DNA from: an uncultured Dysosmobacter sp.
GTDB lineage: Bacteria; Bacillota; Clostridia; Oscillospirales; Oscillospiraceae
DNA: 64,000 nt
NCBI RefSeq assembly: GCF_947631165.1
Contig: NZ_CANRKH010000014.1
Coordinates: 1 to 64,000, forward strand
Direction: 5' to 3'
The notes under the pieces were generated by a model, which was not told where the DNA came from, ran no database searches, and saw only the letters and a list, made by a program, of their open reading frames with translations. Each line of letters opens with the position of its first letter. Positions within the stretch are counted from its first letter, which is position 1. Below are positions 1 to 64,000 of this stretch, one piece after another. The position numbers and the translations under genes are program-made.

Positions 1-1
1 C

Positions 2-82
2 GACGTGGCCATCGCCCAGGTGGTCGTGGGGCTGAAGGCCGAGGTGGAGAAGATGCGGGAACAGGTCCAGAATGTGGAGTGA
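2..82 (+). CDS. yicC: YicC-family endoribonuclease, C-terminal fragment
   Basis: Only the last 26 codons are in the window, ending at TGA 80-82. The tail (…KAEVEKMREQVQNVE) matches the conserved C-terminus of YicC/YloC stress-induced proteins, which are RNases in the family. The stop lies 3 bp before the remA start. In Bacillus subtilis yloC precedes remA, gmk and rpoZ in the same order, which supports the call. The protein begins outside the window, so nothing can be said about its catalytic part. Confidence 0.8.
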   Translation, partial: DVAIAQVVVGLKAEVEKMREQVQNVE

Positions 83-85
83 CCG

Positions 86-334
86 ATGAAGCTGATCAAC
101 ATTGGATTTGGGAACCTGGTTTCCGAGGAACGGCTGGTGGCCGTCGTCAGTCCGGATTCCGCGCCTATCAAGCGCATGGTCCAGGAGAGCCGGGAACGGG
201 GAATGCTGATCGACGCCACCTATGGCCGTAAGACCGCGTCCATTTTCATTATGGACAGCGACCATGTGATCTTATCCGCCCTGCCGCCGGAGAAGTTTGG
301 GACGCGGGCGGAAGCAGCGGAGGAGCATATATGA
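86..334 (+). CDS. remA: RemA / DUF370 family DNA-binding regulator
   Basis: 82 residues, the usual RemA length. The family opening [10 protein letters not shown] is present, and the middle carries the conserved run [20 protein letters not shown]. RemA proteins form ring oligomers that bind DNA; in B. subtilis RemA activates biofilm-matrix operons. It sits between yicC and gmk and overlaps the gmk start by four bases (ATGA), so the two are translationally coupled. The family assignment is firm. The target genes in this organism cannot be read from the sequence. Confidence 0.93.
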
Positions 335-927
335 AAAAGGGAAAGACATTCATTATCTCCGGACCCTCCGGCGTAGGGAAGAGCACGGTGCTGAACGCCC
401 TGCTGGAAAAGCGGAAGAACCTGTATTTCTCCGTGTCCGCCACCACGCGGGAGCCGCGGCCGGGGGAGCTGGATGGGATCCACTACCACTTCATGGATGT
501 GGATTCCTTCCGCAAATGGATCTCCATGGAGCAGTTTTTGGAGTATGCCGAATATGTCGGCAACTTTTATGGGACCCCCAAGCGCTACGTGGACGAGGCC
601 ATGGAACGGGGGATGGACGTGATTCTGGACATCGAGGTCCAGGGTGCCATCCAGGTGACCAGCAAGCGGCCGGAGACCGTGCGGATCTTTATCGCGCCCC
701 CCAGCTGGGCGGAGTTGGAGCACCGGCTGACAGAGCGCGGCACCGACAGCAAGGATAAGATCCAAAAGCGGCTGCTGCGGGCCAAGGTGGAATTCCAGAC
801 GGCCCATACCTATGATTATTTCGTCATCAACGACACCGTGGAAAACGCGGTGAACGAGCTGGACGCCATCATGACGGCCGAGCACTGCAAGCCCAAGGAG
901 CGTATGGAGATCATCAACGGAAAATAA
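331..927 (+). CDS. gmk: Guanylate kinase
   Basis: 198 residues, standard for Gmk. It phosphorylates GMP to GDP with ATP in the cytosol, feeding GTP, dGTP and (p)ppGpp pools. The P-loop GPSGVGKST is at residues 9-17. The GMP-binding segment [14 protein letters not shown] follows, then the lid arginines. The start ATG 331 overlaps the remA stop. Next is rpoZ, as in many Firmicutes. Nothing unusual is seen. Confidence 0.97.
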
Positions 928-991
928 TACACGCACCGACTTGGTACGACAAAAAATTTAGCCGATTTCAGGCAGAATGGAAGTAATAACG

Positions 992-1210
992 ATGTCAATG
1001 TTATATCCCGCTATGAGCAAGCTGAACGCGCATGTTCCCAACCGCTATATGCTGGTGAATGTGGTGGCCCGCCGGGCACGCCAGATCGCGGAGAACGCTG
1101 AAGAGACCGGGGAGCATCTGGATGAAAAACCGGTGACCCTTGCCATCCACGAGGTGGCGGACGGCAAGCTGGACACCGTGGGGACCACATTCGGTACAGA
1201 GGCTCTTTGA
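992..1210 (+). CDS. rpoZ: RNA polymerase omega subunit
   Basis: About 72 residues (MSMLYPAMSKLNAHVPNRYMLV…). Omega stabilises assembly of the beta' subunit. The small size, the NRYMLVNVVARRARQIAE helix (family consensus R(Y/F)…V…A(A/K)RARQL) and the position between gmk and priA identify it. ATG 992 is preferred because GGAAG (979-983) lies 8 nt upstream. An in-frame ATG at 977 would add five residues. The coaBC gene that follows rpoZ in B. subtilis is absent here. Confidence 0.92.
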   Translation: MSMLYPAMSKLNAHVPNRYMLVNVVARRARQIAENAEETGEHLDEKPVTLAIHEVADGKLDTVGTTFGTEAL

Positions 1211-1244
1211 GCGGCCGAATACAGACACAGGGGAGGGGCGAGGC

Positions 1245-3710
1245 ATGGAGACCGCTGAGATCGTAAAAGTCGCGGTCAGCGCCGCGCCCTATTCCATTGA
1301 CAAGCCCTATGACTATCTGGTCCCGGGGCCGCTGCTGGAGACGGCTGTTCCCGGCGTTCGGGTCACCGTGCCGTTTGGGCGGGGGAACCGGGATTCCGAG
1401 GGGATCGTCCTTGCCCGGTCCAGCGGCGAAAAAACGCCCGGCCTGAAGCCGCTGAAAGCAGTACTGGACCGGGAGCCTGTCCTGGACCGGGCAGGCATCG
1501 AATTGGCTCTCTGGATGCGGCAGCGGTATTTCTGCACGCTGTTCGAGGCCGTGAAGGCCATTTTACCCGTAGGCCTGTGGTATCAGCTTCGGGAGGTCTG
1601 GCGGCTGGCGGAGGGTATGGACCGCGTCAATGCGGACGCTGCGTCCGCCAAGCTCAAAAAGGCCCCGGCAGTGCTGGAGGCGCTGTTTGCAAACGGCGGC
1701 AGCGCGGGACTGGATGTGCTGCGGGACACATGCGGCGAAGAGGTATCCGCAACCCTGCGGGCCTTGCAGAAGGCGGGCGTGGTGGTCTGCGAGACCTCCG
1801 CCAAGCGGAAGATCGGCGACAAAACCCGCCGGATGGCGGAGCTGGTCATCAGCGCGGAGGACGCGCTGGCCGCCGCCGAGGCCAAGCGGCGCTCCGCCCC
1901 TCTGCGATATGAGGTGGTGCGGCTGCTGGCTGCCACCGGACGGGCATCCTGTCAGGATGTGTGCTATTTCACCGGCGCTTCCATGCGGACCCTGCGGGGA
2001 ATGGAGAAGGCTGGGCTGTTGCTTCTGCGTGAGGAGGAGGAGCTGCGGGTCCCTCCGCCAACGCAGATAGAGCCGGGACCGCCGATCATATTAAATCAGG
2101 AGCAGCAGACTGCCTTTGATGAGATCTTGGACCTGATGGGGACAGGCTGTGCGGAAGCGGCTCTGCTCCACGGCGTGACGGGCAGCGGCAAGACGCAGAT
2201 CTATCTGCGGCTGGTGCAGGAAGTCCTGCGGCAGGGAAAAACTGCCATGGTACTGGTGCCGGAGATCGTGCTGACACCCCAGATGATGCGGAAATTTTCC
2301 TCCTATTTTGGCCAGCAGGTGGCTATGCTCCACAGCTCGCTCCATATGACGGAGCGCTATGACCAATGGAAGCGCATCCGCAGGGGCGAGGTGCAGGTGG
2401 TGCTGGGAACACGTTCCGCCATCTTCGCACCTTTGAAAAACCTGGGCCTTGTGATTTTGGATGAGGAGCAGGAGGGCAGCTACCGCTCAGAAAATCCGCC
2501 CCGGTATCACACCCAGGAAATCGGTAAATATCTCTGCGCCCGGGACAAGGCGGTGCTGGTACTGGGGTCTGCAACACCAGCAGTGGAGACCACCTGGGCA
2601 GCCCAACAGGGCGCCTATCACTATCTGCAGCTGCGGAGACGCTATAATGCACAAAGCCTGCCAGAGGTTACCGTGGCCGATCTGCGGCAGGAGATACAGG
2701 CGGGCAATCCTGGCCTTATCGGCACCGTGCTGCGACAAGAACTGGCTCAAAACCTGGAGCGGGAAGAACAGAGCATCCTGTTTCTGAACCGCAGAGGCAA
2801 TAGCAGAATGTTGCTGTGCGGCGAGTGCGGCTATGTGCCGGAGTGTCCCCGATGCAGCGTTCCCATGACTTACCACTCTGCCAACGGACGGCTCATGTGC
2901 CATTACTGCGGCCACTCTGAACCAGCGAGAGAGCAGTGCCCTCAATGCGGCGGCTTCATGAAGCACATCGGCAGCGGAACCCAAAAGGTGGAGGAGGAAT
3001 TGCGGGAGCTGTTTCCTGAGGTTGGTATCCTGCGTATGGACGCCGACACGGCGGCGGGAGGCCACGAAAAGATCCTGCGGCAGTTTGAGCGGGAGCGGGT
3101 CCCCATCCTGTTGGGGACACAAATGGTGGCCAAGGGCCTGGATTTTGAAAATGTGACATTGGTGGGCGTGTTGTCCGCCGATATTTCACTGTATGTGGAC
3201 CATTACCTGGCCGCCGAGCGGACCTTCAACCTGCTGACCCAGGTGGTGGGCCGGGCGGGCCGGGGCTTTAAAACGGGCCGGGCGGTCATTCAGACCTATA
3301 CCCCGGGCAACGATGTGATCCAGTGCGCCGCCCGTCAGGACTATGACGGTTTTTATCAGAGCGAGATCCGCATGCGGAAGCTGCGGCGGTATCCCCCTTT
3401 TGCGGATCTGTTCACCTTTACGGTCTCCGGTATGGACGAGAGCGCGGTACTGCGGGCGGCGGCAGCCCTGCGGGAGCAGCTGCGGCAGATATGCGCCGTC
3501 CCGGAGATCGCGGCCAGCCAGCCGGAAGTGCTGGGGCCGGCTCCCGCGCCGGTACTGAAGCTGAATAACCGTTACCGGTATCGCTGTCTGCTGGTGGGGA
3601 AGAATGACAAGTGGACCCGGCAGCAGATCCAGCGGCTGCTGAAATGCTTTGCAAATGACCGCGCAAACCGCGGAACGAATATTTTTGTGGACTGCAACGC
3701 CCCGGAGTGA
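1245..3710 (+). CDS. priA: Primosomal protein N' (replication restart helicase PriA)
   Basis: 821 residues. PriA binds abandoned replication forks and reloads the replicative helicase. The N-terminal 3'-DNA-binding domain begins ETAEIVKVAVSAAPYSIDKP. Walker A GVTGSGKT is near residues 310-317 and the DEEQ (variant DEAH) box near 406. A cysteine-rich zinc module with repeated C-x2-C pairs (CGECGYVPECPRC…) interrupts the helicase core near 525-560. ATG 1245 has GGAGGGG 7 nt upstream; the in-frame upstream extension has no Shine-Dalgarno and was rejected. The def gene follows closely. Confidence 0.96.
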   Translation: METAEIVKVAVSAAPYSIDKPYDYLVPGPLLETAVPGVRVTVPFGRGNRDSEGIVLARSSGEKTPGLKPLKAVLDREPVLDRAGIELALWMRQRYFCTLFEAVKAILPVGLWYQLREVWRLAEGMDRVNADAASAKLKKAPAVLEALFANGGSAGLDVLRDTCGEEVSATLRALQKAGVVVCETSAKRKIGDKTRRMAELVISAEDALAAAEAKRRSAPLRYEVVRLLAATGRASCQDVCYFTGASMRTLRGMEKAGLLLLREEEELRVPPPTQIEPGPPIILNQEQQTAFDEILDLMGTGCAEAALLHGVTGSGKTQIYLRLVQEVLRQGKTAMVLVPEIVLTPQMMRKFSSYFGQQVAMLHSSLHMTERYDQWKRIRRGEVQVVLGTRSAIFAPLKNLGLVILDEEQEGSYRSENPPRYHTQEIGKYLCARDKAVLVLGSATPAVETTWAAQQGAYHYLQLRRRYNAQSLPEVTVADLRQEIQAGNPGLIGTVLRQELAQNLEREEQSILFLNRRGNSRMLLCGECGYVPECPRCSVPMTYHSANGRLMCHYCGHSEPAREQCPQCGGFMKHIGSGTQKVEEELRELFPEVGILRMDADTAAGGHEKILRQFERERVPILLGTQMVAKGLDFENVTLVGVLSADISLYVDHYLAAERTFNLLTQVVGRAGRGFKTGRAVIQTYTPGNDVIQCAARQDYDGFYQSEIRMRKLRRYPPFADLFTFTVSGMDESAVLRAAAALREQLRQICAVPEIAASQPEVLGPAPAPVLKLNNRYRYRCLLVGKNDKWTRQQIQRLLKCFANDRANRGTNIFVDCNAPE

Positions 3711-3733
3711 GGCAGTCAAGGAGGTCAAACACA

Positions 3734-4231
3734 ATGGCTTTACGAAAGATCGTGGAAGTAGGAGACGAATGTTTGAATAAGGTCTGCCGCCCTGTGACAG
3801 AATTCAACCCCCATCTCCATCAGCTGCTGGACGACATGGCGGAAACTCTGACAGAGGCCCGCGGAGCCGGTCTGGCGGCGCCGCAGGTGGGGGTCCTGCG
3901 CCGGGCCTGTCTGGTGATGGACGAGGAGACTGAGGAGTATCTGGAGCTGATCAATCCGGAGATCATCGACCAGCGGGGAGAGCAGACTGGCCTAGAGGGC
4001 TGCCTCAGTGTGCCCAACAAGTGGGGGATCGTCACGCGGCCTGCCTGGGTGCGGGTCCGTGCCCAAGACCGGGACGGCGCATGGTTCGAGGTAGAGGGTA
4101 CAGGCATGAACGCCCGCTGCTTCTGCCATGAGATCGAGCACCTGGACGGCCACCTGTATACCGAGCATATCGACCACTTCCTCTCGGAGGATGAGCTGCG
4201 GGAGTATCTGGAAGCGGAAGAAGAGGAGTAA
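3734..4231 (+). CDS. def: Peptide deformylase
   Basis: 165 residues. It removes the N-formyl group from new proteins. All three family motifs are visible: GAGLAAPQVG (motif 1), EGCLS (motif 2, metal-ligand Cys) and HEIEHLDG (motif 3, HExxH metal site). The start ATG 3734 is set by AAGGAGGTC at 3718-3726. An extended reading from 3707 overlaps priA and lacks a ribosome site. fmt follows 4 bp later, the usual def-fmt pairing. Confidence 0.96.
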   Translation: MALRKIVEVGDECLNKVCRPVTEFNPHLHQLLDDMAETLTEARGAGLAAPQVGVLRRACLVMDEETEEYLELINPEIIDQRGEQTGLEGCLSVPNKWGIVTRPAWVRVRAQDRDGAWFEVEGTGMNARCFCHEIEHLDGHLYTEHIDHFLSEDELREYLEAEEEE

Positions 4232-4235
4232 GCCC

Positions 4236-5156
4236 ATGCGTATCCTGTTTATGGGGACCCCGGAATTCGCGGTGGCCTCTTTGAAGCAGCTGGTGGAGGA
4301 CGGCCACGATGTCTGCGGCGTGTTCACCCAGCCGGATAAGCCGAAAAACCGTGGGCACAAGCTTGCTTTCTCACCTGTAAAGGAATATGCGTTGTCACAG
4401 AGATTGGCAGTCTATCAGCCCTTGAAAATGCGGGACGGCGAAGCCCTGGGCATCGTGCAGTCCTTGGAACCGGAGCTGATCGTGGTGGCCGCTTACGGCA
4501 AAATATTGCCAGAGGAGATTTTGGATGCCCCGAAGCACGGCTCCATCAACGTTCATTCATCCCTGCTGCCCCTGTACCGGGGCGCGGCCCCCATCAACTG
4601 GGCCATCCTGGATGGACAGATGGAGACCGGCGTGACTATCATGTATATGGCCAAGGAGCTGGACGCGGGAGATATCATCCTCCAGCGCTCCACCGACATC
4701 GGCCCGGAGGAAAACGCCCAGGAGCTGACGGCCCGTTTGGCGGAGCTGGGAGCGGAGGCGCTGTCCGATACCGTGACGGCGCTGGAAAACGGCACTGCCG
4801 CCCGAATCCCTCAGGACGAGAGCCGGCAGACCTATGCATCCATGCTTTCCAAGGAGATGTCGCCCGTTGACTGGACCCGTTCCGCCCATGCGATCTCCTG
4901 TCAGGTGCGGGGACTGATTCCTTGGCCTTGCGCCACCACCGGCGTCATCAGCGGCGAGACCATGAAGCTGTACGCAGTCAAGGAGACGGAGGAGGACACC
5001 TCCGCCCGGCCGGGGAGCATCGTGGCGGCGGGAAAGGCGGGCATCGATGTCGCCTGCGGCGATGGGAAGGTACTGCGGATCACCGAATTGCAGGCCCAGG
5101 GCAGCAAGCGCATGAGCGCCGCCGCCTATCTGCTGGGTCATCCCATAAAATGTTGA
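4236..5156 (+). CDS. fmt: Methionyl-tRNA formyltransferase
   Basis: 306 residues. It formylates initiator Met-tRNA with 10-formyl-tetrahydrofolate, the step that Def later reverses. The N-terminus MRILFMGTPEFA is typical. The formyl-transfer segment NVHSSLLPLYRGAAPINWAI near residues 105-125 contains the catalytic Asn/His and the SLLP loop. A C-terminal anticodon-side domain follows. ATG 4236 has GAGGAG of the def 3' end just upstream. Translation with def is probably coupled. Confidence 0.97.
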   Translation: MRILFMGTPEFAVASLKQLVEDGHDVCGVFTQPDKPKNRGHKLAFSPVKEYALSQRLAVYQPLKMRDGEALGIVQSLEPELIVVAAYGKILPEEILDAPKHGSINVHSSLLPLYRGAAPINWAILDGQMETGVTIMYMAKELDAGDIILQRSTDIGPEENAQELTARLAELGAEALSDTVTALENGTAARIPQDESRQTYASMLSKEMSPVDWTRSAHAISCQVRGLIPWPCATTGVISGETMKLYAVKETEEDTSARPGSIVAAGKAGIDVACGDGKVLRITELQAQGSKRMSAAAYLLGHPIKC

Positions 5157-5169
5157 ATCGAGGAGTTTT

Positions 5170-5907
5170 ATGCCCTATTATTACAACTACGGCGATTTTC
5201 TGGCCAACAATATTTACTGCATCCTGCTGATCCCGGTGCTTGTGCTGTCCGCCTGGGCGCAGCTTCAGGTCAGCGGAAATTTCCGGCGGTACAGCGGCGT
5301 ACAGAACCGCCGCCGTCTCACCGGCGCCCAGGCGGCGGAGGCGGTGCTGCGGGCCCACGGCGTGTTCGACGTGCCTGTCCGGCGCTGTTCCGGCAGTCTG
5401 ACGGACCACTATGACCCGCGGGACAACACCATTTACCTGTCAGATCCTGTGTTTGGAGCGGCCACCATCGCGGCGGTGGGCGTGGCCTGCCATGAGGCGG
5501 GCCATGCGGTGCAGTACGCGGAAAACTACGCGCTTATTCGCCTGCGGAGCGCCATCATCCCCGTCACACAGATTGGCTCCAAGTTCTCCTTCATCCTGCT
5601 GCTGGCGGGTATGCTTCTGTACAGCCAGCCCCTGTTTCTGGTGGGTATCGTGTTGTTTTCCTTGACCACTGTGTTCCAGCTGGTGACGCTGCCGGTGGAA
5701 TTCAACGCCTCCCACCGGGCCATTGAGACCATCGAGGGCCAGTATCTGCTGGATGAGGATGAGATCGCCGGCGCGAAAAAGGTGCTGCGGGCCGCAGCCA
5801 TGACTTATGTGGCGGCGCTTCTGATGTCGGCACTGCAGCTTCTGCGGTTCGTACTGATCTTTATCGGACGAAACGGCGGCCGCCGGGGAGGAGGGCGCAG
5901 CCGATGA
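5170..5907 (+). CDS. yugP: Membrane zinc metallopeptidase (YugP / Zn_peptidase_2 family)
   Basis: 245 residues with a hydrophobic N-terminal helix (about residues 15-30), the zinc motif HEAGH at 108-112, two central transmembrane helices (about 135-170) and another near the C-terminus, which ends in a basic Gly/Arg tail. This is the layout of the YugP neutral metallopeptidase family. The biological substrate is unknown. Placement between fmt and rsmB is common in clostridia. GAGGAG precedes the ATG. The stop overlaps the rsmB start (ATGA). Confidence 0.88.
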   Translation: MPYYYNYGDFLANNIYCILLIPVLVLSAWAQLQVSGNFRRYSGVQNRRRLTGAQAAEAVLRAHGVFDVPVRRCSGSLTDHYDPRDNTIYLSDPVFGAATIAAVGVACHEAGHAVQYAENYALIRLRSAIIPVTQIGSKFSFILLLAGMLLYSQPLFLVGIVLFSLTTVFQLVTLPVEFNASHRAIETIEGQYLLDEDEIAGAKKVLRAAAMTYVAALLMSALQLLRFVLIFIGRNGGRRGGGRSR

Positions 5908-7241
5908 GGGAGCATCAGCCATCTGCCCGGGAGACGGCTCTGCGGGTACTGGTGAGCTGCCGGACCAACAACGCCTGGGCAGATGCAGCTCTGAAAGCAC
6001 AGCTTTGCCGGGGCGGTCTGTCCGCCGCAGATGCCGCCCTTTGCAGCCGCATCGTCTATGGCGTGATACAGAACCAGCTGCTGCTGGATTTCTATATCGG
6101 CGCTTACTGCTCTCAGCGGCCTGACCATCTGCAGCCGCCTCTGCTGGAGATCCTGCGGATCGGCGCCTATCAGATCCTGTTTCTGGACAAGGTGCCGGAC
6201 AGCGCGGCGGTGAACACCTCTGTGGAGCTGGCAAAGCTTTCTAAGCGGGGCCAGGCTGCCAGTCTGGTCAACGCCGTGCTCCGCAAGTTGGCCCAAAACA
6301 AAAACTGCCTGCCGCCTATCCCGGAGCGGGACGAGGCCCGGGCCTTATCCATTCGGTACAGCCATCCTAAATGGCTGACAAAGAGGCTGTTGGCGCTTTT
6401 GGGCCGGGAAGAGGCGGAAGCGTTCATGGCCGTGGGAAATGGCGTGGCGCCCATGACGATCCAAGTCAATCCCCTTAAAATCTCCGCGGAGGAGCTGGCA
6501 GAGGAGCTGACGGCCGCCGGCGTTACCGCCGTTCCCCACGCCTGGGTCCCCGGCTGCCTGGAGCTGTCCGGTACGGGGGACCTGACAGCCCTGCCGGCCT
6601 TTCAGGCTGGAAAATTTCTGGTGCAGGACCCCGCCGCACGGTTAGTTTCCCTGGCCGCCGGCATCCAGCCGGGCCAGCGGATCCTGGACGTTTGCGCCGC
6701 TCCTGGGGGAAAGTCCTTCAGCGCCGCCTTCGCCATGAGAGATGCAGGCTCCGTTCTGGCCTGCGATCTTCACGAAAACAAGCTGAAGCGCATCCAGGAG
6801 GGAGCCGCCCGCCTGGGACTGACCTGCATCCGGACCGCAGCCGCCGATGGACGGCGGCAGGTCCCGGACTGGGTTGAATCCTTTGACACGGTGCTGGTGG
6901 ATGCGCCCTGCTCCGGTCTTGGCATCATTCGCAAGAAGCCCGACGCCCGGTATAAGCGGCTGGACGATCTGTTTGCGCTGCCGGTGATCCAGGCTGCCAT
7001 TCTGGACAACGCCGCCGCATATGTACGGTCGGGCGGTGTCTTGGTGTACTCCACCTGTACGATCCTGCCAGAGGAGAACCAGCAGGTGACGGACGCCTTT
7101 CTGGCCGAGCATCCGGTGTTTTGCCGGGAGCCGTTCCGCCTGCCGGAGCCGGTGGGCGAGACCCAGGGGCAGCTGACCCTGTGGCCCCAGCGCCACGATA
7201 CCGATGGCTTTTACATCTGCCGCATGCGACGGCGGCCGTAA
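5904..7241 (+). CDS. rsmB: 16S rRNA m5C967 methyltransferase RsmB
   Basis: 445 residues. The N-terminal third is a NusB-like RNA-binding helical domain (RETALRVL…LLDFYIGAY…LLEILRIGAYQILFLD…). The C-terminal part is a Rossmann methyltransferase with SAM motif LDVCAAPGGKSF, then VDAPCSGLG with the release cysteine and the catalytic cysteine in STCTILPEEN. It methylates C967 of 16S rRNA. It is coupled to yugP by ATGA. The next gene, rlmN, also modifies RNA. Confidence 0.95.
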   Translation: MREHQPSARETALRVLVSCRTNNAWADAALKAQLCRGGLSAADAALCSRIVYGVIQNQLLLDFYIGAYCSQRPDHLQPPLLEILRIGAYQILFLDKVPDSAAVNTSVELAKLSKRGQAASLVNAVLRKLAQNKNCLPPIPERDEARALSIRYSHPKWLTKRLLALLGREEAEAFMAVGNGVAPMTIQVNPLKISAEELAEELTAAGVTAVPHAWVPGCLELSGTGDLTALPAFQAGKFLVQDPAARLVSLAAGIQPGQRILDVCAAPGGKSFSAAFAMRDAGSVLACDLHENKLKRIQEGAARLGLTCIRTAAADGRRQVPDWVESFDTVLVDAPCSGLGIIRKKPDARYKRLDDLFALPVIQAAILDNAAAYVRSGGVLVYSTCTILPEENQQVTDAFLAEHPVFCREPFRLPEPVGETQGQLTLWPQRHDTDGFYICRMRRRP

Positions 7242-7282
7242 GGGGATTTGTATGATCGATATCAAAACAGACGCTCCAGGAG

Positions 7283-8293
7283 ATGACGGAGACGTTGAAG
7301 GAAATGGGGGAACCGGGATTCCGGGGCAAGCAGGTGTTTTCCTGGCTCCACAGGGGAGCCGTTTCCTTCGACGAGATGAGCGACCTGTCCAAGCCCCTGC
7401 GGGAGAAGCTGAAAACGCAGTGCGTCATTACAGTCCCCCGGGTCGCCAGAAAACAGGTGTCCCGGCTGGACGGCACGGTGAAATACCTGTGGGAGCTAGC
7501 TGACGGCAACTGCATCGAGACCGTGCTGATGCAGTATCACCATGGCAACACGGTGTGCATCTCCTCTCAGGTGGGGTGCCGGATGGGCTGCGCCTTCTGC
7601 GCGTCCACCATCGCCGGAAAGGTGCGGGATCTGACACCGGCGGAAATGCTGGACCAGGTGCTGTTTACCCAGCTGGATTCCGGGCAGGAGATCTCCAATA
7701 TTGTGCTGATGGGCATTGGAGAGCCGATGGATAATCTGGACAATGTGCTGCGGTTTTTAGAGCTGGTGAACAGCCACGACGGCATGAATATCGGGATGCG
7801 GCACATCTCCCTGTCTACCTGCGGCGTGATCCCCGGCATCCGCCGGCTGGCGGAGCTGGAGCTGCAGCTGACCCTGTCGGTCTCCCTCCACGCGCCGGAC
7901 AGTGAGACCCGCTCCAGGATCATGCCGGTGAACCGGGCCTTTGACGTAGATGACCTGTTCGACGCCTGCCACCGCTATTTCCAAAAGACTGGACGGCGCA
8001 TCTCGTTTGAATACGCCATGATCGACGGCATCAACGACAGCGATTGGCAGGCGGACCTTATCGCCAAAAAGCTGCGAGGGATGCCCGGCCATGTGAATCT
8101 GATCCCGCTGAACGACGTGGTGGAAAGCCCTTTCAAGCCGTCCAAACGGGTAGCGGCGTTTCAGAAGAGGCTGGAATCCCACGGACTTACCGCCACTGTG
8201 CGGCGGAGCCTGGGCGGGGATATCGACGCCTCCTGCGGACAGCTCCGCCGGAAGGCCATGGAAGAAGCACGGAAAGGGGAGGATTCCCAATGA
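7283..8293 (+). CDS. rlmN: Dual-specificity 23S rRNA/tRNA m2A methyltransferase RlmN, apparent 5' frameshift
   Basis: 336 residues are open from ATG 7283. The radical-SAM cluster motif CRMGCAFC and the conserved GIGEPMDNLDNV, SLSTCGVIPG and SLHAPD segments identify RlmN, which methylates A2503 of 23S rRNA and A37 of some tRNAs. ATG 7283 has no usable Shine-Dalgarno because GGAG abuts it. A good start exists at ATG 7252 with AGGGGA upstream and reads MIDIK, but it is one base out of frame. Dropping one A from the run at 7264-7267 joins it as MIDIK-QTLQEMTETLKEM, the expected RlmN N-terminus. This is a sequence error or a real frameshift. The stop overlaps stp. Confidence 0.92.
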   Translation: MTETLKEMGEPGFRGKQVFSWLHRGAVSFDEMSDLSKPLREKLKTQCVITVPRVARKQVSRLDGTVKYLWELADGNCIETVLMQYHHGNTVCISSQVGCRMGCAFCASTIAGKVRDLTPAEMLDQVLFTQLDSGQEISNIVLMGIGEPMDNLDNVLRFLELVNSHDGMNIGMRHISLSTCGVIPGIRRLAELELQLTLSVSLHAPDSETRSRIMPVNRAFDVDDLFDACHRYFQKTGRRISFEYAMIDGINDSDWQADLIAKKLRGMPGHVNLIPLNDVVESPFKPSKRVAAFQKRLESHGLTATVRRSLGGDIDASCGQLRRKAMEEARKGEDSQ

Positions 8294-9030
8294 TGAATGT
8301 ATGGGGTATGACCGATGTGGGTCTGGTCCGCAAGGAGAATCAGGACGCCTATATGGTCAAAACGGAGACAGGCACTGGCCAGACCATCTGCGTGGTCTGC
8401 GACGGAATGGGCGGCACCGCCGGAGGTAAGCTGGCCAGCAGGATCGCTGTGGAGACCTTCACCTTGGAGCTGGAAAAGGTCCTGACGGCGGACATGGGGC
8501 CGCAGCAGCTGCGGGAGGCTTCCTCCTATGCCGTTTCCCTGGCCAATCAGGCGATCCGGGAGGCTGCCGCGCAGACGGAGGAATATCAAAATATGGGCAC
8601 GACGCTGGTGTCTGCCGTCTCATATGACGGCGGCATGGTGGTGACCAACGTAGGAGACAGCCGGGCCTATCATATCACCGAGAGCGGCATCTCCCGGGTC
8701 ACGAAGGATCACTCTTTGGTAGAGCGGATGGTGGACCGGGGCGACATCACTGCCGAGGAGGCCCGCCGCCACCCCAACCGCAACCTCATCACCCGGGCCT
8801 TGGGTCCGGATGCTGACGCCCAGTGCGACGGTTACATCTGCCCCATGGCGGCGGGGGATTATCTGCTGCTGTGCACTGACGGACTGGTGGACACTGTGTC
8901 GGATCAGGAGATGCTGTTTGAGGTGCTGCACGGCGGCGATCCGGCGGGATGCCTGGATCGTTTGCTGGAGATATCCAAGAGCCGCGGTGCGTCGGACAAC
9001 GTTACCGCCGTGCTGCTGAAAAAACTGTAA
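8290..9030 (+). CDS. prpC: PP2C-type Ser/Thr protein phosphatase
   Basis: 246 residues, a single PP2C domain. Metal-binding motifs are visible: RKENQDAY near residue 17, CDGMGG near 38, GDSRAY near 120, LLCTDGL and the C-terminal SDN. It dephosphorylates targets of the PrkC kinase encoded next, and PrkC itself. ATG 8290 overlaps the rlmN stop (ATGA). The prpC-prkC-rsgA order is the standard Firmicutes arrangement. Confidence 0.95.
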   Translation: MMNVWGMTDVGLVRKENQDAYMVKTETGTGQTICVVCDGMGGTAGGKLASRIAVETFTLELEKVLTADMGPQQLREASSYAVSLANQAIREAAAQTEEYQNMGTTLVSAVSYDGGMVVTNVGDSRAYHITESGISRVTKDHSLVERMVDRGDITAEEARRHPNRNLITRALGPDADAQCDGYICPMAAGDYLLLCTDGLVDTVSDQEMLFEVLHGGDPAGCLDRLLEISKSRGASDNVTAVLLKKL

Positions 9031-9045
9031 GAAGGGGGGAGAGCT

Positions 9046-11034
9046 ATGGATCAGTACATTGGAAAAATGCTGGATAACCGCTACGAGATCCTGGAACGTA
9101 TCGGCACCGGGGGCATGGCGGTGGTCTATAAGGCGAAGTGCCACCGGCTGAACCGATTGGTGGCGATCAAAATATTAAAGAGCGACCTGGCCCAGGATGC
9201 GGATTTCCGCCGTCGCTTCAACGCGGAGTCCCAGGCTGTCGCCCAGCTGTCTCACCCCAATATCGTGTCTGTTTACGACGTGTCCAAGGGCGGCGATGTC
9301 GAGTATATCGTCATGGAGCTGATCGACGGCATCACGCTGAAGCAATACATGGAGAAGCGCGGGCAGCTCAACTGGCGGGAGTCTCTGCACTTCATAACCC
9401 AGATCATGCGGGGCCTCTCCCATGCCCACAGCCGGGGCATCGTTCACCGGGATATCAAGCCCCAGAACATCATGGTCCTGCGGGACGGCAGTGTGAAGGT
9501 GGCTGATTTCGGCATCGCCTGCCTGGAAAATTCCGCCCAGACCCTGACCCAGGAGGCCCTTGGCTCCGTCCATTATATTTCCCCGGAGCAGGCTCGGGGC
9601 GACCGGACCGACGCCCGCAGCGACATCTATTCCGCCGGCGTGGTGCTGTATGAGATGCTGGCGGGAAGGCTGCCCTTTGAGGGGGATTCCGCCGTGTCCG
9701 TGGCCATTCAGCACCTCAGCTCCATCCCCCTGCCTCCCCGGGAGATCAACCCAGATATCCCAGAGCAGCTGGAGCTGATCTGCATGAAGGCCATGGCGCC
9801 GGATCTGGAACGGCGCTACTTCTCGGCGGAGGAGATGATCGCCGACCTGGAGGCCTTCCGCAAAAATCCTGACGTGGAGCTGGAATTCCAGAAGGAGGAC
9901 CTGCGGCCCACGGAGGAGGACGAGCCTACCCAGCTGCTGCACACCGCCGCTGTGACAGGCGGCACGACCTCCAGGACCTCCAGAGCCTCCCGCCCCGCTG
10001 TGGAGCGCCGCCGGGAGTATGAGGATGACGAACCGGAACAGCGGGGCGGCGGCAGGACGCGGGCGGTGCTGATCGGCATCGTGTGCGTGCTGGCAGTGGC
10101 CTTGGTGGCGGTCCTTTTCAAGACCATTTTCAGTTCCTTCGGTACGCCGGTGCCGGAGCAGTACACGGTCCCGAATATTTTAGGCTACACGCTGGAAGCT
10201 GCTAATCAACACGCGGATATCAAGGACATCTTTACCATCGAGGTCAACGAGGAGACCATCACCGACAGTGAGTATGACCCGGGAGAGATCGCTAAGCAGT
10301 CTCCTAAGGCTGGCGAGGTCCGTAAGGGTGAACAGCTGGTGATCGAGGTCTGGCTCAGCGCCGAGGCGGAGAGCGACACCATGCCGGACGTGACCGGCAA
10401 AAGCGTGGCGGAGGCCCGCAGCATCACGCTGAAAGACCTTATTGAGAAGTATGAGCTGATGCTGGAAGCCAAGGAAGAGGATAAAAAGTATGATGACGAA
10501 GTGCCGGAAGGCAGCATCATCTCCAGTATCCCTGCCGCGGGCGAGACGCTGGCAAAGGGCCAGACCATCCGTCTGATCGTCAGCAAAGGCCCCCAGCCCA
10601 TCGCCTATATCCCCTTCAAGGGGCTGACGCTGCAGCAGGCGCTGGAACAGCTGAAGCGGCTGGGCCTGGAGGATGGAACCATCAATTATCAGGCCAGCCA
10701 GGAACCCGCCGAGACTGTCATCGGCCAGGACCCGGACCCGGAAACCGTGACGGAGGTGGCACCGGGCACGAAGGTGAATCTGGTGGTCAGCTCTGGCCCC
10801 AACTCCATGGCCGGCAGTGATATTCTGATGATCCCCCTGCCCACAGACCGGGAGACGGGCATCCTGAAGGTCTATCAGGATGGAGAAGTGATCGTAAACA
10901 AAGAAGAGGTGGATTGTACGCCGGGGACCTATTCCAAGGAGATCTTCGGCAGCGGCGAGGTCCACATCATCGCCTATCTGGATGACGAGCTGATCTTCGA
11001 TCAGTGGATCACCATTGACCCTTACAATGGCTGA
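9046..11034 (+). CDS. prkC: Membrane Ser/Thr protein kinase with PASTA repeats
   Basis: 662 residues. The cytosolic kinase domain (1-270) has the Gly loop GTGGMAVVYKA, Lys42 in VAIKILK, catalytic HRDIKPQN (Asp136) and DFG at 154-156. An acidic linker leads to one transmembrane helix at about 335-357. At least three extracellular PASTA repeats follow; they sense peptidoglycan fragments in the family and trigger spore germination or growth in B. subtilis. The last about 60 residues form an extra C-terminal domain. AGAAGGGGGG precedes ATG 9046. The 3' end overlaps rsgA by 8 bp. Confidence 0.95.
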   Translation: MDQYIGKMLDNRYEILERIGTGGMAVVYKAKCHRLNRLVAIKILKSDLAQDADFRRRFNAESQAVAQLSHPNIVSVYDVSKGGDVEYIVMELIDGITLKQYMEKRGQLNWRESLHFITQIMRGLSHAHSRGIVHRDIKPQNIMVLRDGSVKVADFGIACLENSAQTLTQEALGSVHYISPEQARGDRTDARSDIYSAGVVLYEMLAGRLPFEGDSAVSVAIQHLSSIPLPPREINPDIPEQLELICMKAMAPDLERRYFSAEEMIADLEAFRKNPDVELEFQKEDLRPTEEDEPTQLLHTAAVTGGTTSRTSRASRPAVERRREYEDDEPEQRGGGRTRAVLIGIVCVLAVALVAVLFKTIFSSFGTPVPEQYTVPNILGYTLEAANQHADIKDIFTIEVNEETITDSEYDPGEIAKQSPKAGEVRKGEQLVIEVWLSAEAESDTMPDVTGKSVAEARSITLKDLIEKYELMLEAKEEDKKYDDEVPEGSIISSIPAAGETLAKGQTIRLIVSKGPQPIAYIPFKGLTLQQALEQLKRLGLEDGTINYQASQEPAETVIGQDPDPETVTEVAPGTKVNLVVSSGPNSMAGSDILMIPLPTDRETGILKVYQDGEVIVNKEEVDCTPGTYSKEIFGSGEVHIIAYLDDELIFDQWITIDPYNG

Positions 11035-11914
11035 GGGGCGCATTCAAAAAGCCCTCAGCGGCTTCTATTATGTGGATACCGGCAGTGAGGTGCTGCGCTG
11101 CCGGGCCAGGGGAAAATTTCGCAGGGAGGGCATCTCTCCCCTGGTGGGGGATCGGGTGGAGGTCCGGGAACTGGGGCATGGCGAGGGCTTTGTGGAGAAG
11201 ATCCTGCCCCGGAAAAACGCCTTTGCCCGGCCTGCCGTGGCTAACATCGATCAGATGGTGATCATCGCCTCCGGTGCGGTTCCCAAGACAGATCCCTATT
11301 TGATCGACCGGGTCTCTGCTATTGCGGAGCTGAAGGGCTGCCAGGTCATCGTTCTGCTGAACAAATGCGACCTGGACACGGCCGACAGCCTGTACCGCGT
11401 TTACCAGGCGTCAGGCTTCCCGACCCTGCGGGTCAGCGCCGAGACGGGGGAGGGCTTGGAGGAACTGAAGCCTCTGATATCTGATAAGTTATCAGCCTTT
11501 ACAGGAAACTCCGGCGTTGGAAAATCCAGCATTTTGAACGCGCTGGATCCGGATTTTCATCTTCAGGTGGGGGAGGTCAGCGACGCCCTGGGCCGCGGCC
11601 GCCACACGACCCGGCATGTGGAGTTGTTCCGGCTGGCCTGCGGCGGCGAGATCGTGGATTCCCCCGGATTTTCCTCCTTTGAGACAGAGGAACTGAATCT
11701 GGAGCTGAAGCACCGTTTGCCAGAGACCTTTCCAGAGTTCGTACCCTATTTGCCGGACTGCCGCTTTGTGGGGTGCAGCCACACGAAAGAAAAGGGGTGT
11801 GCCGTGCTGGAGGCGCTGCGCAGGGGAGAGATCCAAAAGAGCCGCCATGACAGCTATCTGCGGCTCTACGAAGAGCTGAAGCCGCTGAAGGACTGGCAGG
11901 ATCAGAAAAAATAA
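11027..11914 (+). CDS. rsgA: Ribosome small-subunit GTPase RsgA
   Basis: 295 residues. It is a late 30S assembly factor and a naturally circularly permuted GTPase: the G4 motif NKCD comes before the G1 P-loop GNSGVGKSS and the G3 DSPGF. An N-terminal OB fold and a C-terminal zinc site (CRFVGCSHTKEKGC) complete it. ATG 11027 lies inside the prkC end, so it is coupled. In B. subtilis rpe and thiN follow; both are missing here and a terminator comes next. Confidence 0.95.
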   Translation: MAEGRIQKALSGFYYVDTGSEVLRCRARGKFRREGISPLVGDRVEVRELGHGEGFVEKILPRKNAFARPAVANIDQMVIIASGAVPKTDPYLIDRVSAIAELKGCQVIVLLNKCDLDTADSLYRVYQASGFPTLRVSAETGEGLEELKPLISDKLSAFTGNSGVGKSSILNALDPDFHLQVGEVSDALGRGRHTTRHVELFRLACGGEIVDSPGFSSFETEELNLELKHRLPETFPEFVPYLPDCRFVGCSHTKEKGCAVLEALRRGEIQKSRHDSYLRLYEELKPLKDWQDQKK

Positions 11915-11924
11915 TGTATCAAGA

Positions 11925-11952
11925 CCGCCGGACGCTATGTCCGGCGGTTTTT
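11925..11952 (+). terminator. Rho-independent terminator after rsgA
   Basis: A perfect 9-bp stem CCGCCGGAC / GTCCGGCGG with loop GCTAT is followed by TTTTT. It closes the long yicC-rsgA gene string. Confidence 0.9.
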
Positions 11953-12012
11953 CCTTTGAACACGGGACAAAGCCGGCGTATATACTGGACCAGAAGAGGA
12001 GGCGAGGCACAC

Positions 12013-12159
12013 ATGTTTGGCGGAAGCTGTCTGTTGGGGATCTGCGCTGTGGCGCTTGGCTCCGGCATTTTGATTGCGGCGATCTTTCCCGTTGGGGCGC
12101 TTCTTTTTTTGGTGGCTTTTTTGCTGATCGCCTGTGGCCTGGCCTGCTGCAAACGCTGA
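12013..12159 (+). CDS. Small hydrophobic protein, unknown function
   Basis: 48 residues starting at ATG 12013 with GAGGAGG about 10 nt upstream. The product is almost wholly hydrophobic (about residues 5-44, possibly one long or two short membrane helices) with cysteines at both ends and a basic CCKR tail. It sits between rsgA and spoVM. I do not recognise a family function. The good ribosome site and lack of overlap with other genes support it as real. Confidence 0.6.
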   Translation: MFGGSCLLGICAVALGSGILIAAIFPVGALLFLVAFLLIACGLACCKR

Positions 12160-12184
12160 GGCATGGGAAAGGAGAGTATTTGGT

Positions 12185-12259
12185 ATGAACATCGTGGTCT
12201 GGCGGTCCCCCAAGGCTCTGCGGGGCATTCTGCGGAAAATCTTCCATGTGAAGGCATAA
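12185..12259 (+). CDS. spoVM: Stage V sporulation protein SpoVM (24 residues)
   Basis: A 25-codon reading frame (ATG 12185, TAA 12257-12259) with AAAGGAG 10 nt upstream. MNIVVWRSPKALRGILRK aligns without gaps to B. subtilis SpoVM: Pro9, Lys10, Leu12, Gly14, Ile15 and Arg17 are identical. SpoVM is an amphipathic helix that marks the convex forespore membrane and recruits SpoIVA. The context agrees, since spoVM lies at the end of the prpC-prkC-rsgA cluster in B. subtilis. spoIVA is 4.8 kb downstream. Confidence 0.85.
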   Translation: MNIVVWRSPKALRGILRKIFHVKA

Positions 12260-12317
12260 CCGTCTCCGGCGGTTCATAGAGTAGGACATGAACTGCCGGG
12301 AAAGGAAGGAACCCTTC

Positions 12318-13847
12318 ATGGAACTGGAATTGAAAAAAGCAAGCCTGGATGCTTATGAAACAGGCGGGGAGCTGACGCTGACCCAGGAGGAGACGGCGGA
12401 GACCATCGTTCCGGATTACTGTCCCGATATCGCCCGGATCATCGAGACCGACGGAAAGATCTACATACACAGCCGGGAACTGCGGGATGGCAGAGCGGAG
12501 GTCACCGGTACTGTCCGAGTCACGGTGCTGTATACCCCTGACGGCGGAGAGGGTATCCGGACCCTGGAATTCGCCATGCCCTTTACGGCGGAGAGCGACA
12601 ACCGGGGCCTGCCGGGCTGCGCGTATCTGACTGCCGAAGTGGAGCCGGAGTTTCTGGAGACCCGAATGCTGAACCCTCGCAAGGTCTTTACCCACTGCAA
12701 GCTGGTGACCCGGCTGACAGGCTACCAAAAGGCTCCGCTGCTGTTCTGTACCGACGTGGAGACCGAGGGCCTGGAAAAGCGGCAGGAACAGCAGCACGCT
12801 GTCCTTTTGACGGGAATTTCTGAAAAGGATTTTACCTTTACAGAAGAGATGAGCTTATCACCGGGACGGGACGGAGCGGCGGAGCTGCTGACCAGTCAGG
12901 TATCCAGCGCCGTGACAGAAACAAAGATGGTGGGCAGCAAGCTGATTTTCAAAGGCGTTTTCGTGGTGTCGCTGCTGTACCGCACCGTCGGCGGACAGTA
13001 TTGCTCTACCGCCAGCGAGCTGCCGTTTTCTCAGATCATGGAGGTGGAGGGCACCGGGGAGGGAGCCGCTGCATCTGTGCAGCTGCAGCTGACAGGCGCG
13101 GACTTCCAGATCGACGGCGATGACGCCGAAGGCCGCCAGATCGCGGTGACGCTGTATCTCCACGCCACGGCGCTGCTGCGGGAAGAACGGGACCTGACAC
13201 TGTTGAGCGACCTGTATTCCACGGCCTACGATATGACCTATGAAGCGTCGCCGCTTTCGCTGACGGCGTTTTACGAGACCATGTCCCGCCGTCAGACGGT
13301 GCGGGAAGTCCTGGAGATCGGCGTGGTGGCAGAGAGCATCCTGTCTCTTTCCGCCGTCTGCGGAGCGGTGTCCGTCAGCCGGGAAGGGGAAAACGCGGTA
13401 CTGCGTGTCGGCGTGACGATACGAGCGCTGTATTTGGATGAGGGCGGCGTGCCGCTGGTGGCGGAGCGATGCGTGGACGCCAGCTGTACTTTGGAACTTC
13501 CAGCGGACTGCCGGGTCACTGCCCGGGCTGTCTGCGGCGAGGACGTCCAAGGCAGTCTGGGGGACCGGGGCATCGAGGTGCGGTTCCCGGTGGATTTCCG
13601 GATAGAAGCAGCCAGCCGGGCCAAGCGGGTCTGTATCACCGGCGCCAAGCTGGACACAGAGTCCGCCAAAGACTTGACGGGAGCGCCGTCGCTGGTGCTG
13701 CGGTGCCTTGGGAAGCAGGAGAGCGCCTGGGATCTGGCAAAGCGGTATAACACCACCATCGCTACTATCCTGGCGGCCAACCAGCTGGAGGACGAAGCAG
13801 AGCTGCCGCGGGAAAAGCTGCTGCTGATCCCGAGAAAGCGGGCGTGA
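12318..13847 (+). CDS. sipL: SPOCS (DUF3794) plus LysM protein, SipL-like spore coat morphogenetic factor
   Basis: 509 residues. The N-terminal two thirds hold repeated DUF3794/SPOCS segments (VPDYCPDIARII near 35, RVTVLYTP near 75, FKGVFVVSLLYR near 215, VSILSL-type strands later). A C-terminal LysM runs over about residues 462-507 (SAWDLAKRYNTTIATILAANQL…LLLIP). This is the domain order of Clostridioides difficile SipL, which binds SpoIVA via LysM to build the coat basement layer. ATG 12318 has AAAGGAAGG upstream. Adjacency to spoVM and nearby spoIVA supports the role; the gene symbol is by architecture. Confidence 0.82.
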   Translation: MELELKKASLDAYETGGELTLTQEETAETIVPDYCPDIARIIETDGKIYIHSRELRDGRAEVTGTVRVTVLYTPDGGEGIRTLEFAMPFTAESDNRGLPGCAYLTAEVEPEFLETRMLNPRKVFTHCKLVTRLTGYQKAPLLFCTDVETEGLEKRQEQQHAVLLTGISEKDFTFTEEMSLSPGRDGAAELLTSQVSSAVTETKMVGSKLIFKGVFVVSLLYRTVGGQYCSTASELPFSQIMEVEGTGEGAAASVQLQLTGADFQIDGDDAEGRQIAVTLYLHATALLREERDLTLLSDLYSTAYDMTYEASPLSLTAFYETMSRRQTVREVLEIGVVAESILSLSAVCGAVSVSREGENAVLRVGVTIRALYLDEGGVPLVAERCVDASCTLELPADCRVTARAVCGEDVQGSLGDRGIEVRFPVDFRIEAASRAKRVCITGAKLDTESAKDLTGAPSLVLRCLGKQESAWDLAKRYNTTIATILAANQLEDEAELPREKLLLIPRKRA

Positions 13848-13869
13848 GCGTCTCCATCAAAAACAAAAA

Positions 13870-13911
13870 AGGACCTGTCCCGGCTTTGGCCAGGATGGGT
13901 CCTGATTTTTT
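13870..13911 (+). terminator. Bidirectional terminator between sipL-like gene and the amino-acid ABC operon
   Basis: An 11-bp stem with two G-U pairs (13870-13880 with 13893-13903) is followed by a T run at 13905-13911. On the other strand the same hairpin is followed by a T run from 13870 downward. It therefore serves the convergent genes on both sides. Confidence 0.75.
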
Positions 13912-14389
13912 ATGCGTGGCGGTAGGTGCCCAGAATGCTGCCCTGCTGAAGGATATGTCCCTTCATGGCTTTTACCAGCGTTTTCCGGTCAGACGCGGCA
14001 TCCGCGCCCAGAAAACAGTCCAGTGCGTAAAAGCTGAAGCGATAACGGTGGGGCTTGTGGGCAAAAAAGGGCGGCTTTGGACCGCGGTAGCGGTTCCGGC
14101 CATAGGCGATCCCCTGGACTGCGCGGTCAAGGGTCCGTTTGCCGTGGGGGATGTGGGCCGGGATGTCCTCCACAGGTGTAATATCCCAGATCAGCCAATG
14201 GGGATAAGCGGAAAACAGGGGGACGTCCAGATCATCCAGGATAATGGCCAGCGAGACAGCGGCGGAGCTCAAACCGGAGATATGGAATGGGGGAGAAACG
14301 TCCTCGCCATAGCCGGTATACTGCTCAGGAATGGAGCCGCCATGGGAAAAAGCAGAGCTTGTGACCACCAAAGGCATCAGCATATCCAT
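13910..14389 (-). CDS. YbhB/YbcL family (PEBP, Raf-kinase-inhibitor-like) protein
   Basis: 159 residues with the PEBP pattern: the opening VTSSAFSHGGSIPEQYTGYG, a DDLDVPLFSAYPHWLIWDI ligand-site segment, and the GPKPPFFAHKPHRYRFSFYALD motif. Bacterial members are cytosolic or periplasmic proteins of uncertain function. GGAG lies 6 nt upstream of the ATG. The gene starts 1 bp after the ATPase stop, so it is the last gene of the ABC operon. Any link to amino-acid transport is only positional. Confidence 0.88.
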   Translation of the reverse strand: MDMLMPLVVTSSAFSHGGSIPEQYTGYGEDVSPPFHISGLSSAAVSLAIILDDLDVPLFSAYPHWLIWDITPVEDIPAHIPHGKRTLDRAVQGIAYGRNRYRGPKPPFFAHKPHRYRFSFYALDCFLGADAASDRKTLVKAMKGHILQQGSILGTYRHA

Positions 14390-14390
14390 A

Positions 14391-15158
14391 TCAATTCTCC
14401 GAATACCGGGCCAGGAACTGGCGGGTCCGTTCTTCCTTGGGATGATCGATGACCTCCCTGGGATCGCCCTGCTCTACGATGACGCCGCCATCCATAAAAA
14501 TCACCTGGTCCGCTACGTCCCGGGCGAAGGCCATTTCGTGGGTCACGATGATCATGGTGGTTTTTTGTTCCGCAAGGCTCCGGATGACCCGCAGGACTTC
14601 GCCGGTCAGCTCCGGGTCAAGGGCGGAGGTAGGCTCGTCAAAGCAGAGAATATCCGGGTGCAGAGCCAGCGCCCGGGCAATGGCGACCCGCTGCTGCTGA
14701 CCGCCGGAGAGCTGATGGGGATAGTGGTCCGCCCGGTCGGCCAGCCCCATCTGAGCCAGCAGCTCCCGTCCGGCCTTGACGATGGACTCCTTGCTCTCGC
14801 CGCCCCGCTCCTTGGCCAGCAGCTCCCGGGCCAGGGTGACGTTTTGCAGCACCGTGTACTGAGGAAAGAGGTTAAAGTTCTGAAATACCATGCCGAAGTG
14901 GAGCCGCTTGGCGCGGATCTCTTTTTCGTTCTGCGTGGCGGGATCGGCAGCGTCAAAGATCACGTTTCCCTGCACGGAAATGGTGCCGTTGTCGGGCTTT
15001 TCCAAGAAGTTCAGGCACCGCAGCAGGGTCGTCTTGCCGCTGCCGGAGGAACCGATGATGGACAGGGCCTGTCCCTGTTCCAGTGAGAAGCTGATGTCAT
15101 TGAGGACCTTCGTGGCGCCGAAGTGCTTTTCGATATGGTTGACTTCCAGAATAGACAT
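14391..15158 (-). CDS. Polar amino acid ABC transporter ATP-binding protein
   Basis: 255 residues. Walker [10 protein letters not shown], signature LSGGQQQR, Walker B with [11 protein letters not shown] and the switch His in VTHEM are all present. The sequence resembles GlnQ/ArtP-type ATPases. ATG 15158 has AGGAGGCG upstream. The permease gene ends 11 bp before it. Together with the permease and binding protein it forms a complete importer. Confidence 0.94.
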
Positions 15159-15169
15159 AAGGCGCCTCC

Positions 15170-15892
15170 TTATCTGAAGTAGCTGAGCTTGCGCTCGATG
15201 TAGTTGAAAATAATGGTCAGGATGCCGACAAAGAGCAGGTAATACACCGCTGTGTAGAACAGGGGCCAAGTGATGCCGTTGGATTTCATAAAGGCCTCAC
15301 CGGCCTTGATCAGCTCCGTGATGGCGATGATGCGGGCCAGGGAAGTGTCTTTCACCAGGGTGATGATCTCATTGGACATGGGAGGGACGACCCGCTTGAC
15401 CATTTGGAGCAGCGTCACCTTGAAGAAGATCTGCCGCTTTGTCATCCCCAGCACCTCTCCGGCCTCCCGCTGGCCCACGGGGACGCCTTCAATGCCTCCC
15501 CGGAAGATCACGGAGAAATAACAGGCGTAGTTGATGACAAAGGCCAGGGTACAGGCAGACATACGCCCAGCGGAGAAGGACCAGATATTGTTGTCGAACC
15601 AGAGGCCAGGGCCGTAAAAAATGATGATGAGCTGAAGCATCAGCGGCGTGCCACGGATGATCCAGACGATGATATTTGTCAGACCACTGATGGGCCGCAG
15701 CTCTGCCAGCCAGCGGGTCGCTGGGCCGGGAGTCTCCTGGCCATAGAGCAGAAAGCGGAAGGGCTGCCATTTGCTCATAGAGCCAAAGGCGACCACCAGT
15801 CCCAGGGGAAGGCCAAACAACAGCGTGAGGAAAAAGAGCTGCGTGGCGGCGCCTAGGCCTTTTATCAGGGACAGGGTTACAGTCCAAAACAT
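15170..15892 (-). CDS. Polar amino acid ABC transporter permease
   Basis: 240 residues with several hydrophobic helices. The EAA-loop region carries [20 protein letters not shown], typical of HisMQ-type amino-acid permeases, as is [17 protein letters not shown] 15892 follows AAGGAG by 8 nt; an upstream in-frame start at 15922 lacks a ribosome site. A strong hairpin separates this gene from the binding-protein gene, so the permease and ATPase are likely made at lower levels. Confidence 0.92.
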
Positions 15893-15922
15893 ATCGGGAT
15901 TCTCCTTCGTTGTTGTGATCAA

Positions 15923-15969
15923 AAAAACTGCCCAAAGGCAGAGAGCTGTGAAAAGCTCTCTGCCTTTGG
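15923..15969 (-). terminator. Strong intra-operon hairpin terminator/attenuator
   Basis: A perfect 16-bp stem (15932-15947 with 15954-15969, loop GTGAAA) is followed on the minus strand by a seven-T run. It lies between the binding-protein gene and the permease gene. It would let most transcripts stop after the binding protein or protect that mRNA's 3' end, with read-through into the transport genes. Confidence 0.85.
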
Positions 15970-15987
15970 CATATCAAAGAGGGGAAT

Positions 15988-16818
15988 TTATTTGGTAACG
16001 ACCACCTGGGCGTTGTTACAGTAAGCGTTGGTGCACTCCATGGCCTCCATGACGGCATCGGTCAGGGTCATGCCGTTCCACACCACATCGATGTTGTTGG
16101 ACTCCAGCTCCATGATCTTGCTGTCCCAGTCGATGACGATGAACTGAGGTTCCACACCCAGTTTCTCCGCCACCAGCTTGGCCATGTCGGCGTCGAAGCC
16201 GATCCACTCACCGGACGCGTCCTTGTAATCCATAGGCTCGAACTCGGTGATACCGATGACCAGCGTGCCCTTGTCCTGGATGTAGGCTACATCACTGTCG
16301 GTCTCAGAGGCGGTGAACGCAGAAGCAGCCTGCTCCACCAGAGCCTCCTGAACGCCGTAGGTCTCGGCAATCGTCTGCATAGTGCCGTCGGCATAAGCCT
16401 CGCCAAAGACGGAGTTGATGTAAGACGCCAGATCGCTGCCCTTGCGGCAGCCAACGCCGTACAGCTCCTCGGTCAGCTTCTGATCGGTGACTTTCAAATC
16501 GGGATAGCTGGTGCCTTCGCCCACCATGGCGCCAGCCATGAGGGAGTCGATGATAGCGGCGTCAGAGGTGCCGGCCTGGACTTCCATCAAAGCGTCGGCC
16601 TGAGAGCTGACAGAATTGACCTCAAATCCATTTTCCTGGGCGACAGCCTCGCCGGCGGAACCGGCTTCCACGGCATAGATCACAGACTCGGCAGGCTCCT
16701 GCGTGTCAGCAGGCTCTTTCGTATCGGTGGGAGCTTCCTCTTTACCGCCGCAGGCGGCCAGAGACAGGACCATCACCAGGGCCAGCAGCAAGGCCCAGAT
16801 ATTCTTCATATTTTTCAT
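15988..16818 (-). CDS. Amino-acid ABC transporter substrate-binding lipoprotein, apparently circularly permuted
   Basis: 276 residues. A lipoprotein signal peptide ends at lipobox LAAC (Cys23), followed by a Glu/Thr/Pro-rich linker. The order of the mature halves is reversed. The part normally second (VEAGSAGEA…DAAIIDSLMAG…ELYGVGCRKGSDL…) occupies residues about 45-165. The normally first lobe (TLVIGITEFEPMDYKD…GFDADMAKLVAEKLGV…VWNGMTLT) occupies 185-276 and stops right after NNAQVVVTK, the hinge strand where lobe 1 usually passes into lobe 2. GGAGG precedes ATG 16818. Family membership is clear; the permutation is read directly from segment order. Confidence 0.9.
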   Translation of the reverse strand: MKNMKNIWALLLALVMVLSLAACGGKEEAPTDTKEPADTQEPAESVIYAVEAGSAGEAVAQENGFEVNSVSSQADALMEVQAGTSDAAIIDSLMAGAMVGEGTSYPDLKVTDQKLTEELYGVGCRKGSDLASYINSVFGEAYADGTMQTIAETYGVQEALVEQAASAFTASETDSDVAYIQDKGTLVIGITEFEPMDYKDASGEWIGFDADMAKLVAEKLGVEPQFIVIDWDSKIMELESNNIDVVWNGMTLTDAVMEAMECTNAYCNNAQVVVTK

Positions 16819-17039
16819 CTTTCGATCCTCCAAATTTCCGGGCGGTATCCCGTCCATTTAATTCATTAGCAGTTTACCATACTAAATTGCAGGTGTAAAT
16901 ACAGAAAACGCCGGAAGTGTGCAGAAGAAGCAAAAGCCTTTTTGTGCATATCGTCCAAAGAAAGACGGGCCGTCATACTTTTGCGGCAGCGGACATAAAG
17001 TTGGAACAAGACTATGGAGCGGAAAAAGGACGGGATGCT

Positions 17040-18515
17040 ATGAATACGACCATCTATCAGAATATCGCAACCCGCACAGCGGGGGATATCTACATCGGTG
17101 TGGTGGGACCCGTGCGGACCGGCAAATCCACCTTCATCAAGCGGTTCATGGAGACCCAGGTGATCCCCAATATTGAAAATGTCTACCGTAAAGAGCGGGC
17201 CAGGGATGAACTGCCTCAGAGCGGCTCCGGCCGCACCATCATGACGGCGGAACCCAAATTTGTGCCGGAGGAGGCGGCTCAGATCCAACTGGAGGGCGGC
17301 GCGGCCTTTTCCGTGCGGCTCATCGACTGCGTGGGCTACATGGTGCGGGGCGCCATCGGTCAGTACGAGGACGACGCTCCCCGGATGGTCACTACGCCCT
17401 GGTATGACCATGAGATCCCCATGACGGAGGCGGCGGAGATCGGGACCAGAAAGGTCATCGCCGAGCACTCCACCATCGGTATCGTCATCACCACGGACGG
17501 CACGGTGGCCGATATTCCCCGGGAGGACTATCTGGAAGCGGAAGAACGGGTCATCCGGGAGCTGCAGGAACTGGGAAAGCCCTTCATCGTGCTGCTGAAC
17601 TCCGCGGACCCCGAAGGAGACAGGGCCGCCGCCATCAGCCGGGATATCGCTTCTCGGTACGAAGTGAACTGTGTGCCGGTGAACTGCCTGGAGCTGAGCG
17701 AGGAGGACGTGGCGGATATTTTGAAGGCGGTCCTCTATGAGTTCCCCATGCAGGAGCTGGATCTGTTCCTGCCGCCCTGGTTTGACGCCCTTCCGGCGGA
17801 TCACACATTGAAGGCGGGCCTTTATGACGCAGTGCGGCAGAATACGGAGCATCTCCATCACATCCGGGAGGTGGACGGCGTCATCGCCGCTCTGGGCGCC
17901 TGTGAGAATATCAGCGAGGCCAGGATCACCAACATCGACCTGGGCACCGGCGTGGCCGCCGCCAGCTTGTGCCTGCCCCGGGAGCTGTTCTATCGCACAT
18001 TGTCGGAGCAGTCCGGCTTTGAGGTGTCGGATGACGGCGATCTGATGAGCCTGCTGACCAGGCTGGCGGCGGTAAAGGCGGAGTACGACAAGGTGTCTGG
18101 CGCGCTGCGGGACGTGCGGGAAACGGGCTACGGCATCGTGGTGCCGGGCATCGACGAGCTGAAGCTGGAGGAACCGGAGATCATGAAGCAGGGCGGCCGG
18201 TATGGCGTCCGGCTGAAGGCCAGCGCCCCCAGCATCCACATGATCCGGGCGGATATCGAGACCGCCGTCAGTCCCATCGTAGGCAACGAGAAGCAGTCCG
18301 AGGACATGGTGAACTACCTGCTTCAGGAGTTCGAGGGGGACACCAGCAAGATCTGGCAGTCCAACATTTTCGGCCGCAGCTTCCACGAGCTGGTGAACGA
18401 CGATCTGCAGACCAAGCTGAAGCGGATGCCGGAAGACGCCCGGAAAAAGCTCCAGGAGACCCTGACCCGCATCATCAACGAGGGCAGCGGCGGATTGATC
18501 TGTATCATTCTGTAA
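17040..18515 (+). CDS. spoIVA: Stage IV sporulation protein A, spore-coat ATPase
   Basis: 491 residues, essentially the length of B. subtilis SpoIVA. The N-terminal TRAFAC-type ATPase domain has Walker A VGPVRTGKST near residue 25, followed by IKRFMETQVIPNI, and DCVGYMVRGAIGQYEDD as the switch/Walker B region. Long middle and C-terminal domains follow, ending in GSGGLICIIL. SpoIVA polymerises on the forespore surface and is anchored by SpoVM. ATG 17040 has AAGGA about 10 nt upstream. It is transcribed away from the ABC operon. Confidence 0.96.
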   Translation: MNTTIYQNIATRTAGDIYIGVVGPVRTGKSTFIKRFMETQVIPNIENVYRKERARDELPQSGSGRTIMTAEPKFVPEEAAQIQLEGGAAFSVRLIDCVGYMVRGAIGQYEDDAPRMVTTPWYDHEIPMTEAAEIGTRKVIAEHSTIGIVITTDGTVADIPREDYLEAEERVIRELQELGKPFIVLLNSADPEGDRAAAISRDIASRYEVNCVPVNCLELSEEDVADILKAVLYEFPMQELDLFLPPWFDALPADHTLKAGLYDAVRQNTEHLHHIREVDGVIAALGACENISEARITNIDLGTGVAAASLCLPRELFYRTLSEQSGFEVSDDGDLMSLLTRLAAVKAEYDKVSGALRDVRETGYGIVVPGIDELKLEEPEIMKQGGRYGVRLKASAPSIHMIRADIETAVSPIVGNEKQSEDMVNYLLQEFEGDTSKIWQSNIFGRSFHELVNDDLQTKLKRMPEDARKKLQETLTRIINEGSGGLICIIL

Positions 18516-18519
18516 ATCC

Positions 18520-18562
18520 AAAAGCAGGCAGCGCTGGACTCCGGCGCCGCCTGCTTTTCATG
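18520..18562 (+). terminator. Terminator hairpin after spoIVA
   Basis: Stem AAAAGCAGGC (18520-18529) pairs with GCCTGCTTTT (18549-18558) around a GC-rich loop that can pair further. The T-rich arm acts on the plus strand. The A-rich arm gives a T run for the converging minus-strand gene as well. Confidence 0.75.
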
Positions 18563-18575
18563 ATTTCTCTTTTCA

Positions 18576-19448
18576 TCAGGATTTTCCATCCAGCTCTTCC
18601 AGCAGCGGTTTCCGGGCATACCGTGCCAGCCGGATATCGCAGACACCGAAGGTCTTGTAGTTTTCCCGGCCCTGTTCCAGCGTCATCCCGTGATTTTCGT
18701 CGCTGGGCTCGTCGGGGGAGGCAGTGAACACATCGTTTTCCCACATGCAGACCGGACAGATGTAAGCCACGGCGTCGGCGGCGGGTACTGGAAAAGTCTT
18801 GCAGCCGCAGCAGGGGCAGGGATAACGGCCCGGAACAGGCGTTTCCGACATCTCGCCGGAAGCCCGCACACCCGGTCCGGACAGGACCTTTGGCAGGTAT
18901 GGGAATTCTTTGCGACGTTCATGCATCGGGGTGTTTTTAGGCATGAAAAGCCCCGTCATGTCCACGCCCTCCAATTTCAGCAGATACCGCTTGACGCTTA
19001 CGCCCCCAGCGTAGCCCGTCAGGCTGCCACCGCTTCCCACACAGCGGTGGCAGGGGATCAGGATGGAGATGGGATTGTGGCCCACAGCGCCGCCTACCGC
19101 CTGGGGCGCGGCAGAGATGCCCTGTTCCCGCAGCTTTTTCGCCAGAGCGCCGTATGTGACAGTTTGGCCCCGAGGGGTCTCCAGCAGCAGCTTCCACACC
19201 GCCTGCCGGAAGGCACTGCCTTTGGGAGCCAGGGGCGGCAGGAAGGAGGGGATCTCCCCGGCGAAATACGCCTTCAGCCAGGCGGATGTCTGCCGAAACA
19301 CCGGCAGATCAGGGGCGTCCTGGGTCTCGCCCTCCAGCGTGGCGGCAAAATACTTCTGGCCCTCCAGCCAGAGGCCCGTGATCCGCGTACCGTCCGAGGC
19401 CAGACACAGCGGGCCGACAGGGGAGGGCAGTGTCGTCAGATAGTTCAT
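18576..19448 (-). CDS. ogt: Ogt methyltransferase fused to a CPCC cysteine-rich domain
   Basis: 290 residues. Residues 1-165 are a methylated-DNA-protein cysteine methyltransferase: the N-terminal fold plus YGALAKKL, the acceptor motif IPCHRCVG and SLTGYAGGVSVKRYLL. It removes O6-alkyl groups from guanine by self-alkylation. Residues about 205-290 form a separate Cys-rich CPCC-type domain (YPCPCCGCKTFPV…YICPVCMWENDV…), usually a stand-alone zinc-ribbon-like protein. AAGGAG precedes ATG 19448. No frameshift is needed to join the two. The fusion is unusual. Confidence 0.9.
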   Translation of the reverse strand: MNYLTTLPSPVGPLCLASDGTRITGLWLEGQKYFAATLEGETQDAPDLPVFRQTSAWLKAYFAGEIPSFLPPLAPKGSAFRQAVWKLLLETPRGQTVTYGALAKKLREQGISAAPQAVGGAVGHNPISILIPCHRCVGSGGSLTGYAGGVSVKRYLLKLEGVDMTGLFMPKNTPMHERRKEFPYLPKVLSGPGVRASGEMSETPVPGRYPCPCCGCKTFPVPAADAVAYICPVCMWENDVFTASPDEPSDENHGMTLEQGRENYKTFGVCDIRLARYARKPLLEELDGKS

Positions 19449-19620
19449 GGCGTTCGGCTCCTTTTCCAAAATTCGTTTTCCCCATTATATCGGAGCGGAC
19501 TGAAAGTTTCAACCGACATTTTCCAGCCGGACAGGCAGGGAGAAAAACCGGATACTTGCAAGCGGCGCTAAGTCGTGATACCATAGAGAAAATAAACAAC
19601 GGGAAAGGGGCCTTGAACAT

Positions 19621-20391
19621 ATGCTGCTGGCGATCGATGTGGGAAACTCCAATACCTCTGTGGGCCTGTTCGACAAAGACAAGCATCTGCAATTTCTGGC
19701 GTCTCTGGATACGGACAGCCGCAAGACGGCAGATCAGATCAGTGTGGACCTGATGAACCTGTTTGCGCTGTATCACTTTGATTACACCGACGTCACAGGC
19801 GCGATCCTGTGCAGTGTGGTGCCGCCGCTGAATTTTATGATGGAAAAAGCCTTGACCCGTCTGCTGGGCAAGCCTCCCATGGTGGTGGGACCCGGCGTCA
19901 AAACAGGGCTGAATATCCGGCTGACGGTCCAGACCCAGGTGGGCGCGGATATCGTGGCCGACGCGGTGGCAGCTCTGGAAAAATTCACCCCGCCGATCAT
20001 TACCATTGACATGGGCACCGCCACCACCATCGGCGTGATCTCTAAGGGGCGGACCTATGAAGGAGGATTGCTGCTGCCGGGCGTCAATGTGTCCCTGGAG
20101 GCGCTGAGCCGCCGGGCGGCCCAGCTTCCGGACATCTCTCTTCAGCATCCAAAGAGCCTGATCGGCAAAAATACGGAGGACTGTATGCGCTCCGGCATCG
20201 TTTATGGCACCGCCGGGATGCTGGACGGCATTATCGACCGGATCAAAAACGAGTTTCCCGGCCAGGAGGTCAGCGTGGTGGCCACCGGCGGCAACGCTCC
20301 GGTAATCGTGAGATATACCCGTAATCCTATCATCTATGATAAGTACCTGCTGATGGAAGGGCTTTGGACCATCTACCAGAAGAACCGCTGA
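19621..20391 (+). CDS. coaX: Type III pantothenate kinase
   Basis: 256 residues. It phosphorylates pantothenate, the first step of coenzyme A synthesis. The family motifs are present: DVGNSNTSVGLFD near the N-terminus, GPGVKTGLNIR, DMGTATTIGVI (ASKHA phosphate-binding loop) and LLPGVNVSLEALSRRAAQLP. AAAGGGG lies upstream of ATG 19621. The coaBC gene that would act downstream is not in its usual place after rpoZ, so CoA genes appear scattered. Confidence 0.95.
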   Translation: MLLAIDVGNSNTSVGLFDKDKHLQFLASLDTDSRKTADQISVDLMNLFALYHFDYTDVTGAILCSVVPPLNFMMEKALTRLLGKPPMVVGPGVKTGLNIRLTVQTQVGADIVADAVAALEKFTPPIITIDMGTATTIGVISKGRTYEGGLLLPGVNVSLEALSRRAAQLPDISLQHPKSLIGKNTEDCMRSGIVYGTAGMLDGIIDRIKNEFPGQEVSVVATGGNAPVIVRYTRNPIIYDKYLLMEGLWTIYQKNR

Positions 20392-20422
20392 GCATACACA
20401 CAGAAATAAAGCAGGCGGCTCT

Positions 20423-20554
20423 ATGCAACAGGTCATCCTTTATCCGGCGGTATCGTTCCAGATGATGGCGGTCACACTGCCTCAGCAGCTGCTGGATGTG
20501 TACGATACTTGGAGCCGTATAGATGAATACTTTGAAAAGTGGTGGATTTTGTAA
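20423..20554 (+). CDS. Possible 43-residue ORF, unknown
   Basis: A short frame (MQQVILYPAVSFQMMAVTLP…) ending EYFEKWWIL. There is no clear Shine-Dalgarno, only GCAGG at distance. No family is recognised. It may be a small gene, a remnant, or chance. It is the only coding-like content between coaX and the lipoprotein gene. Confidence 0.2.
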   Translation: MQQVILYPAVSFQMMAVTLPQQLLDVYDTWSRIDEYFEKWWIL

Positions 20555-20624
20555 CCCTTTTGAGATGCTTTGACGCTATTTTTCATCTATACTGAACCCA
20601 TCAAGTACGAAAAGGAGACTGCCT

Positions 20625-21950
20625 ATGAGCCATTTTTTGAAGAACCTGTTCCTCCCACTGCTGGCGGCGCTCCTGCTGTGTGCCTCTGCGGGCTGTGCCT
20701 CCGGCGGACCTGCGCCGGCACGGGAGGACCCTGCCGTGCCGGAGACGACGGCCTTTGACTGCGGCGGTCTGCAGGCCGGTATCCCAACCCAATATCTGGA
20801 CTTGCTTCTGGTCGAAACAGACTTCCCCGAAGCTGCCGCAAACAGCGGCTGGGTCCCGCTGCTGCACGTCTGCGAAAAGGCCTCTGTGGATGCGGCGGAG
20901 GCTGACTGGGGAGACAGCGATGGTATCGGTTTCCTGTTCGGCATTTCCGCTCTGGACCAGGCGGCCCTTGAACGCCATCTCTGCTCTGACGGCAGCGGCG
21001 TCAATATCTTTGCAAAAGGCGCGGACCGGTATTACGCCAAGACCTATCCCACAGACGTGCAGTTCTACCGCAGCCAAGGCACCATCGACACAGAGAGCGA
21101 GGACTGGAAGCAGTGGGAGACCCTGTGTGCCCTGAGCAGTCAGGTCTGCGACGACTTCATAACCCGCAACGGTCTGATGCCCTATGGCGAGTCGGAGTTC
21201 TGGGACGGGGAATTCACCTACGACGGGAACCATGCCTATGTAAACTACTACCCCTATTTCACCTTCGACGGCGACAGGCGCATCTGGGACACGCTGGTCC
21301 TTTCCCAACCCGTCCGCCAGGGGGAGGGCGGCATCTGGTGCGTGGAGCGGTACTATGACACCAACGGCAATATCTATCCCTGGTTCCCAGACAGTGGCAT
21401 GGCCGCGGCGGACTACTATGCGGAGATACAGGCCGCCTGCGACGCGGGCCAGCAGCCGGAACTGCTGACGCCCCAGGGCGCATCCAAGCACTTTGTGGAA
21501 CAGGAATATGGCCACCGCGAGACCCAGCCGGGGAGTTTCTCCCTGACGGACGGCGTGGACTTCGCCTATATCGAAACCAACCTTCACGCCAGCGACCTGG
21601 TCATGGCCCTGTACTTTGACCGGGAGGTGGACGATCTGGAGCTTTTGGACTGCATGGGCGGCTTCACGCCGGACAACTGGGGTGTGCTGGGACGGTTCCA
21701 CTATGGTTCCGACTGGTGGACGCCCCTCCGGACTGCCCTGGAGCAGGCCGCCGTCGGCCAGGAGCAGGAGACCCGGGACCGGGACATGATGCGGCTGTAC
21801 CTGTCCTCCCATGGGCAGTTCCAGGAGGCCATCGCCGGATTCCTCCAGGCCCAGCGAAACGACGCCCCGGAGGGCTTTGACACGGTCCTCTCCGAATTTC
21901 CCGAGGCGGATCGGGCGCTTCTGGAAGCAGCCCTCTCCCGAAACCCATGA
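20625..21950 (+). CDS. Secreted lipoprotein of unknown function
   Basis: 441 residues. A signal peptide with hydrophobic core (about 8-22) ends at lipobox SAGC, so the protein is probably lipid-anchored outside the membrane. The mature part is acidic and rich in aromatic residues (YDTNGNIYPWFPD, DFAYIETNLHASDLVMALYFD) with no motif I recognise. AAAGGAGA lies upstream of ATG 20625. It is a single gene closed by a strong terminator, followed by an ECF sigma gene. Confidence 0.8.
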   Translation: MSHFLKNLFLPLLAALLLCASAGCASGGPAPAREDPAVPETTAFDCGGLQAGIPTQYLDLLLVETDFPEAAANSGWVPLLHVCEKASVDAAEADWGDSDGIGFLFGISALDQAALERHLCSDGSGVNIFAKGADRYYAKTYPTDVQFYRSQGTIDTESEDWKQWETLCALSSQVCDDFITRNGLMPYGESEFWDGEFTYDGNHAYVNYYPYFTFDGDRRIWDTLVLSQPVRQGEGGIWCVERYYDTNGNIYPWFPDSGMAAADYYAEIQAACDAGQQPELLTPQGASKHFVEQEYGHRETQPGSFSLTDGVDFAYIETNLHASDLVMALYFDREVDDLELLDCMGGFTPDNWGVLGRFHYGSDWWTPLRTALEQAAVGQEQETRDRDMMRLYLSSHGQFQEAIAGFLQAQRNDAPEGFDTVLSEFPEADRALLEAALSRNP

Positions 21951-21955
21951 CTGCG

Positions 21956-21995
21956 AAACAAACGGCTCCCCAACATGGGAGCCGTTTGTTTTTTT
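21956..21995 (+). terminator. Terminator after lipoprotein gene
   Basis: A 15-bp stem (21956-21970 with 21977-21991; core ACGGCTCCC / GGGAGCCGT) with a six-base loop runs straight into a T run. Confidence 0.9.
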
Positions 21996-22026
21996 GCGGC
22001 GGGTTTGAAAAAATTTGAAGCTATCG

Positions 22027-22056
22027 GGAACCTTTCGACAGTTTTTCTGACTAGAT
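22027..22056 (+). promoter_or_regulatory. Putative ECF-type promoter of the sigma gene
   Basis: GGAACCTTT (-35 like, 22027-22035) is followed 16 nt later by TAGAT (22052-22056), about 30 nt before the sigma-factor ATG. GGAAC-type -35 boxes are typical of ECF sigma targets, which suggests autoregulation. Inferred from spacing only. Confidence 0.4.
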
Positions 22057-22086
22057 CAGTGAAAAGAACAGAAAGGAGCTGGTTCC

Positions 22087-22647
22087 ATGGAGGACAGCCG
22101 CATCGTGGACCTGTACTGGCAGCGCAGCGGCGACGCCATCACAGAGACCCACGCTAAATACGGCAATTACTGCTATGCCATCGCACACAACATCCTGGCC
22201 AACGGCCAGGATGCGGAGGAGTGCGTCAACGACACCTGGCTGGGGGCGTGGAACGCCATGCCCATTCACCGGCCGGAGAAACTGAAGTTGTTCCTGGGCA
22301 AGATCGCCCGGCGGACAGCCCTCGGCCGTTTTCAGGCGGCCCGGGCGGAAAAGCGGGGCGGGGGAGAGCTGCCCCTGGTGCTGGAAGAGCTGGGAGACTG
22401 CGTCCCATCCGTTCCCAGCGCCGCCCAGGCGGCGGAGGACCGGGAGCTGGAGCGGGCCCTGAATCGCTTCCTGCACACCCTGCCGGAGCAGGCCTGCGAT
22501 CTTTTCCTGCGCCGGTACTGGTTCGCGGAGCCGCTGGCGGACATTGCGGCCCGGTATCGCCTGAATCCGAACACCGTCAAAACCAGCCTGTTCCGCAGCC
22601 GGGAAAAGCTGAGGAGATACTTGGAAAAGGAGGGGATCACCCTATGA
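22087..22647 (+). CDS. ECF-type RNA polymerase sigma factor
   Basis: 186 residues. The sigma-2 region (ITETHAKYGNYCYAIAHNIL…DAEECVNDTWLGAWNAMP) and the sigma-4 HTH (EPLADIAARYRLNPNTVKTSLFRSREKLRRYL) are clear. AAAGGAG precedes ATG 22087. The stop overlaps the start of a membrane protein gene (ATGA), the usual arrangement for a sigma and its anti-sigma partner. The stimulus is unknown. Confidence 0.92.
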   Translation: MEDSRIVDLYWQRSGDAITETHAKYGNYCYAIAHNILANGQDAEECVNDTWLGAWNAMPIHRPEKLKLFLGKIARRTALGRFQAARAEKRGGGELPLVLEELGDCVPSVPSAAQAAEDRELERALNRFLHTLPEQACDLFLRRYWFAEPLADIAARYRLNPNTVKTSLFRSREKLRRYLEKEGITL

Positions 22648-23633
22648 AACAGGAAGAGCGTCTGTTTGCCGCCCTGAACAATGTGGATGACCAGCTGTTG
22701 GAGCGCAGCGAGCGGCCCTGGAAGCGCCGGAGCTGGCCTGCTGTCATTGGCGTTCTGGCTGCCTGCGCGGCGGTCTTGGCAGCGGTCTGTCTGCCTCAGC
22801 CGGGACGGCAGGATGGCAATAAACCCATTCAAACGCTGTCCTTCACCGGCGGGGAAGTGGGAGACCTGCACCTGTGCAGCATCCAGTACGGTCCCAAGCC
22901 CAACGCGAGCTTTGCCATCTATGTGAATGAGAACATTTACACGACCACAGAGAAAGACGGTATTTACACCATCCGTCCCATCGAAGCACTGCCAGAGGGA
23001 TTTCCCCCCATCGACCTGACCATCTCTCACATGGAGGGCCGCTGGAACAAAGCCGCGGCTATGGAGCAGGTCACGCGGGAGCTGTCAGAGATCTACGCTC
23101 AGGTATCGGAGGTAGAGGAAACAGAGTCCACCATCTCCCGCTCTGCCTCTGACGGCACGGATTGGAACGATGCCCAAGTGGACGTTCTCTGTGTGGATGA
23201 CGGCTACGGCGGCAGCTTTGTCCTCATTGCCCGATATTTCACCGAGGCCGCCGAGGGCCATGGCGTTCGCTTCCGGGACATGATGAACACCTTCACTGTG
23301 GTCTATGAGGGCTTCACTACCTCGCCGGCCTGGGTGGGCGAGCTGCAGGCTGCCGTGGAGCGGCTGACAGAGGCCATCTTCTCTGACCGGATGGACAGCG
23401 TCTCCGACCTGCTGGCGGAGGACGCGGAGGTGGACGGTTACGGCAGAGACGTCTCAGGAGACATCAGCGTCACCGCTATTGATTACACGCCGGACGATAG
23501 CCAGGCTCCTGCTTCCGCTATCGTCTCCGTCAAGCACACCATCAACCTGGAGGACTCCTGCAACTATCTGACCATGGAGCTGACCTACGATGGCAGCCGG
23601 TGGCTGCTGGCCTGGGCGGGATTGGAGAAATAA
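22644..23633 (+). CDS. Single-pass membrane protein, probable anti-sigma factor
   Basis: 329 residues. A short cytosolic N-terminus (MKQEERLFAALNNVDDQLLE) is followed by one transmembrane helix at about 34-52 and a long extracellular part with no recognised domain. It is coupled to the ECF sigma gene by ATGA. No zinc-binding anti-sigma HxxxCxxC motif is seen. The anti-sigma role is inferred from position, size and topology. A longer in-frame reading from 22221 runs through the sigma gene and was rejected. Confidence 0.75.
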   Translation: MKQEERLFAALNNVDDQLLERSERPWKRRSWPAVIGVLAACAAVLAAVCLPQPGRQDGNKPIQTLSFTGGEVGDLHLCSIQYGPKPNASFAIYVNENIYTTTEKDGIYTIRPIEALPEGFPPIDLTISHMEGRWNKAAAMEQVTRELSEIYAQVSEVEETESTISRSASDGTDWNDAQVDVLCVDDGYGGSFVLIARYFTEAAEGHGVRFRDMMNTFTVVYEGFTTSPAWVGELQAAVERLTEAIFSDRMDSVSDLLAEDAEVDGYGRDVSGDISVTAIDYTPDDSQAPASAIVSVKHTINLEDSCNYLTMELTYDGSRWLLAWAGLEK

Positions 23634-23640
23634 AGGAAAG

Positions 23641-23672
23641 CGCGCCCGGCACCACCGGGCGCGTTCCTTTTT
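23641..23672 (+). terminator. Terminator after the sigma/anti-sigma pair
   Basis: A perfect 9-bp stem CGCGCCCGG / CCGGGCGCG (loop CACCA) is followed by TTCCTTTTTCT. It separates convergent genes. Confidence 0.85.
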
Positions 23673-23675
23673 CTT

Positions 23676-25052
23676 TCAGCCTCGATATCCATATCGCCGC
23701 AGGACCTTGAGCACGCTTCCATTCAAAAAGTCCATGCCGATGCGGTCCATCAGGTGGAGGGACGACGGGTCCCCCTGGCGGACTTCCGCCACGCCATCCT
23801 TGGTGGTCACGGTGACCTTGCAGTCCAGGCTGGAAACCATAGCCTCTGCCAGTTGGTTCCATTTGCCCATGGGATAGGTATAGGCAATGGGACGGGTCCC
23901 CGTTTTAGTCTCCAGCATGTCCAGCGCTTTGACAGTATCCGCCCCCAAAGCCTCTGTATACGCCTGCCAGCTCTCATTTTTGGCTTTCAGAACGCCGAGA
24001 CGGCCACCCTCGGCGGTATAGTTGCCATGCATAAAGAAGGTGTGACACTGGAAGGAGACCAGGCCGCTGGCGGCCATCTCCTGGATCTCGTCCCACTTCA
24101 GGCCCCAGGAGGAATATTGGATCGCTGCGCCGATAAGGGAGATCTCCGCCTTCATGTCCAGCTTTTTCAGGATCGGAAAGGCGTATGTGTAGTTGGTCCG
24201 ATAGCCGTCGTCAATGGAGATGACGATGGGCTTTCCCGGAAGGGCCGTGCCCCGCTCCACGTAGTCTACCAGCTGGCTGTAAGACACGGTGTGGAAGCCC
24301 GCATCCTTCAACTCCTGCATCTGCCGCTCAAAGATCTCCGGGGTCTTGGAATAGCCCTGGCCCAGGTAGGAGATATCGTGGTACATCAGCACCGGCACCT
24401 GGAGAGACGCACCGGCGGCGGGATGGTCCGCTTCCAGCCTTGCCAGCGCCCGGCTGAGGAGTGCCGCAGCCGCCGCCCGGGTCAGACTGCTCTGCGGCCG
24501 GAAGCAGTCGTTGTCATAGCCGTTCAGCAGGTCCAGTGCGGCGGCAGTCTCCACATATGGACGGCGGTCCTGGCTGATCTGACCCGCGTCCCTGAAGGAG
24601 GGAGGCGCATAGCGGCCCAGCTCCTGGTGGAAGAGGGCGTTGATCAGCAGCTTAGCCGCCAGCTCACGGGAAATGGGCTTGGCGCGGCTGCTGCGGTTGA
24701 TCTCATCCTCTTCACACCAGCCCTGGTAAAAGGCATAGGCCATGGCCGGATCTGCCCAGTTGTCGCCGCTTTGCAGATTTCGGTCGTCCAGACCCGCCGC
24801 CCGGCAGACCATGGACAAAAATGCCTGCTGGCTCACCGGCTCGTTGGGATGGAAATTTCCGCCGCTGCCTTGGATCAATCCACGGGCGGACATATGGCTG
24901 ATGCTCTCATAGGCCCAGTGGGAGGCAGGTACGTCTCGGAACCCTGCGGCCGCAGCTTTGGGCGTTAAAACAGCATACACCAACAGGCATGTCAGCAGGC
25001 TTCCCAGCAGCAGGGCTGTTTTTCTGCTGAGCCGGATTATTGGAATATTCAT
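23676..25052 (-). CDS. Secreted polysaccharide deacetylase with SLH domains
   Basis: 458 residues. An N-terminal signal/anchor helix (about 10-32) is followed by S-layer homology repeats (FRDVPASHWAYESISHMSARGLIQGSGG near 38 and two more to about 200), which bind cell-wall polymers. The C-terminal NodB domain (about 215-458) shows VPVLMYHDIS, SIDDGYRTNYTYAFPIL (catalytic Asp pair) and the H-x4-H zinc motif HTFFMH. It likely removes N-acetyl groups from a surface glycan. AAGGAG precedes ATG 25052. Confidence 0.9.
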   Translation of the reverse strand: MNIPIIRLSRKTALLLGSLLTCLLVYAVLTPKAAAAGFRDVPASHWAYESISHMSARGLIQGSGGNFHPNEPVSQQAFLSMVCRAAGLDDRNLQSGDNWADPAMAYAFYQGWCEEDEINRSSRAKPISRELAAKLLINALFHQELGRYAPPSFRDAGQISQDRRPYVETAAALDLLNGYDNDCFRPQSSLTRAAAAALLSRALARLEADHPAAGASLQVPVLMYHDISYLGQGYSKTPEIFERQMQELKDAGFHTVSYSQLVDYVERGTALPGKPIVISIDDGYRTNYTYAFPILKKLDMKAEISLIGAAIQYSSWGLKWDEIQEMAASGLVSFQCHTFFMHGNYTAEGGRLGVLKAKNESWQAYTEALGADTVKALDMLETKTGTRPIAYTYPMGKWNQLAEAMVSSLDCKVTVTTKDGVAEVRQGDPSSLHLMDRIGMDFLNGSVLKVLRRYGYRG

Positions 25053-25190
25053 AAGTGTCTCCTTTTTTACTTTGGTATACAATTGTATACCAATACAATA
25101 TAACAGGAACTGCGAGTATTTTCAACCCTAAAATGGTTACAGAGTGAAAACAGGATGTAACAGGAACCATCAAACCATGCAGAAACACGT

Positions 25191-25220
25191 AAAAAAAGAG
25201 CGGCTTCTGCCGCTCTTTTT
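25191..25220 (-). terminator. Terminator of the phosphofructokinase gene
   Basis: Stem GAGCGGC / GCCGCTC (25198-25204 with 25209-25215), flanked by A7 and T5. On the minus strand it is followed by a run of seven T just past the pfp stop. Confidence 0.85.
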
Positions 25221-25236
25221 CTGGGATCGCTGTAAA

Positions 25237-26475
25237 TTATTTCACCAAAATCCTTTTCAGCTTGGCGAAGCGGGGGAGAGAATCCACCTTCGGCAGCTTG
25301 GGCTCGCCCTGAATCAGGGGCAGGGCATAGTCGATGAAGGGCTTCTCCACGCCGTTGTGGGCGGCGTTGATCCACTCCACAGGAACTTTCTTCTCGGTGT
25401 TAGCAACCTCAGTCAGGCCCAGCAGCTTGGTCTTGCAGACGTACTTACCGTCCTCATAGGCCCGCTCAAAGCCCACCATCTTGTCGGTAAGACCGGCCAC
25501 GGCATTCTCCACGGCGGCCTTGCCGGACATATAGGACTCCTCGATGTCCGTCTCGGAGGCCAGATGCGCACCGCAGCGCTGCAGCAGGCTCAGCTCGATG
25601 CCCCGGACCTTGGCGCCGGTCTTCTCCTTGACCACATTGGCCAGCATGGCGGCCAGACCACCCAGTTGGGCGTGGCCGAAGCCATCAGTGGCAGAGGTCT
25701 TGGCCTCGGAGACGAAGGAGCCGTCGGCATAGTGGATGCCCTCGGACACGGCCACCATGCAGTTGCCTTTTTCCTTGTAGATGCGCTCCACATCAGCCAG
25801 GAAAGCGTCCATGTCAAAGTCCACCTCGGGGAGGTACACCAGATCGGGACCGGCACCGTAAGCGGTGGCCAGGGCGGCGGAAGCGGCCAGCCAGCCGGCG
25901 TGGCGGCCCATGATCTCAATGATGCAGACCATGCCGGTGTCATACACACGGGCGTCCTGATAGACCTCCATGCAGCTGGTGGCGATATATTTGGCGGCAG
26001 AGGCAAAACCGGGGCAGTGGTCAGTGCCGAACAGGTCGTTGTCGATGGTCTTAGGCACGCCCATCACGCGGCACTCATAGCCCACCTTCTGCATATACTT
26101 GGAAATCTTATTGCAGGTATCCATGGAGTCGTTGCCGCCGTTATAGAAGAAGTAGCGGACGTCGTACTTCTTGAAGATCTCCAGGATACGCTTGTAATCG
26201 GTGTCGTCCACATCGGGATCCGCCATCTTATAGCGGCAGGAACCCAGCGCGGAAGAGGGGGTGTACTTCAGCAGCTCCAGCTCGGCGGGGTCCTCCTGGC
26301 CCATGTCGAACAGGCGGTCGTTCAGAACGCCCTTGATGCCATGCTCCGCGCCTAAAACGCGGGTGATATTCGGGTCCTTCAGCGCGGTGTCGATCACGCC
26401 GTACACGCTGGCGTTGATGACGGAAGTGGGGCCGCCGGACTGGCCGACGATGCATGCGCCTTTCAGCTCACTCAT
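25237..26475 (-). CDS. pfp: 6-phosphofructokinase, pyrophosphate-dependent type
   Basis: 412 residues. It phosphorylates fructose-6-phosphate to the 1,6-bisphosphate in glycolysis. QSGGPTSVINASVYG is the N-terminal phosphate loop. GGNDSMDT and PKTIDNDL carry the residues (Asp in the GGxDS loop, Lys in PKTID) associated with PPi rather than ATP use; ATP enzymes have GTIDND. IMGRHAGWLA is the substrate loop. ATG 26475 has GAGGAGG 9 nt upstream. It diverges from fba, the next glycolytic enzyme. Confidence 0.9.
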   Translation of the reverse strand: MSELKGACIVGQSGGPTSVINASVYGVIDTALKDPNITRVLGAEHGIKGVLNDRLFDMGQEDPAELELLKYTPSSALGSCRYKMADPDVDDTDYKRILEIFKKYDVRYFFYNGGNDSMDTCNKISKYMQKVGYECRVMGVPKTIDNDLFGTDHCPGFASAAKYIATSCMEVYQDARVYDTGMVCIIEIMGRHAGWLAASAALATAYGAGPDLVYLPEVDFDMDAFLADVERIYKEKGNCMVAVSEGIHYADGSFVSEAKTSATDGFGHAQLGGLAAMLANVVKEKTGAKVRGIELSLLQRCGAHLASETDIEESYMSGKAAVENAVAGLTDKMVGFERAYEDGKYVCKTKLLGLTEVANTEKKVPVEWINAAHNGVEKPFIDYALPLIQGEPKLPKVDSLPRFAKLKRILVK

Positions 26476-26530
26476 AGGAAACATCCTCCTCAAAAATCGG
26501 TTTATCTTACGTAGGAAAATCAGTATCCCT

Positions 26531-26559
26531 ATCATATCATTGAAAAAAAGAATTGTAAA
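26531..26559 (-). promoter_or_regulatory. Promoter of pfp
   Basis: On the minus strand TTTACA (-35), a 17-nt spacer and TATGAT (-10) lie about 55 nt upstream of the pfp start. Close to the sigma-A consensus. Confidence 0.6.
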
Positions 26560-26562
26560 TAC

Positions 26563-26590
26563 TTGCAATTTATTTTTTCTGTGATATTAT
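26563..26590 (+). promoter_or_regulatory. Promoter of fba
   Basis: TTGCAA (26563-26568), a 16-nt spacer and TATTAT (26585-26590) on the plus strand. This gives a leader of about 110 nt before fba. It overlaps the divergent pfp promoter region, so the two glycolytic genes could share control sites. Confidence 0.5.
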
Positions 26591-26709
26591 CATAGAAGAA
26601 AATCGTTTTCGTCCGCTTGTTCTCGCCAATTTGCCAATTTGTTAACGAGCCCTCTGCATGTGGGCGGGGCGGCTGGAGGAAACAAATAAAATTATAGGAG
26701 ATGATCGTT

Positions 26710-27675
26710 ATGCCACTGGTTACCACTACCGAAATGTTCAAGAAGGCTTATAACGGCGGTTATGCCATCGGCGCCTTCAACGTCAACAACATGGAGATCG
26801 TGCAGGGCATCACTGAGGCCGCCAAGGACCTGGAAGCTCCCCTGATCCTGCAGGTGTCCAAGGGCGCCCGCGCCTATGCGAACCACACTTATCTGATGAA
26901 GCTGGTGGAGGCCGCCGTTATTGAGACCGGCCTGCCCATCTGCCTGCACCTGGACCACGGCGACAGCTTTGAGACTTGCAAGAGCTGCATCGACGGCGGC
27001 TTCACCTCCGTCATGATCGACGCTTCCAGCAAGCCCTTTGCCGAGAACATTGAAATCACCAAGAAGGTTGTGGAGTATGCCCATGACCGCGGCGTGGTGG
27101 TCGAGGCTGAGCTGGGTACCCTGGCCGGCGTGGAGGACGAGGTGAAGGTCAAGGCCGAGGATTCCTCCTATACCCGGCCCGAAGAGGTCGAGGAGTTTGT
27201 CACCAAGACCGGCTGTGACTCTCTGGCCATCGCCATCGGCACCAGCCACGGCGCCTACAAGTTCACCCCCGCTCAGTGCACCCGCAATGAGAAGGGCATC
27301 CTGGTTCCGCCTCCGCTGCGCTTTGACGTGCTGGAGGAGGTCTCTAAGCGCCTTCCTGGCTTCCCCATCGTGCTCCATGGCTCTTCCTCCGTGCCTCAGG
27401 AGTTCGTAAAGATCATCAACGAGAACGGCGGCAACATGCCAGATGCGGTAGGCATTCCCGAGGAACAGCTGCGCAAGGCGGCCACCATGTCCGTCTGCAA
27501 GATCAACATCGACTCCGACCTGCGTCTGGCCATGACCGCCAGCATCCGCAAGTATATGGCCGAGCATCCCGACCACTTCGATCCCCGCCAGTACCTGAAG
27601 CCTGCCCGTCAGGCCATCAAGGACATGGTGGCCCACAAGATCGTGGACGTTCTGGGCTGTGACCACAAGGCTTGA
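26710..27675 (+). CDS. fba: Class II fructose-bisphosphate aldolase
   Basis: 321 residues. It splits fructose-1,6-bisphosphate into the two triose phosphates. Zinc-ligand segments are visible: CLHLDHGD near residue 80, AIGTSHGAYKF near 178 and VLHGSSSVP near 223, with GAFNVNNMEIVQG at the start. Codon use is strongly biased, fitting high expression. ATG 26710 is 9 nt after TAGGAG; an in-frame ATG at 26701 overlaps that site. Confidence 0.95.
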   Translation: MPLVTTTEMFKKAYNGGYAIGAFNVNNMEIVQGITEAAKDLEAPLILQVSKGARAYANHTYLMKLVEAAVIETGLPICLHLDHGDSFETCKSCIDGGFTSVMIDASSKPFAENIEITKKVVEYAHDRGVVVEAELGTLAGVEDEVKVKAEDSSYTRPEEVEEFVTKTGCDSLAIAIGTSHGAYKFTPAQCTRNEKGILVPPPLRFDVLEEVSKRLPGFPIVLHGSSSVPQEFVKIINENGGNMPDAVGIPEEQLRKAATMSVCKINIDSDLRLAMTASIRKYMAEHPDHFDPRQYLKPARQAIKDMVAHKIVDVLGCDHKA

Positions 27676-27690
27676 TATCCGGCGTTTTCA

Positions 27691-27722
27691 AACAGGGAGC
27701 GTTATCAACGCTCCCTGTTTTC
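27691..27722 (+). terminator. Terminator after fba
   Basis: A perfect 13-bp stem AACAGGGAGCGTT / AACGCTCCCTGTT with a three-base loop, followed by TTTTC. Confidence 0.85.
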
Positions 27723-27788
27723 ATCTCTCCGGCCCCGCACCGTTTCCGCGAAAAACAGCGGCAAAGGGTGTGGTATCCGAATCAAAGT

Positions 27789-27835
27789 AAAAAGTGAAGA
27801 TGACCAGACCTGATGGGCGGTCATCTTCACTTTTT
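27789..27835. repeat. Perfect 17-bp inverted repeat
   Basis: The arm at 27789-27805 (AAAAAGTGAAGATGACC) pairs perfectly with 27819-27835 around a 13-nt loop. Both arms end in A or T runs, so it can act as a bidirectional terminator. It lies 70 bp past the fba terminator and about 90 bp before the next regulator gene. Confidence 0.7.
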
Positions 27836-27924
27836 ATACGCTCCTCTTCGCTCTTTTCCCATCTCAACCGCCAGTCGGTTGCGTTTTTTCCTGGCCGGCG
27901 GTACACTGAAGGCGAGGTGAGAAC

Positions 27925-28965
27925 ATGAACAAGGAACAGTTGGGCCGGTTCATCGGCGATGAGCGGAAGGCCCTGGGGCTGACCCAGCGGGAGCTGGCGG
28001 AGCGGCTGCACGTCACGGACAAGGCTGTTTCCAAGTGGGAGCGTGCCCTGAGCTACCCGGACGTAACGCTGCTGGAGCCTCTGGCGGCGGCCCTGGATCT
28101 GAGGGTGGAGGAATTGATGGCCTGCCGGAGAGATCCGGCGGAGCGAGAGGAGGAGCCTGTGAAGAATTTGCTGACCATTTCCAACGAGAGCCTGCAGGCG
28201 GAGCGGCGCCGGGGCTGGGGCCGTCTCGCTGCGGTGCTGTTGCTGCTGCTGGCAGCGGGACTGACCATCCTATACGCGGCTACGTTTCAGACGGTGACGG
28301 ACACGACAGCGTTCCAGCTAAAGGAAACAGAGGCGGGGAAGACCTATCTCTATCTGGAGGAGCGGGGCAACAAGGACCGCCTGCTGAAGCTGCGGTGCGG
28401 CGATGGGGTGGAGCCTGAGGTCATTCCCCTGACCGATGAGGGGGGAGACCAGTACGTCTACCGGCTGACTTACCGCTGGAACCGCTGGACCCGGGAGGGG
28501 ATGGTGACGTCCTGCGAGCCCTTTGGCATCTCCCTGGGCAGCATGATGAACGCGACCTACGAGGCAGAGTGCGCGCCGCTGTTCGGCCATCCGCAGGTGT
28601 TTTACGCCCAGGAGAACTTCTACCCAGACCCCTATGCGGAGGAGTGGGGCAGGGTCTTTCTATGCGATGCCCGGTTTTGGATCGTAAGGAATGGAAATGG
28701 TCCAGATACGAGTGCGCCGAACGAGGTGGCGGACGGCGGCACCCCTGCGGAGGCAGTTATGGAGACGATCTTGCTGGTGAAGGACTGCCTCAGCGCCGCC
28801 GTCGCAGACGTGGACGGCGACGGGGAGAACGAGGCCGTCATCCGCACCCGCTGGACGGAGAAGCCCTACACCATCTATGATCTGGTAGACGGGGAGATTA
28901 CGGAGTCCTGGCCGGACACAGTGCCGGAGGAGGTCCGGCAGCTTCTTCGCTGTGAGTGGGAGTAA
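27925..28965 (+). CDS. Membrane-anchored XRE-family regulator
   Basis: 346 residues. The N-terminal HTH (LGRFIGDERKALGLTQRELA…VTDKAVSKWERALSYPDVTLL) belongs to the XRE type seen in many clostridia. One transmembrane helix at about 97-115 leads to a long C-terminal domain, probably outside the membrane, with an acidic VADVDGDGENEAVIRTRW stretch resembling FG-GAP or calcium-binding repeats. GGCGAGG lies upstream of ATG 27925. Ligand and targets are unknown. Confidence 0.82.
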   Translation: MNKEQLGRFIGDERKALGLTQRELAERLHVTDKAVSKWERALSYPDVTLLEPLAAALDLRVEELMACRRDPAEREEEPVKNLLTISNESLQAERRRGWGRLAAVLLLLLAAGLTILYAATFQTVTDTTAFQLKETEAGKTYLYLEERGNKDRLLKLRCGDGVEPEVIPLTDEGGDQYVYRLTYRWNRWTREGMVTSCEPFGISLGSMMNATYEAECAPLFGHPQVFYAQENFYPDPYAEEWGRVFLCDARFWIVRNGNGPDTSAPNEVADGGTPAEAVMETILLVKDCLSAAVADVDGDGENEAVIRTRWTEKPYTIYDLVDGEITESWPDTVPEEVRQLLRCEWE

Positions 28966-28975
28966 GCAAAAACCA

Positions 28976-29004
28976 TTGACAATCCGGCGGAGGTCCTGTA
29001 CAAT
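28976..29004 (+). promoter_or_regulatory. Strong sigma-A promoter of rnpB
   Basis: Consensus TTGACA (28976-28981), an exact 17-nt spacer and TACAAT (28999-29004). The predicted start near 29011 coincides with the RNase P RNA 5' end. Confidence 0.85.
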
Positions 29005-29011
29005 GAATCCG

Positions 29012-29372
29012 CGAGGAAAACAGACGGTCGCGTGGACAGGCCGAAAGGCCGTCCATGAGGAAAGTCCGGGCTCCACAGGGCAAGGATAACGGGTAACGCC
29101 CGCCGAAGGCGACTTCAGGACAAGTGCAACAGAGAAATACCGCTGGTAAATGGCCGGCTGAGGCCGGTGCCTGCCAGTAAGGGTGGAAAAGTGCGGTAAG
29201 AGCGCACTCGATGGCTGGGAACTGTTCATCGCTGTAAACTCTATCCGGAGCAACACCGGTATGGGAGCAGGGGACCTCCCCAAGGCTGGCCCGGCCGCTC
29301 CCGGGGTGGCTTGAGCGTACCGGCAACGGTACGCCTAGATAGATGACCGTCCAATACAGAACCCGGCTTATA
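29012..29372 (+). ncRNA. rnpB: RNase P RNA, bacterial type A-like
   Basis: About 360 nt. This is the catalytic RNA that cuts the 5' leader from tRNA precursors. The conserved core is present in order: GAGGAAAGTCCGGGCTCCAC near 29058, GGGTAACGCCCG, AAGTGCAACAGAGAAATACC, GGTAAGAGCGCAC near 29196, TATCCGGAGCAA, GGCTTGAG, and the 3' TAGATAGATGACCGTC with ACAGAACCCGGCTTAT. The 5' CAGACGGTC pairs with the 3' GACCGTC to make P1. Several open frames cross it on both strands but none looks like a protein. Ends are approximate. Confidence 0.95.
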
Positions 29373-30186
29373 GTTTTGCTCGCATTTTAGGATACGGCCC
29401 CGGTCTCGGAATACGAGACCGGGGCTTTTCTCTTATGCGGGGCAGTGCCTCCAATCGAGGGCTGTTCCTGCGCTTATCCAGAGATGGGCGGCTTTGTCCC
29501 GCTGGGCACGCCGTGGGAAAATACTGCCGGCCGTCTTTGGCATAGCCGTCTCCCAGGATCGTGAAGTCCCGGACATTGGTTTTCAGCAGCTGATTTCGCC
29601 AGAAGACGTGCCGGTCATCCCGGGCGTATCCATCCTTTAGCACGGCAAAGGAATCGGGAAGCGCCTGTTTGACGATCGCCTGGGAATAGTAGACATGTGC
29701 GTCATCCTTTGCGTATCCGCTGGGCAGAAGGGAAAACGCAGAGGGATTCTTGCATCCTCGCAGCCGGACGGCGTAGCAGGTGTCTGTGGAGCAAGTGAAG
29801 AAATACACAAATTCCGCATCTCTGCCATAGCCTTCCGGGCCAAATTTCCCGAGCCCGTCATCCAGCACCTCAAAGGTCTCCGGATGTGCGACCTTGGCAT
29901 CTCCGTAGGGGGTGTAAATGACTTGATGGTTCCCGATGTAGGCCGGATTGAAGCAATGAAAGCCCTCAGGCGAGATCCCGCGCAGCAGCACGCCCCTTCG
30001 GTATACGCGCCGGTGATCCTTGATGAAATCGTGGCTCAGCACTTCCATTGTCTTGGGGTCAATGTTTACCTTTCGAAAGATCTTTTCATATGACTGCTGC
30101 TGCGGCATGTAGGCGATCTCGCCGTCGCACATGCGGTAGCCTGATGGCTTCCCTGTGCCGTCCTTCAGAATACTGGCAAAGCCCAT
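29368..30186 (-). CDS. DKNYY-repeat protein with a probable 3' frameshift
   Basis: 272 residues as read. The body has DKNYY-family repeats, for example YAKDDAHVYYSQ, YARDDRHVFWRNQLLK and YAKDGRQYF. Function is unknown for the family. The last about 50 residues are Arg/Pro-rich and are encoded antisense to the rnpB terminator, which is implausible. A one-base slip near 29520 would give GRQ-VFSHGVPSGTKPPISG and stop at 29474, restoring a repeat and removing the overlap. So the native C-terminus is probably at 29474. The region upstream holds no other gene. Confidence 0.72.
   Translation of the reverse strand: MGFASILKDGTGKPSGYRMCDGEIAYMPQQQSYEKIFRKVNIDPKTMEVLSHDFIKDHRRVYRRGVLLRGISPEGFHCFNPAYIGNHQVIYTPYGDAKVAHPETFEVLDDGLGKFGPEGYGRDAEFVYFFTCSTDTCYAVRLRGCKNPSAFSLLPSGYAKDDAHVYYSQAIVKQALPDSFAVLKDGYARDDRHVFWRNQLLKTNVRDFTILGDGYAKDGRQYFPTACPAGQSRPSLDKRRNSPRLEALPRIREKPRSRIPRPGPYPKMRAKL
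29397..29429 (+). terminator. Terminator of rnpB
   Basis: A perfect 12-bp stem GCCCCGGTCTCG / CGAGACCGGGGC with loop GAATA, then TTTTC, 25 nt past the RNA 3' end. Confidence 0.88.
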
Positions 30187-30304
30187 GACTGCGCCTCCCT
30201 GTGTTGACCTGTAATGACTTTACTATATCATCTTTGCCAGCCCGTTTCAACACAGGAAAACCGCCGGCGGACAAGTGCGGAAAAGAAGCCGTATGGGTAA
30301 GCGG

Positions 30305-30333
30305 TTGCCTTTTGTCCACAGATAGTATATGAT
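30305..30333 (+). promoter_or_regulatory. Possible promoter upstream of the GNAT gene
   Basis: TTGCCT (30305-30310), a 17-nt spacer and TATGAT (30328-30333), about 150 nt before the GNAT start. Moderate match. The rest of the gap 30187-30480 shows no gene. Confidence 0.35.
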
Positions 30334-30480
30334 ATTATAGTTAATTCAGCGAAATCGTTTGCGACTTTTTCAACTGGGCTGTGCCCGCTGTTTGAAAAGC
30401 ATATCGTTATTGACTATGAAATCCAAATCAATGCACAGATCACAAGTATCACAGAGAGAAAATCAGCAGGAGGAACGGGT

Positions 30481-31011
30481 ATGATTCGGAGAGCGCAGGC
30501 CGGGGACGTGGGCCAGATCAGCCAGATCTATGATGAACTCCACACGGAAGAGGAAGCTGGACGGGCCGTCATCGGCTGGATCCGCGGCGTGTATCCAACC
30601 CAAAAGACGGCAGAGGATGCCATCCGCCTGGGCCATATGTTCGTAGCAGAGGAGAATGGACGGATCGTAGCCGCCGCCAAGCTGAACCAGATCCAGGAGC
30701 CAGCCTATGCCCTGGTATCGTGGCACTATGACGCACCAGCGGATCAGGTGATGGTGCTTCATACTTTAGTAGTTTCGCCCGGGGCAGGGAGCAGGGGATA
30801 TGGCACAAAATTCGTATCCTTTTATGAACAGTATGCTCTGGCCCATGGCTGCCGGTATCTCAGAATGGACACCAACGCCAAAAATCTCCGGGCACGGACA
30901 CTGTACAAGCGTCTGGGCTACATGGAGGCAGGCATCGTACCCACGGTGTTCAATGGTATTCAGGACGTCCGGCTGGTGTGCCTGGAGAAGAGATTAAAGG
31001 GTGAAGAGTGA
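30481..31011 (+). CDS. GNAT-family N-acetyltransferase
   Basis: 176 residues. It opens MIRRAQAGDVGQISQIYDEL and carries the acetyl-CoA loop SPGAGSRGYGTKFVSF near residues 100-115, then the C-terminal LRARTLYKRLGYMEAG motif. It acetylates an unknown amine. AGGAGG lies 7 nt upstream of ATG 30481. It is a lone gene between the DKNYY gene and murD. Confidence 0.88.
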   Translation: MIRRAQAGDVGQISQIYDELHTEEEAGRAVIGWIRGVYPTQKTAEDAIRLGHMFVAEENGRIVAAAKLNQIQEPAYALVSWHYDAPADQVMVLHTLVVSPGAGSRGYGTKFVSFYEQYALAHGCRYLRMDTNAKNLRARTLYKRLGYMEAGIVPTVFNGIQDVRLVCLEKRLKGEE

Positions 31012-31066
31012 AGATAAAAGTTCTTCTGAACGCAGTATCTCCGATCTTCAATCTCTCACAGCTGTG

Positions 31067-31095
31067 TTGTTTTTTTTCCGCCTCTGCGGTATAAT
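31067..31095 (+). promoter_or_regulatory. Promoter of murD
   Basis: TTGTTT (31067-31072), a 17-nt spacer and perfect TATAAT (31090-31095), 53 nt before the murD start. Confidence 0.65.
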
Positions 31096-31148
31096 GACTT
31101 TGTACGAGACCATCCGTCTTGGGGCGGAGGACGAAGGAGCGAGGACCC

Positions 31149-32531
31149 ATGACATTTGAGGAATATCTGACTTCTCTACAGGGGAAGACTGTGGCTGTTA
31201 TCGGCATCGGCGTCAGCAATCAGCCGCTGATCCAGCTGCTGCTGTCCCGTGGTATAGCTGTCACCGCCTGCGACAGGAAGAGCCGGGAGGCATTGGGGAT
31301 CGTTGGCGATCAACTGGAAGCTGCGGGGTGCCGCCTTCAGTTAGGACAAAACTATTTACAGGGTTTGAACCAAGATGTGATCTTCCGTACTCCTGGAATG
31401 CGCCCAGATCTGCCGGAACTGCGAGATGCCGTGGAGCGGGGCAGTGTTTTGACTTCTGAGATGGAGGTGTTCTTTGCCGTCTGTCCCTGCATGAAGATCG
31501 GCGTTACCGGCAGCGACGGTAAGACCACTACCACCACCATCATTGCAGAGCTTTTGAAGCGGGCGGGACGGACCGTCCACCTGGGCGGCAACATCGGGCA
31601 TCCGCTGCTGGCAGAAACCGGAGATATGCGGCCAGATGATATTGCTGTGCTGGAACTGTCCAGTTTCCAGCTGATGACAATGACCCATAGTCCTCATATC
31701 GCCGTTTTGACCAATCTGGCTCCCAACCATTTGGACGTCCACAAGGATTTTGCGGAGTATATTTCCGCAAAGGAAAATATCTTTACACATCAAGCAGCAG
31801 AGGATATTGCCGTATTTAACGCCGATAATATTTACACGGCTGAAGAAGCGGAGCGGGCCGTCGGCCGCACCCGATTATTCTCTCGTAAACAGGAACTGGA
31901 GGATGGCGTGTTCCTGCGGGGAGATGCTGTGATCGCCCGCCGGGACAGCCTGGAGCGGGAGATCATGAAAACCACCGATATCAAACTTCCCGGCGTTCAC
32001 AATATTGAGAACTATATGGCGGCCATCGCCGCTGTGGATGGTCTGGTGCCTGATGCTATCATTCGGGAGTTTGCCCGGGAATTCGGCGGTGTGGAGCACC
32101 GCATTGAGCTGATCCGGACCCGGCGGGGCGTTCGGTGGTACAATGACTCTATCGCCTCCAGCCCCAGCCGTACCATCGCGGGACTGAATTCCTTTGACCG
32201 GAAGGTGATCCTGATCGCCGGCGGCAAGGATAAGGGCATTTCATACGAGGCGCTTGGCCCGGTGGTCAACGAGCATGTAAAGCTGCTGATCCTCTGCGGC
32301 GCTACCGCCGGCGTGATCCGCCGGTCCACAGAGCAGGCCTCTAATTATAATGGTCTTGAAATTGTGGATGTCGCGGATTATCACCAGGCTGTGGCTTTGG
32401 CTGACAGCCGCGCGGAGGATGGGGATGTGGTGATTCTGTCTCCCGCCAGCACCTCCTTTGACCGCTTCGCCAACTTCATGGAGCGGGGACGCGTGTTCAA
32501 GGAGATCGTCAACGCTCTTCCAGACGGATAA
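31149..32531 (+). CDS. murD: UDP-N-acetylmuramoyl-alanine--D-glutamate ligase
   Basis: 460 residues. It adds D-glutamate to the peptidoglycan precursor in the cytosol. The ATP loop GVTGSDGKTTTTTII is near residue 118. LELSSFQL and NLAPNHLDVH near 170-200 and YNDSIASSPSRT near 325 are Mur-ligase signatures. ATG 31149 is 9 nt after AAGGAG; an in-frame TTG at 31119 was rejected. It stands apart from other mur genes. yunB follows. Confidence 0.96.
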   Translation: MTFEEYLTSLQGKTVAVIGIGVSNQPLIQLLLSRGIAVTACDRKSREALGIVGDQLEAAGCRLQLGQNYLQGLNQDVIFRTPGMRPDLPELRDAVERGSVLTSEMEVFFAVCPCMKIGVTGSDGKTTTTTIIAELLKRAGRTVHLGGNIGHPLLAETGDMRPDDIAVLELSSFQLMTMTHSPHIAVLTNLAPNHLDVHKDFAEYISAKENIFTHQAAEDIAVFNADNIYTAEEAERAVGRTRLFSRKQELEDGVFLRGDAVIARRDSLEREIMKTTDIKLPGVHNIENYMAAIAAVDGLVPDAIIREFAREFGGVEHRIELIRTRRGVRWYNDSIASSPSRTIAGLNSFDRKVILIAGGKDKGISYEALGPVVNEHVKLLILCGATAGVIRRSTEQASNYNGLEIVDVADYHQAVALADSRAEDGDVVILSPASTSFDRFANFMERGRVFKEIVNALPDG

Positions 32532-32607
32532 AACAAATGTAATGATCCTCTATTTCCGCATGGTCCATCCCTATTTCCGCATAGGATACCGGCAGGAGGG
32601 ATGCGCT

Positions 32608-33309
32608 GTGTGGAGAGGCTTTTACTATTACCGCCGCTCGCTGGACCGCCGGGCCGTTCTGCGGATGCTGATCCTGGCGCTGCTCACACTTCTGCTGGCC
32701 CTGGCGCTGACCGCCACTGCCCGTATGAAACCGCTGCTGGAAAGTCTGGCGACTACCCGAGTCAGCAATGCCGTCACCCGCATCGTCACAGAAGCGGTGG
32801 ATGAGACGATACAGTCCGGCGGCTTTCGTTATCAGGACCTGACTACGCTGGAAAAGGACAGCGAGGGCCGGGTCACCGCTCTGTACAGCAATATGGCGGC
32901 TTTCAACCGCCTGCAATCCGATATCCTGGATGTGGTCCTGCTTCGCATCGACCAAGTTTCTGCCAGGGAGCTGGGGATCCCGATCGGGACTCTTACCGGC
33001 TCGGCGCTGCTGGCTGGCCGTGGACCCCGGATCTCCGTGCGGATGGAGTCGGTGGGTTCTTCTACCGCTTGGTTTGAAAATCAGTTCGTCTCTGCCGGCA
33101 TCAATCAGACCCGGCACAACATTGTGCTGAATATTGATGTGTACGTCAGCATCCTGCTTCCGGGCTTCACCACCGCCACCAAGGTCTCCAACAGCTTCAC
33201 CGTGGCGGAAACAGTGATCGTAGGCAGCGTGCCGGACACCTATACCTATTTCAGCACCACACCGGATGTTCTGGATGAGGATGCCAGGGACTATATCTTA
33301 AATAAATAA
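32608..33309 (+). CDS. yunB: Sporulation protein YunB
   Basis: 233 residues from GTG 32608, chosen because GGAGGG lies 7 nt upstream. One N-terminal transmembrane helix at about 17-38 is followed by an extracytoplasmic domain with the YunB pattern: ARMKPLLESLATTRVSN…, TALYSNMAAFNRLQSDIL, GIPIGTLTGSALLAGRGP and HNIVLNIDVYVSILLP. YunB is a sigma-E-dependent spore protein in B. subtilis (254 residues). A longer reading overlaps murD and lacks a ribosome site. Confidence 0.9.
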   Translation: MWRGFYYYRRSLDRRAVLRMLILALLTLLLALALTATARMKPLLESLATTRVSNAVTRIVTEAVDETIQSGGFRYQDLTTLEKDSEGRVTALYSNMAAFNRLQSDILDVVLLRIDQVSARELGIPIGTLTGSALLAGRGPRISVRMESVGSSTAWFENQFVSAGINQTRHNIVLNIDVYVSILLPGFTTATKVSNSFTVAETVIVGSVPDTYTYFSTTPDVLDEDARDYILNK

Positions 33310-33312
33310 GGA

Positions 33313-33406
33313 TTAGGAATGTGGAATTATGTGTCCGGTAAAGCCGGACACATGAAATCATTCCGCCTTTGGCGGAATACAGCAATTCCTAATTTCTCAT
33401 TCCTAA
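33313..33406. repeat. Compact palindromic repeat between yunB and ligA
   Basis: Outer TTAGGAAT (33313-33320) is inverted as ATTCCTAA at 33385-33392 and again at 33399-33406. Inside are two perfect hairpins: TGTGTCCGG / CCGGACACA (33330-33352) and ATTCCGCC / GGCGGAAT (33360-33378). There is no strong T run. It looks like a small intergenic repeat unit that could fold as a three-way structure. Confidence 0.6.
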
Positions 33407-35455
<2,049 letters not shown>

Positions 35456-35487
35456 ACGCCAAAACGCCTGAAAAAGGAGAAAGATGT

Positions 35488-37023
35488 ATGGACCAGAAGT
35501 GGATCGAGACATTCCGCTCTGAGATTGGAGCATTCCAAGAGACCATCAGCGCTTTCCAGCAGGGAGAGATCAGCAAAAAAGACTATAAGGGAACCTCAGG
35601 CGGCATGGGCAGCTACGCCCAGCGGGACCAGTCCCGCCATATGCTGCGGCTTCGCCTTCCTGCCGGGCGGTTGACAGTGGAACGGCTGGGCTTTTTGGCG
35701 GCGACTGTGGAGAAGTACGGCATTCAAAAGCTGAAGCTGACCACCTGTGAGACGGTGCAGCTCCACGACCTGTCAGAAGAACAGGTACCCGCCATCATGG
35801 AGGAGGCCATCAGCTGCGGTATCTTCACCAGGGGCGGAGGCGGAGACAACCCCCGCAATGTCATGTGCAGCCCCCTGTCTGGCGTACAGCCCGGTGAGGC
35901 TTTTGATGTAATTCCCTATGCTCAAGCAGCCACGGAATACTTGCTGTCCATCTGCCGGGATATCAAAATGCCCCGCAAGCTGAAGGTCGCGTTCTGCAAC
36001 GGCGTAGATGACTGCGTTCACACTGCTTTCCGGGATATGGGCTTCCTGGCCCAGCCGGACGGCACCTTCGCTCTGCGGATCGCCGGCGGGTTGGGCAATA
36101 ACCACCGCATGGGCGTTTTGGTAGACGAGGCCGTGGCCCCCAGGGAGATTTTATACTACATCCGAGCCATGATCGATACCTTCTGCGCCCACGGCAACTA
36201 TGAGAACCGGGCCAAGGCCCGCACTCGCTACATGCAGGAAACACTGGGGTCGGACGGCTTGAAAGAGGCATTCCTGTCCAACGTAGCCGCCCGAAAGGCC
36301 GAGGGAGGGCTGGAGCTTCCCGATTTGGAGACTCCTGCCGACCAGGCGCGGGGCACGGGGGAGACGCTCTCCGGCCCTCGGGTCATCCGACAGAAGCAGA
36401 CTGAGCTGTACGCTGTGGAGTACCACCCCATCGGCGGCCTGCTCCCGGCGGACAAGCCCGCCGCACTGTATGCCATTTTGAAGGACATTCCTGGTGCAGA
36501 GTGCCGGGTAGGCCCTGACGAGACCGTCTATATCATCAACCTCACCGCCAGCGAAGCCCGGAAGCTACTGGACGCTACGGCAGACAGCGCAAAGACCGTC
36601 TTTGATCACAGCGTGGCCTGTATTGGCGCCACCATCTGCCAGCAGGGTGTGCGTGACAGCCAGGGCCTGCTGCAGACCGCCGTGGCCGCTGTGCGGGAGG
36701 CGGAACTGCCGGACGGCGCGCTGCCCAGGATCTGTGTCTCTGGCTGTCCTTCCAGCTGCGCGGCCCACCAGGCAGGGGCTATGGGCTTCCAGGGCTGCGT
36801 GAAGCCGGTGGACGGCAAGCCTCAGCCAGCCTTCAAGCTGTTCCTGGGGGGCAGCGACACATTGGGTAAGGCCCGATTCGGTGAGCCGGTCGCTACCATT
36901 CTGGAAAATGATATCCCCACGCTGCTGGTGGAGCTGGGCCAAGCCGCTTCGGCAGAGGGCTGGGAGGCATGGTCCGCCGGACACGGCGAAGAACTGCAAG
37001 CCATCATCGCGAAATACGCCTGA
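35488..37023 (+). CDS. Siroheme-type nitrite/sulfite reductase
   Basis: 511 residues. Two ferredoxin-like half domains precede siroheme/[4Fe-4S] binding segments. The cluster motif is C-x5-C (CIGATIC) with C-x3-C (CPSSC) near residues 376-420. Arg/Lys-rich segments (RHMLRLRLPAG, KLKLTTCETVQL) line the anion site. It reduces sulfite to sulfide or nitrite to ammonia; sequence reading cannot decide which. Siroheme-making genes lie 2.7 kb downstream. AAGGAG lies upstream. Confidence 0.88.
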   Translation: MDQKWIETFRSEIGAFQETISAFQQGEISKKDYKGTSGGMGSYAQRDQSRHMLRLRLPAGRLTVERLGFLAATVEKYGIQKLKLTTCETVQLHDLSEEQVPAIMEEAISCGIFTRGGGGDNPRNVMCSPLSGVQPGEAFDVIPYAQAATEYLLSICRDIKMPRKLKVAFCNGVDDCVHTAFRDMGFLAQPDGTFALRIAGGLGNNHRMGVLVDEAVAPREILYYIRAMIDTFCAHGNYENRAKARTRYMQETLGSDGLKEAFLSNVAARKAEGGLELPDLETPADQARGTGETLSGPRVIRQKQTELYAVEYHPIGGLLPADKPAALYAILKDIPGAECRVGPDETVYIINLTASEARKLLDATADSAKTVFDHSVACIGATICQQGVRDSQGLLQTAVAAVREAELPDGALPRICVSGCPSSCAAHQAGAMGFQGCVKPVDGKPQPAFKLFLGGSDTLGKARFGEPVATILENDIPTLLVELGQAASAEGWEAWSAGHGEELQAIIAKYA

Positions 37024-37037
37024 TAGGAAACACCAAG

Positions 37038-37070
37038 GGCAGGCACATGTTCAGTGTGCCTGCCTTTTTT
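37038..37070 (+). terminator. Terminator after the reductase gene
   Basis: A 10-bp stem GGCAGGCACA / TGTGCCTGCC followed by six T. Confidence 0.88.
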
Positions 37071-37087
37071 GAGAAAGCGGGGAGCGA

Positions 37088-38029
37088 ATGAAACGAATCT
37101 GCACACTGCTCTGTCTCTTGCTTCTAGCGGGCTGTTCCGCTCCTGCAAAGCAGGAGAAGCCAATGACTAGCAAAGAGATATCCTTTACAGATGATCTGGA
37201 CCGGACCGTCACGGTCCCCCAAACGTCCCGGCGGACGGCGGCGCTGATCGGCAGCTTTGCCGACGTATGGTGTCTGGCGGGAGGAGAGAACACCTTGGTC
37301 GCCGCGGCCCATGATGCCTGGACCTCTTTTGACCTGGGGCTGAGGGAGGAGGTTGCGGATCTGGGAGCTATCAAGGAGCCAAATTTAGAGGTGCTGCTGG
37401 CGTCGGAACCAGACCTGGTGCTGGCCAGCTGCAACACCGCCACTGACCTGGAGCTGTGCGGTACCCTGGAGCAGGCAGGCATCCCTGCGGCCTACTTTGA
37501 CGTGCAGCGCTTTGACGACTATCTGCGGATGCTGAAGATCTGCACAGACCTGACGGGCTGCCCGGAGCGCTACCGGCTTTACGGTGAAGAGGTGGCGGAA
37601 CAGGTGGAAGCCGCCATGGCGAGACAGGATGGCTCTGCCCCCACGGTGCTGTGCATCCGGGCCACCGGGGCCAGCTGCAAGGTAAAGGGCAGCACGGATA
37701 ACCTGCTGGGAGAGATGCTGGCGGAGCTGGGCTGTGTCAATATCGCCGACAGCAGCGGCTCCCTTCTGGAGGACCTGAGCCTGGAGGCCATCATCCAGGG
37801 GGATCCAGACTACATCTTCGCCGTGCTCCAGGGAGCAGACCCTACCGATGCCCAGGCCACTTTAGAAGCGGCGCTGCTGTCCAACCCCGCATGGGGAAAT
37901 CTTCGGGCCGTGCGGGAGGGGCGTTTTTACACCCTGGACCATCGGCTTTACAATTTGAAACCGAACGCGCGTTGGGGAGAAGCCTATGAGAAGCTGGCGG
38001 ACATCCTCTATGGGGAGACAACCGAATAA
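37088..38029 (+). CDS. Iron/cobalamin-type ABC transporter binding lipoprotein
   Basis: 313 residues. The signal peptide ends at lipobox LAGC, so it is a lipoprotein. The FecB/BtuF fold is suggested by FTDDLDRTVTVPQTSRRTAAL, the IKEPNLEVLLASEPDLVLA helix and the C-terminal WGNLRAVREGRFYTL. It captures a ferric chelate, heme or cobalamin outside the cell. GGGGAG precedes ATG 37088. It overlaps the permease gene by 20 bp. Proximity to siroheme synthesis favours iron. Confidence 0.87.
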   Translation: MKRICTLLCLLLLAGCSAPAKQEKPMTSKEISFTDDLDRTVTVPQTSRRTAALIGSFADVWCLAGGENTLVAAAHDAWTSFDLGLREEVADLGAIKEPNLEVLLASEPDLVLASCNTATDLELCGTLEQAGIPAAYFDVQRFDDYLRMLKICTDLTGCPERYRLYGEEVAEQVEAAMARQDGSAPTVLCIRATGASCKVKGSTDNLLGEMLAELGCVNIADSSGSLLEDLSLEAIIQGDPDYIFAVLQGADPTDAQATLEAALLSNPAWGNLRAVREGRFYTLDHRLYNLKPNARWGEAYEKLADILYGETTE

Positions 38030-38999
38030 GGCGCTGGCGGTCCTGGCCGTCCTGACGCCGATGCTGGCGCTGCTGAGCCTATGCCTCGGTCCAGTGGCCC
38101 TGGCGCCGGGGGAGGTGCTGGGGGCCCTGCTTGGCCGGGAGACCGGCACGGCGGGACAGATCGTGCTATACGCCCGTCTGCCTCGGGCCTGTGGGTGCCT
38201 GCTGGCAGGGGCATCGTTGGCGGTCTCCGGTGCGGTAATCCAGGGAGTGCTGGACAATCCTCTGGCGGCGCCCAACATTATCGGTGTCAATGCCGGCGCG
38301 GGACTGGCGGTGGCTATCTGCTGCTCCGTGGCCCCCACCGCGGCGGCCATGGTGCCTTTCGCCGCCTTTTTAGGGGCCTTGGCAGGCGTGCTGCTGGTAC
38401 TGTTCATTGCCCAGCGGACCGGCGCGGCCCGTATCACGCTGGTGCTGGCAGGTGTCGCAGTGTCCAGTATGTGCAGTGCCTGTATCGACGCTGTGGTGAC
38501 CTTCGTGCCGGAGGCGCTGAACGGCTACTCCGACTTTCGTGTCGGCGGACTTGGCAGCCTGTCCATGGACCGGATAGTCCCCGCCTTTTGGCTGGCGCTG
38601 CCGGCGCTGGCGCTGCTGGTCGCCCTGGCAGGAGAGCTGGATGTTCTGCTGCTGGGGCAGGAGACCGCCAGGAGCCTGGGCCTTCGCGTGCAGCCTCTGC
38701 GGCTGCTTCTGCTGGCCCTGGCAGCGGCGCTGGCGGGAGCCGCTGTCAGCTTCGCAGGGCTGCTGGGTTTTGTGGGATTGATCGTGCCTCACATCATGCG
38801 CCGTCTGACAGTCAGCGGAAGCCTTCCCTTGCTGCTCTCCTCCGCGCTTGGCGGCGCGGCGCTGTTAACGGCCTGTGACCTGCTGGGGAGGCTACTGTTC
38901 GCTCCTTATGAGCTGCCTGTGGGTGTGGTGCTGGCACTGACAGGCGGTCCCTTCTTCATCTGGCTGCTGCTGCGGCAGAGGGGAGGGCGGACTGGATGA
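38010..38999 (+). CDS. FecCD-family ABC permease
   Basis: 329 residues, almost entirely hydrophobic with about nine helices. RLPRACGCLLAGASLAVSGAVIQG, NPLAAPNIIGVNAGAGLA and FVGLIVPHIMRRL are typical of iron-siderophore/cobalamin permeases. ATG 38010 lies inside the binding-protein gene; 37986 is an alternative. It overlaps the ATPase start by four bases (ATGA). Confidence 0.93.
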   Translation: MGRQPNKALAVLAVLTPMLALLSLCLGPVALAPGEVLGALLGRETGTAGQIVLYARLPRACGCLLAGASLAVSGAVIQGVLDNPLAAPNIIGVNAGAGLAVAICCSVAPTAAAMVPFAAFLGALAGVLLVLFIAQRTGAARITLVLAGVAVSSMCSACIDAVVTFVPEALNGYSDFRVGGLGSLSMDRIVPAFWLALPALALLVALAGELDVLLLGQETARSLGLRVQPLRLLLLALAAALAGAAVSFAGLLGFVGLIVPHIMRRLTVSGSLPLLLSSALGGAALLTACDLLGRLLFAPYELPVGVVLALTGGPFFIWLLLRQRGGRTG

Positions 39000-39751
39000 T
39001 CGAATTGCAAAATCTCTCCGCCGGATATCCCGGCCGGGAGGTGCTCCATGGCGTCACGCTCACGTTCCACCCCGGGCGGGTATTGGCCCTAGTGGGGCCC
39101 AATGGATGCGGCAAAAGTACTTTGCTGCGGGCGGCGGCAGGACTGCTTTCTGTGTCTGGCGGCCAGATCCTGCTGGACAGCGCGCCTCTGGAAACTTATA
39201 CCCCTAAGGAGATCGCCCGGCGGGTCGCCTTCCTTCCCCAGTCCCGGCCTGTCCCCAGCATCACAGCGTCCCGCATGGTGCTTCATGGCCGATTTCCTCA
39301 TTTGGGCTATCCCCGGCGCTGCCGGGCAAAGGATCACCGGGCGGCGGAGCAGGCCCTGGCACAAGTGGGAGGGACGGACTTGTCGCACCGCATGGTTCCG
39401 GAGCTTAGCGGCGGCCAGAGGCAAAAGGTGTATCTGGCCATGGCCTTGGCACAGGACACAGCGACCATACTGATGGATGAACCTACCACCTATCTGGACG
39501 TAGGCTGCCAGTTAGAGGTGATGACCCTTGCCCGCCGCCTGGCAGGGCAGGGAAGGGCGGTCATCCTTGTGCTCCACGATCTCTGTCTAGCCATGCAGGC
39601 CGTCGATGAGATCGCTCTGCTGGCGGAGGGCAGACTGGTATCCCTGGGTGAGCCGGAAGAGCTGTTTGCCGCCGGTATCCTGGACCGTGTATTCGGCGTC
39701 GCCCTGGGGCGGGTGAATACGCCGGACGGCTGGCGGTATTATTACCAGTAA
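38996..39751 (+). CDS. FecE-type ABC transporter ATP-binding protein
   Basis: 251 residues. Walker A GPNGCGKST, signature LSGGQRQK, Walker B DEPTTYLD and switch LHDLCLAM are present. Member of the iron-chelate/cobalamin ATPase group. It is coupled to the permease by ATGA and is followed 11 bp later by the siroheme synthase fusion, so uptake and siroheme synthesis are likely co-transcribed. Confidence 0.94.
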   Translation: MIELQNLSAGYPGREVLHGVTLTFHPGRVLALVGPNGCGKSTLLRAAAGLLSVSGGQILLDSAPLETYTPKEIARRVAFLPQSRPVPSITASRMVLHGRFPHLGYPRRCRAKDHRAAEQALAQVGGTDLSHRMVPELSGGQRQKVYLAMALAQDTATILMDEPTTYLDVGCQLEVMTLARRLAGQGRAVILVLHDLCLAMQAVDEIALLAEGRLVSLGEPEELFAAGILDRVFGVALGRVNTPDGWRYYYQ

Positions 39752-39762
39752 GGAGGCAAGCC

Positions 39763-41838
39763 ATGGCCTATTTTCCCTTTTTTGTTGATTTGGAGGGCCG
39801 GAACGGCCTGATCGTGGGCGGCGGCACCGTAGCCTTGCGAAAGGCGGAAAAGCTGCTGTCCTTTGGCCCCCGGCTGACCGTGGCGGCGCCGGATATTCTC
39901 CCGGCGCTGGAGGCTCTGCCTGGACTGACCTTTCTGCGGCAGCCCTTTTCCCCGGAAATGCTGGAGGGCATAGCCTTTGTGATCGCGGCCACCGATGACC
40001 GGGCGCTGAACCGTGAGATCGCCGCCCAGTGTCAAGCGCGACGGGTCCCAGCAAACGCTGTGGATGATCAGGACTCCTGTACCTTTTTGTTTCCAGCGCT
40101 TGTAAAGCAGGATAGCTTAACGATTGGCATCTCCACCGGTGGTGCCAGTCCCATGGCAGCGGCGTACCTGAAGGATCAAATATCCGCCCTGCTGCCAGAG
40201 GATTTTGGTGCTCTGCTGACGGAATTGAAAGCCCTGCGGCCCCGGGTGAAGGCTGCTTTGCCGGAATCGGAGCGGCCTGCTGCCTTCTCCCGGCTGTTCC
40301 ACACCCGTCTGGCTGCACGGCGGTCCCTGACAGAGCCTGAGATCGACATGCTGCTGTCGGGAGCGGATATGAAACGAGGGTGTGTCTATTTGGTGGGCGC
40401 CGGCTGCGGCGCTGCAGACCTGATCACCGTTCGGGGCGCCCGGCTGCTGGCCAATTGCGACACAGTTATATATGACGATTTGATCGACCCGGCCCTGCTG
40501 GACCTGACTCCGTCAAAAGCGGAGCGGCTGTATATGGGCAAGCGGCAGAGCCGCCGCTCTGCGGCGCAGGATGAGATCTGCGCACTGTTGATCAAAAAGG
40601 CCAGAGCGGGGCAGACCGTGGTGCGGCTGAAGGGCGGAGATCCCTTCGTCTTTGGACGAGGCGGGGAAGAGGCCCGGGCGCTGTCTGCCGCCAGCGTTCC
40701 ATGGGAGGTGGTGCCGGGCATCACCTCCGCCATTGCCATTCCCGGCGAAGCGGGCATCCCGGTGACCCATCGGGGCGTGAGCCGGAGCGTCCATATCGTT
40801 ACTGCCCACACAGCAAAGGGAAGCCTGCCGCCGGATCTGAATCTGCTGGCTCAATTGGAGGGAACGCTGGTATTTCTCATGGGACTGCGCCGGCTCCCAC
40901 AGTTGGCGGCCGCCCTGATGAAAGCTGGAAAGGTGCCGGATACGCCGGCGGCGGTGGTCTCCGGCGGCAATGCGCCCCATCCCATGATCGTCCGGGGAAC
41001 ACTGGCGGACATTGCTGAAAAAGCTCGGGACGTACATCCCCCTGCTGTGATCGTGGTAGGTCCAACTGCGGCGATGGACTTGATGGCGGACCGCCCCCTG
41101 TCCGGCGTTACTGTGGCTCTGACCGGAACAGCGGCAGTGACTGACAAGCTGTTTCCAGCCCTGGAAGTCTTAGGCGCCAGCGTTTTTCTCGCGGAGCGTT
41201 CTCTGGTAACGCCATTCCCGCCGCCTCAGGGACTAAAGGAATTGGCAGACAGTCGTCATTGGCTGGTATTCACCAGTGCGAATGGCGTCCGTTGCTTTTT
41301 TGATGATCTGGCGGAGCTGGGGATGGACCTTCGCTGCCTTCACGCCTGTCGGTTTGCTGTCATCGGTCCCGCCACTGCCGCCGCTCTGGAAGAGCACGGC
41401 ATCCAAGCGGATCTGTGTCCAGAGGTCCATACCACCGCCGCATTGGCGCAGGCTCTGCTGGACGCCGTCCCGGCAGGGGAGACCGTCTGCCTCCTTCGCT
41501 CCACCCACGGCAGTCCTGATCTGGCGTCAGTGCTGACGGAAAAATTTCAGGTCCGGGATGTCCCGCTCTACCGTCTTGTTGCTGACTCCCAGACGGCTCA
41601 GTCGGCGACAGATCGACGGGCAGATATTCTGGTATTTTCCAGCGGCAGTGGTGTAGAGCTGTACTTTGCCGCTCACGGTGCAGTGCCGGAGGGCACTGTC
41701 TGCATCTGTATCGGAAACGTCACTGCCGCTGTCCTGCGCCTCTGGTATGACGGTCCCTGCCTGACAGCGGAGGATGCCTCCGCCGAGGGACTGGTGACTG
41801 CGATCCAGCGGGCTGTGCAATTGTTCCAAAAGTCATAA
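39763..41838 (+). CDS. Trifunctional siroheme synthase: precorrin-2 dehydrogenase, uroporphyrinogen-III methyltransferase, uroporphyrinogen-III synthase
   Basis: 691 residues, three enzymes in one chain. Residues 1-200: Met8/CysG-N dehydrogenase-ferrochelatase (GLIVGGGTVALRKAEKLL). Residues about 203-440: SUMT/CobA methyltransferase (VYLVGAGCGAADLITVRGAR, RLKGGDPFVFGRGGEEA, PGITSAIAIPGEAGIPVTHR). Residues about 445-691: HemD (TGTAAVTDKLFPALEVLGA, WLVFTSANGVRCF). Together they close the tetrapyrrole ring, methylate it and make siroheme. AAGGAGG precedes ATG 39763. The HemD fusion is less common than CysG alone. Confidence 0.93.
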   Translation: MAYFPFFVDLEGRNGLIVGGGTVALRKAEKLLSFGPRLTVAAPDILPALEALPGLTFLRQPFSPEMLEGIAFVIAATDDRALNREIAAQCQARRVPANAVDDQDSCTFLFPALVKQDSLTIGISTGGASPMAAAYLKDQISALLPEDFGALLTELKALRPRVKAALPESERPAAFSRLFHTRLAARRSLTEPEIDMLLSGADMKRGCVYLVGAGCGAADLITVRGARLLANCDTVIYDDLIDPALLDLTPSKAERLYMGKRQSRRSAAQDEICALLIKKARAGQTVVRLKGGDPFVFGRGGEEARALSAASVPWEVVPGITSAIAIPGEAGIPVTHRGVSRSVHIVTAHTAKGSLPPDLNLLAQLEGTLVFLMGLRRLPQLAAALMKAGKVPDTPAAVVSGGNAPHPMIVRGTLADIAEKARDVHPPAVIVVGPTAAMDLMADRPLSGVTVALTGTAAVTDKLFPALEVLGASVFLAERSLVTPFPPPQGLKELADSRHWLVFTSANGVRCFFDDLAELGMDLRCLHACRFAVIGPATAAALEEHGIQADLCPEVHTTAALAQALLDAVPAGETVCLLRSTHGSPDLASVLTEKFQVRDVPLYRLVADSQTAQSATDRRADILVFSSGSGVELYFAAHGAVPEGTVCICIGNVTAAVLRLWYDGPCLTAEDASAEGLVTAIQRAVQLFQKS

Positions 41839-41874
41839 AAAATGTCCCGGAGCAGATGCTCCGGGACATTTTTT
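41837..41874. terminator. Bidirectional terminator between siroheme gene and cotJC remnant
   Basis: A near-perfect 18-bp palindrome (core TGTCCCGGAGCA / TGCTCCGGGACA) flanked by A6 and T6, serving both converging genes. Confidence 0.9.
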
Positions 41875-42283
41875 ACTTGTCGAAGGCAGGATTCATATAG
41901 TAGACGTTTTTCTCGTTCATCTTGTCCTTGGCCAGACGCAAGCCCTCGCCGAAGCGCTGGAAATGGACGATCTCCCGCTCCCGCAGGAACCTGATGACGT
42001 CATTGACGTCTGGGTCGTCGGAGAGACGAAGGATGTTGTCATAAGTCAGCCGGGCTTTCTGCTCCGCAGCCAGATCCTCGCTCAAGTCGGCGATGACATC
42101 GCCAGTGACCTGCATGGTGGAGGCGGACCAGGGGTATCCGGAGGCAAATTGTGGATATACGCCGGTGGTGTGGTCCACGAAATAGGTGTCAAAGCCGGCG
42201 GTCCTGATCTGTTCCTCTGTCAGGTTGCGGGTCAGCTGGTGGACGATGGTGCCTACCATTTCCAGGTGTCCCAATTCTTTAGA
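41873..42283 (-). pseudogene. cotJC: cotJC (Mn-catalase-like spore coat protein), 3' part cut off by the prophage
   Basis: The reading ELGHLEMVGTIVHQLTRNL…FVDHTTGVYPQF…IADLSEDLAAEQKARLTYDNIL…DDPDVNDVIRFLREREIVHFQRFGE is the C-terminal about 60% of CotJC (family about 190 residues). The normal upstream sequence (…DIGTE) is replaced by unrelated codons (…YIYFHGSK) that reach a stop within 13 codons. The break falls in the metal-ligand segment. The 5' part should lie beyond the right end of the prophage. Excision would restore the gene, as with skin or SPbeta elements in other spore formers. Confidence 0.82.
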
Positions 42284-42292
42284 ACCATGAAA
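42268..42292. other. Left prophage attachment junction (approximate)
   Basis: cotJC codons are recognisable up to about 42278; from about 42280 the sequence is unrelated. The serine recombinase gene ends 20-30 bp away, the usual place of an att site. The exact core cannot be set without the other end. Confidence 0.6.
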
Positions 42293-42310
42293 ATAGATAT
42301 AATGAGCAAA

Positions 42311-43921
42311 TTAAAATGGGAGGCGGGGGTGGATGGTGATGGACATATTGCTGGCCTGATAGCGGCCGCCGGTGGTTTTGGTATAGACAACGTCCTTTAA
42401 TACGCTGTGCAGGAGGGCGTTTTTTTCTTCCGGCGTTTCGGCCAGCGCATAGCTGTCCAGCACACGGCGGACGGCGGGGGCAATGAGGCTCTTGGCTTGG
42501 AGCTGCTGCTCCAGGGCGGTCATGGCCGCACCGGCGGCCTGGATGCGCTGCTCCAGATCGAGGCGGCGGCGGGACAGCTCCTGACAGCGGGCAGTGAAGA
42601 GCTCCACCGTGTAAACGCCCTGCTCCACCAGGTCATAGGCCCGCTGCTCCTGCTGCGCGACCTGTTCCATTTCCCGCTGCAGCGCGGAAATGGAACGCTC
42701 CAGAGACGCCTGCTCGGCAGCCTCTGCCTCGGTGGTGTCGTCAGGCGGCGCCTGGTCGAAGTCCGCAAGCCAACTCCGAAGGGCTTGGAGAATGGCGGCC
42801 TCTACAATATCCAGGTCGGAACTCATGGTGGGACAGGATGGGTGGGGGCAGATCAGGCCGTCCTTGTGGCCGCTCCGGTAAGGGCGGCGGACCATCTTCC
42901 GGCCGCAGCAGCCGCAGGTCACCAGCCCGGCCAGAGAACTTTTAATGCCCAACTGTTTTGGCCCGGGGCGGCTGGGATTGTTTTTCAGCAGCTTTGCGGC
43001 CTGGTCGAAGATCTCTTGTGAGATGATCGGTTCATGGAGGCCGCGGCTCACGGTCTCGCTGCCAGCTTCGGCGCGGGGGCGGGTCTTGACGACCGCGCCG
43101 TCCCGCAGCACCTTGACCTGGGGGCGGTTTCCCCAGCGGACCCAGCCGGCATAAGCGGGATTCCGCAGGATGTCCTTGACGCTGTTCTGGGTCCAGTCAT
43201 GGCCGCCGGGGGAGGGGATCCCCGCCGCGTTCAATCGGGAGGCGATCTTAGCGGGGCCGAGGCGGCGCAAAGCGCCGCTGGCGGCGGGCGGTCCTTCCGT
43301 ATACCAGCGGAAGATATCCGCCACCACTTGCGCGTTTTTATTTGGCCGCAGCGTCCAGCCCTTCTGGCCCTCCAGCTTGATCCGGTCATATCCGTAGGGG
43401 GCGCGGTTGGAGGGCCATTTTCCCTCATTCACGGAGGCCAGACGGCCCAGCTGCTGGCGGCGGTTGATGGTCTTGTACTCCCGGCGGCTCATGAACAGTC
43501 CGAACTCGAAATACTCCTGGTCAAATTCGCTTTGGGGATCGTAAGTCTTGACCGGCGTGATGATGCGGGTGCCGCTGAACTGGAAGGCCCGGGAGACCAG
43601 GCCCTGGTCAATCGTGTCGCCGCGGGCAAGACGCTCCACCTCCATCACCAGGACACCGGCCCACATGCCGGCCTCCACATCGTGGAGCAGCTCCTGCATG
43701 ATCGGGCGGGAGGTGATGGTCTCGCCGGACTTGACGCCCTCTTCATAAATGCGGCCAATGTTCAGGCGCATGGCCTTGGCGAGAGACAGCAGCTTTGTCC
43801 GGTGGCGGAGCAGGGTATCCCCCTGGCCGTGGGCCTCTGCCTCCAGATCACTGCGGGATTTGCGGAGGTAGATGCAGTAATCCCGCCCGAAGGGGACAAT
43901 TTTAGAAGTTTCAGAGAGCAT
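42311..43921 (-). CDS. Large serine recombinase (phage integrase)
   Basis: 536 residues. The catalytic N-terminal domain starts DYCIYLRKSRSDLEAEAHGQ with the active-site Ser in YLRKSRSD. A recombinase domain (WPSNRAPYGYDRI…) follows, then a zinc-ribbon (LVTCGCCGRKM…) and a long coiled coil near 410-480. It integrates and excises the prophage at cotJC. ATG 43921 has AGGCAGG upstream; a longer reading to 44101 would cross the RNA-antitoxin region and was rejected. Confidence 0.93.
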   Translation of the reverse strand: MLSETSKIVPFGRDYCIYLRKSRSDLEAEAHGQGDTLLRHRTKLLSLAKAMRLNIGRIYEEGVKSGETITSRPIMQELLHDVEAGMWAGVLVMEVERLARGDTIDQGLVSRAFQFSGTRIITPVKTYDPQSEFDQEYFEFGLFMSRREYKTINRRQQLGRLASVNEGKWPSNRAPYGYDRIKLEGQKGWTLRPNKNAQVVADIFRWYTEGPPAASGALRRLGPAKIASRLNAAGIPSPGGHDWTQNSVKDILRNPAYAGWVRWGNRPQVKVLRDGAVVKTRPRAEAGSETVSRGLHEPIISQEIFDQAAKLLKNNPSRPGPKQLGIKSSLAGLVTCGCCGRKMVRRPYRSGHKDGLICPHPSCPTMSSDLDIVEAAILQALRSWLADFDQAPPDDTTEAEAAEQASLERSISALQREMEQVAQQEQRAYDLVEQGVYTVELFTARCQELSRRRLDLEQRIQAAGAAMTALEQQLQAKSLIAPAVRRVLDSYALAETPEEKNALLHSVLKDVVYTKTTGGRYQASNMSITIHPRLPF

Positions 43922-43992
43922 GGGATTACCTGCCTTTTGAAAGAATAAATTATAATAAGTGATAATAAATGCGAAAAAATTATAAAAAGTTG

Positions 43993-44020
43993 TTGATTTT
44001 TTCTGACGGGTGCGTATAAT
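43993..44020 (+). promoter_or_regulatory. Promoter of the antitoxin RNA
   Basis: TTGATT (43993-43998), a 16-nt spacer and perfect TATAAT (44015-44020). It points at the tandem repeats and terminator, predicting a transcript of about 215 nt starting near 44027. Confidence 0.65.
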
Positions 44021-44096
44021 GGAAAGTACAGAAACAACATTTTGTTGTATTCTGCATTGACAAGAATTGCCCTCGGCCCATTCTTGTCCGCCTGTC

Positions 44097-44206
44097 CCCA
44101 AAGAGGAAAGCCCCTGCCTGATAAGTGGGGAGCCAAAAAAGAGGAGAGCCTCTGCCTTGAGTGAGGAGCTAAAAAAGAGGAGAACCCCTGCCTTGAGTGG
44201 GGAGCT
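44097..44206 (+). repeat. Three tandem 36-38 nt antitoxin repeats
   Basis: Units: 44097-44134 (38 nt, loop two bases longer), 44135-44170 and 44171-44206 (36 nt each). The shared core is AGAGGA, a 4-bp stem, TGCCTTGAGT loop and GGAGC. Units 1 and 3 pair CCCC with GGGG; unit 2 pairs CCTC with GAGG, a compensatory change that supports an RNA structure. Confidence 0.85.
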
Positions 44207-44240
44207 AAAAAGCGGGGTAACGCAAGTTGCCCCGCTTTTT
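44207..44240 (+). terminator. Terminator between antitoxin repeats and toxN
   Basis: Stem AAAAAGCGGGGTAAC / GTTGCCCCGCTTTTT with one G-T pair and a GCAA tetraloop. In type III systems such a hairpin sets the antitoxin-to-toxin ratio by limiting read-through into the toxin. Confidence 0.9.
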
Positions 44241-44259
44241 CACAGCGGGAGGGAATCGC

Positions 44260-44754
44260 TTGGAAAAATTAAAGATATACAGGATACGAGAGGGATACAT
44301 AGAGTACCTGCATAACATTGATGAACGCGTACAGTACAACAAGGGCGAACATCGGCCCTATCTGGGCGTTGTCCTGGAAGTTGGGCAGCACAAGTATTTC
44401 GTTCCGATGGAATCTCCAAAGCCGAACCATAAAAACATCAAAAACAATGTCCATATTATGCGGATCGACGGCGGGAAGTACGGCCTGCTGGGATTCAACA
44501 ATATGGTTCCCGCCAAGGATTTCTTCCTGGTTCCCTTTGATATCGCCAAAGATCCGGATGAGCGTTACAGAAATCTGCTGTGGAATCAACTGAAATTCTG
44601 CAATGCCCACAGGAAGGAGATACGGGAACACGCCAGAAAGACCTATGAGGGCGTTACAGTGAAGAAGACTCCATTTTTGGTGAAGAATTGCTGCGATTTT
44701 AAGCTACTGGAGCAAGAATACGTAAAATATTATTTCAAAACAACAAAATCATGA
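44260..44754 (+). CDS. toxN: ToxN/AbiQ-family type III toxin (endoribonuclease)
   Basis: 164 residues from TTG 44260, set by GGGAGGG six nt upstream. Family features: N-terminal YIRIREGYIEYL-like strand (KLKIYRIREGYIEYLHNID), YLGVVLEVGQHKYFVPMESPKPNH with the conserved S-P-K loop, NNMVPAKDFFLV, YRNLLWNQLKFCNAHRKEI and the C-terminal CCDFKLLEQEYVKYY. Length matches ToxN (about 170). It cuts RNA unless bound by the repeat RNA, giving plasmid stability or phage abortive infection. The 5' part overlaps no other gene; a terminator follows. Confidence 0.85.
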   Translation: MEKLKIYRIREGYIEYLHNIDERVQYNKGEHRPYLGVVLEVGQHKYFVPMESPKPNHKNIKNNVHIMRIDGGKYGLLGFNNMVPAKDFFLVPFDIAKDPDERYRNLLWNQLKFCNAHRKEIREHARKTYEGVTVKKTPFLVKNCCDFKLLEQEYVKYYFKTTKS

Positions 44755-44760
44755 CCGTGA

Positions 44761-44790
44761 GCCGCTGGGGAGACCCGGCGGCTTTTATTT
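44761..44790 (+). terminator. Terminator after toxN
   Basis: Stem GCCGCTGGG / CCCGGCGGC (one T-G pair) with loop GAGA, then TTTTATTTT. Confidence 0.85.
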
Positions 44791-44795
44791 TGCCC

Positions 44796-45170
44796 TTACT
44801 GCTCGTAAACGCGCAGGAGAGCGCGGAGGGGGGAAAGGAACTCCGTGCAGATCTTCCGGGCGATGCCGACGGCGGTGGCCTCGTCATAGACGTGGGAGGT
44901 CAGATTCCGGGCGGTCAGGATGTCGTTCCACTGCTGGGCGTCATCCAGGACGCCGGCGGAAAAGGCCTCCTTCAAGATCCCTCTGGGGGACGCAATGGAG
45001 AGGACCATGCCCTGATCCTCCAGATATTCCTTGATGGACTTCCAGGCAAGCTCCACGGTGAATTCAAAGCGCTGGATCAGGCCGTCCCGATACAGGGCGT
45101 CCTCCGGCGTTTTTTGATAGCGCTCCACGGCCTCTTCCAACTGGGCCAGGGCGTGTTTATAGTTTTCCAT
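44796..45170 (-). CDS. HI0074-family nucleotidyltransferase partner (HEPN-like)
   Basis: 124 residues, all helical (MENYKHALAQLEEAVERYQK…LIQRFEFTVELAWKSIKEYLEDQG…). It matches the HI0074 / NTase_sub_bind family. RNLTSH near the middle fits the R-x4-H motif of HEPN RNases. The start region overlaps the end of the MNT gene upstream. Such MNT-HEPN pairs act as toxin-antitoxin modules (type VII) in several bacteria. Role here inferred. An alternative start is 12 bp upstream. Confidence 0.85.
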   Translation of the reverse strand: MENYKHALAQLEEAVERYQKTPEDALYRDGLIQRFEFTVELAWKSIKEYLEDQGMVLSIASPRGILKEAFSAGVLDDAQQWNDILTARNLTSHVYDEATAVGIARKICTEFLSPLRALLRVYEQ

Positions 45171-45477
45171 CTTCTGAAGCATACAGGGTCACACCATCCT
45201 TTTCGATATTGCGCAGAAAAACAGGGTCCATATTGGGTGTGATATGGACGATATCCAGTTTCAGCAGAGTGGGAAGCTCCTCCGTCTCCAGCCAGAAGGC
45301 GCTCCGTTCCTTTTCGGGCATACCGTACACCGCCAGGTCAATGTCGCTGCGGGCGGTGTTGTCGCCCCGGGCGCGGGAGCCGAACAGCACCAGGCGGCGG
45401 GCGCCGTGGGCCGCGGCGGAGGCCCGGAGCTGGGCAAGCAGGGGAGAGGGGATAGACAGGGGGGATCGACAATCCAT
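45157..45477 (-). CDS. Minimal nucleotidyltransferase (MNT) antitoxin-like
   Basis: 106 residues. The NTase motif GSRARGDNTARSDIDLAVYG contains the GS and DxD catalytic residues, and LDIVHI gives a third acidic strand. In type VII systems MntA adds AMP to its HEPN toxin partner and silences it. It overlaps the HI0074-like gene, so the pair is co-translated. It lies between toxN and a nuclease gene in the prophage defence cluster. Confidence 0.87.
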   Translation of the reverse strand: MDCRSPLSIPSPLLAQLRASAAAHGARRLVLFGSRARGDNTARSDIDLAVYGMPEKERSAFWLETEELPTLLKLDIVHITPNMDPVFLRNIEKDGVTLYASEDGKL

Positions 45478-45502
45478 AAAATCACCAAATCTTTTGGCAC
45501 CG

Positions 45503-47185
45503 TCAATTTGGCGGTGCTTTTATTTTTTGAAGTTTGCCGTGCCAGCGATAGGCCCGGCGGAAACCTGCGGCTTCTGCTTCTTCTATCGTATAGGCGTAAA
45601 ACTCGCCGGGAGAGTCGATTTTAACATTATCATACTGTTGATCCATGGGAAGGTGATATATTTTTTGAATCTCACCAGAAGGTCCCTTTCCGATATTGCA
45701 CTTGATTCTGGGATAATCTTGGAAGGAAACAAGAGGGAAAAGACGGAGGCCCAGCAATTCGGCACAATGGACCGCCACAGAAGAGAAATCTACTGTTGTA
45801 ACAAAAACACCAATTACCTGACGTTCGGGATGCTCATGCTGGTATTCATACGTACTGCCTGCCAGCTGAAAAACATGATTTTCATGGATCGTTTTTTCTT
45901 TTGCCCAGCGCTTGCACTGAATAAGGACCGTTTGATTTTCTTTTTCGAGGATAAGATCGCGCCCCATGTCCTTTAGTTTTTCTGTGGCACCGGAATAATG
46001 AACAGAATAGCCCTTTGCTTCACAGAGATATCCAATATAACGTTCGTATTCAATTCCGACTTCCCAGGAGGACTTTTTGCGCTCAATATATCGATCAAGG
46101 GCGAGCTGATACTTATCACAAGTAGAAAGGTTTGCGTATTCTTCCGGGGAGAGATATTTTTTCAATAGCGCCTGATCTTCCGTGGGAGCAGCTTGGCTTG
46201 CTGTTGCATATTCAAACGCTTCTATAGGGGGGACTTCCTTAAAGGTCAGGAGCCAGGGAAAAAGCGATTCATAAAAATGAAGCTGATATTCAGTTTGTTT
46301 GGCTTCCGCTTTCCATTTTGAACGCTCACGTTTAAGACTCCGCTCTATCCTATCAGCAGTTTGATGCGCAGCATGAGATTTATTTCGAAGAAGCTGAATG
46401 ATTTCCTCATCGTATTTCTCATAAAGATCAGAAAACATTTTTGCGAGCCAGGGATAAGTTTGTTTTGTTTCTTTTAAAAGGTTGTTGAAATTTTTCTTTT
46501 CTTGTGAAAGTATTTCGGCTTCTTTGGAAATTCTGGCTGATTCAGATAAAAGAGTATCTCGTTTATTCAGAAGTTCCGCGATATCCTTTTCAATAGCATC
46601 CTTTGCAGTGCCATTCAGAAGCAGTCCACATTCAACGGCGAGCCGGAGCATATGCTTGCAGGGAGATTTTCGAAATTGGAAATCGGGGCAGTTGCAGGAA
46701 TGGAGCGTTGTATGGTATATATTTCCGCTTTCAGAGATAATATCGGCAGTGATATCGAATGGAGAAACGATTCGCATAGAAGTGTTCAGGACAGAGCGGA
46801 GACGGCTATAATAGGCACTGCTTTGCACTTCACTGTCGCTGAAACTCAGCGCTGCAAAAGCAGGGGTGGTTTGCAGATAATCGCGACTGGCAACTTTACG
46901 CGCCATATCTATGGTGCGGTTGCGCACCAGATCATTTATATGCTGCCGCTGGTGTTCAAAAATGATCCTTTCTTTGGATAGGGCTTCTCTTTGACGCTGC
47001 AATTCTTCTTTTTGGCCGACAAGCGTTTTTTCCCACTGCGTGAGAGCGCGTGCTTCGGCTTCGCGTTTTGGCCTACCAGACAGGGTATCTTTTATCCGAT
47101 AAAGAAGCGGCGAAAGGAAGAAAAGGAGGATCAAAACGAGATACCAATAAGTTATTACAAATCGCAGAAGCTCTTTTCCAAACAC
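45503..47185 (-). CDS. Membrane-anchored protein with SWIM zinc finger and Mrr-like nuclease domain
   Basis: 560 residues from GTG. One N-terminal transmembrane helix (about 10-30), a coiled coil (45-90), a SWIM finger CNCPDFQFRKSPCKHM near residues 165-180, a second long coiled coil (210-310), and a C-terminal restriction-endonuclease-like domain: WEVGIEYERYIGYLCEAKGY, GRDLILEKENQTVLIQCKRW (PD-D/E-QxK core) and FVTTVDFS. Probably a DNA-targeting defence nuclease held at the membrane. Codon use is more AT-rich than the host genes. The exact target is unknown. Confidence 0.82.
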   Translation of the reverse strand: MFGKELLRFVITYWYLVLILLFFLSPLLYRIKDTLSGRPKREAEARALTQWEKTLVGQKEELQRQREALSKERIIFEHQRQHINDLVRNRTIDMARKVASRDYLQTTPAFAALSFSDSEVQSSAYYSRLRSVLNTSMRIVSPFDITADIISESGNIYHTTLHSCNCPDFQFRKSPCKHMLRLAVECGLLLNGTAKDAIEKDIAELLNKRDTLLSESARISKEAEILSQEKKNFNNLLKETKQTYPWLAKMFSDLYEKYDEEIIQLLRNKSHAAHQTADRIERSLKRERSKWKAEAKQTEYQLHFYESLFPWLLTFKEVPPIEAFEYATASQAAPTEDQALLKKYLSPEEYANLSTCDKYQLALDRYIERKKSSWEVGIEYERYIGYLCEAKGYSVHYSGATEKLKDMGRDLILEKENQTVLIQCKRWAKEKTIHENHVFQLAGSTYEYQHEHPERQVIGVFVTTVDFSSVAVHCAELLGLRLFPLVSFQDYPRIKCNIGKGPSGEIQKIYHLPMDQQYDNVKIDSPGEFYAYTIEEAEAAGFRRAYRWHGKLQKIKAPPN

Positions 47186-47282
47186 GATATCACCAAACCT
47201 TTGTAGTGGCAGTTGGCCGCCGCTAGCGGAGAGCTGGCTTTCTATTTTTTGTCTTGGCGGAAGTCTACGTAAATGATCCGGC

Positions 47283-47909
47283 CTATTCGCCGGATGCGGA
47301 GAACTTGGGGTGTTCGGCTTGGGGGGATTTCTTGGGTAAGATTAAATTCTCGTCCCGAAGTGCATATTCGGCTTGTTTTAGAATTTGTTTCCTTCCATCA
47401 GCATTGACATGCATAAAAATATTAGCAAGCTTATTTATGCCGTACTTAATAGAAGCATCATTAGAGGTTTCGACAACCTCGATCCCAAGAAGTGTATCGA
47501 CAGAAGTCTGTAGAGAAATGGCTATGCGGCAAAGTAACGGAATAGATGGGCATACAGAAGATTGTTCAATTTGATTATAGAGTTTTAAAGAAATTCCAAG
47601 CATTTCAGCTACATCGGCGCAGGAATAACCTCCTTGCTCACGCAAGGATTTTAAATTATTCCCGTCCCAATTCCATGTGTAATCAAATTCCTGATTACCT
47701 TGTCCACATAGAAGATCGTCAATAGTAGTTCCGAAAAATTGTGCGAGACGAATCACTGTATCAAAAGATGGTTCCCGCTTACCGGCTTCCCATCCGCCAA
47801 CGGTAGATTGTACGGTGCCGAAGTCATCGGCAAAAGCCTGTTGAGATTTATATCCATTTTCTTCTCTTAATTCTCTGATTCTAAAACGAAAGCGATTTGC
47901 TTTATCCAA
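47283..47909 (-). CDS. Phage repressor-like protein with two HTH domains
   Basis: 208 residues. The first XRE HTH is IRELREENGYKSQQAFADDFGTVQSTVGGWEAGKREP. A second, weaker HTH (SLREQGGYSCADVAEMLGISLKLYNQIEQ) lies near residue 90. No LexA-type peptidase motif is seen. It is divergent from a Cro-like gene, the classic lysogeny switch. TTG 47909 is preferred since AAGGGG lies 8 nt upstream; GTG 47918 overlaps that site. Confidence 0.82.
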   Translation of the reverse strand: MDKANRFRFRIRELREENGYKSQQAFADDFGTVQSTVGGWEAGKREPSFDTVIRLAQFFGTTIDDLLCGQGNQEFDYTWNWDGNNLKSLREQGGYSCADVAEMLGISLKLYNQIEQSSVCPSIPLLCRIAISLQTSVDTLLGIEVVETSNDASIKYGINKLANIFMHVNADGRKQILKQAEYALRDENLILPKKSPQAEHPKFSASGE

Positions 47910-47910
47910 T

Positions 47911-47969
47911 TTAATCACCCCTTGCGCTTATTTAACCTCGTTCTGTGGTTAAACGCAAGGGGTGATTAA
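47911..47969. promoter_or_regulatory. 16-bp perfect inverted repeat at the repressor start
   Basis: TTAATCACCCCTTGCG (47911-47926) is repeated inverted at 47954-47969 with a 27-bp spacer. The left arm includes the repressor's ribosome site. Likely an operator pair or an mRNA structure controlling the repressor. Confidence 0.6.
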
Positions 47970-47984
47970 ATTTTTTTAAAAATA

Positions 47985-48044
47985 AACGCTAAAAGAGTTG
48001 ACAAACGCAGATAGAGTTGATAATATAAGCGCAGATAGAGTTAA
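47985..48044 (+). promoter_or_regulatory. Early promoter with three operator-like direct repeats
   Basis: Promoter TTGACA (47998-48003), 17-nt spacer, TAATAT (48021-48026). Three copies of a 17-bp site, AACGCAGATAGAGTTGA-like, start at 47985, 48004 and 48028; they cover the -35, the spacer and the start point. Repressor binding here would block the rightward early genes. Confidence 0.7.
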
Positions 48045-48085
48045 TTGGAACAATCAGGAAAAATTATATGAAAGGAGCGATGACC

Positions 48086-48283
48086 ATGCTGAATTGGCTG
48101 GTTGAAATTAGAGGAAAGCGGTCACAGTACGAGGTTGCAAAAGAAATCGGCATTGCGCAGAGCACCTACGCTTCTATTGAGGTAGGGAGCAGGAATCCAT
48201 CAGTCCAGATGGCAAAGCGTATCGCTACGGAGCTGGGCTTTGAGTGGACGCGGTTCTTTGAAGAGAACAGCGAGAGCGCGTGA
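48086..48283 (+). CDS. Cro-like XRE regulator
   Basis: 65 residues, a single HTH (VEIRGKRSQYEVAKEIGIAQSTYASIEVGSRNPS). ATG 48086 lies 8 nt after AAAGGAG; two upstream in-frame ATGs (48068, 48080) flank that site. It is the first gene of the rightward phage operon. The last 15 codons (GFEWTRFFEENSESA) are repeated almost exactly at the end of the next gene. Confidence 0.82.
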   Translation: MLNWLVEIRGKRSQYEVAKEIGIAQSTYASIEVGSRNPSVQMAKRIATELGFEWTRFFEENSESA

Positions 48284-48293
48284 GGATGAGACT

Positions 48294-48695
48294 ATGAAAG
48301 ACGAAAGCAAGCTGAAAATGGAGTGCGCAATCGACGCGCTGTATTTGATTGGTAACGAACTTCGGCACTGTGACAGCGACTGCATGGAGGAGGCCGGAAA
48401 CGCCCTTTACCTGCTTCAGGAGATCATGCGGGAATGCCTCGCCGCTGAACAGGGCGAGGCCGGGAAGCATACGGCAGTCTCCATGGACACCGGGCCGAGC
48501 TGGCTGGAAAAAATCAGGTTAGAGCGCGGCATCAGTCAAAAAGCGGTGGCGGACGCCGCAGGGATCTCACAGCCGACCTATTGCAACATCGAAAAAGGCA
48601 AACGGGGCGTATCGGTTGAGACGGCCAAGCGGATCGCGGCGGAGCTGGGCTTTGAATGGACACGGTTCTTTGATGAAAACAGCGAGAGCGCATGA
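48294..48695 (+). CDS. XRE-family phage regulator with N-terminal helical extension
   Basis: 133 residues. The first 65 are helical and acidic (MKDESKLKMECAIDALYLIG…). The second half is an HTH (EKIRLERGISQKAVADAAGISQPTYCNIEKGKRGVS) closely related to the preceding gene, including the tail GFEWTRFFDENSESA. Gene duplication is likely. The start has only a weak GAGG site. Confidence 0.75.
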   Translation: MKDESKLKMECAIDALYLIGNELRHCDSDCMEEAGNALYLLQEIMRECLAAEQGEAGKHTAVSMDTGPSWLEKIRLERGISQKAVADAAGISQPTYCNIEKGKRGVSVETAKRIAAELGFEWTRFFDENSESA

Positions 48696-48709
48696 GGAGG
48701 AAAATAAAA

Positions 48710-49111
48710 ATGACAATCGGAGCATGGATCGTAGCAGGAATCATTGGATTTACGGGGCTGATTATTGCGGGTGTTTTGGCTTGGAGCGGTATCCGAGGAA
48801 GTGAGAAGAGTTTCGTTGTGTGTGGTATTGCCGCTGCGCTTATTACAGCATTGGTGTGTGCTGCATTTGTCTGGTGGCGAAGTAACTCAGAAAGCGGAAA
48901 GCGCGCATTAAAGGATCAGCAGAGTAATTTAAACGGAGGAATCGAAAGAACCGTTCGAGTGTTTGATATCAACGGCAATTTGATCGAACAGTATTGCGGG
49001 AAATTTGATATTGAAACTGATCGTGCCAGTTACATTTTGTTTGATGATGAGCAGGGAGACCGGCACATGATCTACTACACAACTGGAACTATCATTGTTG
49101 ATGAAAATTAA
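48710..49111 (+). CDS. Small phage membrane protein, unknown
   Basis: 133 residues from ATG 48710 (GAGGAGG 9 nt upstream). Two transmembrane helices at about 5-27 and 37-56, then a soluble C-terminal domain (RTVRVFDINGNLIEQYCGKFDIETDRASYILFDD…) that looks like a small beta domain. I do not recognise its function. It may be a superinfection-exclusion type protein, which is only a guess from topology and position. Confidence 0.65.
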   Translation: MTIGAWIVAGIIGFTGLIIAGVLAWSGIRGSEKSFVVCGIAAALITALVCAAFVWWRSNSESGKRALKDQQSNLNGGIERTVRVFDINGNLIEQYCGKFDIETDRASYILFDDEQGDRHMIYYTTGTIIVDEN

Positions 49112-49140
49112 CCTGATACAAATGTGAGGAGGATCTTTAC

Positions 49141-49362
49141 ATGAGTGCAGTTTTATTAAGACCGTTGATCGAAAATCATCCAAAAGCAATGCCCCTCGCC
49201 AAGACGCTGGTTGCAGCAGCGGCAGAGCAAGGGGCAAACGCGGGAGAGCTTGAACTGGCCTGCCGGCTTGCGATAGAGGCATACCGGAAGGCAAGAGACA
49301 ACTCAGGAATGGAGCTTTCGCATTTTGAGAGCGAGGCCAAAGCCGCCCTCGACAGCATCTAA
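49141..49362 (+). CDS. Small phage protein, unknown
   Basis: 73 residues, helical (MSAVLLRPLIENHPKAMPLA…), with GAGGAGG upstream. No family recognised. It is followed by a third copy of the gene-end repeat found after the two HTH genes. Confidence 0.6.
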   Translation: MSAVLLRPLIENHPKAMPLAKTLVAAAAEQGANAGELELACRLAIEAYRKARDNSGMELSHFESEAKAALDSI

Positions 49363-49393
49363 GAAAACAGCGAGAGCGCGTGAGGAGGACGGA

Positions 49394-49792
49394 ATGAACG
49401 TGGAAGGAATGATATTGTGCCTGCTCTGCGGGCTCTTGGCGGGGCTTCTGATGGGCTGGGGGTGGACGGAAAAGCGCAGAAGAAAGCGCCTTCCGGCGTG
49501 CGAGGTGCGGAAAGCGCCCAAGGTGCTCTATGTACCGGAAAAGGAAGTCAGGGGAGACGGTCCAGCGGTGCCGCCGGAACAGAAAGAGCCTGTGAGCAAT
49601 AAAAAGCCCACCGGTGAGGGCGGGCGGAGCGCATATCGGGTCACTGTGACCCGCAGCCACGGGGTGGTTGAGGTGCGGAAGGCAAAAATCAGGCGGGGCA
49701 AGACGGTGCTGGCAAGAAGGCTGAACACCAATTTTCCCGACAGCGGGAAACGGGAAATCATGCTCGGGCTGACCCGAGCAGAACGGAAATAG
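49394..49792 (+). CDS. Small membrane-associated phage protein, unknown
   Basis: 132 residues from ATG 49394 after GAGGAGG. An N-terminal transmembrane helix (about 5-24) is followed by a basic soluble part (VTVTRSHGVVEVRKAKIRRG…LNTNFPDSGKREIMLGLTRA). The 3' 195 bp are duplicated, with a frameshift, 450 bp downstream. Unknown function. Confidence 0.6.
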   Translation: MNVEGMILCLLCGLLAGLLMGWGWTEKRRRKRLPACEVRKAPKVLYVPEKEVRGDGPAVPPEQKEPVSNKKPTGEGGRSAYRVTVTRSHGVVEVRKAKIRRGKTVLARRLNTNFPDSGKREIMLGLTRAERK

Positions 49793-49836
49793 GACAATCC
49801 GACAGCCGCATAGGCTGACTGGGGGAGGTGGATGCG

Positions 49837-50049
49837 TTGTATCAGGAAAAAGGGAATATCGTGGCGGAGTACAACTTCAACGGCGTCCGGGTCCTGGTCT
49901 CCGACTCCGCCTATGCCGGGAAATCAAAAGAGGAGCTGGATGAGGTCCGCAGGGAAGCACGGCGGATCGCCTGGGATATCGCCGTGCGCTATGAGATGCG
50001 CAAGCGGGCGGCGGAGGCGGGTACACCAGATCAGGAGGACAGGATATGA
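49837..50049 (+). CDS. Small phage protein, unknown
   Basis: 70 residues. TTG 49837 is preferred because GGAGG lies 8 nt upstream; GTG 49828 abuts that site. The same GGTGGATGC-TTG start pattern is seen at 50302. The product is helical and charged (YAGKSKEELDEVRREARRIAWDI). The stop overlaps the next ATG (ATGA). Confidence 0.55.
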   Translation: MYQEKGNIVAEYNFNGVRVLVSDSAYAGKSKEELDEVRREARRIAWDIAVRYEMRKRAAEAGTPDQEDRI

Positions 50050-50248
50050 CCAACAGAAAAAAGCCCGCCGGTAAGGGCGGGCAGAGCGTATACCGGACCA
50101 TTACGATTTACAGTCACGGAATAGTCGAGGTGAAGAAACGAAAACCAAACGGGGCAAGACGGTGCTGACAAGAAGGCTGAACACCAATTTTCCCGACAGC
50201 GGGAAACGGGAAATCATGCTCGGGCTGACCCGAGCAGAACGGAAATAG
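50046..50248 (+). pseudogene. Frameshifted duplicate of the 3' part of the 49394 gene
   Basis: From 50046 the DNA repeats 49599-49800 with substitutions (KKPAGKGGQSVYRTITIYSHGIVEVKK…). A one-base deletion near 50145 shifts the frame and ends the reading after 40 residues at 50168. Past the slip the DNA again matches almost exactly up to the TAG at 50246-50248. It could still express a 40-residue peptide. Confidence 0.7.
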
Positions 50249-50301
50249 GACAATCCGCAGGGCGCATATCTTGACGATAGGCTGATTGGGGGGTGGATGC
50301 T

Positions 50302-50496
50302 TTGGAAGAAAAGACAATTGTACAGATCGGCGGAAAGTCCTATCTCCGAAGCGAATACACTGTGGACTTCGGGGAGAAGAACGGCAGCTGCCGGGTGGAG
50401 GTGCTGGATCCCTGCATCACGCCGGAATCTCAGGAGAAGCGGCGGCAGGCCATTTTGAAGAAGTGCCAGGAGCTGATCCGCAGCGGACAGATGTGA
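50302..50496 (+). CDS. Small phage protein, unknown
   Basis: 64 residues from TTG 50302 (or 67 from GTG 50293). LEEKTIVQIGGKSYLRSEY and VEVLDPCITPESQEKRRQAI are seen. No family recognised. It is preceded by the same GGTGGATGC pattern as the gene at 49837. Confidence 0.55.
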   Translation: MEEKTIVQIGGKSYLRSEYTVDFGEKNGSCRVEVLDPCITPESQEKRRQAILKKCQELIRSGQM

Positions 50497-50521
50497 CGCA
50501 GGGGGTTTGCCCCCCAGGAAA

Positions 50522-50637
50522 AAGGGGCTCCCCGCGCGGCCTGCCGCGTGGGGAAAGGACGAATGACGGAACGTTGTGAGCTTTCGGCATGGCCGGAAGC
50601 GAATAGAGTGAAGTTTATGAGGACGTGAGGACAAGCT
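50522..50637 (+). repeat. Structured leader element, copy A
   Basis: Hairpin 1 is CCCC-GCGCGG…CCGCGT-GGGG (about 50530-50553). Then AAAGGACGAATGACGG gives a Shine-Dalgarno and ATG that opens a 22-codon frame (MTERCELSAWPEANRVKFMR…). Hairpin 2 is CTTTCGGC / GCCGGAAG (50581-50599). The tail GTGAGGACAAGCT leads to the ATG of the next gene at 50638. Confidence 0.65.
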
Positions 50638-50883
50638 ATGACGAAAACAAGCAAGAAAGCATTGAACGAGCTGTTCCGGCGGCTGCTGGAAGAGGCAAAA
50701 GAGGATATCCGGCATTTTGCGGAAAAAGACAGCGGCGCGGCCCTGATCTGTTACGGAAAGGTCTGCGGCTATGTGCGCGTGATGGAAAAGCTGGAGCTGA
50801 TCGACTGGGAGCAGAGCCGCTTTATCCAGGACGAGGCTTTCGCGCTGGTCCAGGGGAGGGAGCCGGAATATGAGGGGTGCTGA
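50638..50883 (+). CDS. Small phage protein, unknown
   Basis: 81 residues, helical (MTKTSKKALNELFRRLLEEA…), acidic C-terminus. It starts immediately after leader element copy A, whose GAGGAC serves as ribosome site. It overlaps the next gene by 14 bp. No family recognised. Confidence 0.6.
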   Translation: MTKTSKKALNELFRRLLEEAKEDIRHFAEKDSGAALICYGKVCGYVRVMEKLELIDWEQSRFIQDEAFALVQGREPEYEGC

Positions 50884-51073
50884 GAGGGGGTATGCCCCGA
50901 CGAGATACAGAGGCAGGAAGCCAAGAGGCGGGCCGTCGCCGGACGCCGTGATGCTGCTGATGATCCTGGCGCTGATAACGGTGATGTCCATGACCATGCG
51001 GCTCAGCGGACGGCTGACGGGCATGACCGCCCGGGAACAGCTCTATCACGCGATCTGCGTGGAAGAGGCATGA
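50870..51073 (+). CDS. Small phage membrane protein, unknown
   Basis: 67 residues. A basic N-terminus (RGYAPTRYRGRKPRGG) is followed by one transmembrane helix at about 28-46 (VMLLMILALITVMSMT). The ATG lies in the previous gene's end, after GGAGGGAG. Unknown function. Confidence 0.55.
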   Translation: MRGAERGYAPTRYRGRKPRGGPSPDAVMLLMILALITVMSMTMRLSGRLTGMTAREQLYHAICVEEA

Positions 51074-51089
51074 AGAGAGGAGGCAGACA

Positions 51090-51410
51090 ATGGCGGACAA
51101 GGGGAAACGGGCCATGTTGTGGGAAGTGGGCTGCGAGGGCCACACAGACGCATGGGTGACTGCCGGCAACTGGGAGCTGGCCACCGTGGCGGCGGCGGAG
51201 TTCTGGGGCGTTCCCTGGCGGGAGGTGGCGGCCAAATGCGAGCTGAAGCAGAAGATCACCGGCGCGCCCCGCAATATCTGCTGCCGGTGCGGCCGGACCT
51301 ATTATGGCGGTCCGCCCATGTGCGGCGCCTGCAAGCTGACGGCGCAGACGGAGGAGGCGCTGCTGCGGCGGAGGCTGAAGCGGGCGTATCAGACCGGGAA
51401 GGTCATGTGA
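51090..51410 (+). CDS. Small phage protein with zinc-ribbon cysteines
   Basis: 106 residues. ICCRCGRTYYGGPPMCGACKL near residues 63-85 has two C-x2-C pairs and probably binds zinc. The first part (VGCEGHTDAWVTAGNWELATVAAAEFWGVPWREVAAKCEL) is a small domain seen in phage regulators. GAGGAGG is upstream. Function unknown. Confidence 0.6.
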   Translation: MADKGKRAMLWEVGCEGHTDAWVTAGNWELATVAAAEFWGVPWREVAAKCELKQKITGAPRNICCRCGRTYYGGPPMCGACKLTAQTEEALLRRRLKRAYQTGKVM

Positions 51411-51453
51411 AAACGCCCTGGCGGGGGGCGAAAGCAAAAGAGAGGTATAACGT

Positions 51454-51798
51454 ATGGTTGAGGAAGCGATCAAAAAGTTGGAAAGCGAGTTTCAGGCTGG
51501 AAAGTATAACCGGTATGGGCAGGTCATGAAGCAGGGGGTCCTGGACGCTCTGCGGGAGTTCTGCGGGCAGGACGAGGAGTTTGCCCAGGCGGTGGTGCAG
51601 GGCGGGACTTTTTCGGACTGCATGAAGGCCGTGGCAAAGAACTGCGGCAGCGGGATCTCAGACCTGACGGCCTATGAACGGGCAGTGCAGTTCTATTTCC
51701 CTACAGCAGCGGTCCGCTTTCAGATGCGGATCGACCTGGCGCCCCACGCGGCAGAGGATACCCGGGCGGTGGTGCTGAATCTGGCGGATTTTCTGTGA
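51454..51798 (+). CDS. PcfK / AcrIIA9-like family protein
   Basis: 114 residues: MVEEAIKKLESEFQAGKYNR, a helical middle, FSDCMKAVAKNCGSGISDL and TAYERAVQFYFPTAAV. This pattern matches the PcfK-like family, some members of which were shown to inhibit Cas9 (AcrIIA9). The next gene is PcfJ-like, as in conjugative plasmids and phages that carry both. The anti-CRISPR role is inferred from family only. AGAGAGG precedes ATG 51454. Confidence 0.65.
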   Translation: MVEEAIKKLESEFQAGKYNRYGQVMKQGVLDALREFCGQDEEFAQAVVQGGTFSDCMKAVAKNCGSGISDLTAYERAVQFYFPTAAVRFQMRIDLAPHAAEDTRAVVLNLADFL

Positions 51799-51812
51799 GG
51801 GAGGCGCGGACA

Positions 51813-53510
51813 ATGGCTGATAAAGACCGTGCGGCACGGCTTGCCAAGGCCGCGCCGCCGCTGAACGAGGCGGAAAAAGCTGCTGTGAACGCACTGTTTC
51901 CGGCGTATGCGTTCCGCCGCTCCCGAACCAGGGAGCTGTGGATGAGCTGCTGCCGGAAGCACCGGACCCTGCCGGAATGGAACCGGCAGAGCGCGGCGGA
52001 GCAGGCAATGATGCGGGAGCTTCACCAGCGGGAGCCGAAGCACTATTACGGCGGTGAAGCGGAGCCGGCGGCGGTGTGCCCATACTGCGGGACACCGGTG
52101 ATCGTGAAGGAGCTGGGCCGGACAGGGAAGCGGAGGAACCTCTCCCGCTGGCGGCGGGCGGTAGTGCTGCGGTGGAGCGGCGGCAGCCTTTGGGCCAGGG
52201 CCTATGACTGCGGGAAGCACTACTCTGACGGATATTCCCTGACGGGCATCCCCAATATGAAGCTGGTGGGGGTCTACCGGTTCCGGCCAGGACTGGCGGA
52301 GGAGACCAGCAGGAGCTGGTACGGCAATGATGGATTCCGGTATTACGCGGCCCAGAACGGCCCGCTGACCGGCGGAAGATGGAATATCCACAGCCCCTTT
52401 TCCTGCAACACGGAGTATGGGATGGGATTTGATGTGATCGGGCTGGAGGAGATCGGGAAAAGCCCGTTTCGATACTGCATGGCGGCGGAGTATGAAAAGC
52501 ATAGCTCCTATTTTTTGGAGTTTTTGACCGCCTGCTGCTTCTATCCCCGGCAGATCGAAATGCTGATGAAAGCGGGGATGCGGGATGTGGTCCGGGATCT
52601 GGCGGCCCGGGGCGTGAAAAACGCCATGGCCATCAACTGGACGCGGGAGGATCCCATGGAGGCCTTTGGACTGGACAAGCAGGAGCTGCGGGCCTTTCTG
52701 GCCACCAGCCGGGATATCGACATTCTGACCCTGTACAAGCGGCTGAAGGGCCGGGTCTCCATGGAGGAGGCGGCGGATTGGGTCGGAAGAGGCATCCATA
52801 TGCGGGAGACGTTCCATCAGGCAAAGGTGTGGAACCTGCCGCCGGAGCAGCTGATCCGGTATCTGGCCAGGGAGACAGACGGATACCTGGACAGCGCCCT
52901 TCTCCACTGGAAGGACTATCTGACAGCGGCCCAGGCACTGGGCTATCCGCTGCACCGGGAGAATGTGCTGCTCCCAAAGGGGCTGGACGCCGCCCATGAT
53001 TCGGCGGTCCAAAAGCACCGGGACAAGCTGGAGCGGGAGCGGAAGGCAGCGGACGCGGAGAAGAAGCGGCTGGCCGCGCTGGCGTATCAGGACCGGAAAA
53101 AGAAACTGGAGAAGCGGTATGGCTACGAGGCCATGGGCTATGTGATCCGGGTACCGGCCAACGAGGACGAGATCATTGCGGAGGGGCAGGCGCTGAAGCA
53201 CTGTGTGGCCGGATATGCCAACCGGCACATGCAGGGGCAGGTCACCATTCTCTTCATGCGGAAGAAACGCAGCCTGGACAAGCCCTGGCTGACCATCGAG
53301 ATGTCCGGGAAACGGCTGGTGCAGATCCATGGATACCGGAATGAGGGAATGTACTCCACGAGGGGCCGGTTTGCCCCGGACCCCAGAGAGACATACCGTG
53401 ATTTTTTGGACCCGTGGCTGGATTGGGTGGCCGCTGGAAGCAAGCGGGACAAGGCTGGGGCGCCGGTCCTGCCTAAGAAAAAGAAGGAAACGGAGGTCAA
53501 AAGCGCATGA
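51813..53510 (+). CDS. PcfJ-like protein
   Basis: 565 residues. The N-terminal part has zinc-like pairs (CPYCGTPV). The C-terminal PcfJ domain shows EGQALKHCVAGYANRHMQGQ, TILFMRKKRSLDKPWLTIEM and VQIHGYRNEGMYS. PcfJ family members accompany PcfK in mobile elements; the biochemical role is not established. ATG 51813 has GAGGGAGG upstream. The stop overlaps the DUF3102 start. Confidence 0.8.
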   Translation: MADKDRAARLAKAAPPLNEAEKAAVNALFPAYAFRRSRTRELWMSCCRKHRTLPEWNRQSAAEQAMMRELHQREPKHYYGGEAEPAAVCPYCGTPVIVKELGRTGKRRNLSRWRRAVVLRWSGGSLWARAYDCGKHYSDGYSLTGIPNMKLVGVYRFRPGLAEETSRSWYGNDGFRYYAAQNGPLTGGRWNIHSPFSCNTEYGMGFDVIGLEEIGKSPFRYCMAAEYEKHSSYFLEFLTACCFYPRQIEMLMKAGMRDVVRDLAARGVKNAMAINWTREDPMEAFGLDKQELRAFLATSRDIDILTLYKRLKGRVSMEEAADWVGRGIHMRETFHQAKVWNLPPEQLIRYLARETDGYLDSALLHWKDYLTAAQALGYPLHRENVLLPKGLDAAHDSAVQKHRDKLERERKAADAEKKRLAALAYQDRKKKLEKRYGYEAMGYVIRVPANEDEIIAEGQALKHCVAGYANRHMQGQVTILFMRKKRSLDKPWLTIEMSGKRLVQIHGYRNEGMYSTRGRFAPDPRETYRDFLDPWLDWVAAGSKRDKAGAPVLPKKKKETEVKSA

Positions 53511-54730
53511 GCGATCTGGAGAGCGCCAGAACTATGGGGGTCCCCGCTGGAGCCCAGCGGAGCGGGTCCAGTGGGGAGGGGCCGAGCAGCGGAATGAGGG
53601 AGCCTGCGCCAGAAAGCGCAGGCGAGAGATATGGAGCTTGTGAGGACGAGATGGAGACGGCATACAAAATGACAGACAATTACTATCGGGAGCTGATGGC
53701 GAAGAGGGGGGAAGCGCTTACGCCGCCGGTGGGCGTTTCCAGGGGGATCGCGGTCATTACAGACGAGATCCTGTTTTATAAGAATGTGGGCGGCAGCGCC
53801 GTGATCGAGATCGGGCGGCGGCTGATGGAGGCCAAAGCCCAGCTTTCTCATGGGGAATGGCTGCCCTGGCTGCGGGACAAGGTGGACTTTTCAGAGCGGA
53901 CGGCAACCAATTTCATGCGGCTGGCAAAGGCATATGGAAATCAGCAGACGATTGCCGATTTGGGAGCCTCCAAAGCCTTGGCACTGCTGGCTTTGCCGGA
54001 ATCTGAGCGGGAGAGCTTCGCCGCGGAAAAACACACGGTAAACGGCGTGGAAAAGTCTGTTTCGGACATGAGCAGTCAGGAGCTGAAACAGGCCATCCGG
54101 GAGCGGGACGAGGCGAGACTGGCGGCGGAAAAAGCCAAGGCCGAGGCGGACGCGGCAGAGGCCAGCCGGGCCAAGATGGAGACGGATATGCGGCAGCTGA
54201 AGGAGCTGCAGGCCCGGGCACTGGAGGACCAGGCGGCCAAGGCGGCGGAGGTGAAGCGGCTGGAGGACGAGCTGGCAGCTATGAGAAACAGGCCGGTAGA
54301 TATTGCTGTGGAGGTGAAGGACGCCTCCCCGGAGCAGATCGCCCAGGCCCGGGCGGAGGCTGCCAAAGAGGCCCATGCCTCCATGAAGCAGGCGCTCCAG
54401 AAAGAACTGGACAGCAAGGAGGAGCAGCTGCGGAAGGCCCGGGAGGACCTGAAAAAGGCCAGAGAGGAAGCCAGGACCGCCAATGTGGGACTGCGGGAGG
54501 CGGAGGAGGCGGCCAGGAAGGCCCGGGAGGCCGCGGAGAAGGCCGAAAGGGCGGCCAAGGTCAACAGCAGCCAGAATATGGTGCGCTTTACCATTCTGTT
54601 CAACCAGACCCAGGAGACGGTGAACCAGATGGCGGACGCTGTGAAGCGGGAGCCGCCGGAGAACCAGGAGAAGATGCGGGCGGCCATGCGGGCGCTGTCC
54701 GACGCCATTGGAAAGGCGGCAGGCACATGA
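53507..54730 (+). CDS. DUF3102 phage protein with long coiled coil
   Basis: 407 residues from ATG 53507 (GGAGGTC upstream, overlapping pcfJ). Residues about 10-48 are encoded by leader element copy B and have low-complexity Gly/Ser/Pro content. The DUF3102 domain begins near residue 60 (GIAVITDEILFYKNVGGSAVIEIGRRLMEAKAQLSHGEWLPWL…FSERTATNFMRLAKAY). Residues 165-355 form a continuous coiled coil rich in Glu, Lys and Ala. The native start may be 53594 or 53651. Probably a replication or partition accessory. Confidence 0.8.
   Translation: MSDLESARTMGVPAGAQRSGSSGEGPSSGMREPAPESAGERYGACEDEMETAYKMTDNYYRELMAKRGEALTPPVGVSRGIAVITDEILFYKNVGGSAVIEIGRRLMEAKAQLSHGEWLPWLRDKVDFSERTATNFMRLAKAYGNQQTIADLGASKALALLALPESERESFAAEKHTVNGVEKSVSDMSSQELKQAIRERDEARLAAEKAKAEADAAEASRAKMETDMRQLKELQARALEDQAAKAAEVKRLEDELAAMRNRPVDIAVEVKDASPEQIAQARAEAAKEAHASMKQALQKELDSKEEQLRKAREDLKKAREEARTANVGLREAEEAARKAREAAEKAERAAKVNSSQNMVRFTILFNQTQETVNQMADAVKREPPENQEKMRAAMRALSDAIGKAAGT
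53542..53650 (+). repeat. Structured leader element, copy B
   Basis: Hairpin 1: CCCCGCTGGA pairs with TCCAGTGGGG (53542-53576) around conserved loop GCCCAGCGGAGCGGG. Then GGGGAGGGG and an ATG near 53594. Hairpin 2: CCTGCGC / GCGCAGG. The tail TTGTGAGGACGAG precedes ATG 53651. It lies inside the open frame of the DUF3102 gene. Confidence 0.75.
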
Positions 54731-55161
54731 GGATCGAAAAGGTCCGGTGCGGGAGCTGCATATACGGAGCGGGGCCGCTGAACATATTCCGCTGCAATTA
54801 TGCCGGACTGACCGGAAGGACCCGGAAAGGGCAGCCGCCGGAGAACTGCACATACTTTCGGCCGGGGCGCAGGCTGGAGACGCCGGAGGAGGCGGCCCGC
54901 TGGCAGAAGGCGCGGCAGAAAGAGGCGAAGCGCCGGAGGAACAGCCCGGACTGGGAAAAGGGCGGGGACCTTTACCGGCAGGGACAGAACGACGGGGAGA
55001 TCGCCCGGGCACTGGGGTGCAGCCGGGGCGCTGTGCTCCAGTGGCGGAGGCGGAACGGCCTGCGCGCCAACGCCGGGCCGGTAAACCGGGAGGGATGGCA
55101 TGGGGATCAACATCAGGAATCCACGGCAGTACATGGAGAATTTTTTATACATCCGGGATAA
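54727..55161 (+). CDS. Phage HTH protein (possible terminase-associated)
   Basis: 144 residues. The N-terminus has cysteines (VRCGSCIYGAGPLNIFRC, NCTYF) that may bind zinc. The C-terminal HTH (YRQGQNDGEIARALGCSRGAVLQWRRRNGL) resembles small DNA-binding domains of phage regulators or terminase small-subunit-like proteins. It overlaps the previous stop (ATGA) and runs 62 bp into terL. Confidence 0.65.
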   Translation: MRIEKVRCGSCIYGAGPLNIFRCNYAGLTGRTRKGQPPENCTYFRPGRRLETPEEAARWQKARQKEAKRRRNSPDWEKGGDLYRQGQNDGEIARALGCSRGAVLQWRRRNGLRANAGPVNREGWHGDQHQESTAVHGEFFIHPG

Positions 55162-56929
55162 GAAGCAGCGGCTTGTTCCGCTGAAGCTCAAGCCCGCCCA
55201 GGAGAACCTGTACCAGATCATCAAGGAGGAGCACCAGGCGGGACGGCCTGTGCGCCTGATCGTGCTGAAGGGGCGGCAGGAGGGCATTTCCACGGTGACG
55301 GAGGCACTGATGTTTCAGGACGCCGCCACCCGGCCTCTGGTGAACACCCTGATCGTGGCCCACCGGGACGACGCCACGGCCAACCTGTTCCGCATGAACA
55401 AGCTGTTTTACGACTGCCTGCCCCAGAGCGTACAGCCCATGAAAAAGGCCAGCAACGCAAAAGAACTGGTGTTCGAGAATCCCACCCGGGACGAGGGGGA
55501 GAAGCGGCGGCGGCCGGGGCTGCGGTCCCGGATCAAGTGCGTCACTGCCGGGGGCAAGGGCGCGGGCCGGTCGGACACCCTGACCAATGTGCATCTATCG
55601 GAGTACGCCTTTTGGCCGGGAGACAAGAAGGGTATGCTGGCGGGCATCATGCAGGCCGTGCCGGACGACCCCAACACCATGGTCATCATCGAGAGCACCG
55701 CCAACGGCTTCGACGACTTCAAGGAGCTGTGGGACGGCGCTGTGGAGGGGACCAACGGCTGGAGGCCGGTCTTCCTGCCCTGGTACATGGAGCCGGAGTA
55801 CCGGCGGCCTGTAGAACCTGGAACTATTTGGACAGATGAGGAAAAGAAAATGATGGGGCCCCCGCCGGAGCCCAGCGCAGCGGTCAAGGTGAGCCGCGAG
55901 AGCGGCGAGAAGGCCCTCTGGAGGGGTCCGGTGGGGAGAGGAGAGGCAAGGAAGCGGTTCGAGCCCTGGGCGAAAGGCCGGGGCGAGTATAGCGGACTTT
56001 GCCTCGACGAGGAGCAATTGGCCTGGCGGCGGTGGTGCATCCGCGTCAATTTCGGCGGGGACGAGCAGTTATTCCGCCAGGAGTACCCCAACACGCCGGA
56101 CGAGGCGTTTTTACTGTCCGGTGATCCCTATTTTGACAACGACGTTATCATGGCCCGGCGCCGGGCGGTCCAGGAGCCGCTGCGGACCGGCCTTTTCGAG
56201 CATCCGGAGCCGGAGATCGAGGGGGGTGCGCCCAGGGATTGGGGCTTTGTGGACCGGGAAAAGGGCTTCATCCGCATTTATGAGGAGCCGAAACCGGGGG
56301 TCCCCTACGTCCTGGGCGGAGACACCGCCGGAGAGGGCAGCGACTGCTTTACGGCCCACGTGCTGGACAACACAGACGGGCACCAGGTGGCGGAGCTGCA
56401 GCAGCCCCTGTCGGAGATCCTGTACGCCCGGCAGGTATATTGCCTGGGGCACTACTACAACGACGCGCTGGCGGCCATCGAGGTCAATTTTTCCACCTAT
56501 CCCGAGATGAAGCTGGAGGAATGGCACTATCCGAACCTCTATCAGCGTGAAAGGTTCGACACCTTTACAGGGGAGATGGTGAAGGCCTTTGGCTGGATCA
56601 CCAGCTCCAGGACCCGGCAGGTGATGCTGGCGGAACTGCACACCGTCATGGAGGAGGCCCCGGAGCTGGTGGCCAGCTTCCAGACCCTGGGGGAGATGCT
56701 GACCTTTGTATACGGCAAGGGCCGCAAGCCCCAGGCGGCGGAGGGGGAGCACGACGACCTGGTGATGGCCGCCGCCATTGCCCATCAGGCCCGGCGGCAG
56801 CAGCGCTGCACTGTGGACCGCCCCGGCGGGGAGAAGGTGCGGTGGACGGCGGACATGTGGGAGGACTATCAGAACGCCGGCGAGGAGGTCCGGAGGATGC
56901 TGGTGAAAAAGTGGGGGCCCCCGGCGTGA
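55100..56929 (+). CDS. terL: Terminase large subunit
   Basis: 609 residues. The ATPase has a Walker A-like GRQEGIST near 58-65 and Walker B NTMVIIEST near 195. The nuclease domain has GGDTAGEGSD near 405 and GEHDDLVMA near 552. It cuts and pumps phage DNA into the prohead. Residues about 253-298 (MMGPPPEPSAAVKV…) are an insertion encoded by element copy G, absent from the usual TEEQLAWRR-linked sequence. The last codons fall in copy C. The small subunit is 5.8 kb away. Confidence 0.9.
   Translation: MGINIRNPRQYMENFLYIRDKKQRLVPLKLKPAQENLYQIIKEEHQAGRPVRLIVLKGRQEGISTVTEALMFQDAATRPLVNTLIVAHRDDATANLFRMNKLFYDCLPQSVQPMKKASNAKELVFENPTRDEGEKRRRPGLRSRIKCVTAGGKGAGRSDTLTNVHLSEYAFWPGDKKGMLAGIMQAVPDDPNTMVIIESTANGFDDFKELWDGAVEGTNGWRPVFLPWYMEPEYRRPVEPGTIWTDEEKKMMGPPPEPSAAVKVSRESGEKALWRGPVGRGEARKRFEPWAKGRGEYSGLCLDEEQLAWRRWCIRVNFGGDEQLFRQEYPNTPDEAFLLSGDPYFDNDVIMARRRAVQEPLRTGLFEHPEPEIEGGAPRDWGFVDREKGFIRIYEEPKPGVPYVLGGDTAGEGSDCFTAHVLDNTDGHQVAELQQPLSEILYARQVYCLGHYYNDALAAIEVNFSTYPEMKLEEWHYPNLYQRERFDTFTGEMVKAFGWITSSRTRQVMLAELHTVMEEAPELVASFQTLGEMLTFVYGKGRKPQAAEGEHDDLVMAAAIAHQARRQQRCTVDRPGGEKVRWTADMWEDYQNAGEEVRRMLVKKWGPPA
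55857..55938 (+). repeat. Structured element copy G inside terL
   Basis: CCCCGCCGGAGCCCAGCGCAGCGG (first 20 bases match copy E) begins hairpin 1 at 55860. The closing arm TCCGGTGGGGAGAGGA lies at 55926-55941 after about 45 extra bases. It is translated in frame as part of the terminase, in a different frame from copies E and F. Confidence 0.65.
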
Positions 56930-57030
56930 CCCAGCGGAGCGGTCACGATGGGAGAGGAGGAGCAAGGGAGTGCCGCAGTTTTCGCCATAGGCGGAAACGG
57001 AGTTAAGCGGACTTTGTGATGACGAGGTGG
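56912..57030 (+). repeat. Structured element copy C after terL
   Basis: Hairpin 1 arm GGCGTGA pairs with TCACGAT around loop CCCAGCGGAGCGG. GGGAGAGGAGGAGC follows. Hairpin 2 is GTTTTCGCC / GGCGGAAAC (about 56976-56999). The tail is TTTGTGATGACGAG. A short second start of the element (GGGGGCCCCCGGAGCG) begins at 57029. Confidence 0.65.
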
Positions 57031-57083
57031 GGGCCCCCGGAGCGTTGAATTTTACACTCTGGCGAATAAAAGGAGGTATTGGC

Positions 57084-57593
57084 GTGAATGGCAGGAAGAT
57101 GTACTCCGGCGGATTTGAGGCATATGAGCGGAAGCTGAAGACCGTGATGGAGAAGATCAATGTGGAGAAGTACAACTACGACTGGACCCGGCAGAGCTGC
57201 TTTGTGGAGCTGATCTGCAAGGGGCGGGCTTTTCGATTTGAGAAGAGTCTGGAGGACGCTCAGGTGCGGGGAGAGCGTATTTCCTGCGTATCGGACCTGT
57301 TTGCACAGATCGTTCTCATGCTGGAGGATCTGGCCCGGGCATCCAGCAGGGGGCTGTTTGACTTCGCAGAGATCGTCAGTGGGCTGCCGTCGCTGCAGGA
57401 AGGGGAAGCCGGTTTGGAGCCGTGCTTTGCCAGCTTGGGCTTTTCCAGGAGACCGGAGAGCGCGGCGGAGGTGCGGGAGCAGTACCGGCGGATGGCAAAG
57501 GTGATGCACCCGGACGCCGGTGGGGATGCAGGTGCGTTCCAGCTGCTGCGGGAGAACTATGGGAAGTGTTTGGAAAAGGTGGGGGATCAGTGA
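57084..57593 (+). CDS. Phage protein with C-terminal J domain
   Basis: 169 residues from GTG 57084 (AAAGGAGG upstream). The C-terminal 45 residues are a J domain with the HPD motif (REQYRRMAKVMHPDAGGDAGAFQLLRENY). J domains recruit and activate Hsp70 (DnaK). The N-terminal part is an unrecognised helical domain. It may bring host chaperone to replication or packaging proteins. Its stop overlaps the next ATG. Confidence 0.78.
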   Translation: MNGRKMYSGGFEAYERKLKTVMEKINVEKYNYDWTRQSCFVELICKGRAFRFEKSLEDAQVRGERISCVSDLFAQIVLMLEDLARASSRGLFDFAEIVSGLPSLQEGEAGLEPCFASLGFSRRPESAAEVREQYRRMAKVMHPDAGGDAGAFQLLRENYGKCLEKVGDQ

Positions 57594-58144
57594 TGGCGCG
57601 ATTGACCAAGCGGAAAGAAAACGGATTTGTCACATTCGGAAAGCGGCCTCGTGGTTCTATATGTGATGTGCGATTTTGCAGCAAATCAGACGCGTGTCCA
57701 AACATCAAAAACAGAACTTGCCTATATTTGAAAATGATCGACCGCCTCGCTGCATATGAAGACACCGGCCTGGAGCCGGAGGATATTCAATCGCTTGAAG
57801 CAGAATGGTGCATATGCAAGCAGTTGGTCGAGGAATACAGAGCTATCGGTACCATCGACCATCTTCGCAAGCTGGTGCAGGCCGAGAAGGACGGGCGGCT
57901 GGTGGTGCTGCCGTGCAAGGTGGGGGATACGGTTTATATGCCGGTTGCGAAATGGAATACAATAACGGGTTACGAAGAGGACAAATGCGATGGGTTTTAT
58001 ATAGGCAATGATGGCATTTTGCAGATTAAGGCCCAGTCCTACACCGGAAGTCATGGAACATATGGAGTCCCTGGCAAAACAGTCTTTCTCACCCGCAAGG
58101 AGGCCGAGGCGGCGCTGGAGGCGCAGAAAGGCGGCGCGGAATGA
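57593..58144 (+). CDS. Phage protein of the 'LAAYEDTGLEPE' type, unknown function
   Basis: 183 residues. Cysteines in the first part (CDVRFCSKSDACPNIKNRTC) may bind metal. MIDRLAAYEDTGLEPEDI is a motif shared by many clostridial phage proteins. VLPCKVGDTVYMPVAKWN and PGKTVFLTRKEAEAALEA follow. Function unknown. ATG 57593 overlaps the previous stop. Confidence 0.75.
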   Translation: MARLTKRKENGFVTFGKRPRGSICDVRFCSKSDACPNIKNRTCLYLKMIDRLAAYEDTGLEPEDIQSLEAEWCICKQLVEEYRAIGTIDHLRKLVQAEKDGRLVVLPCKVGDTVYMPVAKWNTITGYEEDKCDGFYIGNDGILQIKAQSYTGSHGTYGVPGKTVFLTRKEAEAALEAQKGGAE

Positions 58145-58692
58145 GCAAAGCGGTCCTGATAAGCATACAACCGAAATGGTGTGAGCTGATTGCATTGGGC
58201 AAAAAGACGGTGGAAGTCAGGAAGAGCCGTCCCAAGCTGGAAACGCCGTTTAAGTGCTATATCTACATGACGGCCGGTGATGCTTCTATCTCCAACGGCA
58301 GGGGTATGGTTGCACATCATTCCGGCGGGAAATGTGTCATTGGAGAGTTTACATGTGATTACATAGAGGCAATCCTAGCCGAGTCGTTTATTGTAAGAGA
58401 GGATGCGCTTCGAGCCATTGATGGGACCTGTATGACAGTTCCGGAAGTAAAGAACTATGCTGGTTGGAACAAGGGAATGTGGGTATTTGACTGCAAAGAC
58501 CTTTTCGGTTGGCATATCTCAGACCTGGTTATCTATGACAGGCCGAAGACGTTATACCATTTCCGCAGGGCGTTGGAGTGTCATCGAGGTAATTACAAAG
58601 ATGGTTGTGTTGGTTGTTGGGATTGTCAAATCGAGCGGCCTCCGCAATCGTGGTACTATGTGGAAGAATTGAAAGGCGGCGACGAGGGATGA
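58141..58692 (+). CDS. ASCH-like domain phage protein
   Basis: 183 residues. It opens AVLISIQPKWCELIALGKKTVEVRKSRP and continues VIGEFTCDYIEAI, matching the ASCH/PUA-like fold thought to bind RNA or modified bases. A C-terminal Cys cluster (GCVGCWDC) may bind metal. It overlaps its neighbours at both ends (ATGA). Role inferred only at the fold level. Confidence 0.75.
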   Translation: MSKAVLISIQPKWCELIALGKKTVEVRKSRPKLETPFKCYIYMTAGDASISNGRGMVAHHSGGKCVIGEFTCDYIEAILAESFIVREDALRAIDGTCMTVPEVKNYAGWNKGMWVFDCKDLFGWHISDLVIYDRPKTLYHFRRALECHRGNYKDGCVGCWDCQIERPPQSWYYVEELKGGDEG

Positions 58693-59084
58693 CTAGAGAG
58701 GAAGCAATCAAAATCCTTGAAGATGGAGAATGGTGGGATAACATAAATGAGTTCTACGAGATGGTAAATCCGGAGTTTCAGAAATTGCATGATTCAGTGG
58801 ATGTGGCTCTTTCCGCCCTCCGCTCCCAGCAGGAGGCGGAAAATGAGCCGCTGACGGGGTGGATCAGCGTGAAGGACAGGCTGCCGGAGAAAGGCAACGA
58901 GGACTGGTATAACATTGTTTTGACCAAGGAGAGATCCGGAGATCTACCAATGAGGCGAATTGTCAAAGTTGGATACTGGGACTGGTATCACAAGCGTTTT
59001 TGGGGATTTGAGGTGGGATATGGTTATACCGTCACCCACTGGATGCCGCTTCCGGAGCCGCCGAAGGAGGGTGCCCATGCCTGA
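58689..59084 (+). CDS. DUF551 domain phage protein
   Basis: 131 residues. The C-terminal half is DUF551: GWISVKDRLPEKGNEDWYNIVL…VGYWDWYHKRFWG…VTHWMPLPEPP. The first half (MTREEAIKILEDGEWWDNI) is a common phage helical lead-in. Function unknown. GACGAGGG lies upstream. Confidence 0.8.
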   Translation: MTREEAIKILEDGEWWDNINEFYEMVNPEFQKLHDSVDVALSALRSQQEAENEPLTGWISVKDRLPEKGNEDWYNIVLTKERSGDLPMRRIVKVGYWDWYHKRFWGFEVGYGYTVTHWMPLPEPPKEGAHA

Positions 59085-59136
59085 TCGTGTATGGAACAGG
59101 GCTGACCTGTTTCAAATATATAAAATGGAGGAATGA
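59077..59136 (+). CDS. Possible 19-residue phage peptide
   Basis: MPDRVWNRADLFQIYKMEE, ATG 59077 with GGAGG five nt upstream. It overlaps the previous stop and ends just before the next gene's start. It may be a translational bridge rather than a functional peptide. Confidence 0.3.
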   Translation: MPDRVWNRADLFQIYKMEE

Positions 59137-59139
59137 GCA

Positions 59140-60096
59140 ATGAACAAGTACATCGGAACGAAGCTGGTGGAGGCGGAGCCTGCCAAGCGGTATGAGGATG
59201 CCAACGAGTTTGTCATCATCGAGGATAGCAGGGAGGATGTCAGCACCGGAGAAGGGGAAGTGATGAAGAACGCCACATCCTGCGCGGCGGGATACAAGGT
59301 CCGCTACCCGGACGGGTACGAGAGCTGGTCGCCCAAAGAAGTATTCGAGCGGGCCTACCTGTTGCTGACATCCAACGACCACATGCGGACGGACGCGCCC
59401 AGCATCAGTCAGGAGATGGTAGATGATTTCATCGTGGCTACTGAGGCCATTACTATGGGAGACAAAACTACGGTCGTTCGGGCTATGCTGAAGAATGGTT
59501 TTGAGATCGTGGAGTCCTCCGCCTGCGTCAGCCCTGAGAACTATGACGAGAAACTGGGCCAGGAGATCTGCATGGAGAAGATCAAGGACAAGGTGTGGCA
59601 TCTGTTGGGCTTCCTGCTGCAGACGGCGGTGCATGGCGTGGATGGCTGCCGTCTGGCGGCGCGTGCGTGGAAACCAGATGATGAGGCAGAAAAAGCCGAC
59701 GTGGGCGATGGTCCTTGCGGTTTCTATGGGGCCGTGCCGCCTGCCGTAGACGATGGTCCCTACAGGATGGATACGCCATGCGGTTTTTATGGGAGCGATC
59801 CGGCCAACTGCTTTGGAGAGGAACAGGAGCGCCGGACGGGGCTGACTTTCGGACAGGCCATTGAGGCGGCCAAGCGGGGCGCCAAGATCGCCCGGAAGGG
59901 CTGGAATGGCAAAAATCAGCATATCGAGCTGGCATCCGCGATCAGCTATCGGGCACCGGATGGAACGGTGGTCAACGCGGAGCATGACGCCATTGGCAAC
60001 CGGGCCTTTGCGTTCTGTGGGACCTCCGGCGTACAGATGGGCTGGCTGGCCTCTCAGGCTGATATGCTGGCTGAGGACTGGGAGATCGTGGAGTGA
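59140..60096 (+). CDS. Gp49-like / DUF2829 (Tad2-like) fusion
   Basis: 318 residues. N-terminal segment MNKYIGTKLVEAEPAKRYED…YKVRYPDGYESWSPKEVFERAY is common in phage proteins. The middle (VSPENYDEKLGQEICMEKIKDKVWHLLGFLL) matches the Gp49 family. The C-terminal 85 residues (LTFGQAIEAAKRGAKIARKGWNG…GWLASQADMLAEDWEIV) are DUF2829, the Tad2 family that sequesters the cyclic nucleotide signal of Thoeris defence. A linker with two near-repeats (CGFYG) joins them. GGAGG lies upstream. The anti-defence role is by family. Confidence 0.8.
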   Translation: MNKYIGTKLVEAEPAKRYEDANEFVIIEDSREDVSTGEGEVMKNATSCAAGYKVRYPDGYESWSPKEVFERAYLLLTSNDHMRTDAPSISQEMVDDFIVATEAITMGDKTTVVRAMLKNGFEIVESSACVSPENYDEKLGQEICMEKIKDKVWHLLGFLLQTAVHGVDGCRLAARAWKPDDEAEKADVGDGPCGFYGAVPPAVDDGPYRMDTPCGFYGSDPANCFGEEQERRTGLTFGQAIEAAKRGAKIARKGWNGKNQHIELASAISYRAPDGTVVNAEHDAIGNRAFAFCGTSGVQMGWLASQADMLAEDWEIVE

Positions 60097-60110
60097 TGGT
60101 GTGAGAACAG

Positions 60111-60138
60111 AAAAGCCCGCCGGGGAGACCCGGCGGGC
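60111..60138 (-). terminator. Terminator of hicAB
   Basis: Stem GCCCGCCGGG / CCCGGCGGGC, loop GAGA; on the minus strand it is followed by TTTTCTG. Confidence 0.8.
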
Positions 60139-60155
60139 ATGAGAGGAAAGGTGCA

Positions 60156-60509
60156 TCAGGAAAGACCTTTGCTGAGGAGGTAGAGACAGAGCTGGTTCAT
60201 GCTGATCCCCTCGTCAGCGGAACGCTGGGCCAGCAGCTTGTGGAGGCTTTTGGGAATGCGGAGTTTGAACTGGCCGCTGAAATCCTCCAGTCTGGCAGGC
60301 TCCGGGATGGGGGCGCCGTCCTCCAGGCAGGCGGTGAACCAGGCCTTTTTCGCGTCCTCGATCATCTGGAAGCCCTCTTCCACGGTATTTGCGGAGGTGA
60401 CACAGCCTGGAAGCTCCGGGCAGTGGAGGGCATAGCCGCCCTCTTCCTCGTCGGGGATCACCTCCACCCGGTAGGGCAGGGACATATAGTATTGCAGATC
60501 CTTCTCCAT
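60156..60509 (-). CDS. hicB: HicB antitoxin
   Basis: 117 residues. The partial RNase-H-like fold is evident from PYRVEVIPDEEEGGYALHCPELPGCVT…TVEEGFQMIEDAKKAWF. The C-terminus (FKLRIPKSLHKLLAQRSADEGISMNQLCLYLLSKGL) is a ribbon-helix-helix DNA-binding region. It neutralises HicA and represses the operon. ATG 60509 is favoured since upstream codons lack family similarity. It lies 28 bp after hicA. Confidence 0.92.
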   Translation of the reverse strand: MEKDLQYYMSLPYRVEVIPDEEEGGYALHCPELPGCVTSANTVEEGFQMIEDAKKAWFTACLEDGAPIPEPARLEDFSGQFKLRIPKSLHKLLAQRSADEGISMNQLCLYLLSKGLS

Positions 60510-60537
60510 AACAAACCGCCTCCAACGGCCAGACGTG

Positions 60538-60786
60538 TCATTCCTCCGATTCCAAATACTGTTGGACGGCCTCTGCCACCAATTTGATATACGCACGGTT
60601 CATGGGCGATTGCTTCGGGATCGTGATGGGCATACACCCGGATTTTCGAAACGTATAGTGGCTGCTGCCTCCGCGGGGCTGTTCACACTGGTAGCCGATG
60701 CTTTCCAGGGCCTTGCATAGATCGTCAAACCGGAGATTGGGGCTTTTTTCCAAAATGGCTGTAACAAGTTTATCCCACTTACTCAT
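60538..60786 (-). CDS. hicA: HicA toxin (mRNA interferase)
   Basis: 82 residues. RGGSSHYTFRKSGCMPITIPKQSPMNRAYIKLV contains the catalytic His in the dsRBD-like fold. It cuts mRNA unless bound by HicB. AGGAGGAAT lies upstream. The gene order hicA-hicB is the common one. Confidence 0.92.
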   Translation of the reverse strand: MSKWDKLVTAILEKSPNLRFDDLCKALESIGYQCEQPRGGSSHYTFRKSGCMPITIPKQSPMNRAYIKLVAEAVQQYLESEE

Positions 60787-60976
60787 TTTTTATTCCTCCT
60801 GCATATGAGAGATAAGTAATAATCAAAAGATCTGTGATTCGGGAAGCATTAAAAGTTGAGAAATAAAAATAAGTTTTGAGATTTAAGTGTTAGATGTTTG
60901 AAAGTTAAGTTTTGAGTTTTGAATTTTGAATTTTAAAGATGAAGTTTGATCATGTTGATTCCTTCCCGATATCTGG

Positions 60977-61006
60977 ATTATAGCATGGTGTCATATATGG
61001 TGTCAA
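60977..61006 (-). promoter_or_regulatory. Promoter and likely operator of hicAB
   Basis: On the minus strand TTGACA, 18-nt spacer, TATAAT. The spacer contains a direct repeat of GACACCAT separated by ATAT, a fitting HicB operator. Leader about 180 nt. Confidence 0.7.
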
Positions 61007-61050
61007 GCGGAAATTTCGCTTTTGAAATCTGCGCCGTTTAAACAGGGATC

Positions 61051-61150
61051 CCAAAAATGCTTGCATTTTTGGAAAGAGGAGGAGCGGCAAAACGAGTGAG
61101 TTTTCAGTGAAACTGGAAACGAACGATGTGGAGCTTGCTCCGACGACGGC
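61051..61150 (+). repeat. Structured leader element, copy D
   Basis: Hairpin 1 CCAAAAATGC / GCATTTTTGG (61051-61072) differs wholly in sequence from other copies but keeps the position. GGAAAGAGGAGGAGC follows. Hairpin 2 GTTTTCAGT / ACTGGAAAC (61100-61120). The ATG of other copies is ACG here. Tail TGTGGAGCTTGCTCCGACGACG. Confidence 0.55.
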
Positions 61151-61386
61151 GGCGTGGATTTGAGAAGCGGATATACATATTAAAGAACGCGCGCGTGCGT
61201 TCTTTGCGGGACCTTTCAACGCCTATGTTTGAGATGAAAGAGATTTTCAGGGCCGGAGCGGGCGGAACGGCGGCACCCGGCCATGGGTGGAAAGTGGAGC
61301 GTGAGAGCGCTTTGCAAGATTTGTCAAGGACACTCCTGCGCGGGGGCGCGGGTACCTATGCTTTTATACGCGGAGGAGAAAACGTG

Positions 61387-61470
61387 ATGGGGAAGATATG
61401 TTTTTGGGGCCCCCGCCGGAGCCCAGCGCAGCGGGTCCGGTGGGGAGAGGACGAACGCCGAAATGAGTGA
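61387..61470 (+). CDS. Mini-ORF running into leader element copy E
   Basis: 27 residues (MGKICFWGPRRSPAQRVRWG…RRNE), ATG 61387 with GGAGGAG upstream. The tail is encoded by element copy E. The stop overlaps the start of a second 15-codon frame (MSEFSARRERGIWRK, 61463-61510), which ends 5 bp before the HUH gene start. Likely a leader peptide or a by-product of the element. Confidence 0.3.
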   Translation: MGKICFWGPRRSPAQRVRWGEDERRNE

Positions 61471-61515
61471 GTTCTCGGCTAGACGGGAACGAGGGATATG
61501 GAGGAAGTGAGGACG
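61411..61515 (+). repeat. Structured leader element, copy E
   Basis: Hairpin 1 CCCCGCCGGA / TCCGGTGGGG (61411-61445), loop GCCCAGCGCAGCGGG. GAGAGGACGA and ATGAGTGAG follow. Hairpin 2 GTTCTCG / CGGGAAC (61471-61490). The tail GGAGGAAGTGAGGACG precedes ATG 61516. Confidence 0.75.
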
Positions 61516-62337
61516 ATGTACATGGTGACAAAGATCGTCAGCGGGAACGTGGTGGAGCGGAGAAAGACCAGGATCGTCCGGCAGCCGGCCAAGCGGGGAA
61601 GCCGTGTGCGGGGGAACAGCAGCGAGCGGAAGATCGTGGGGAACCGGGAGTATGCCAAGCTGGCCCTGGCCAGGACCATCAACTGCAACATGACGCCGGG
61701 GGACCTGTGGCTGACGGCCAAATTCGACGCCGCCGGGCTGGAGACTGTGGGCGGGACATTTGAGGGCGCCCGGAAGGCAGGGCGGAAATTCATTGACCGG
61801 CTGGTGTACCGCATGAGAAAGCTGGGGCTGGTGTGCAAGTGGTTTCTGGCGGCGTCGGAGATCGACGGGGAGACGGGGGAGCTGGTGCGGCCCCACGTCC
61901 ACATCATCATCACCGGGGAGGGCTTTGAGATCCGGGAGAAGCAGCTGTACTTCGGGGCGGAGCTGGTGGACGATATCTGGGGGCTGGGGACCGTGGACTG
62001 GCAGCCTCTGCGGCACCAGCAGGACTATTACCCTCTGGCGGCCTATCTGGTGAACCAGGCCCGTGGCGTGGCGGACGAAAAGAAATGGACCTGTTCCCGG
62101 AACATGAGCAAGCCCAAGGTATCCCGGGAGATCGTCACCAGCGGCGGCCAGCTGCGCGTTCCGGCGGGCGCTGTGGAGCTGCCAGGGACCCGGTATGACC
62201 CGGAGAAGGGCCAGAACTTTGTGCGGTACATACCCAAGACCAGAGATCCCCGGCGGAAGGTGGGCGGACACAAGGAGATGGCCCTGGCCATGGCGGATAA
62301 GGACGGTGAAGGGGGCGGATGGAATGAGCTTCCGTAA
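61516..62337 (+). CDS. HUH-type replication protein (phage Rep / G2P-like)
   Basis: 273 residues. RPHVHIIITGEGF contains the HUH metal motif (HVH). QQDYYPLAAYLVNQARG supplies candidate catalytic tyrosines. NCNMTPGDLWLTAKFD and FIDRLVYRMRKLG are typical of Rep-like phage and plasmid proteins. It would nick DNA to start rolling-circle-type replication. ATG 61516 follows element E. Its end overlaps the HTH gene. Confidence 0.78.
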   Translation: MYMVTKIVSGNVVERRKTRIVRQPAKRGSRVRGNSSERKIVGNREYAKLALARTINCNMTPGDLWLTAKFDAAGLETVGGTFEGARKAGRKFIDRLVYRMRKLGLVCKWFLAASEIDGETGELVRPHVHIIITGEGFEIREKQLYFGAELVDDIWGLGTVDWQPLRHQQDYYPLAAYLVNQARGVADEKKWTCSRNMSKPKVSREIVTSGGQLRVPAGAVELPGTRYDPEKGQNFVRYIPKTRDPRRKVGGHKEMALAMADKDGEGGGWNELP

Positions 62338-62602
62338 GCTCCAGGGCGTGAATATACCGGAGGAGAAGCAGGGAGCGGTCCGGTTTGCCTGCCTGACCGC
62401 TGAGGATCAACCGAAGATCATCCGGGAAAAAATCGAAAGGCTCTGCCACGAGGTGGGAGGGCCTTATAGTGCTGCTTTGCGGGACGTGATGTGCAGCCGG
62501 AAGAGCATCACGGCTATCGCTGTGGAACATCACGTCAGCGAAAGCACGCTGTACCGGATGCGGAAAGAATTTTACGAAAGCTGGTATAGAAGGCGTGCGT
62601 AA
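62324..62602 (+). CDS. Phage HTH regulator (ArpU/late-activator-like)
   Basis: 92 residues. The HTH at the C-terminus (SITAIAVEHHVSESTLYRMRKEFYESW) follows a helical segment (KIIREKIERLCHEVGGPYSAALRDVMC). Small sigma-like or ArpU-type proteins in this position, just before terS, usually activate late genes. ATG 62324 overlaps the Rep gene. Confidence 0.65.
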   Translation: MSFRKLQGVNIPEEKQGAVRFACLTAEDQPKIIREKIERLCHEVGGPYSAALRDVMCSRKSITAIAVEHHVSESTLYRMRKEFYESWYRRRA

Positions 62603-62629
62603 GGATCGCGGGCGGAAAATCCGCAAAGC

Positions 62630-62659
62630 GCTGGGGGCGTTAGGCTCCCAGCTTTTTTT
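62630..62659 (+). terminator. Terminator before the packaging genes
   Basis: Stem GCTGGG / CCCAGC (62630-62652) followed by seven T. It separates early and late transcription units. Confidence 0.8.
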
Positions 62660-62749
62660 CATGCCTGAAAAGTTGGTGATTTCAGACAGGTCATCTGTGC
62701 TACGCTATTATTAGCGAGAGTTATGATGCGCGGCGGGGGAGGTGTCTGC

Positions 62750-63226
62750 GTGGCGGAGAGGACAGAGGCTGAGAAGCTGGGGGCGGCGCTGAAGCCCAGG
62801 GAGCGGACCTTCGTGCGGGAGTATCTGGTGGACCTGTGCGGCACCAAGGCGGCCATTCGGGCAGGGTACTCCGAGAAGTCCGCCGCCAGCCAGGCCAGCC
62901 GCCTGCTGCGTAAGCCGGAAATTCGGGCCTACCGGGACGCGCTGCTGCAGGAGCAGTTCGACGCTATCGGCATCACAAAGCACTCTATCGCGGCGGAGGT
63001 CTGGAAGCTGTATGAGCGATGCACCCAGCAGAGGCCGGTGAAGATCTGGGACAGCCAGAAGCACGACTATGTGTTCGCCGGACTGTGGGAGTTTGACGTG
63101 AAGGGCGCTTTGAAGGCCCTGGACATGCTGCGGCAGATGCTGCCGGAGATGGGGAAGGACGAGGACGGCGGCGGGCCGAGCCTGGAAGATATGGTCATGG
63201 GCGGGACATCTGGAAGAGAGTTTTAA
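62750..63226 (+). CDS. terS: Terminase small subunit
   Basis: 158 residues. LKPRERTFVREYLVDLCGTKAAIRAGYSEKSAASQASRLLRKPEIRAYRDAL is the standard small-terminase DNA-binding HTH. A C-terminal oligomerisation part follows. GTG 62750 has GGGGGAGG upstream; ATG 62723 has none. It recognises phage DNA for packaging. terL lies upstream, not downstream as usual. Confidence 0.9.
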   Translation: MAERTEAEKLGAALKPRERTFVREYLVDLCGTKAAIRAGYSEKSAASQASRLLRKPEIRAYRDALLQEQFDAIGITKHSIAAEVWKLYERCTQQRPVKIWDSQKHDYVFAGLWEFDVKGALKALDMLRQMLPEMGKDEDGGGPSLEDMVMGGTSGREF

Positions 63227-63271
63227 AGCGCGGCGGAGACGGCTCTGCGGAATATGGAGGTTGAAAGAACG

Positions 63272-63373
63272 ATGGCAAAGCGGAACGATGAAAAGACGCT
63301 GGGCAATGGGGGACCCCGCGAAAGCCCAGCGAAGCGGGTTTCGTGGGGAGAGGAGGGACGACGGAATGAGTGA
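63272..63373 (+). CDS. Mini-ORF running into leader element copy F
   Basis: 33 residues (MAKRNDEKTLGNGG PRESPAKRVSWG…RRNE), with GGAGG about 10 nt upstream. The last 21 codons are encoded by element copy F. The stop overlaps the portal start, so it could couple translation. Confidence 0.35.
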   Translation: MAKRNDEKTLGNGGPRESPAKRVSWGEEGRRNE

Positions 63374-63419
63374 GAAGGCGGCAAAGACGGCTTCGAAGGA
63401 TATGCAGTCCGTCCTGACG
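63314..63419 (+). repeat. Structured leader element, copy F
   Basis: Hairpin 1 CCCCGCGAAA / TTTCGTGGGG (63314-63348), loop GCCCAGCGAAGCGGG. Then GAGAGGAGGG and ATGAGTGAG; here this ATG is the portal start. The remainder (GAAGGATATGCAG…CTGACGATG) still aligns with copy E but is coding. Confidence 0.75.
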
Positions 63420-64000
63420 ATGTGGCAAGAGCGGCTGCGGCGGGCGGAGGAGGCCTACAGCGGGGAGCAGAGCCGGATGCTGCGCCGGGAACAGCTGGTG
63501 GACGGCAGCCATGAAATTTTGACCCGAGACGGCAAGAAGGCCAAAAAGCAGGCGGAGCACGTGCGGAACGTGTGCTTTGAGGTGGTGGAGACCCAGGTGG
63601 ACAGCAACATCCCCCAGCCCAAGGTAACGGCCATCCGGCAGGAGGACGAGGGGCTGGCGAAGCTGATCGAGGACCTGCTGCGGAACCTGCTGGACCGGCT
63701 GCCCATGGAGCGGATCAACGACGAGGCGGAGCGCATCTGCCCCACTCAGGGCGGCTATGGCCTGCTGGTGGACTGGGACAGCGGGGCATCCGGCCGGGGC
63801 TGGATGGGGGCGCTGAAGGTGACGCTGCTGCATCCGCGGAAGATCGTGCCCCAGGATGGCGTCTACCAGGTAGCGGACATGGATTACATCTTCCTGAAGG
63901 ACGCCCAGACCAAGGCGCAGATCAAGCGGCGGTACGGCGTGGATCTGGAGAGCGAGACAGAGGAGGACCCGGACGCCCGGGCCCTGGGCGCGGGGGCCAG
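63366..64000 (+). CDS. Phage portal protein, N-terminal part
   Basis: 211 codons before the window edge. MWQERLRRAEEAYSGEQSRMLRREQLVDGS, then VRNVCFEVVETQVDSNIPQPKV and ICPTQGGYGLLVDWDSG fit clostridial phage portal proteins, the dodecameric DNA gate. ATG 63366 has AGGAGGG 8 nt upstream. The first about 18 residues are encoded by element F. It directly follows terS, as expected. Confidence 0.85.
   Translation, partial: MSEKAAKTASKDMQSVLTMWQERLRRAEEAYSGEQSRMLRREQLVDGSHEILTRDGKKAKKQAEHVRNVCFEVVETQVDSNIPQPKVTAIRQEDEGLAKLIEDLLRNLLDRLPMERINDEAERICPTQGGYGLLVDWDSGASGRGWMGALKVTLLHPRKIVPQDGVYQVADMDYIFLKDAQTKAQIKRRYGVDLESETEEDPDARALGAGA

Follow-up and report, generated by a model that had tools for sequence, protein, structure and literature searches.

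The 64,000-nucleotide stretch of DNA analysed here (the window) carries seven copies of an element that, judging from relatives lacking it at the terminase and other sites, is an insertion. We see about an even chance that it is a short non-autonomous mobile element that acts as folded single-stranded DNA and, in some members of its family, chooses its sites by base pairing. In the proposed mechanism, the top strand of the element would fold as two hairpins ending in GACGA, and a trans-acting enzyme, with an HUH-type endonuclease as the likeliest candidate, would cut after GACGA and attach the resulting end to the target. Some members of the family would use the 10–19 nt immediately 5' of hairpin 1, with mismatches tolerated, to pair with the target across the insertion point and so determine the site. 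At the 3' ends of genes, the unit would bring along a copy of the gene's tail, so that the housekeeping gene stays whole.

Copies, fold, and distribution

The covariance model that a first-pass annotation of this DNA had proposed (R1) was trained on 40 rows, among which the copy at 53541 (as L005) is the sole member from the window, the other six window copies lying outside the training set. R1 recovers seven copies in the 64 kb, at 63.6–101.2 bits (E 1.6e-21 to 6.9e-13), and its next-best match there scores 7.7 bits. All six copies named by the annotation (at about 50.5, 53.5, 56.9, 61.05, 61.4, and 63.3 kb) are confirmed, and a seventh (55859–56010) was added within the open reading frame (ORF) of the terminase.

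50529..50626, + strand: copy 1 (R1 63.6 bits, E 6.9e-13; DNA fold z -3.65), with a plain hairpin 1 and no CCCAGCG loop, 5' of an 81-aa ORF at 50638
53541..53649, + strand: copy 2 (R1 101.2 bits; training-set member)
55100..56929, + strand: terminase large subunit, which holds copies 3 and 4 (PHROG 2, E 6.2e-24)
55859..56010, + strand: copy 3 (R1 76.6 bits)
56919..57025, + strand: copy 4 (R1 77.8 bits)
61048..61146, + strand: copy 5, intergenic, with a plain hairpin 1 (R1 69.5 bits)
61410..61516, + strand: copy 6 (R1 97 bits)
61411..61445, + strand: hairpin 1 of copy 6, with a GCGNAGC mini-hairpin at its tip (alignment to R1)
61452..61511, + strand: hairpin 2 of copy 6, made of an outer helix, a three-by-three loop, a 2-bp helix, and an inner helix (alignment to R1)
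61512..61516, + strand: GACGA 3' end of copy 6 (alignment to R1); where a copy elsewhere has a duplicated target, the target sequence continues from this motif or close to it
61516..62337, + strand: HUH replication initiator (G2P type), downstream of copy 6 (phrog_3584, E 4.5e-35; PF23343, E 3.2e-5, below its cut-off)
63313..63420, + strand: copy 7 (R1 99.5 bits)

Copy 2 lies about eleven codons past the ATG (53507) of an ORF assigned by Pfam to DUF3102 (53507–54730), with in-frame readthrough, and L199 has a copy at the same gene start. Copy 3 is in frame within the terminase ORF and has a hairpin-1 loop about 42 nt longer; this insert is present in L199 and absent from the relatives L200, L206, L207, and L208. 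Copy 4 lies where the terminase ORF ends and contains the stop codon of that ORF. Copy 6 is placed where the HUH replication-initiator (rep) gene starts, about 20 nt past an upstream ATG, and copy 7 close to where the portal gene (assigned by PHROG 156) starts; phage L031 carries a copy at the same place as copy 7.

The unit of about 100 nt consists of two hairpins back to back, with four helix segments and a GACGA 3' end. In the alignment of 40 copies, 93.6% of cells are paired and 26 of 33 pairs show changes on both sides. Such changes fill 310 cells, compared with a shuffle mean of 96.7 and with 28–65 cells when the partners were slid, and none of 500 shuffles reaches 310; the covarying, selected structure described by the annotation is thus borne out. 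GACG (CGTC on the other strand) is invariant in 40 of 40 aligned copies, partly by construction because copies were cut at this motif when they were chosen. The hairpin-1 loop, first described as constant, is exactly CCCAGCGNAGCGG in five of the seven window copies, those at 50.5 and 61.05 kb having a plain hairpin 1. The supposed Shine-Dalgarno GAGAGGA, ATGAGTGAG, and GGACGA belong to the conserved parts of the fold that stay unpaired, namely linker, internal loop, and 3' end. No named RNA family had been recognized, and Rfam agrees: at the gathering score it matched RNase P RNA only in the window and nothing at the element copies, and up to E 10 over 50–64 kb it returned eight weak matches, none a family match for the element. 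The weak eiav_FSE match (21.8 bits, cut-off 40) touches copy 6 with its 5' end, on the other strand.

Copies of the family recur among gut bacteria of the Oscillospiraceae type and among their phages. The host genome holds 47 copies, and the element was found in 22 of 25 same-genus genomes and in 3 of 15 others; per-genome copy numbers across genera are lower bounds, with at most 96 candidates scored per genome. From 302 rows plus seven window rows, 257 distinct copies were kept after same-place repeats and partial or short matches had been dropped by hand (a few cut-off ones, such as L024 and L025, were retained). The 257 include three (L216, L219, and L222) that came from a search with rpoD and bias the set towards duplicated copies. 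In the contig scan, the titles among the matches listed cover 80 of 119 stretches; three of these 80 with titles of other phyla or classes (L095, L107, and L120) reached at most 15.3 bits with R1 and were rejected as chance pattern matches.

Some insertion sites fall inside ORFs and others close to start codons, next to tRNA 3' ends, or at gene 3' ends (rpoD, pgk, tpiA, alaS, smc, and nadE), and we take the occupied genes to be essential or housekeeping genes. Gene names were assigned by Pfam at the loci tested, by blastn to the host rpoD for L216 and L219, and from end sequences read by eye for groEL (L138) and for pgk in L080 and L152. When reading frames had to stay open across the element plus 150 nt of flank at either end, 47 were counted in sense (43 of 240 copies) versus 95 in antisense, so that this test gives no evidence for frequent copies inside ORFs; the terminase and DUF3102 cases were inspected closely.

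Target duplication and the antisense stretch

A duplicated target was found for 37 of 244 usable copies. The 3' junction is precise: the second target copy begins exactly at the GACGA end of the element in 20 of the 37, and no more than 6 nt away in all of them. By our own sorting, the duplications comprise about 23 gene tails, 2 at tRNAs, 7 repeats in element arrays, and 5 without class. Gene-tail copies are on the sense strand, behind the gene, and often differ mainly by synonymous changes (14:0 in L101, 5:0 in L243, and 4:0 in L244; L268 and L240 were left out of the comparison).

In 15 of the 35 duplicated copies that were testable (among the 37), the stretch just 5' of hairpin 1 is perfectly antisense, over 8–15 nt, to the target across the insertion point. 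Elsewhere in these upstream sequences, perfect antisense matches of at least 8 nt occur in 15 of 1000 windows; the sense control gave 3 of 35. Since the sites in rpoD, pgk, flagellin, and triosephosphate isomerase are each shared by several cases, the 15 copies represent about 11 sites. At pgk (five loci, three alleles), the stretch is antisense over 12–13 nt to its own allele and over 6–9 nt to differing alleles. A targeting role for this candidate guide is what these matches suggest to us. Against it count the 20 of 35 testable copies that have no 8-nt antisense match and the 207 of 244 without duplication, as do the poor fit of L219 and L222 at rpoD to their own targets (7 and 8 nt, with the L222 stretch matching the L215 target better, over 11 nt) and a 10-nt antisense stretch in one of ten rpoD loci that lack the element. 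When the first bases after the element were considered, perfect 6-mers were found in 3.9% (152 copies) versus 1.0% in the null, and the guide was rejected as a general feature. No conserved motif was seen beside the guide target in a search by eye.

More tentatively, the family could be a natural homing system: an element of about 100 nt, with a DNA (or RNA) guide of 10–19 nt, would enter housekeeping genes at their 3' ends by pairing this guide with both sides of the insertion point. Such a system would carry the gene tail so that the gene remains intact, re-aim itself by a change of guide, and keep its DNA fold through compensatory changes.

Loop types and competing readings

Hairpin-2 loops were located by a simple stem search rather than by R1, among copies that are not independent. 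Tetraloops are of the types cGNNAg, gCNNGc, or cCNNGg in 63 of 108 cases (shuffled mean 23, maximum 37) and UNCG in 0 of 108, triloops are cGNAg in 25 of 55, and GNYA loops are more frequent than GNRA loops (27 vs. 15). Hairpin-1 loop counts are biased, because most copies outside the host genome were collected via the loop pattern. GNA and GNNA loops on G-C pairs are described as extraordinarily stable in DNA (PMC4686876). The occurrence of loops of DNA-stable types (GCGNAGC, cGNNAg, and gCNNGc) points to a spectrum that favours DNA over RNA and, as these types are seen on one strand only, the strand as drawn would be the folded one. Compensatory evolution together with DNA-pointing loops is a warning for covariation searches that assume RNA.

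Folding scores count against the DNA reading, with z from -2.6 to -5.4 when six window copies are folded as RNA versus -1.8 to -3.8 for DNA folding of window copies; wobble pairs, which suit RNA, are also common (U-G at one pair in 32 of 40 copies). According to an RNA version, which we consider unlikely, guide and scaffold would act as a guide RNA or as the RNA of a retro-element, directing a nuclease or reverse transcriptase to the insertion point, and the element would spread by homing, like OMEGA/HEARO RNAs or group II retrohoming. This version fits the order 5'-guide-scaffold-3', the strong RNA folding, the compensatory pairs with many G-U, and the sense orientation of gene-tail copies behind the gene. 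However, the HEARO model (RF02033) has 0 matches in the host genome at E<=10, Rfam offers no match, the loops are DNA-like in their lack of UNCG and their excess of GNYA, and in L138 a terminator-like hairpin (identified by eye) separates the gene end from the guide.

It is also doubtful that the element is a REP- or RPE-like palindrome, whose long target duplications arise by ordinary repair or transposition and whose interspecies spread results from homologous recombination in the flanking gene, with the antisense stretch as an idle by-product of fold-back synthesis. CGTC-tagged palindromic repeats with intragenic copies and no known transposase are on record (PMC3733652). The mostly synonymous gene-tail differences would be expected if the tails came from different alleles and, in L306, a 13-nt antisense stretch outlives a scaffold that the model no longer finds. 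However, flagellin copies L109 and L146 have a common mismatch in this stretch (by eye), which therefore looks inherited and not made afresh, and several species share one insertion point at pgk, rpoD, and flagellin.

The first-pass annotation had viewed the copies as a dedicated leader of several phage genes, supplying a ribosome site and start codon and controlled by one factor. This is now very improbable. Four of the seven window copies do stand at gene starts, the linker is Shine-Dalgarno-like, some copies contain ATGAGTGAG, and the element may be a putative local source of a ribosome site and start codon. However, the other window copies lie within the terminase ORF, at the terminase 3' end, and in intergenic DNA, and the family as a whole, with copies inside ORFs as well as at the 3' ends of genes and abutting those of tRNAs, keeps to no fixed place 5' of genes. 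At pgk, a copy that follows the stop codon (L309) shares linker and end with the window copies and contains an ATGAGCGAG; the related phage L200 has terminase, rep, and portal genes with no R1 match. An ATG just upstream of the copies in rep and portal leads us to infer that these were inserted near a gene start and are not ancestral leaders.

A self-removing intron-like RNA, with the antisense stretch as internal guide sequence for joined exons, can practically be dismissed. In its favour, the stretch reaches across the junction in the manner of a group I guide, and many second gene-tail copies keep the protein sequence. Rfam, however, shows no group I or II core, and the second copy has a stop in L109, has lost its stop in L219, and is itself not visible in L222.

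Candidate mobilising enzymes and known systems

For the mobile single-stranded DNA element that we favour, an adverse finding is that no mobilising enzyme was detected. The host genome (94% complete) gave no Y1 or RAYT match, and a Y1 transposase was rejected as helper because of its absence there. Elsewhere, 20 Y1/RAYT loci and 7 further RAYT loci contained no convincing R1 match (best 12.3 and 11.7 bits, respectively), and the nine ORFs carried as cargo between paired copies include no transposase family. RAYT genes are present in 5 of 25 same-genus genomes, which carry more copies than the others (Mann-Whitney p 0.004, per-genome counts being lower bounds). At least 17 copies were counted in 5 of 5 RAYT-positive versus 4 of 20 RAYT-negative genomes (p 0.002, the cut having been chosen afterwards), and four RAYT-negative same-genus genomes have 18–41 copies (lower bounds). 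We do not claim RAYT as helper: two RAYT reading frames contain their own GTAG-type hairpins (by eye), with no convincing R1 match nearby.

Like IS200/IS605 elements such as IS608, the element has a hairpin with a putative guide at its 5' foot, which would pair with the cleavage or target site (here as antisense), and it would probably be a strand-specific single-stranded DNA substrate. In IS608, the sites of cleavage and insertion are determined by guides that lie 5' of the hairpins, and targeting by base pairing uses 4-nt guides that have been lengthened by engineering (PMC5934647). Our element differs by its two back-to-back hairpins in about 100 nt, by the lack of a transposase gene, with no Y1 HUH transposase encoded or flanking, and by an antisense stretch of 8–19 nt, in a subset only, instead of a 4-nt guide. 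IS200/IS605 elements insert 3' of a fixed tetranucleotide and are not known to duplicate their target, whereas here varied sequences are found 5' of the insertion points and 37 of 244 copies have a duplication.

CGTC-tagged REPs, including Rickettsia palindromic elements, also have a CGTC end tag on one strand (GACG on the other; in our copies partly by construction), intragenic copies, and no known dedicated transposase. Those published have a single 8–9 bp stem with a 4–5 nt loop, span 20–40 bp, and come from Proteobacteria, Chlorobi, Bacteroidetes, Spirochaetes, and Thermotogae; in contrast, the element of Oscillospiraceae has about 100 nt, covarying stems, and a possible guide. GTAG REPs associated with RAYT are likewise non-autonomous hairpins thought to move as single-stranded DNA, but the element has no GTAG tag. 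HEARO and OMEGA RNAs combine a 5' guide with a structured scaffold tied to insertion sites, whereas the guide of our element would be antisense to the target gene.

Base pairing is already known to direct targeting in IS608, with its 4-nt guides, and in RNA-guided systems. If our reading is true, a short natural element with longer, allele-matched guides would add to the examples of mobile DNA that aims itself, and might point to a route by which CGTC-type repeats spread without a known transposase.

A dispersed element with a covarying fold

The folded repeat of about 100 nt that the first-pass annotation had read as a leader of phage genes is a mobile element found at dispersed sites, and its fold shows strong covariation. 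The leader reading was abandoned because copies also lie within a terminase reading frame, at the 3' ends of rpoD and pgk, and beside tRNA genes. The six copies named by that annotation (near 50.5, 53.5, 56.9, 61.05, 61.4, and 63.3 kb) are present, and R1, a covariance model of the element trained on 40 copies, adds a seventh that had been overlooked; all seven are on the + strand, and no other match in the window exceeds 8 bits. Across the host genome, R1 (E<=0.1) finds 47 copies; a 48th row represents one hairpin's antisense half. Within 15 kb of the window's prophage there are eight of these copies, the eighth at 65.4 kb on the same contig. Also assigned in the window:

42311-44101, - strand: large serine recombinase with Resolvase, Recombinase, and Zn-ribbon domains (Pfam), probably the prophage integrase
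29012-29386: bacterial RNase P RNA, class A (Rfam)

The stem of hairpin 1 varies freely, its tip often reads CCC-A-GC-GNA-GC-GG, and a nearly constant linker, GAGAGGA, comes next. In hairpin 2, an outer helix leads to a three-by-three loop, often GGA/GGA, and then to a short helix of two base pairs for which AU/UA, GC, and CG versions occur; after it come a purine-rich loop and the inner helix. The element ends 3' in GACGA, which faces the GAGGA of the linker across the foot of hairpin 2; the two might be joined by G-A pairs flanking a central G-C. In the terminase copy (55859-56010), the hairpin-1 loop holds 42 nt, with the frame kept, that are absent from the counterpart in phage L199 (3082-3191).

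Covariation was assessed in an alignment of 40 copies, 39 from elsewhere and one from the window, on which the structure was written by hand and pairs were then counted. In this alignment, 93.6% of cells are paired and 26 of 33 pairs have both-side changes. These changes occupy 310 cells, compared with 96.7 in shuffles, none of which (0/500) reached 310, and with 28-65 in a slid-partner control, which bears out the earlier claim of a selected, covarying structure.

Two observations suit RNA better than DNA: five of the six window copies folded have a relatively stronger fold as RNA, and wobble pairs are frequent in the alignment. The loops, in turn, are of DNA type. Among 108 hairpin-2 tetraloops, cGNNAg occurs 39 times, gCNNGc 22 times, and cCNNGg twice; shuffling gives a mean of 23 for the three combined. 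UNCG occurs in none of the 108. A pyrimidine occupies the third place in 26 of the 39 cGNNAg loops, which is not found in RNA GNRA loops. The gCNNGc and cCNNGg loops are selected DNA loops too. Of 55 hairpin-2 triloops, 25 are cGNAg. Among 257 copies, 191 have CAGCGNAGCG in hairpin 1 (N is A in 100, C in 45, G in 41, and T in 5), most copies having been found via that loop. DNA mini-hairpins with a GNA or GNNA loop closed by two or more G-C pairs are extraordinarily stable, and GCGAAGC melts at 78 C (PMC4686876).

Insertion sites and distribution

Judged by comparison of related sequences, the element is an insertion. The in-frame copy in the terminase ORF is common to the window and phage L199, and the same position lacks a copy in L200, L206, L207, and L208, the latter three being loci from related genomes. 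R1 has no match anywhere on L200, so its replication-initiator and portal genes also lack the element, which L031 has at both. Of 14 same-genus loci fetched for the rpoD 3' end, the host's among them, four have the element there; the remaining ten have neither the element at that place nor an R1 match above 13.5 bits. R1 matches 4 of 28 fetched pgk loci, one with a short version, and in several others the insert is degraded or of another kind. Seventeen tRNA neighbours lie no more than 40 nt from a copy and belong to 14 of 257 copies; 11 are on the opposite strand directly downstream of the copy, within 3 nt, and seven of these 11 abut exactly. At the pgk 3' end, L311 and L310 (genomes G004 and G024) carry an insert of a different type, whose own set of hairpins ends in ...GGCTGTGTCC or a similar sequence; here too the pgk tail is duplicated, in at least three successive repeats in L311. 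A copy also lies directly 5' of an apparent tmRNA gene, identified by eye (L233/L259, host contig C12, about 55.5 kb).

Of 244 usable copies, 37 have the target repeated behind the element; the repeat begins exactly at the element's 3' end in 20 of them and never more than 6 nt from it. Gene tails make up about 23 of these duplications, and Pfam names at duplicated sites include sigma-70 (rpoD), phosphoglycerate kinase, Mg-chelatase-like (comM), flagellin, Mur ligase, SMC, triosephosphate isomerase, rubrerythrin, alanyl-tRNA synthetase, LepA, and NAD synthase; among 17 duplicated-site ORFs tested, one (L103) had no Pfam family. The two tails, one beside the gene body and one behind the element, often differ by synonymous changes only, so that in many cases they seem to derive from different alleles, as though the unit had carried in its own tail. 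Changes are synonymous only (second figure zero) in L101 (14:0), L243 (5:0), L244 (4:0), L051 (3:0), L184, L146, and L138 (2:0), and L103 and L128 (1:0); L309 has 0:0 over 72 nt. The second figure is non-zero in L173 (5:2), L219 (4:2), L216 (5:1), L109 (1:2), L161, L037, and L080 (1:1), L119 (0:1), and L063 (0:9). Behind the element, the tail contains a stop in L109 and has lost its own in L219; in L222 no such tail is visible.

A loop-plus-linker pattern matched 28 stretches of viral contigs and at least 119 of genome contigs. Among the matches listed, 80 titled genome-contig stretches are mostly from Oscillospiraceae or unclassified Clostridia, with genera including Flavonifractor, Pseudoflavonifractor, Oscillibacter, Intestinimonas, Lawsonibacter, and Dysosmobacter; three of the 80, in other groups, were rejected as chance hits. 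R1 at E<=1e-6 detects the element in 22 of 25 genomes of the same genus; among 15 from other families of the order, three have it, each with one or two copies. Tandem copies occur on the - strand of L045 (three at 6613-6934, spaced about 106-111 nt) and in L018, L237, L239, L245-L247, L261, and L263 (host contigs C41, C23, C16, and C13), some near tRNA genes; in the latter arrays, a variant ending in TTTCTGAGCTGTACCAAGG rather than GACGA alternates with copies extended on the 5' side by a conserved sequence (AAAATACTTTTCCAGCCAAAGG or similar).

A guide-like stretch and the mode of movement

Some of the duplicated copies have, just 5' of hairpin 1, a stretch antisense to the gene that runs across the insertion point, commonly from about -7 to +6. 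Perfect antisense of at least 8 nt occurs in 15 of 35 testable duplicated copies, at about 11 sites, compared with 15/1000 for other windows of the same upstream sequences and 3/35 in sense orientation. At pgk (five loci, three alleles), the stretch matches its own allele over 12-13 nt and differing alleles over 6-9 nt; the 14 pgk loci taken as empty have at most 8 nt. Own-target matches at rpoD are 15, 11, 10, 8, and 7 nt, the stretch of L222 fitting another species better than its own target; of the ten rpoD loci that lack the element, nine reach 7 nt at most and L224 reaches 10. The flagellin copies L109 and L146 have one mismatch in common (by eye). The stretch is rare across copies as a whole, and none was seen in the window copies. 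The proposed guide-directed behaviour is supported by sequence statistics in a subset of copies.

In IS608, a 4-nt guide on the 5' side of each hairpin determines the cleavage and target sites by base pairing, and engineering has lengthened this pairing (PMC5934647); the complementary stretch of the element has the same position but is longer, and is confined to a subset of copies. This stretch, together with the DNA-type loops, the constant 3' end, and the precise junctions there, favours guided movement, in which folded single-stranded DNA would be moved by an enzyme acting in trans. The host genome has no match to Y1 or RAYT transposases. RAYT genes are found in five same-genus genomes, where element copies are more numerous, but in L298 and L299 the RAYT reading frame holds its own GTAG-type hairpins (by eye). 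The RAYT-type genes of L283, L285, L286, and L298 (G015, G016, G018, and G006) have similar surroundings, apparently two topoisomerase subunit genes (by eye). The phage HUH initiator adjoining copy 6 is a candidate enzyme, by position only.

Comparison with known repeats

Titles and abstract openings of literature on repeats, RNAs, and insertions of Oscillospiraceae, Faecalibacterium, Ruminococcaceae, Flavonifractor, and Oscillibacter contained no description of the element. Cleavage of GTAG REPs depends crucially on the GTAG motif (PMC8266576). CGTC-tagged REPs, including Rickettsia palindromic elements, have the end tag, gene-internal copies, and the lack of a transposase in common with the element; however, they are single hairpins of 20-40 bp, reported from other phyla (PMC3733652).
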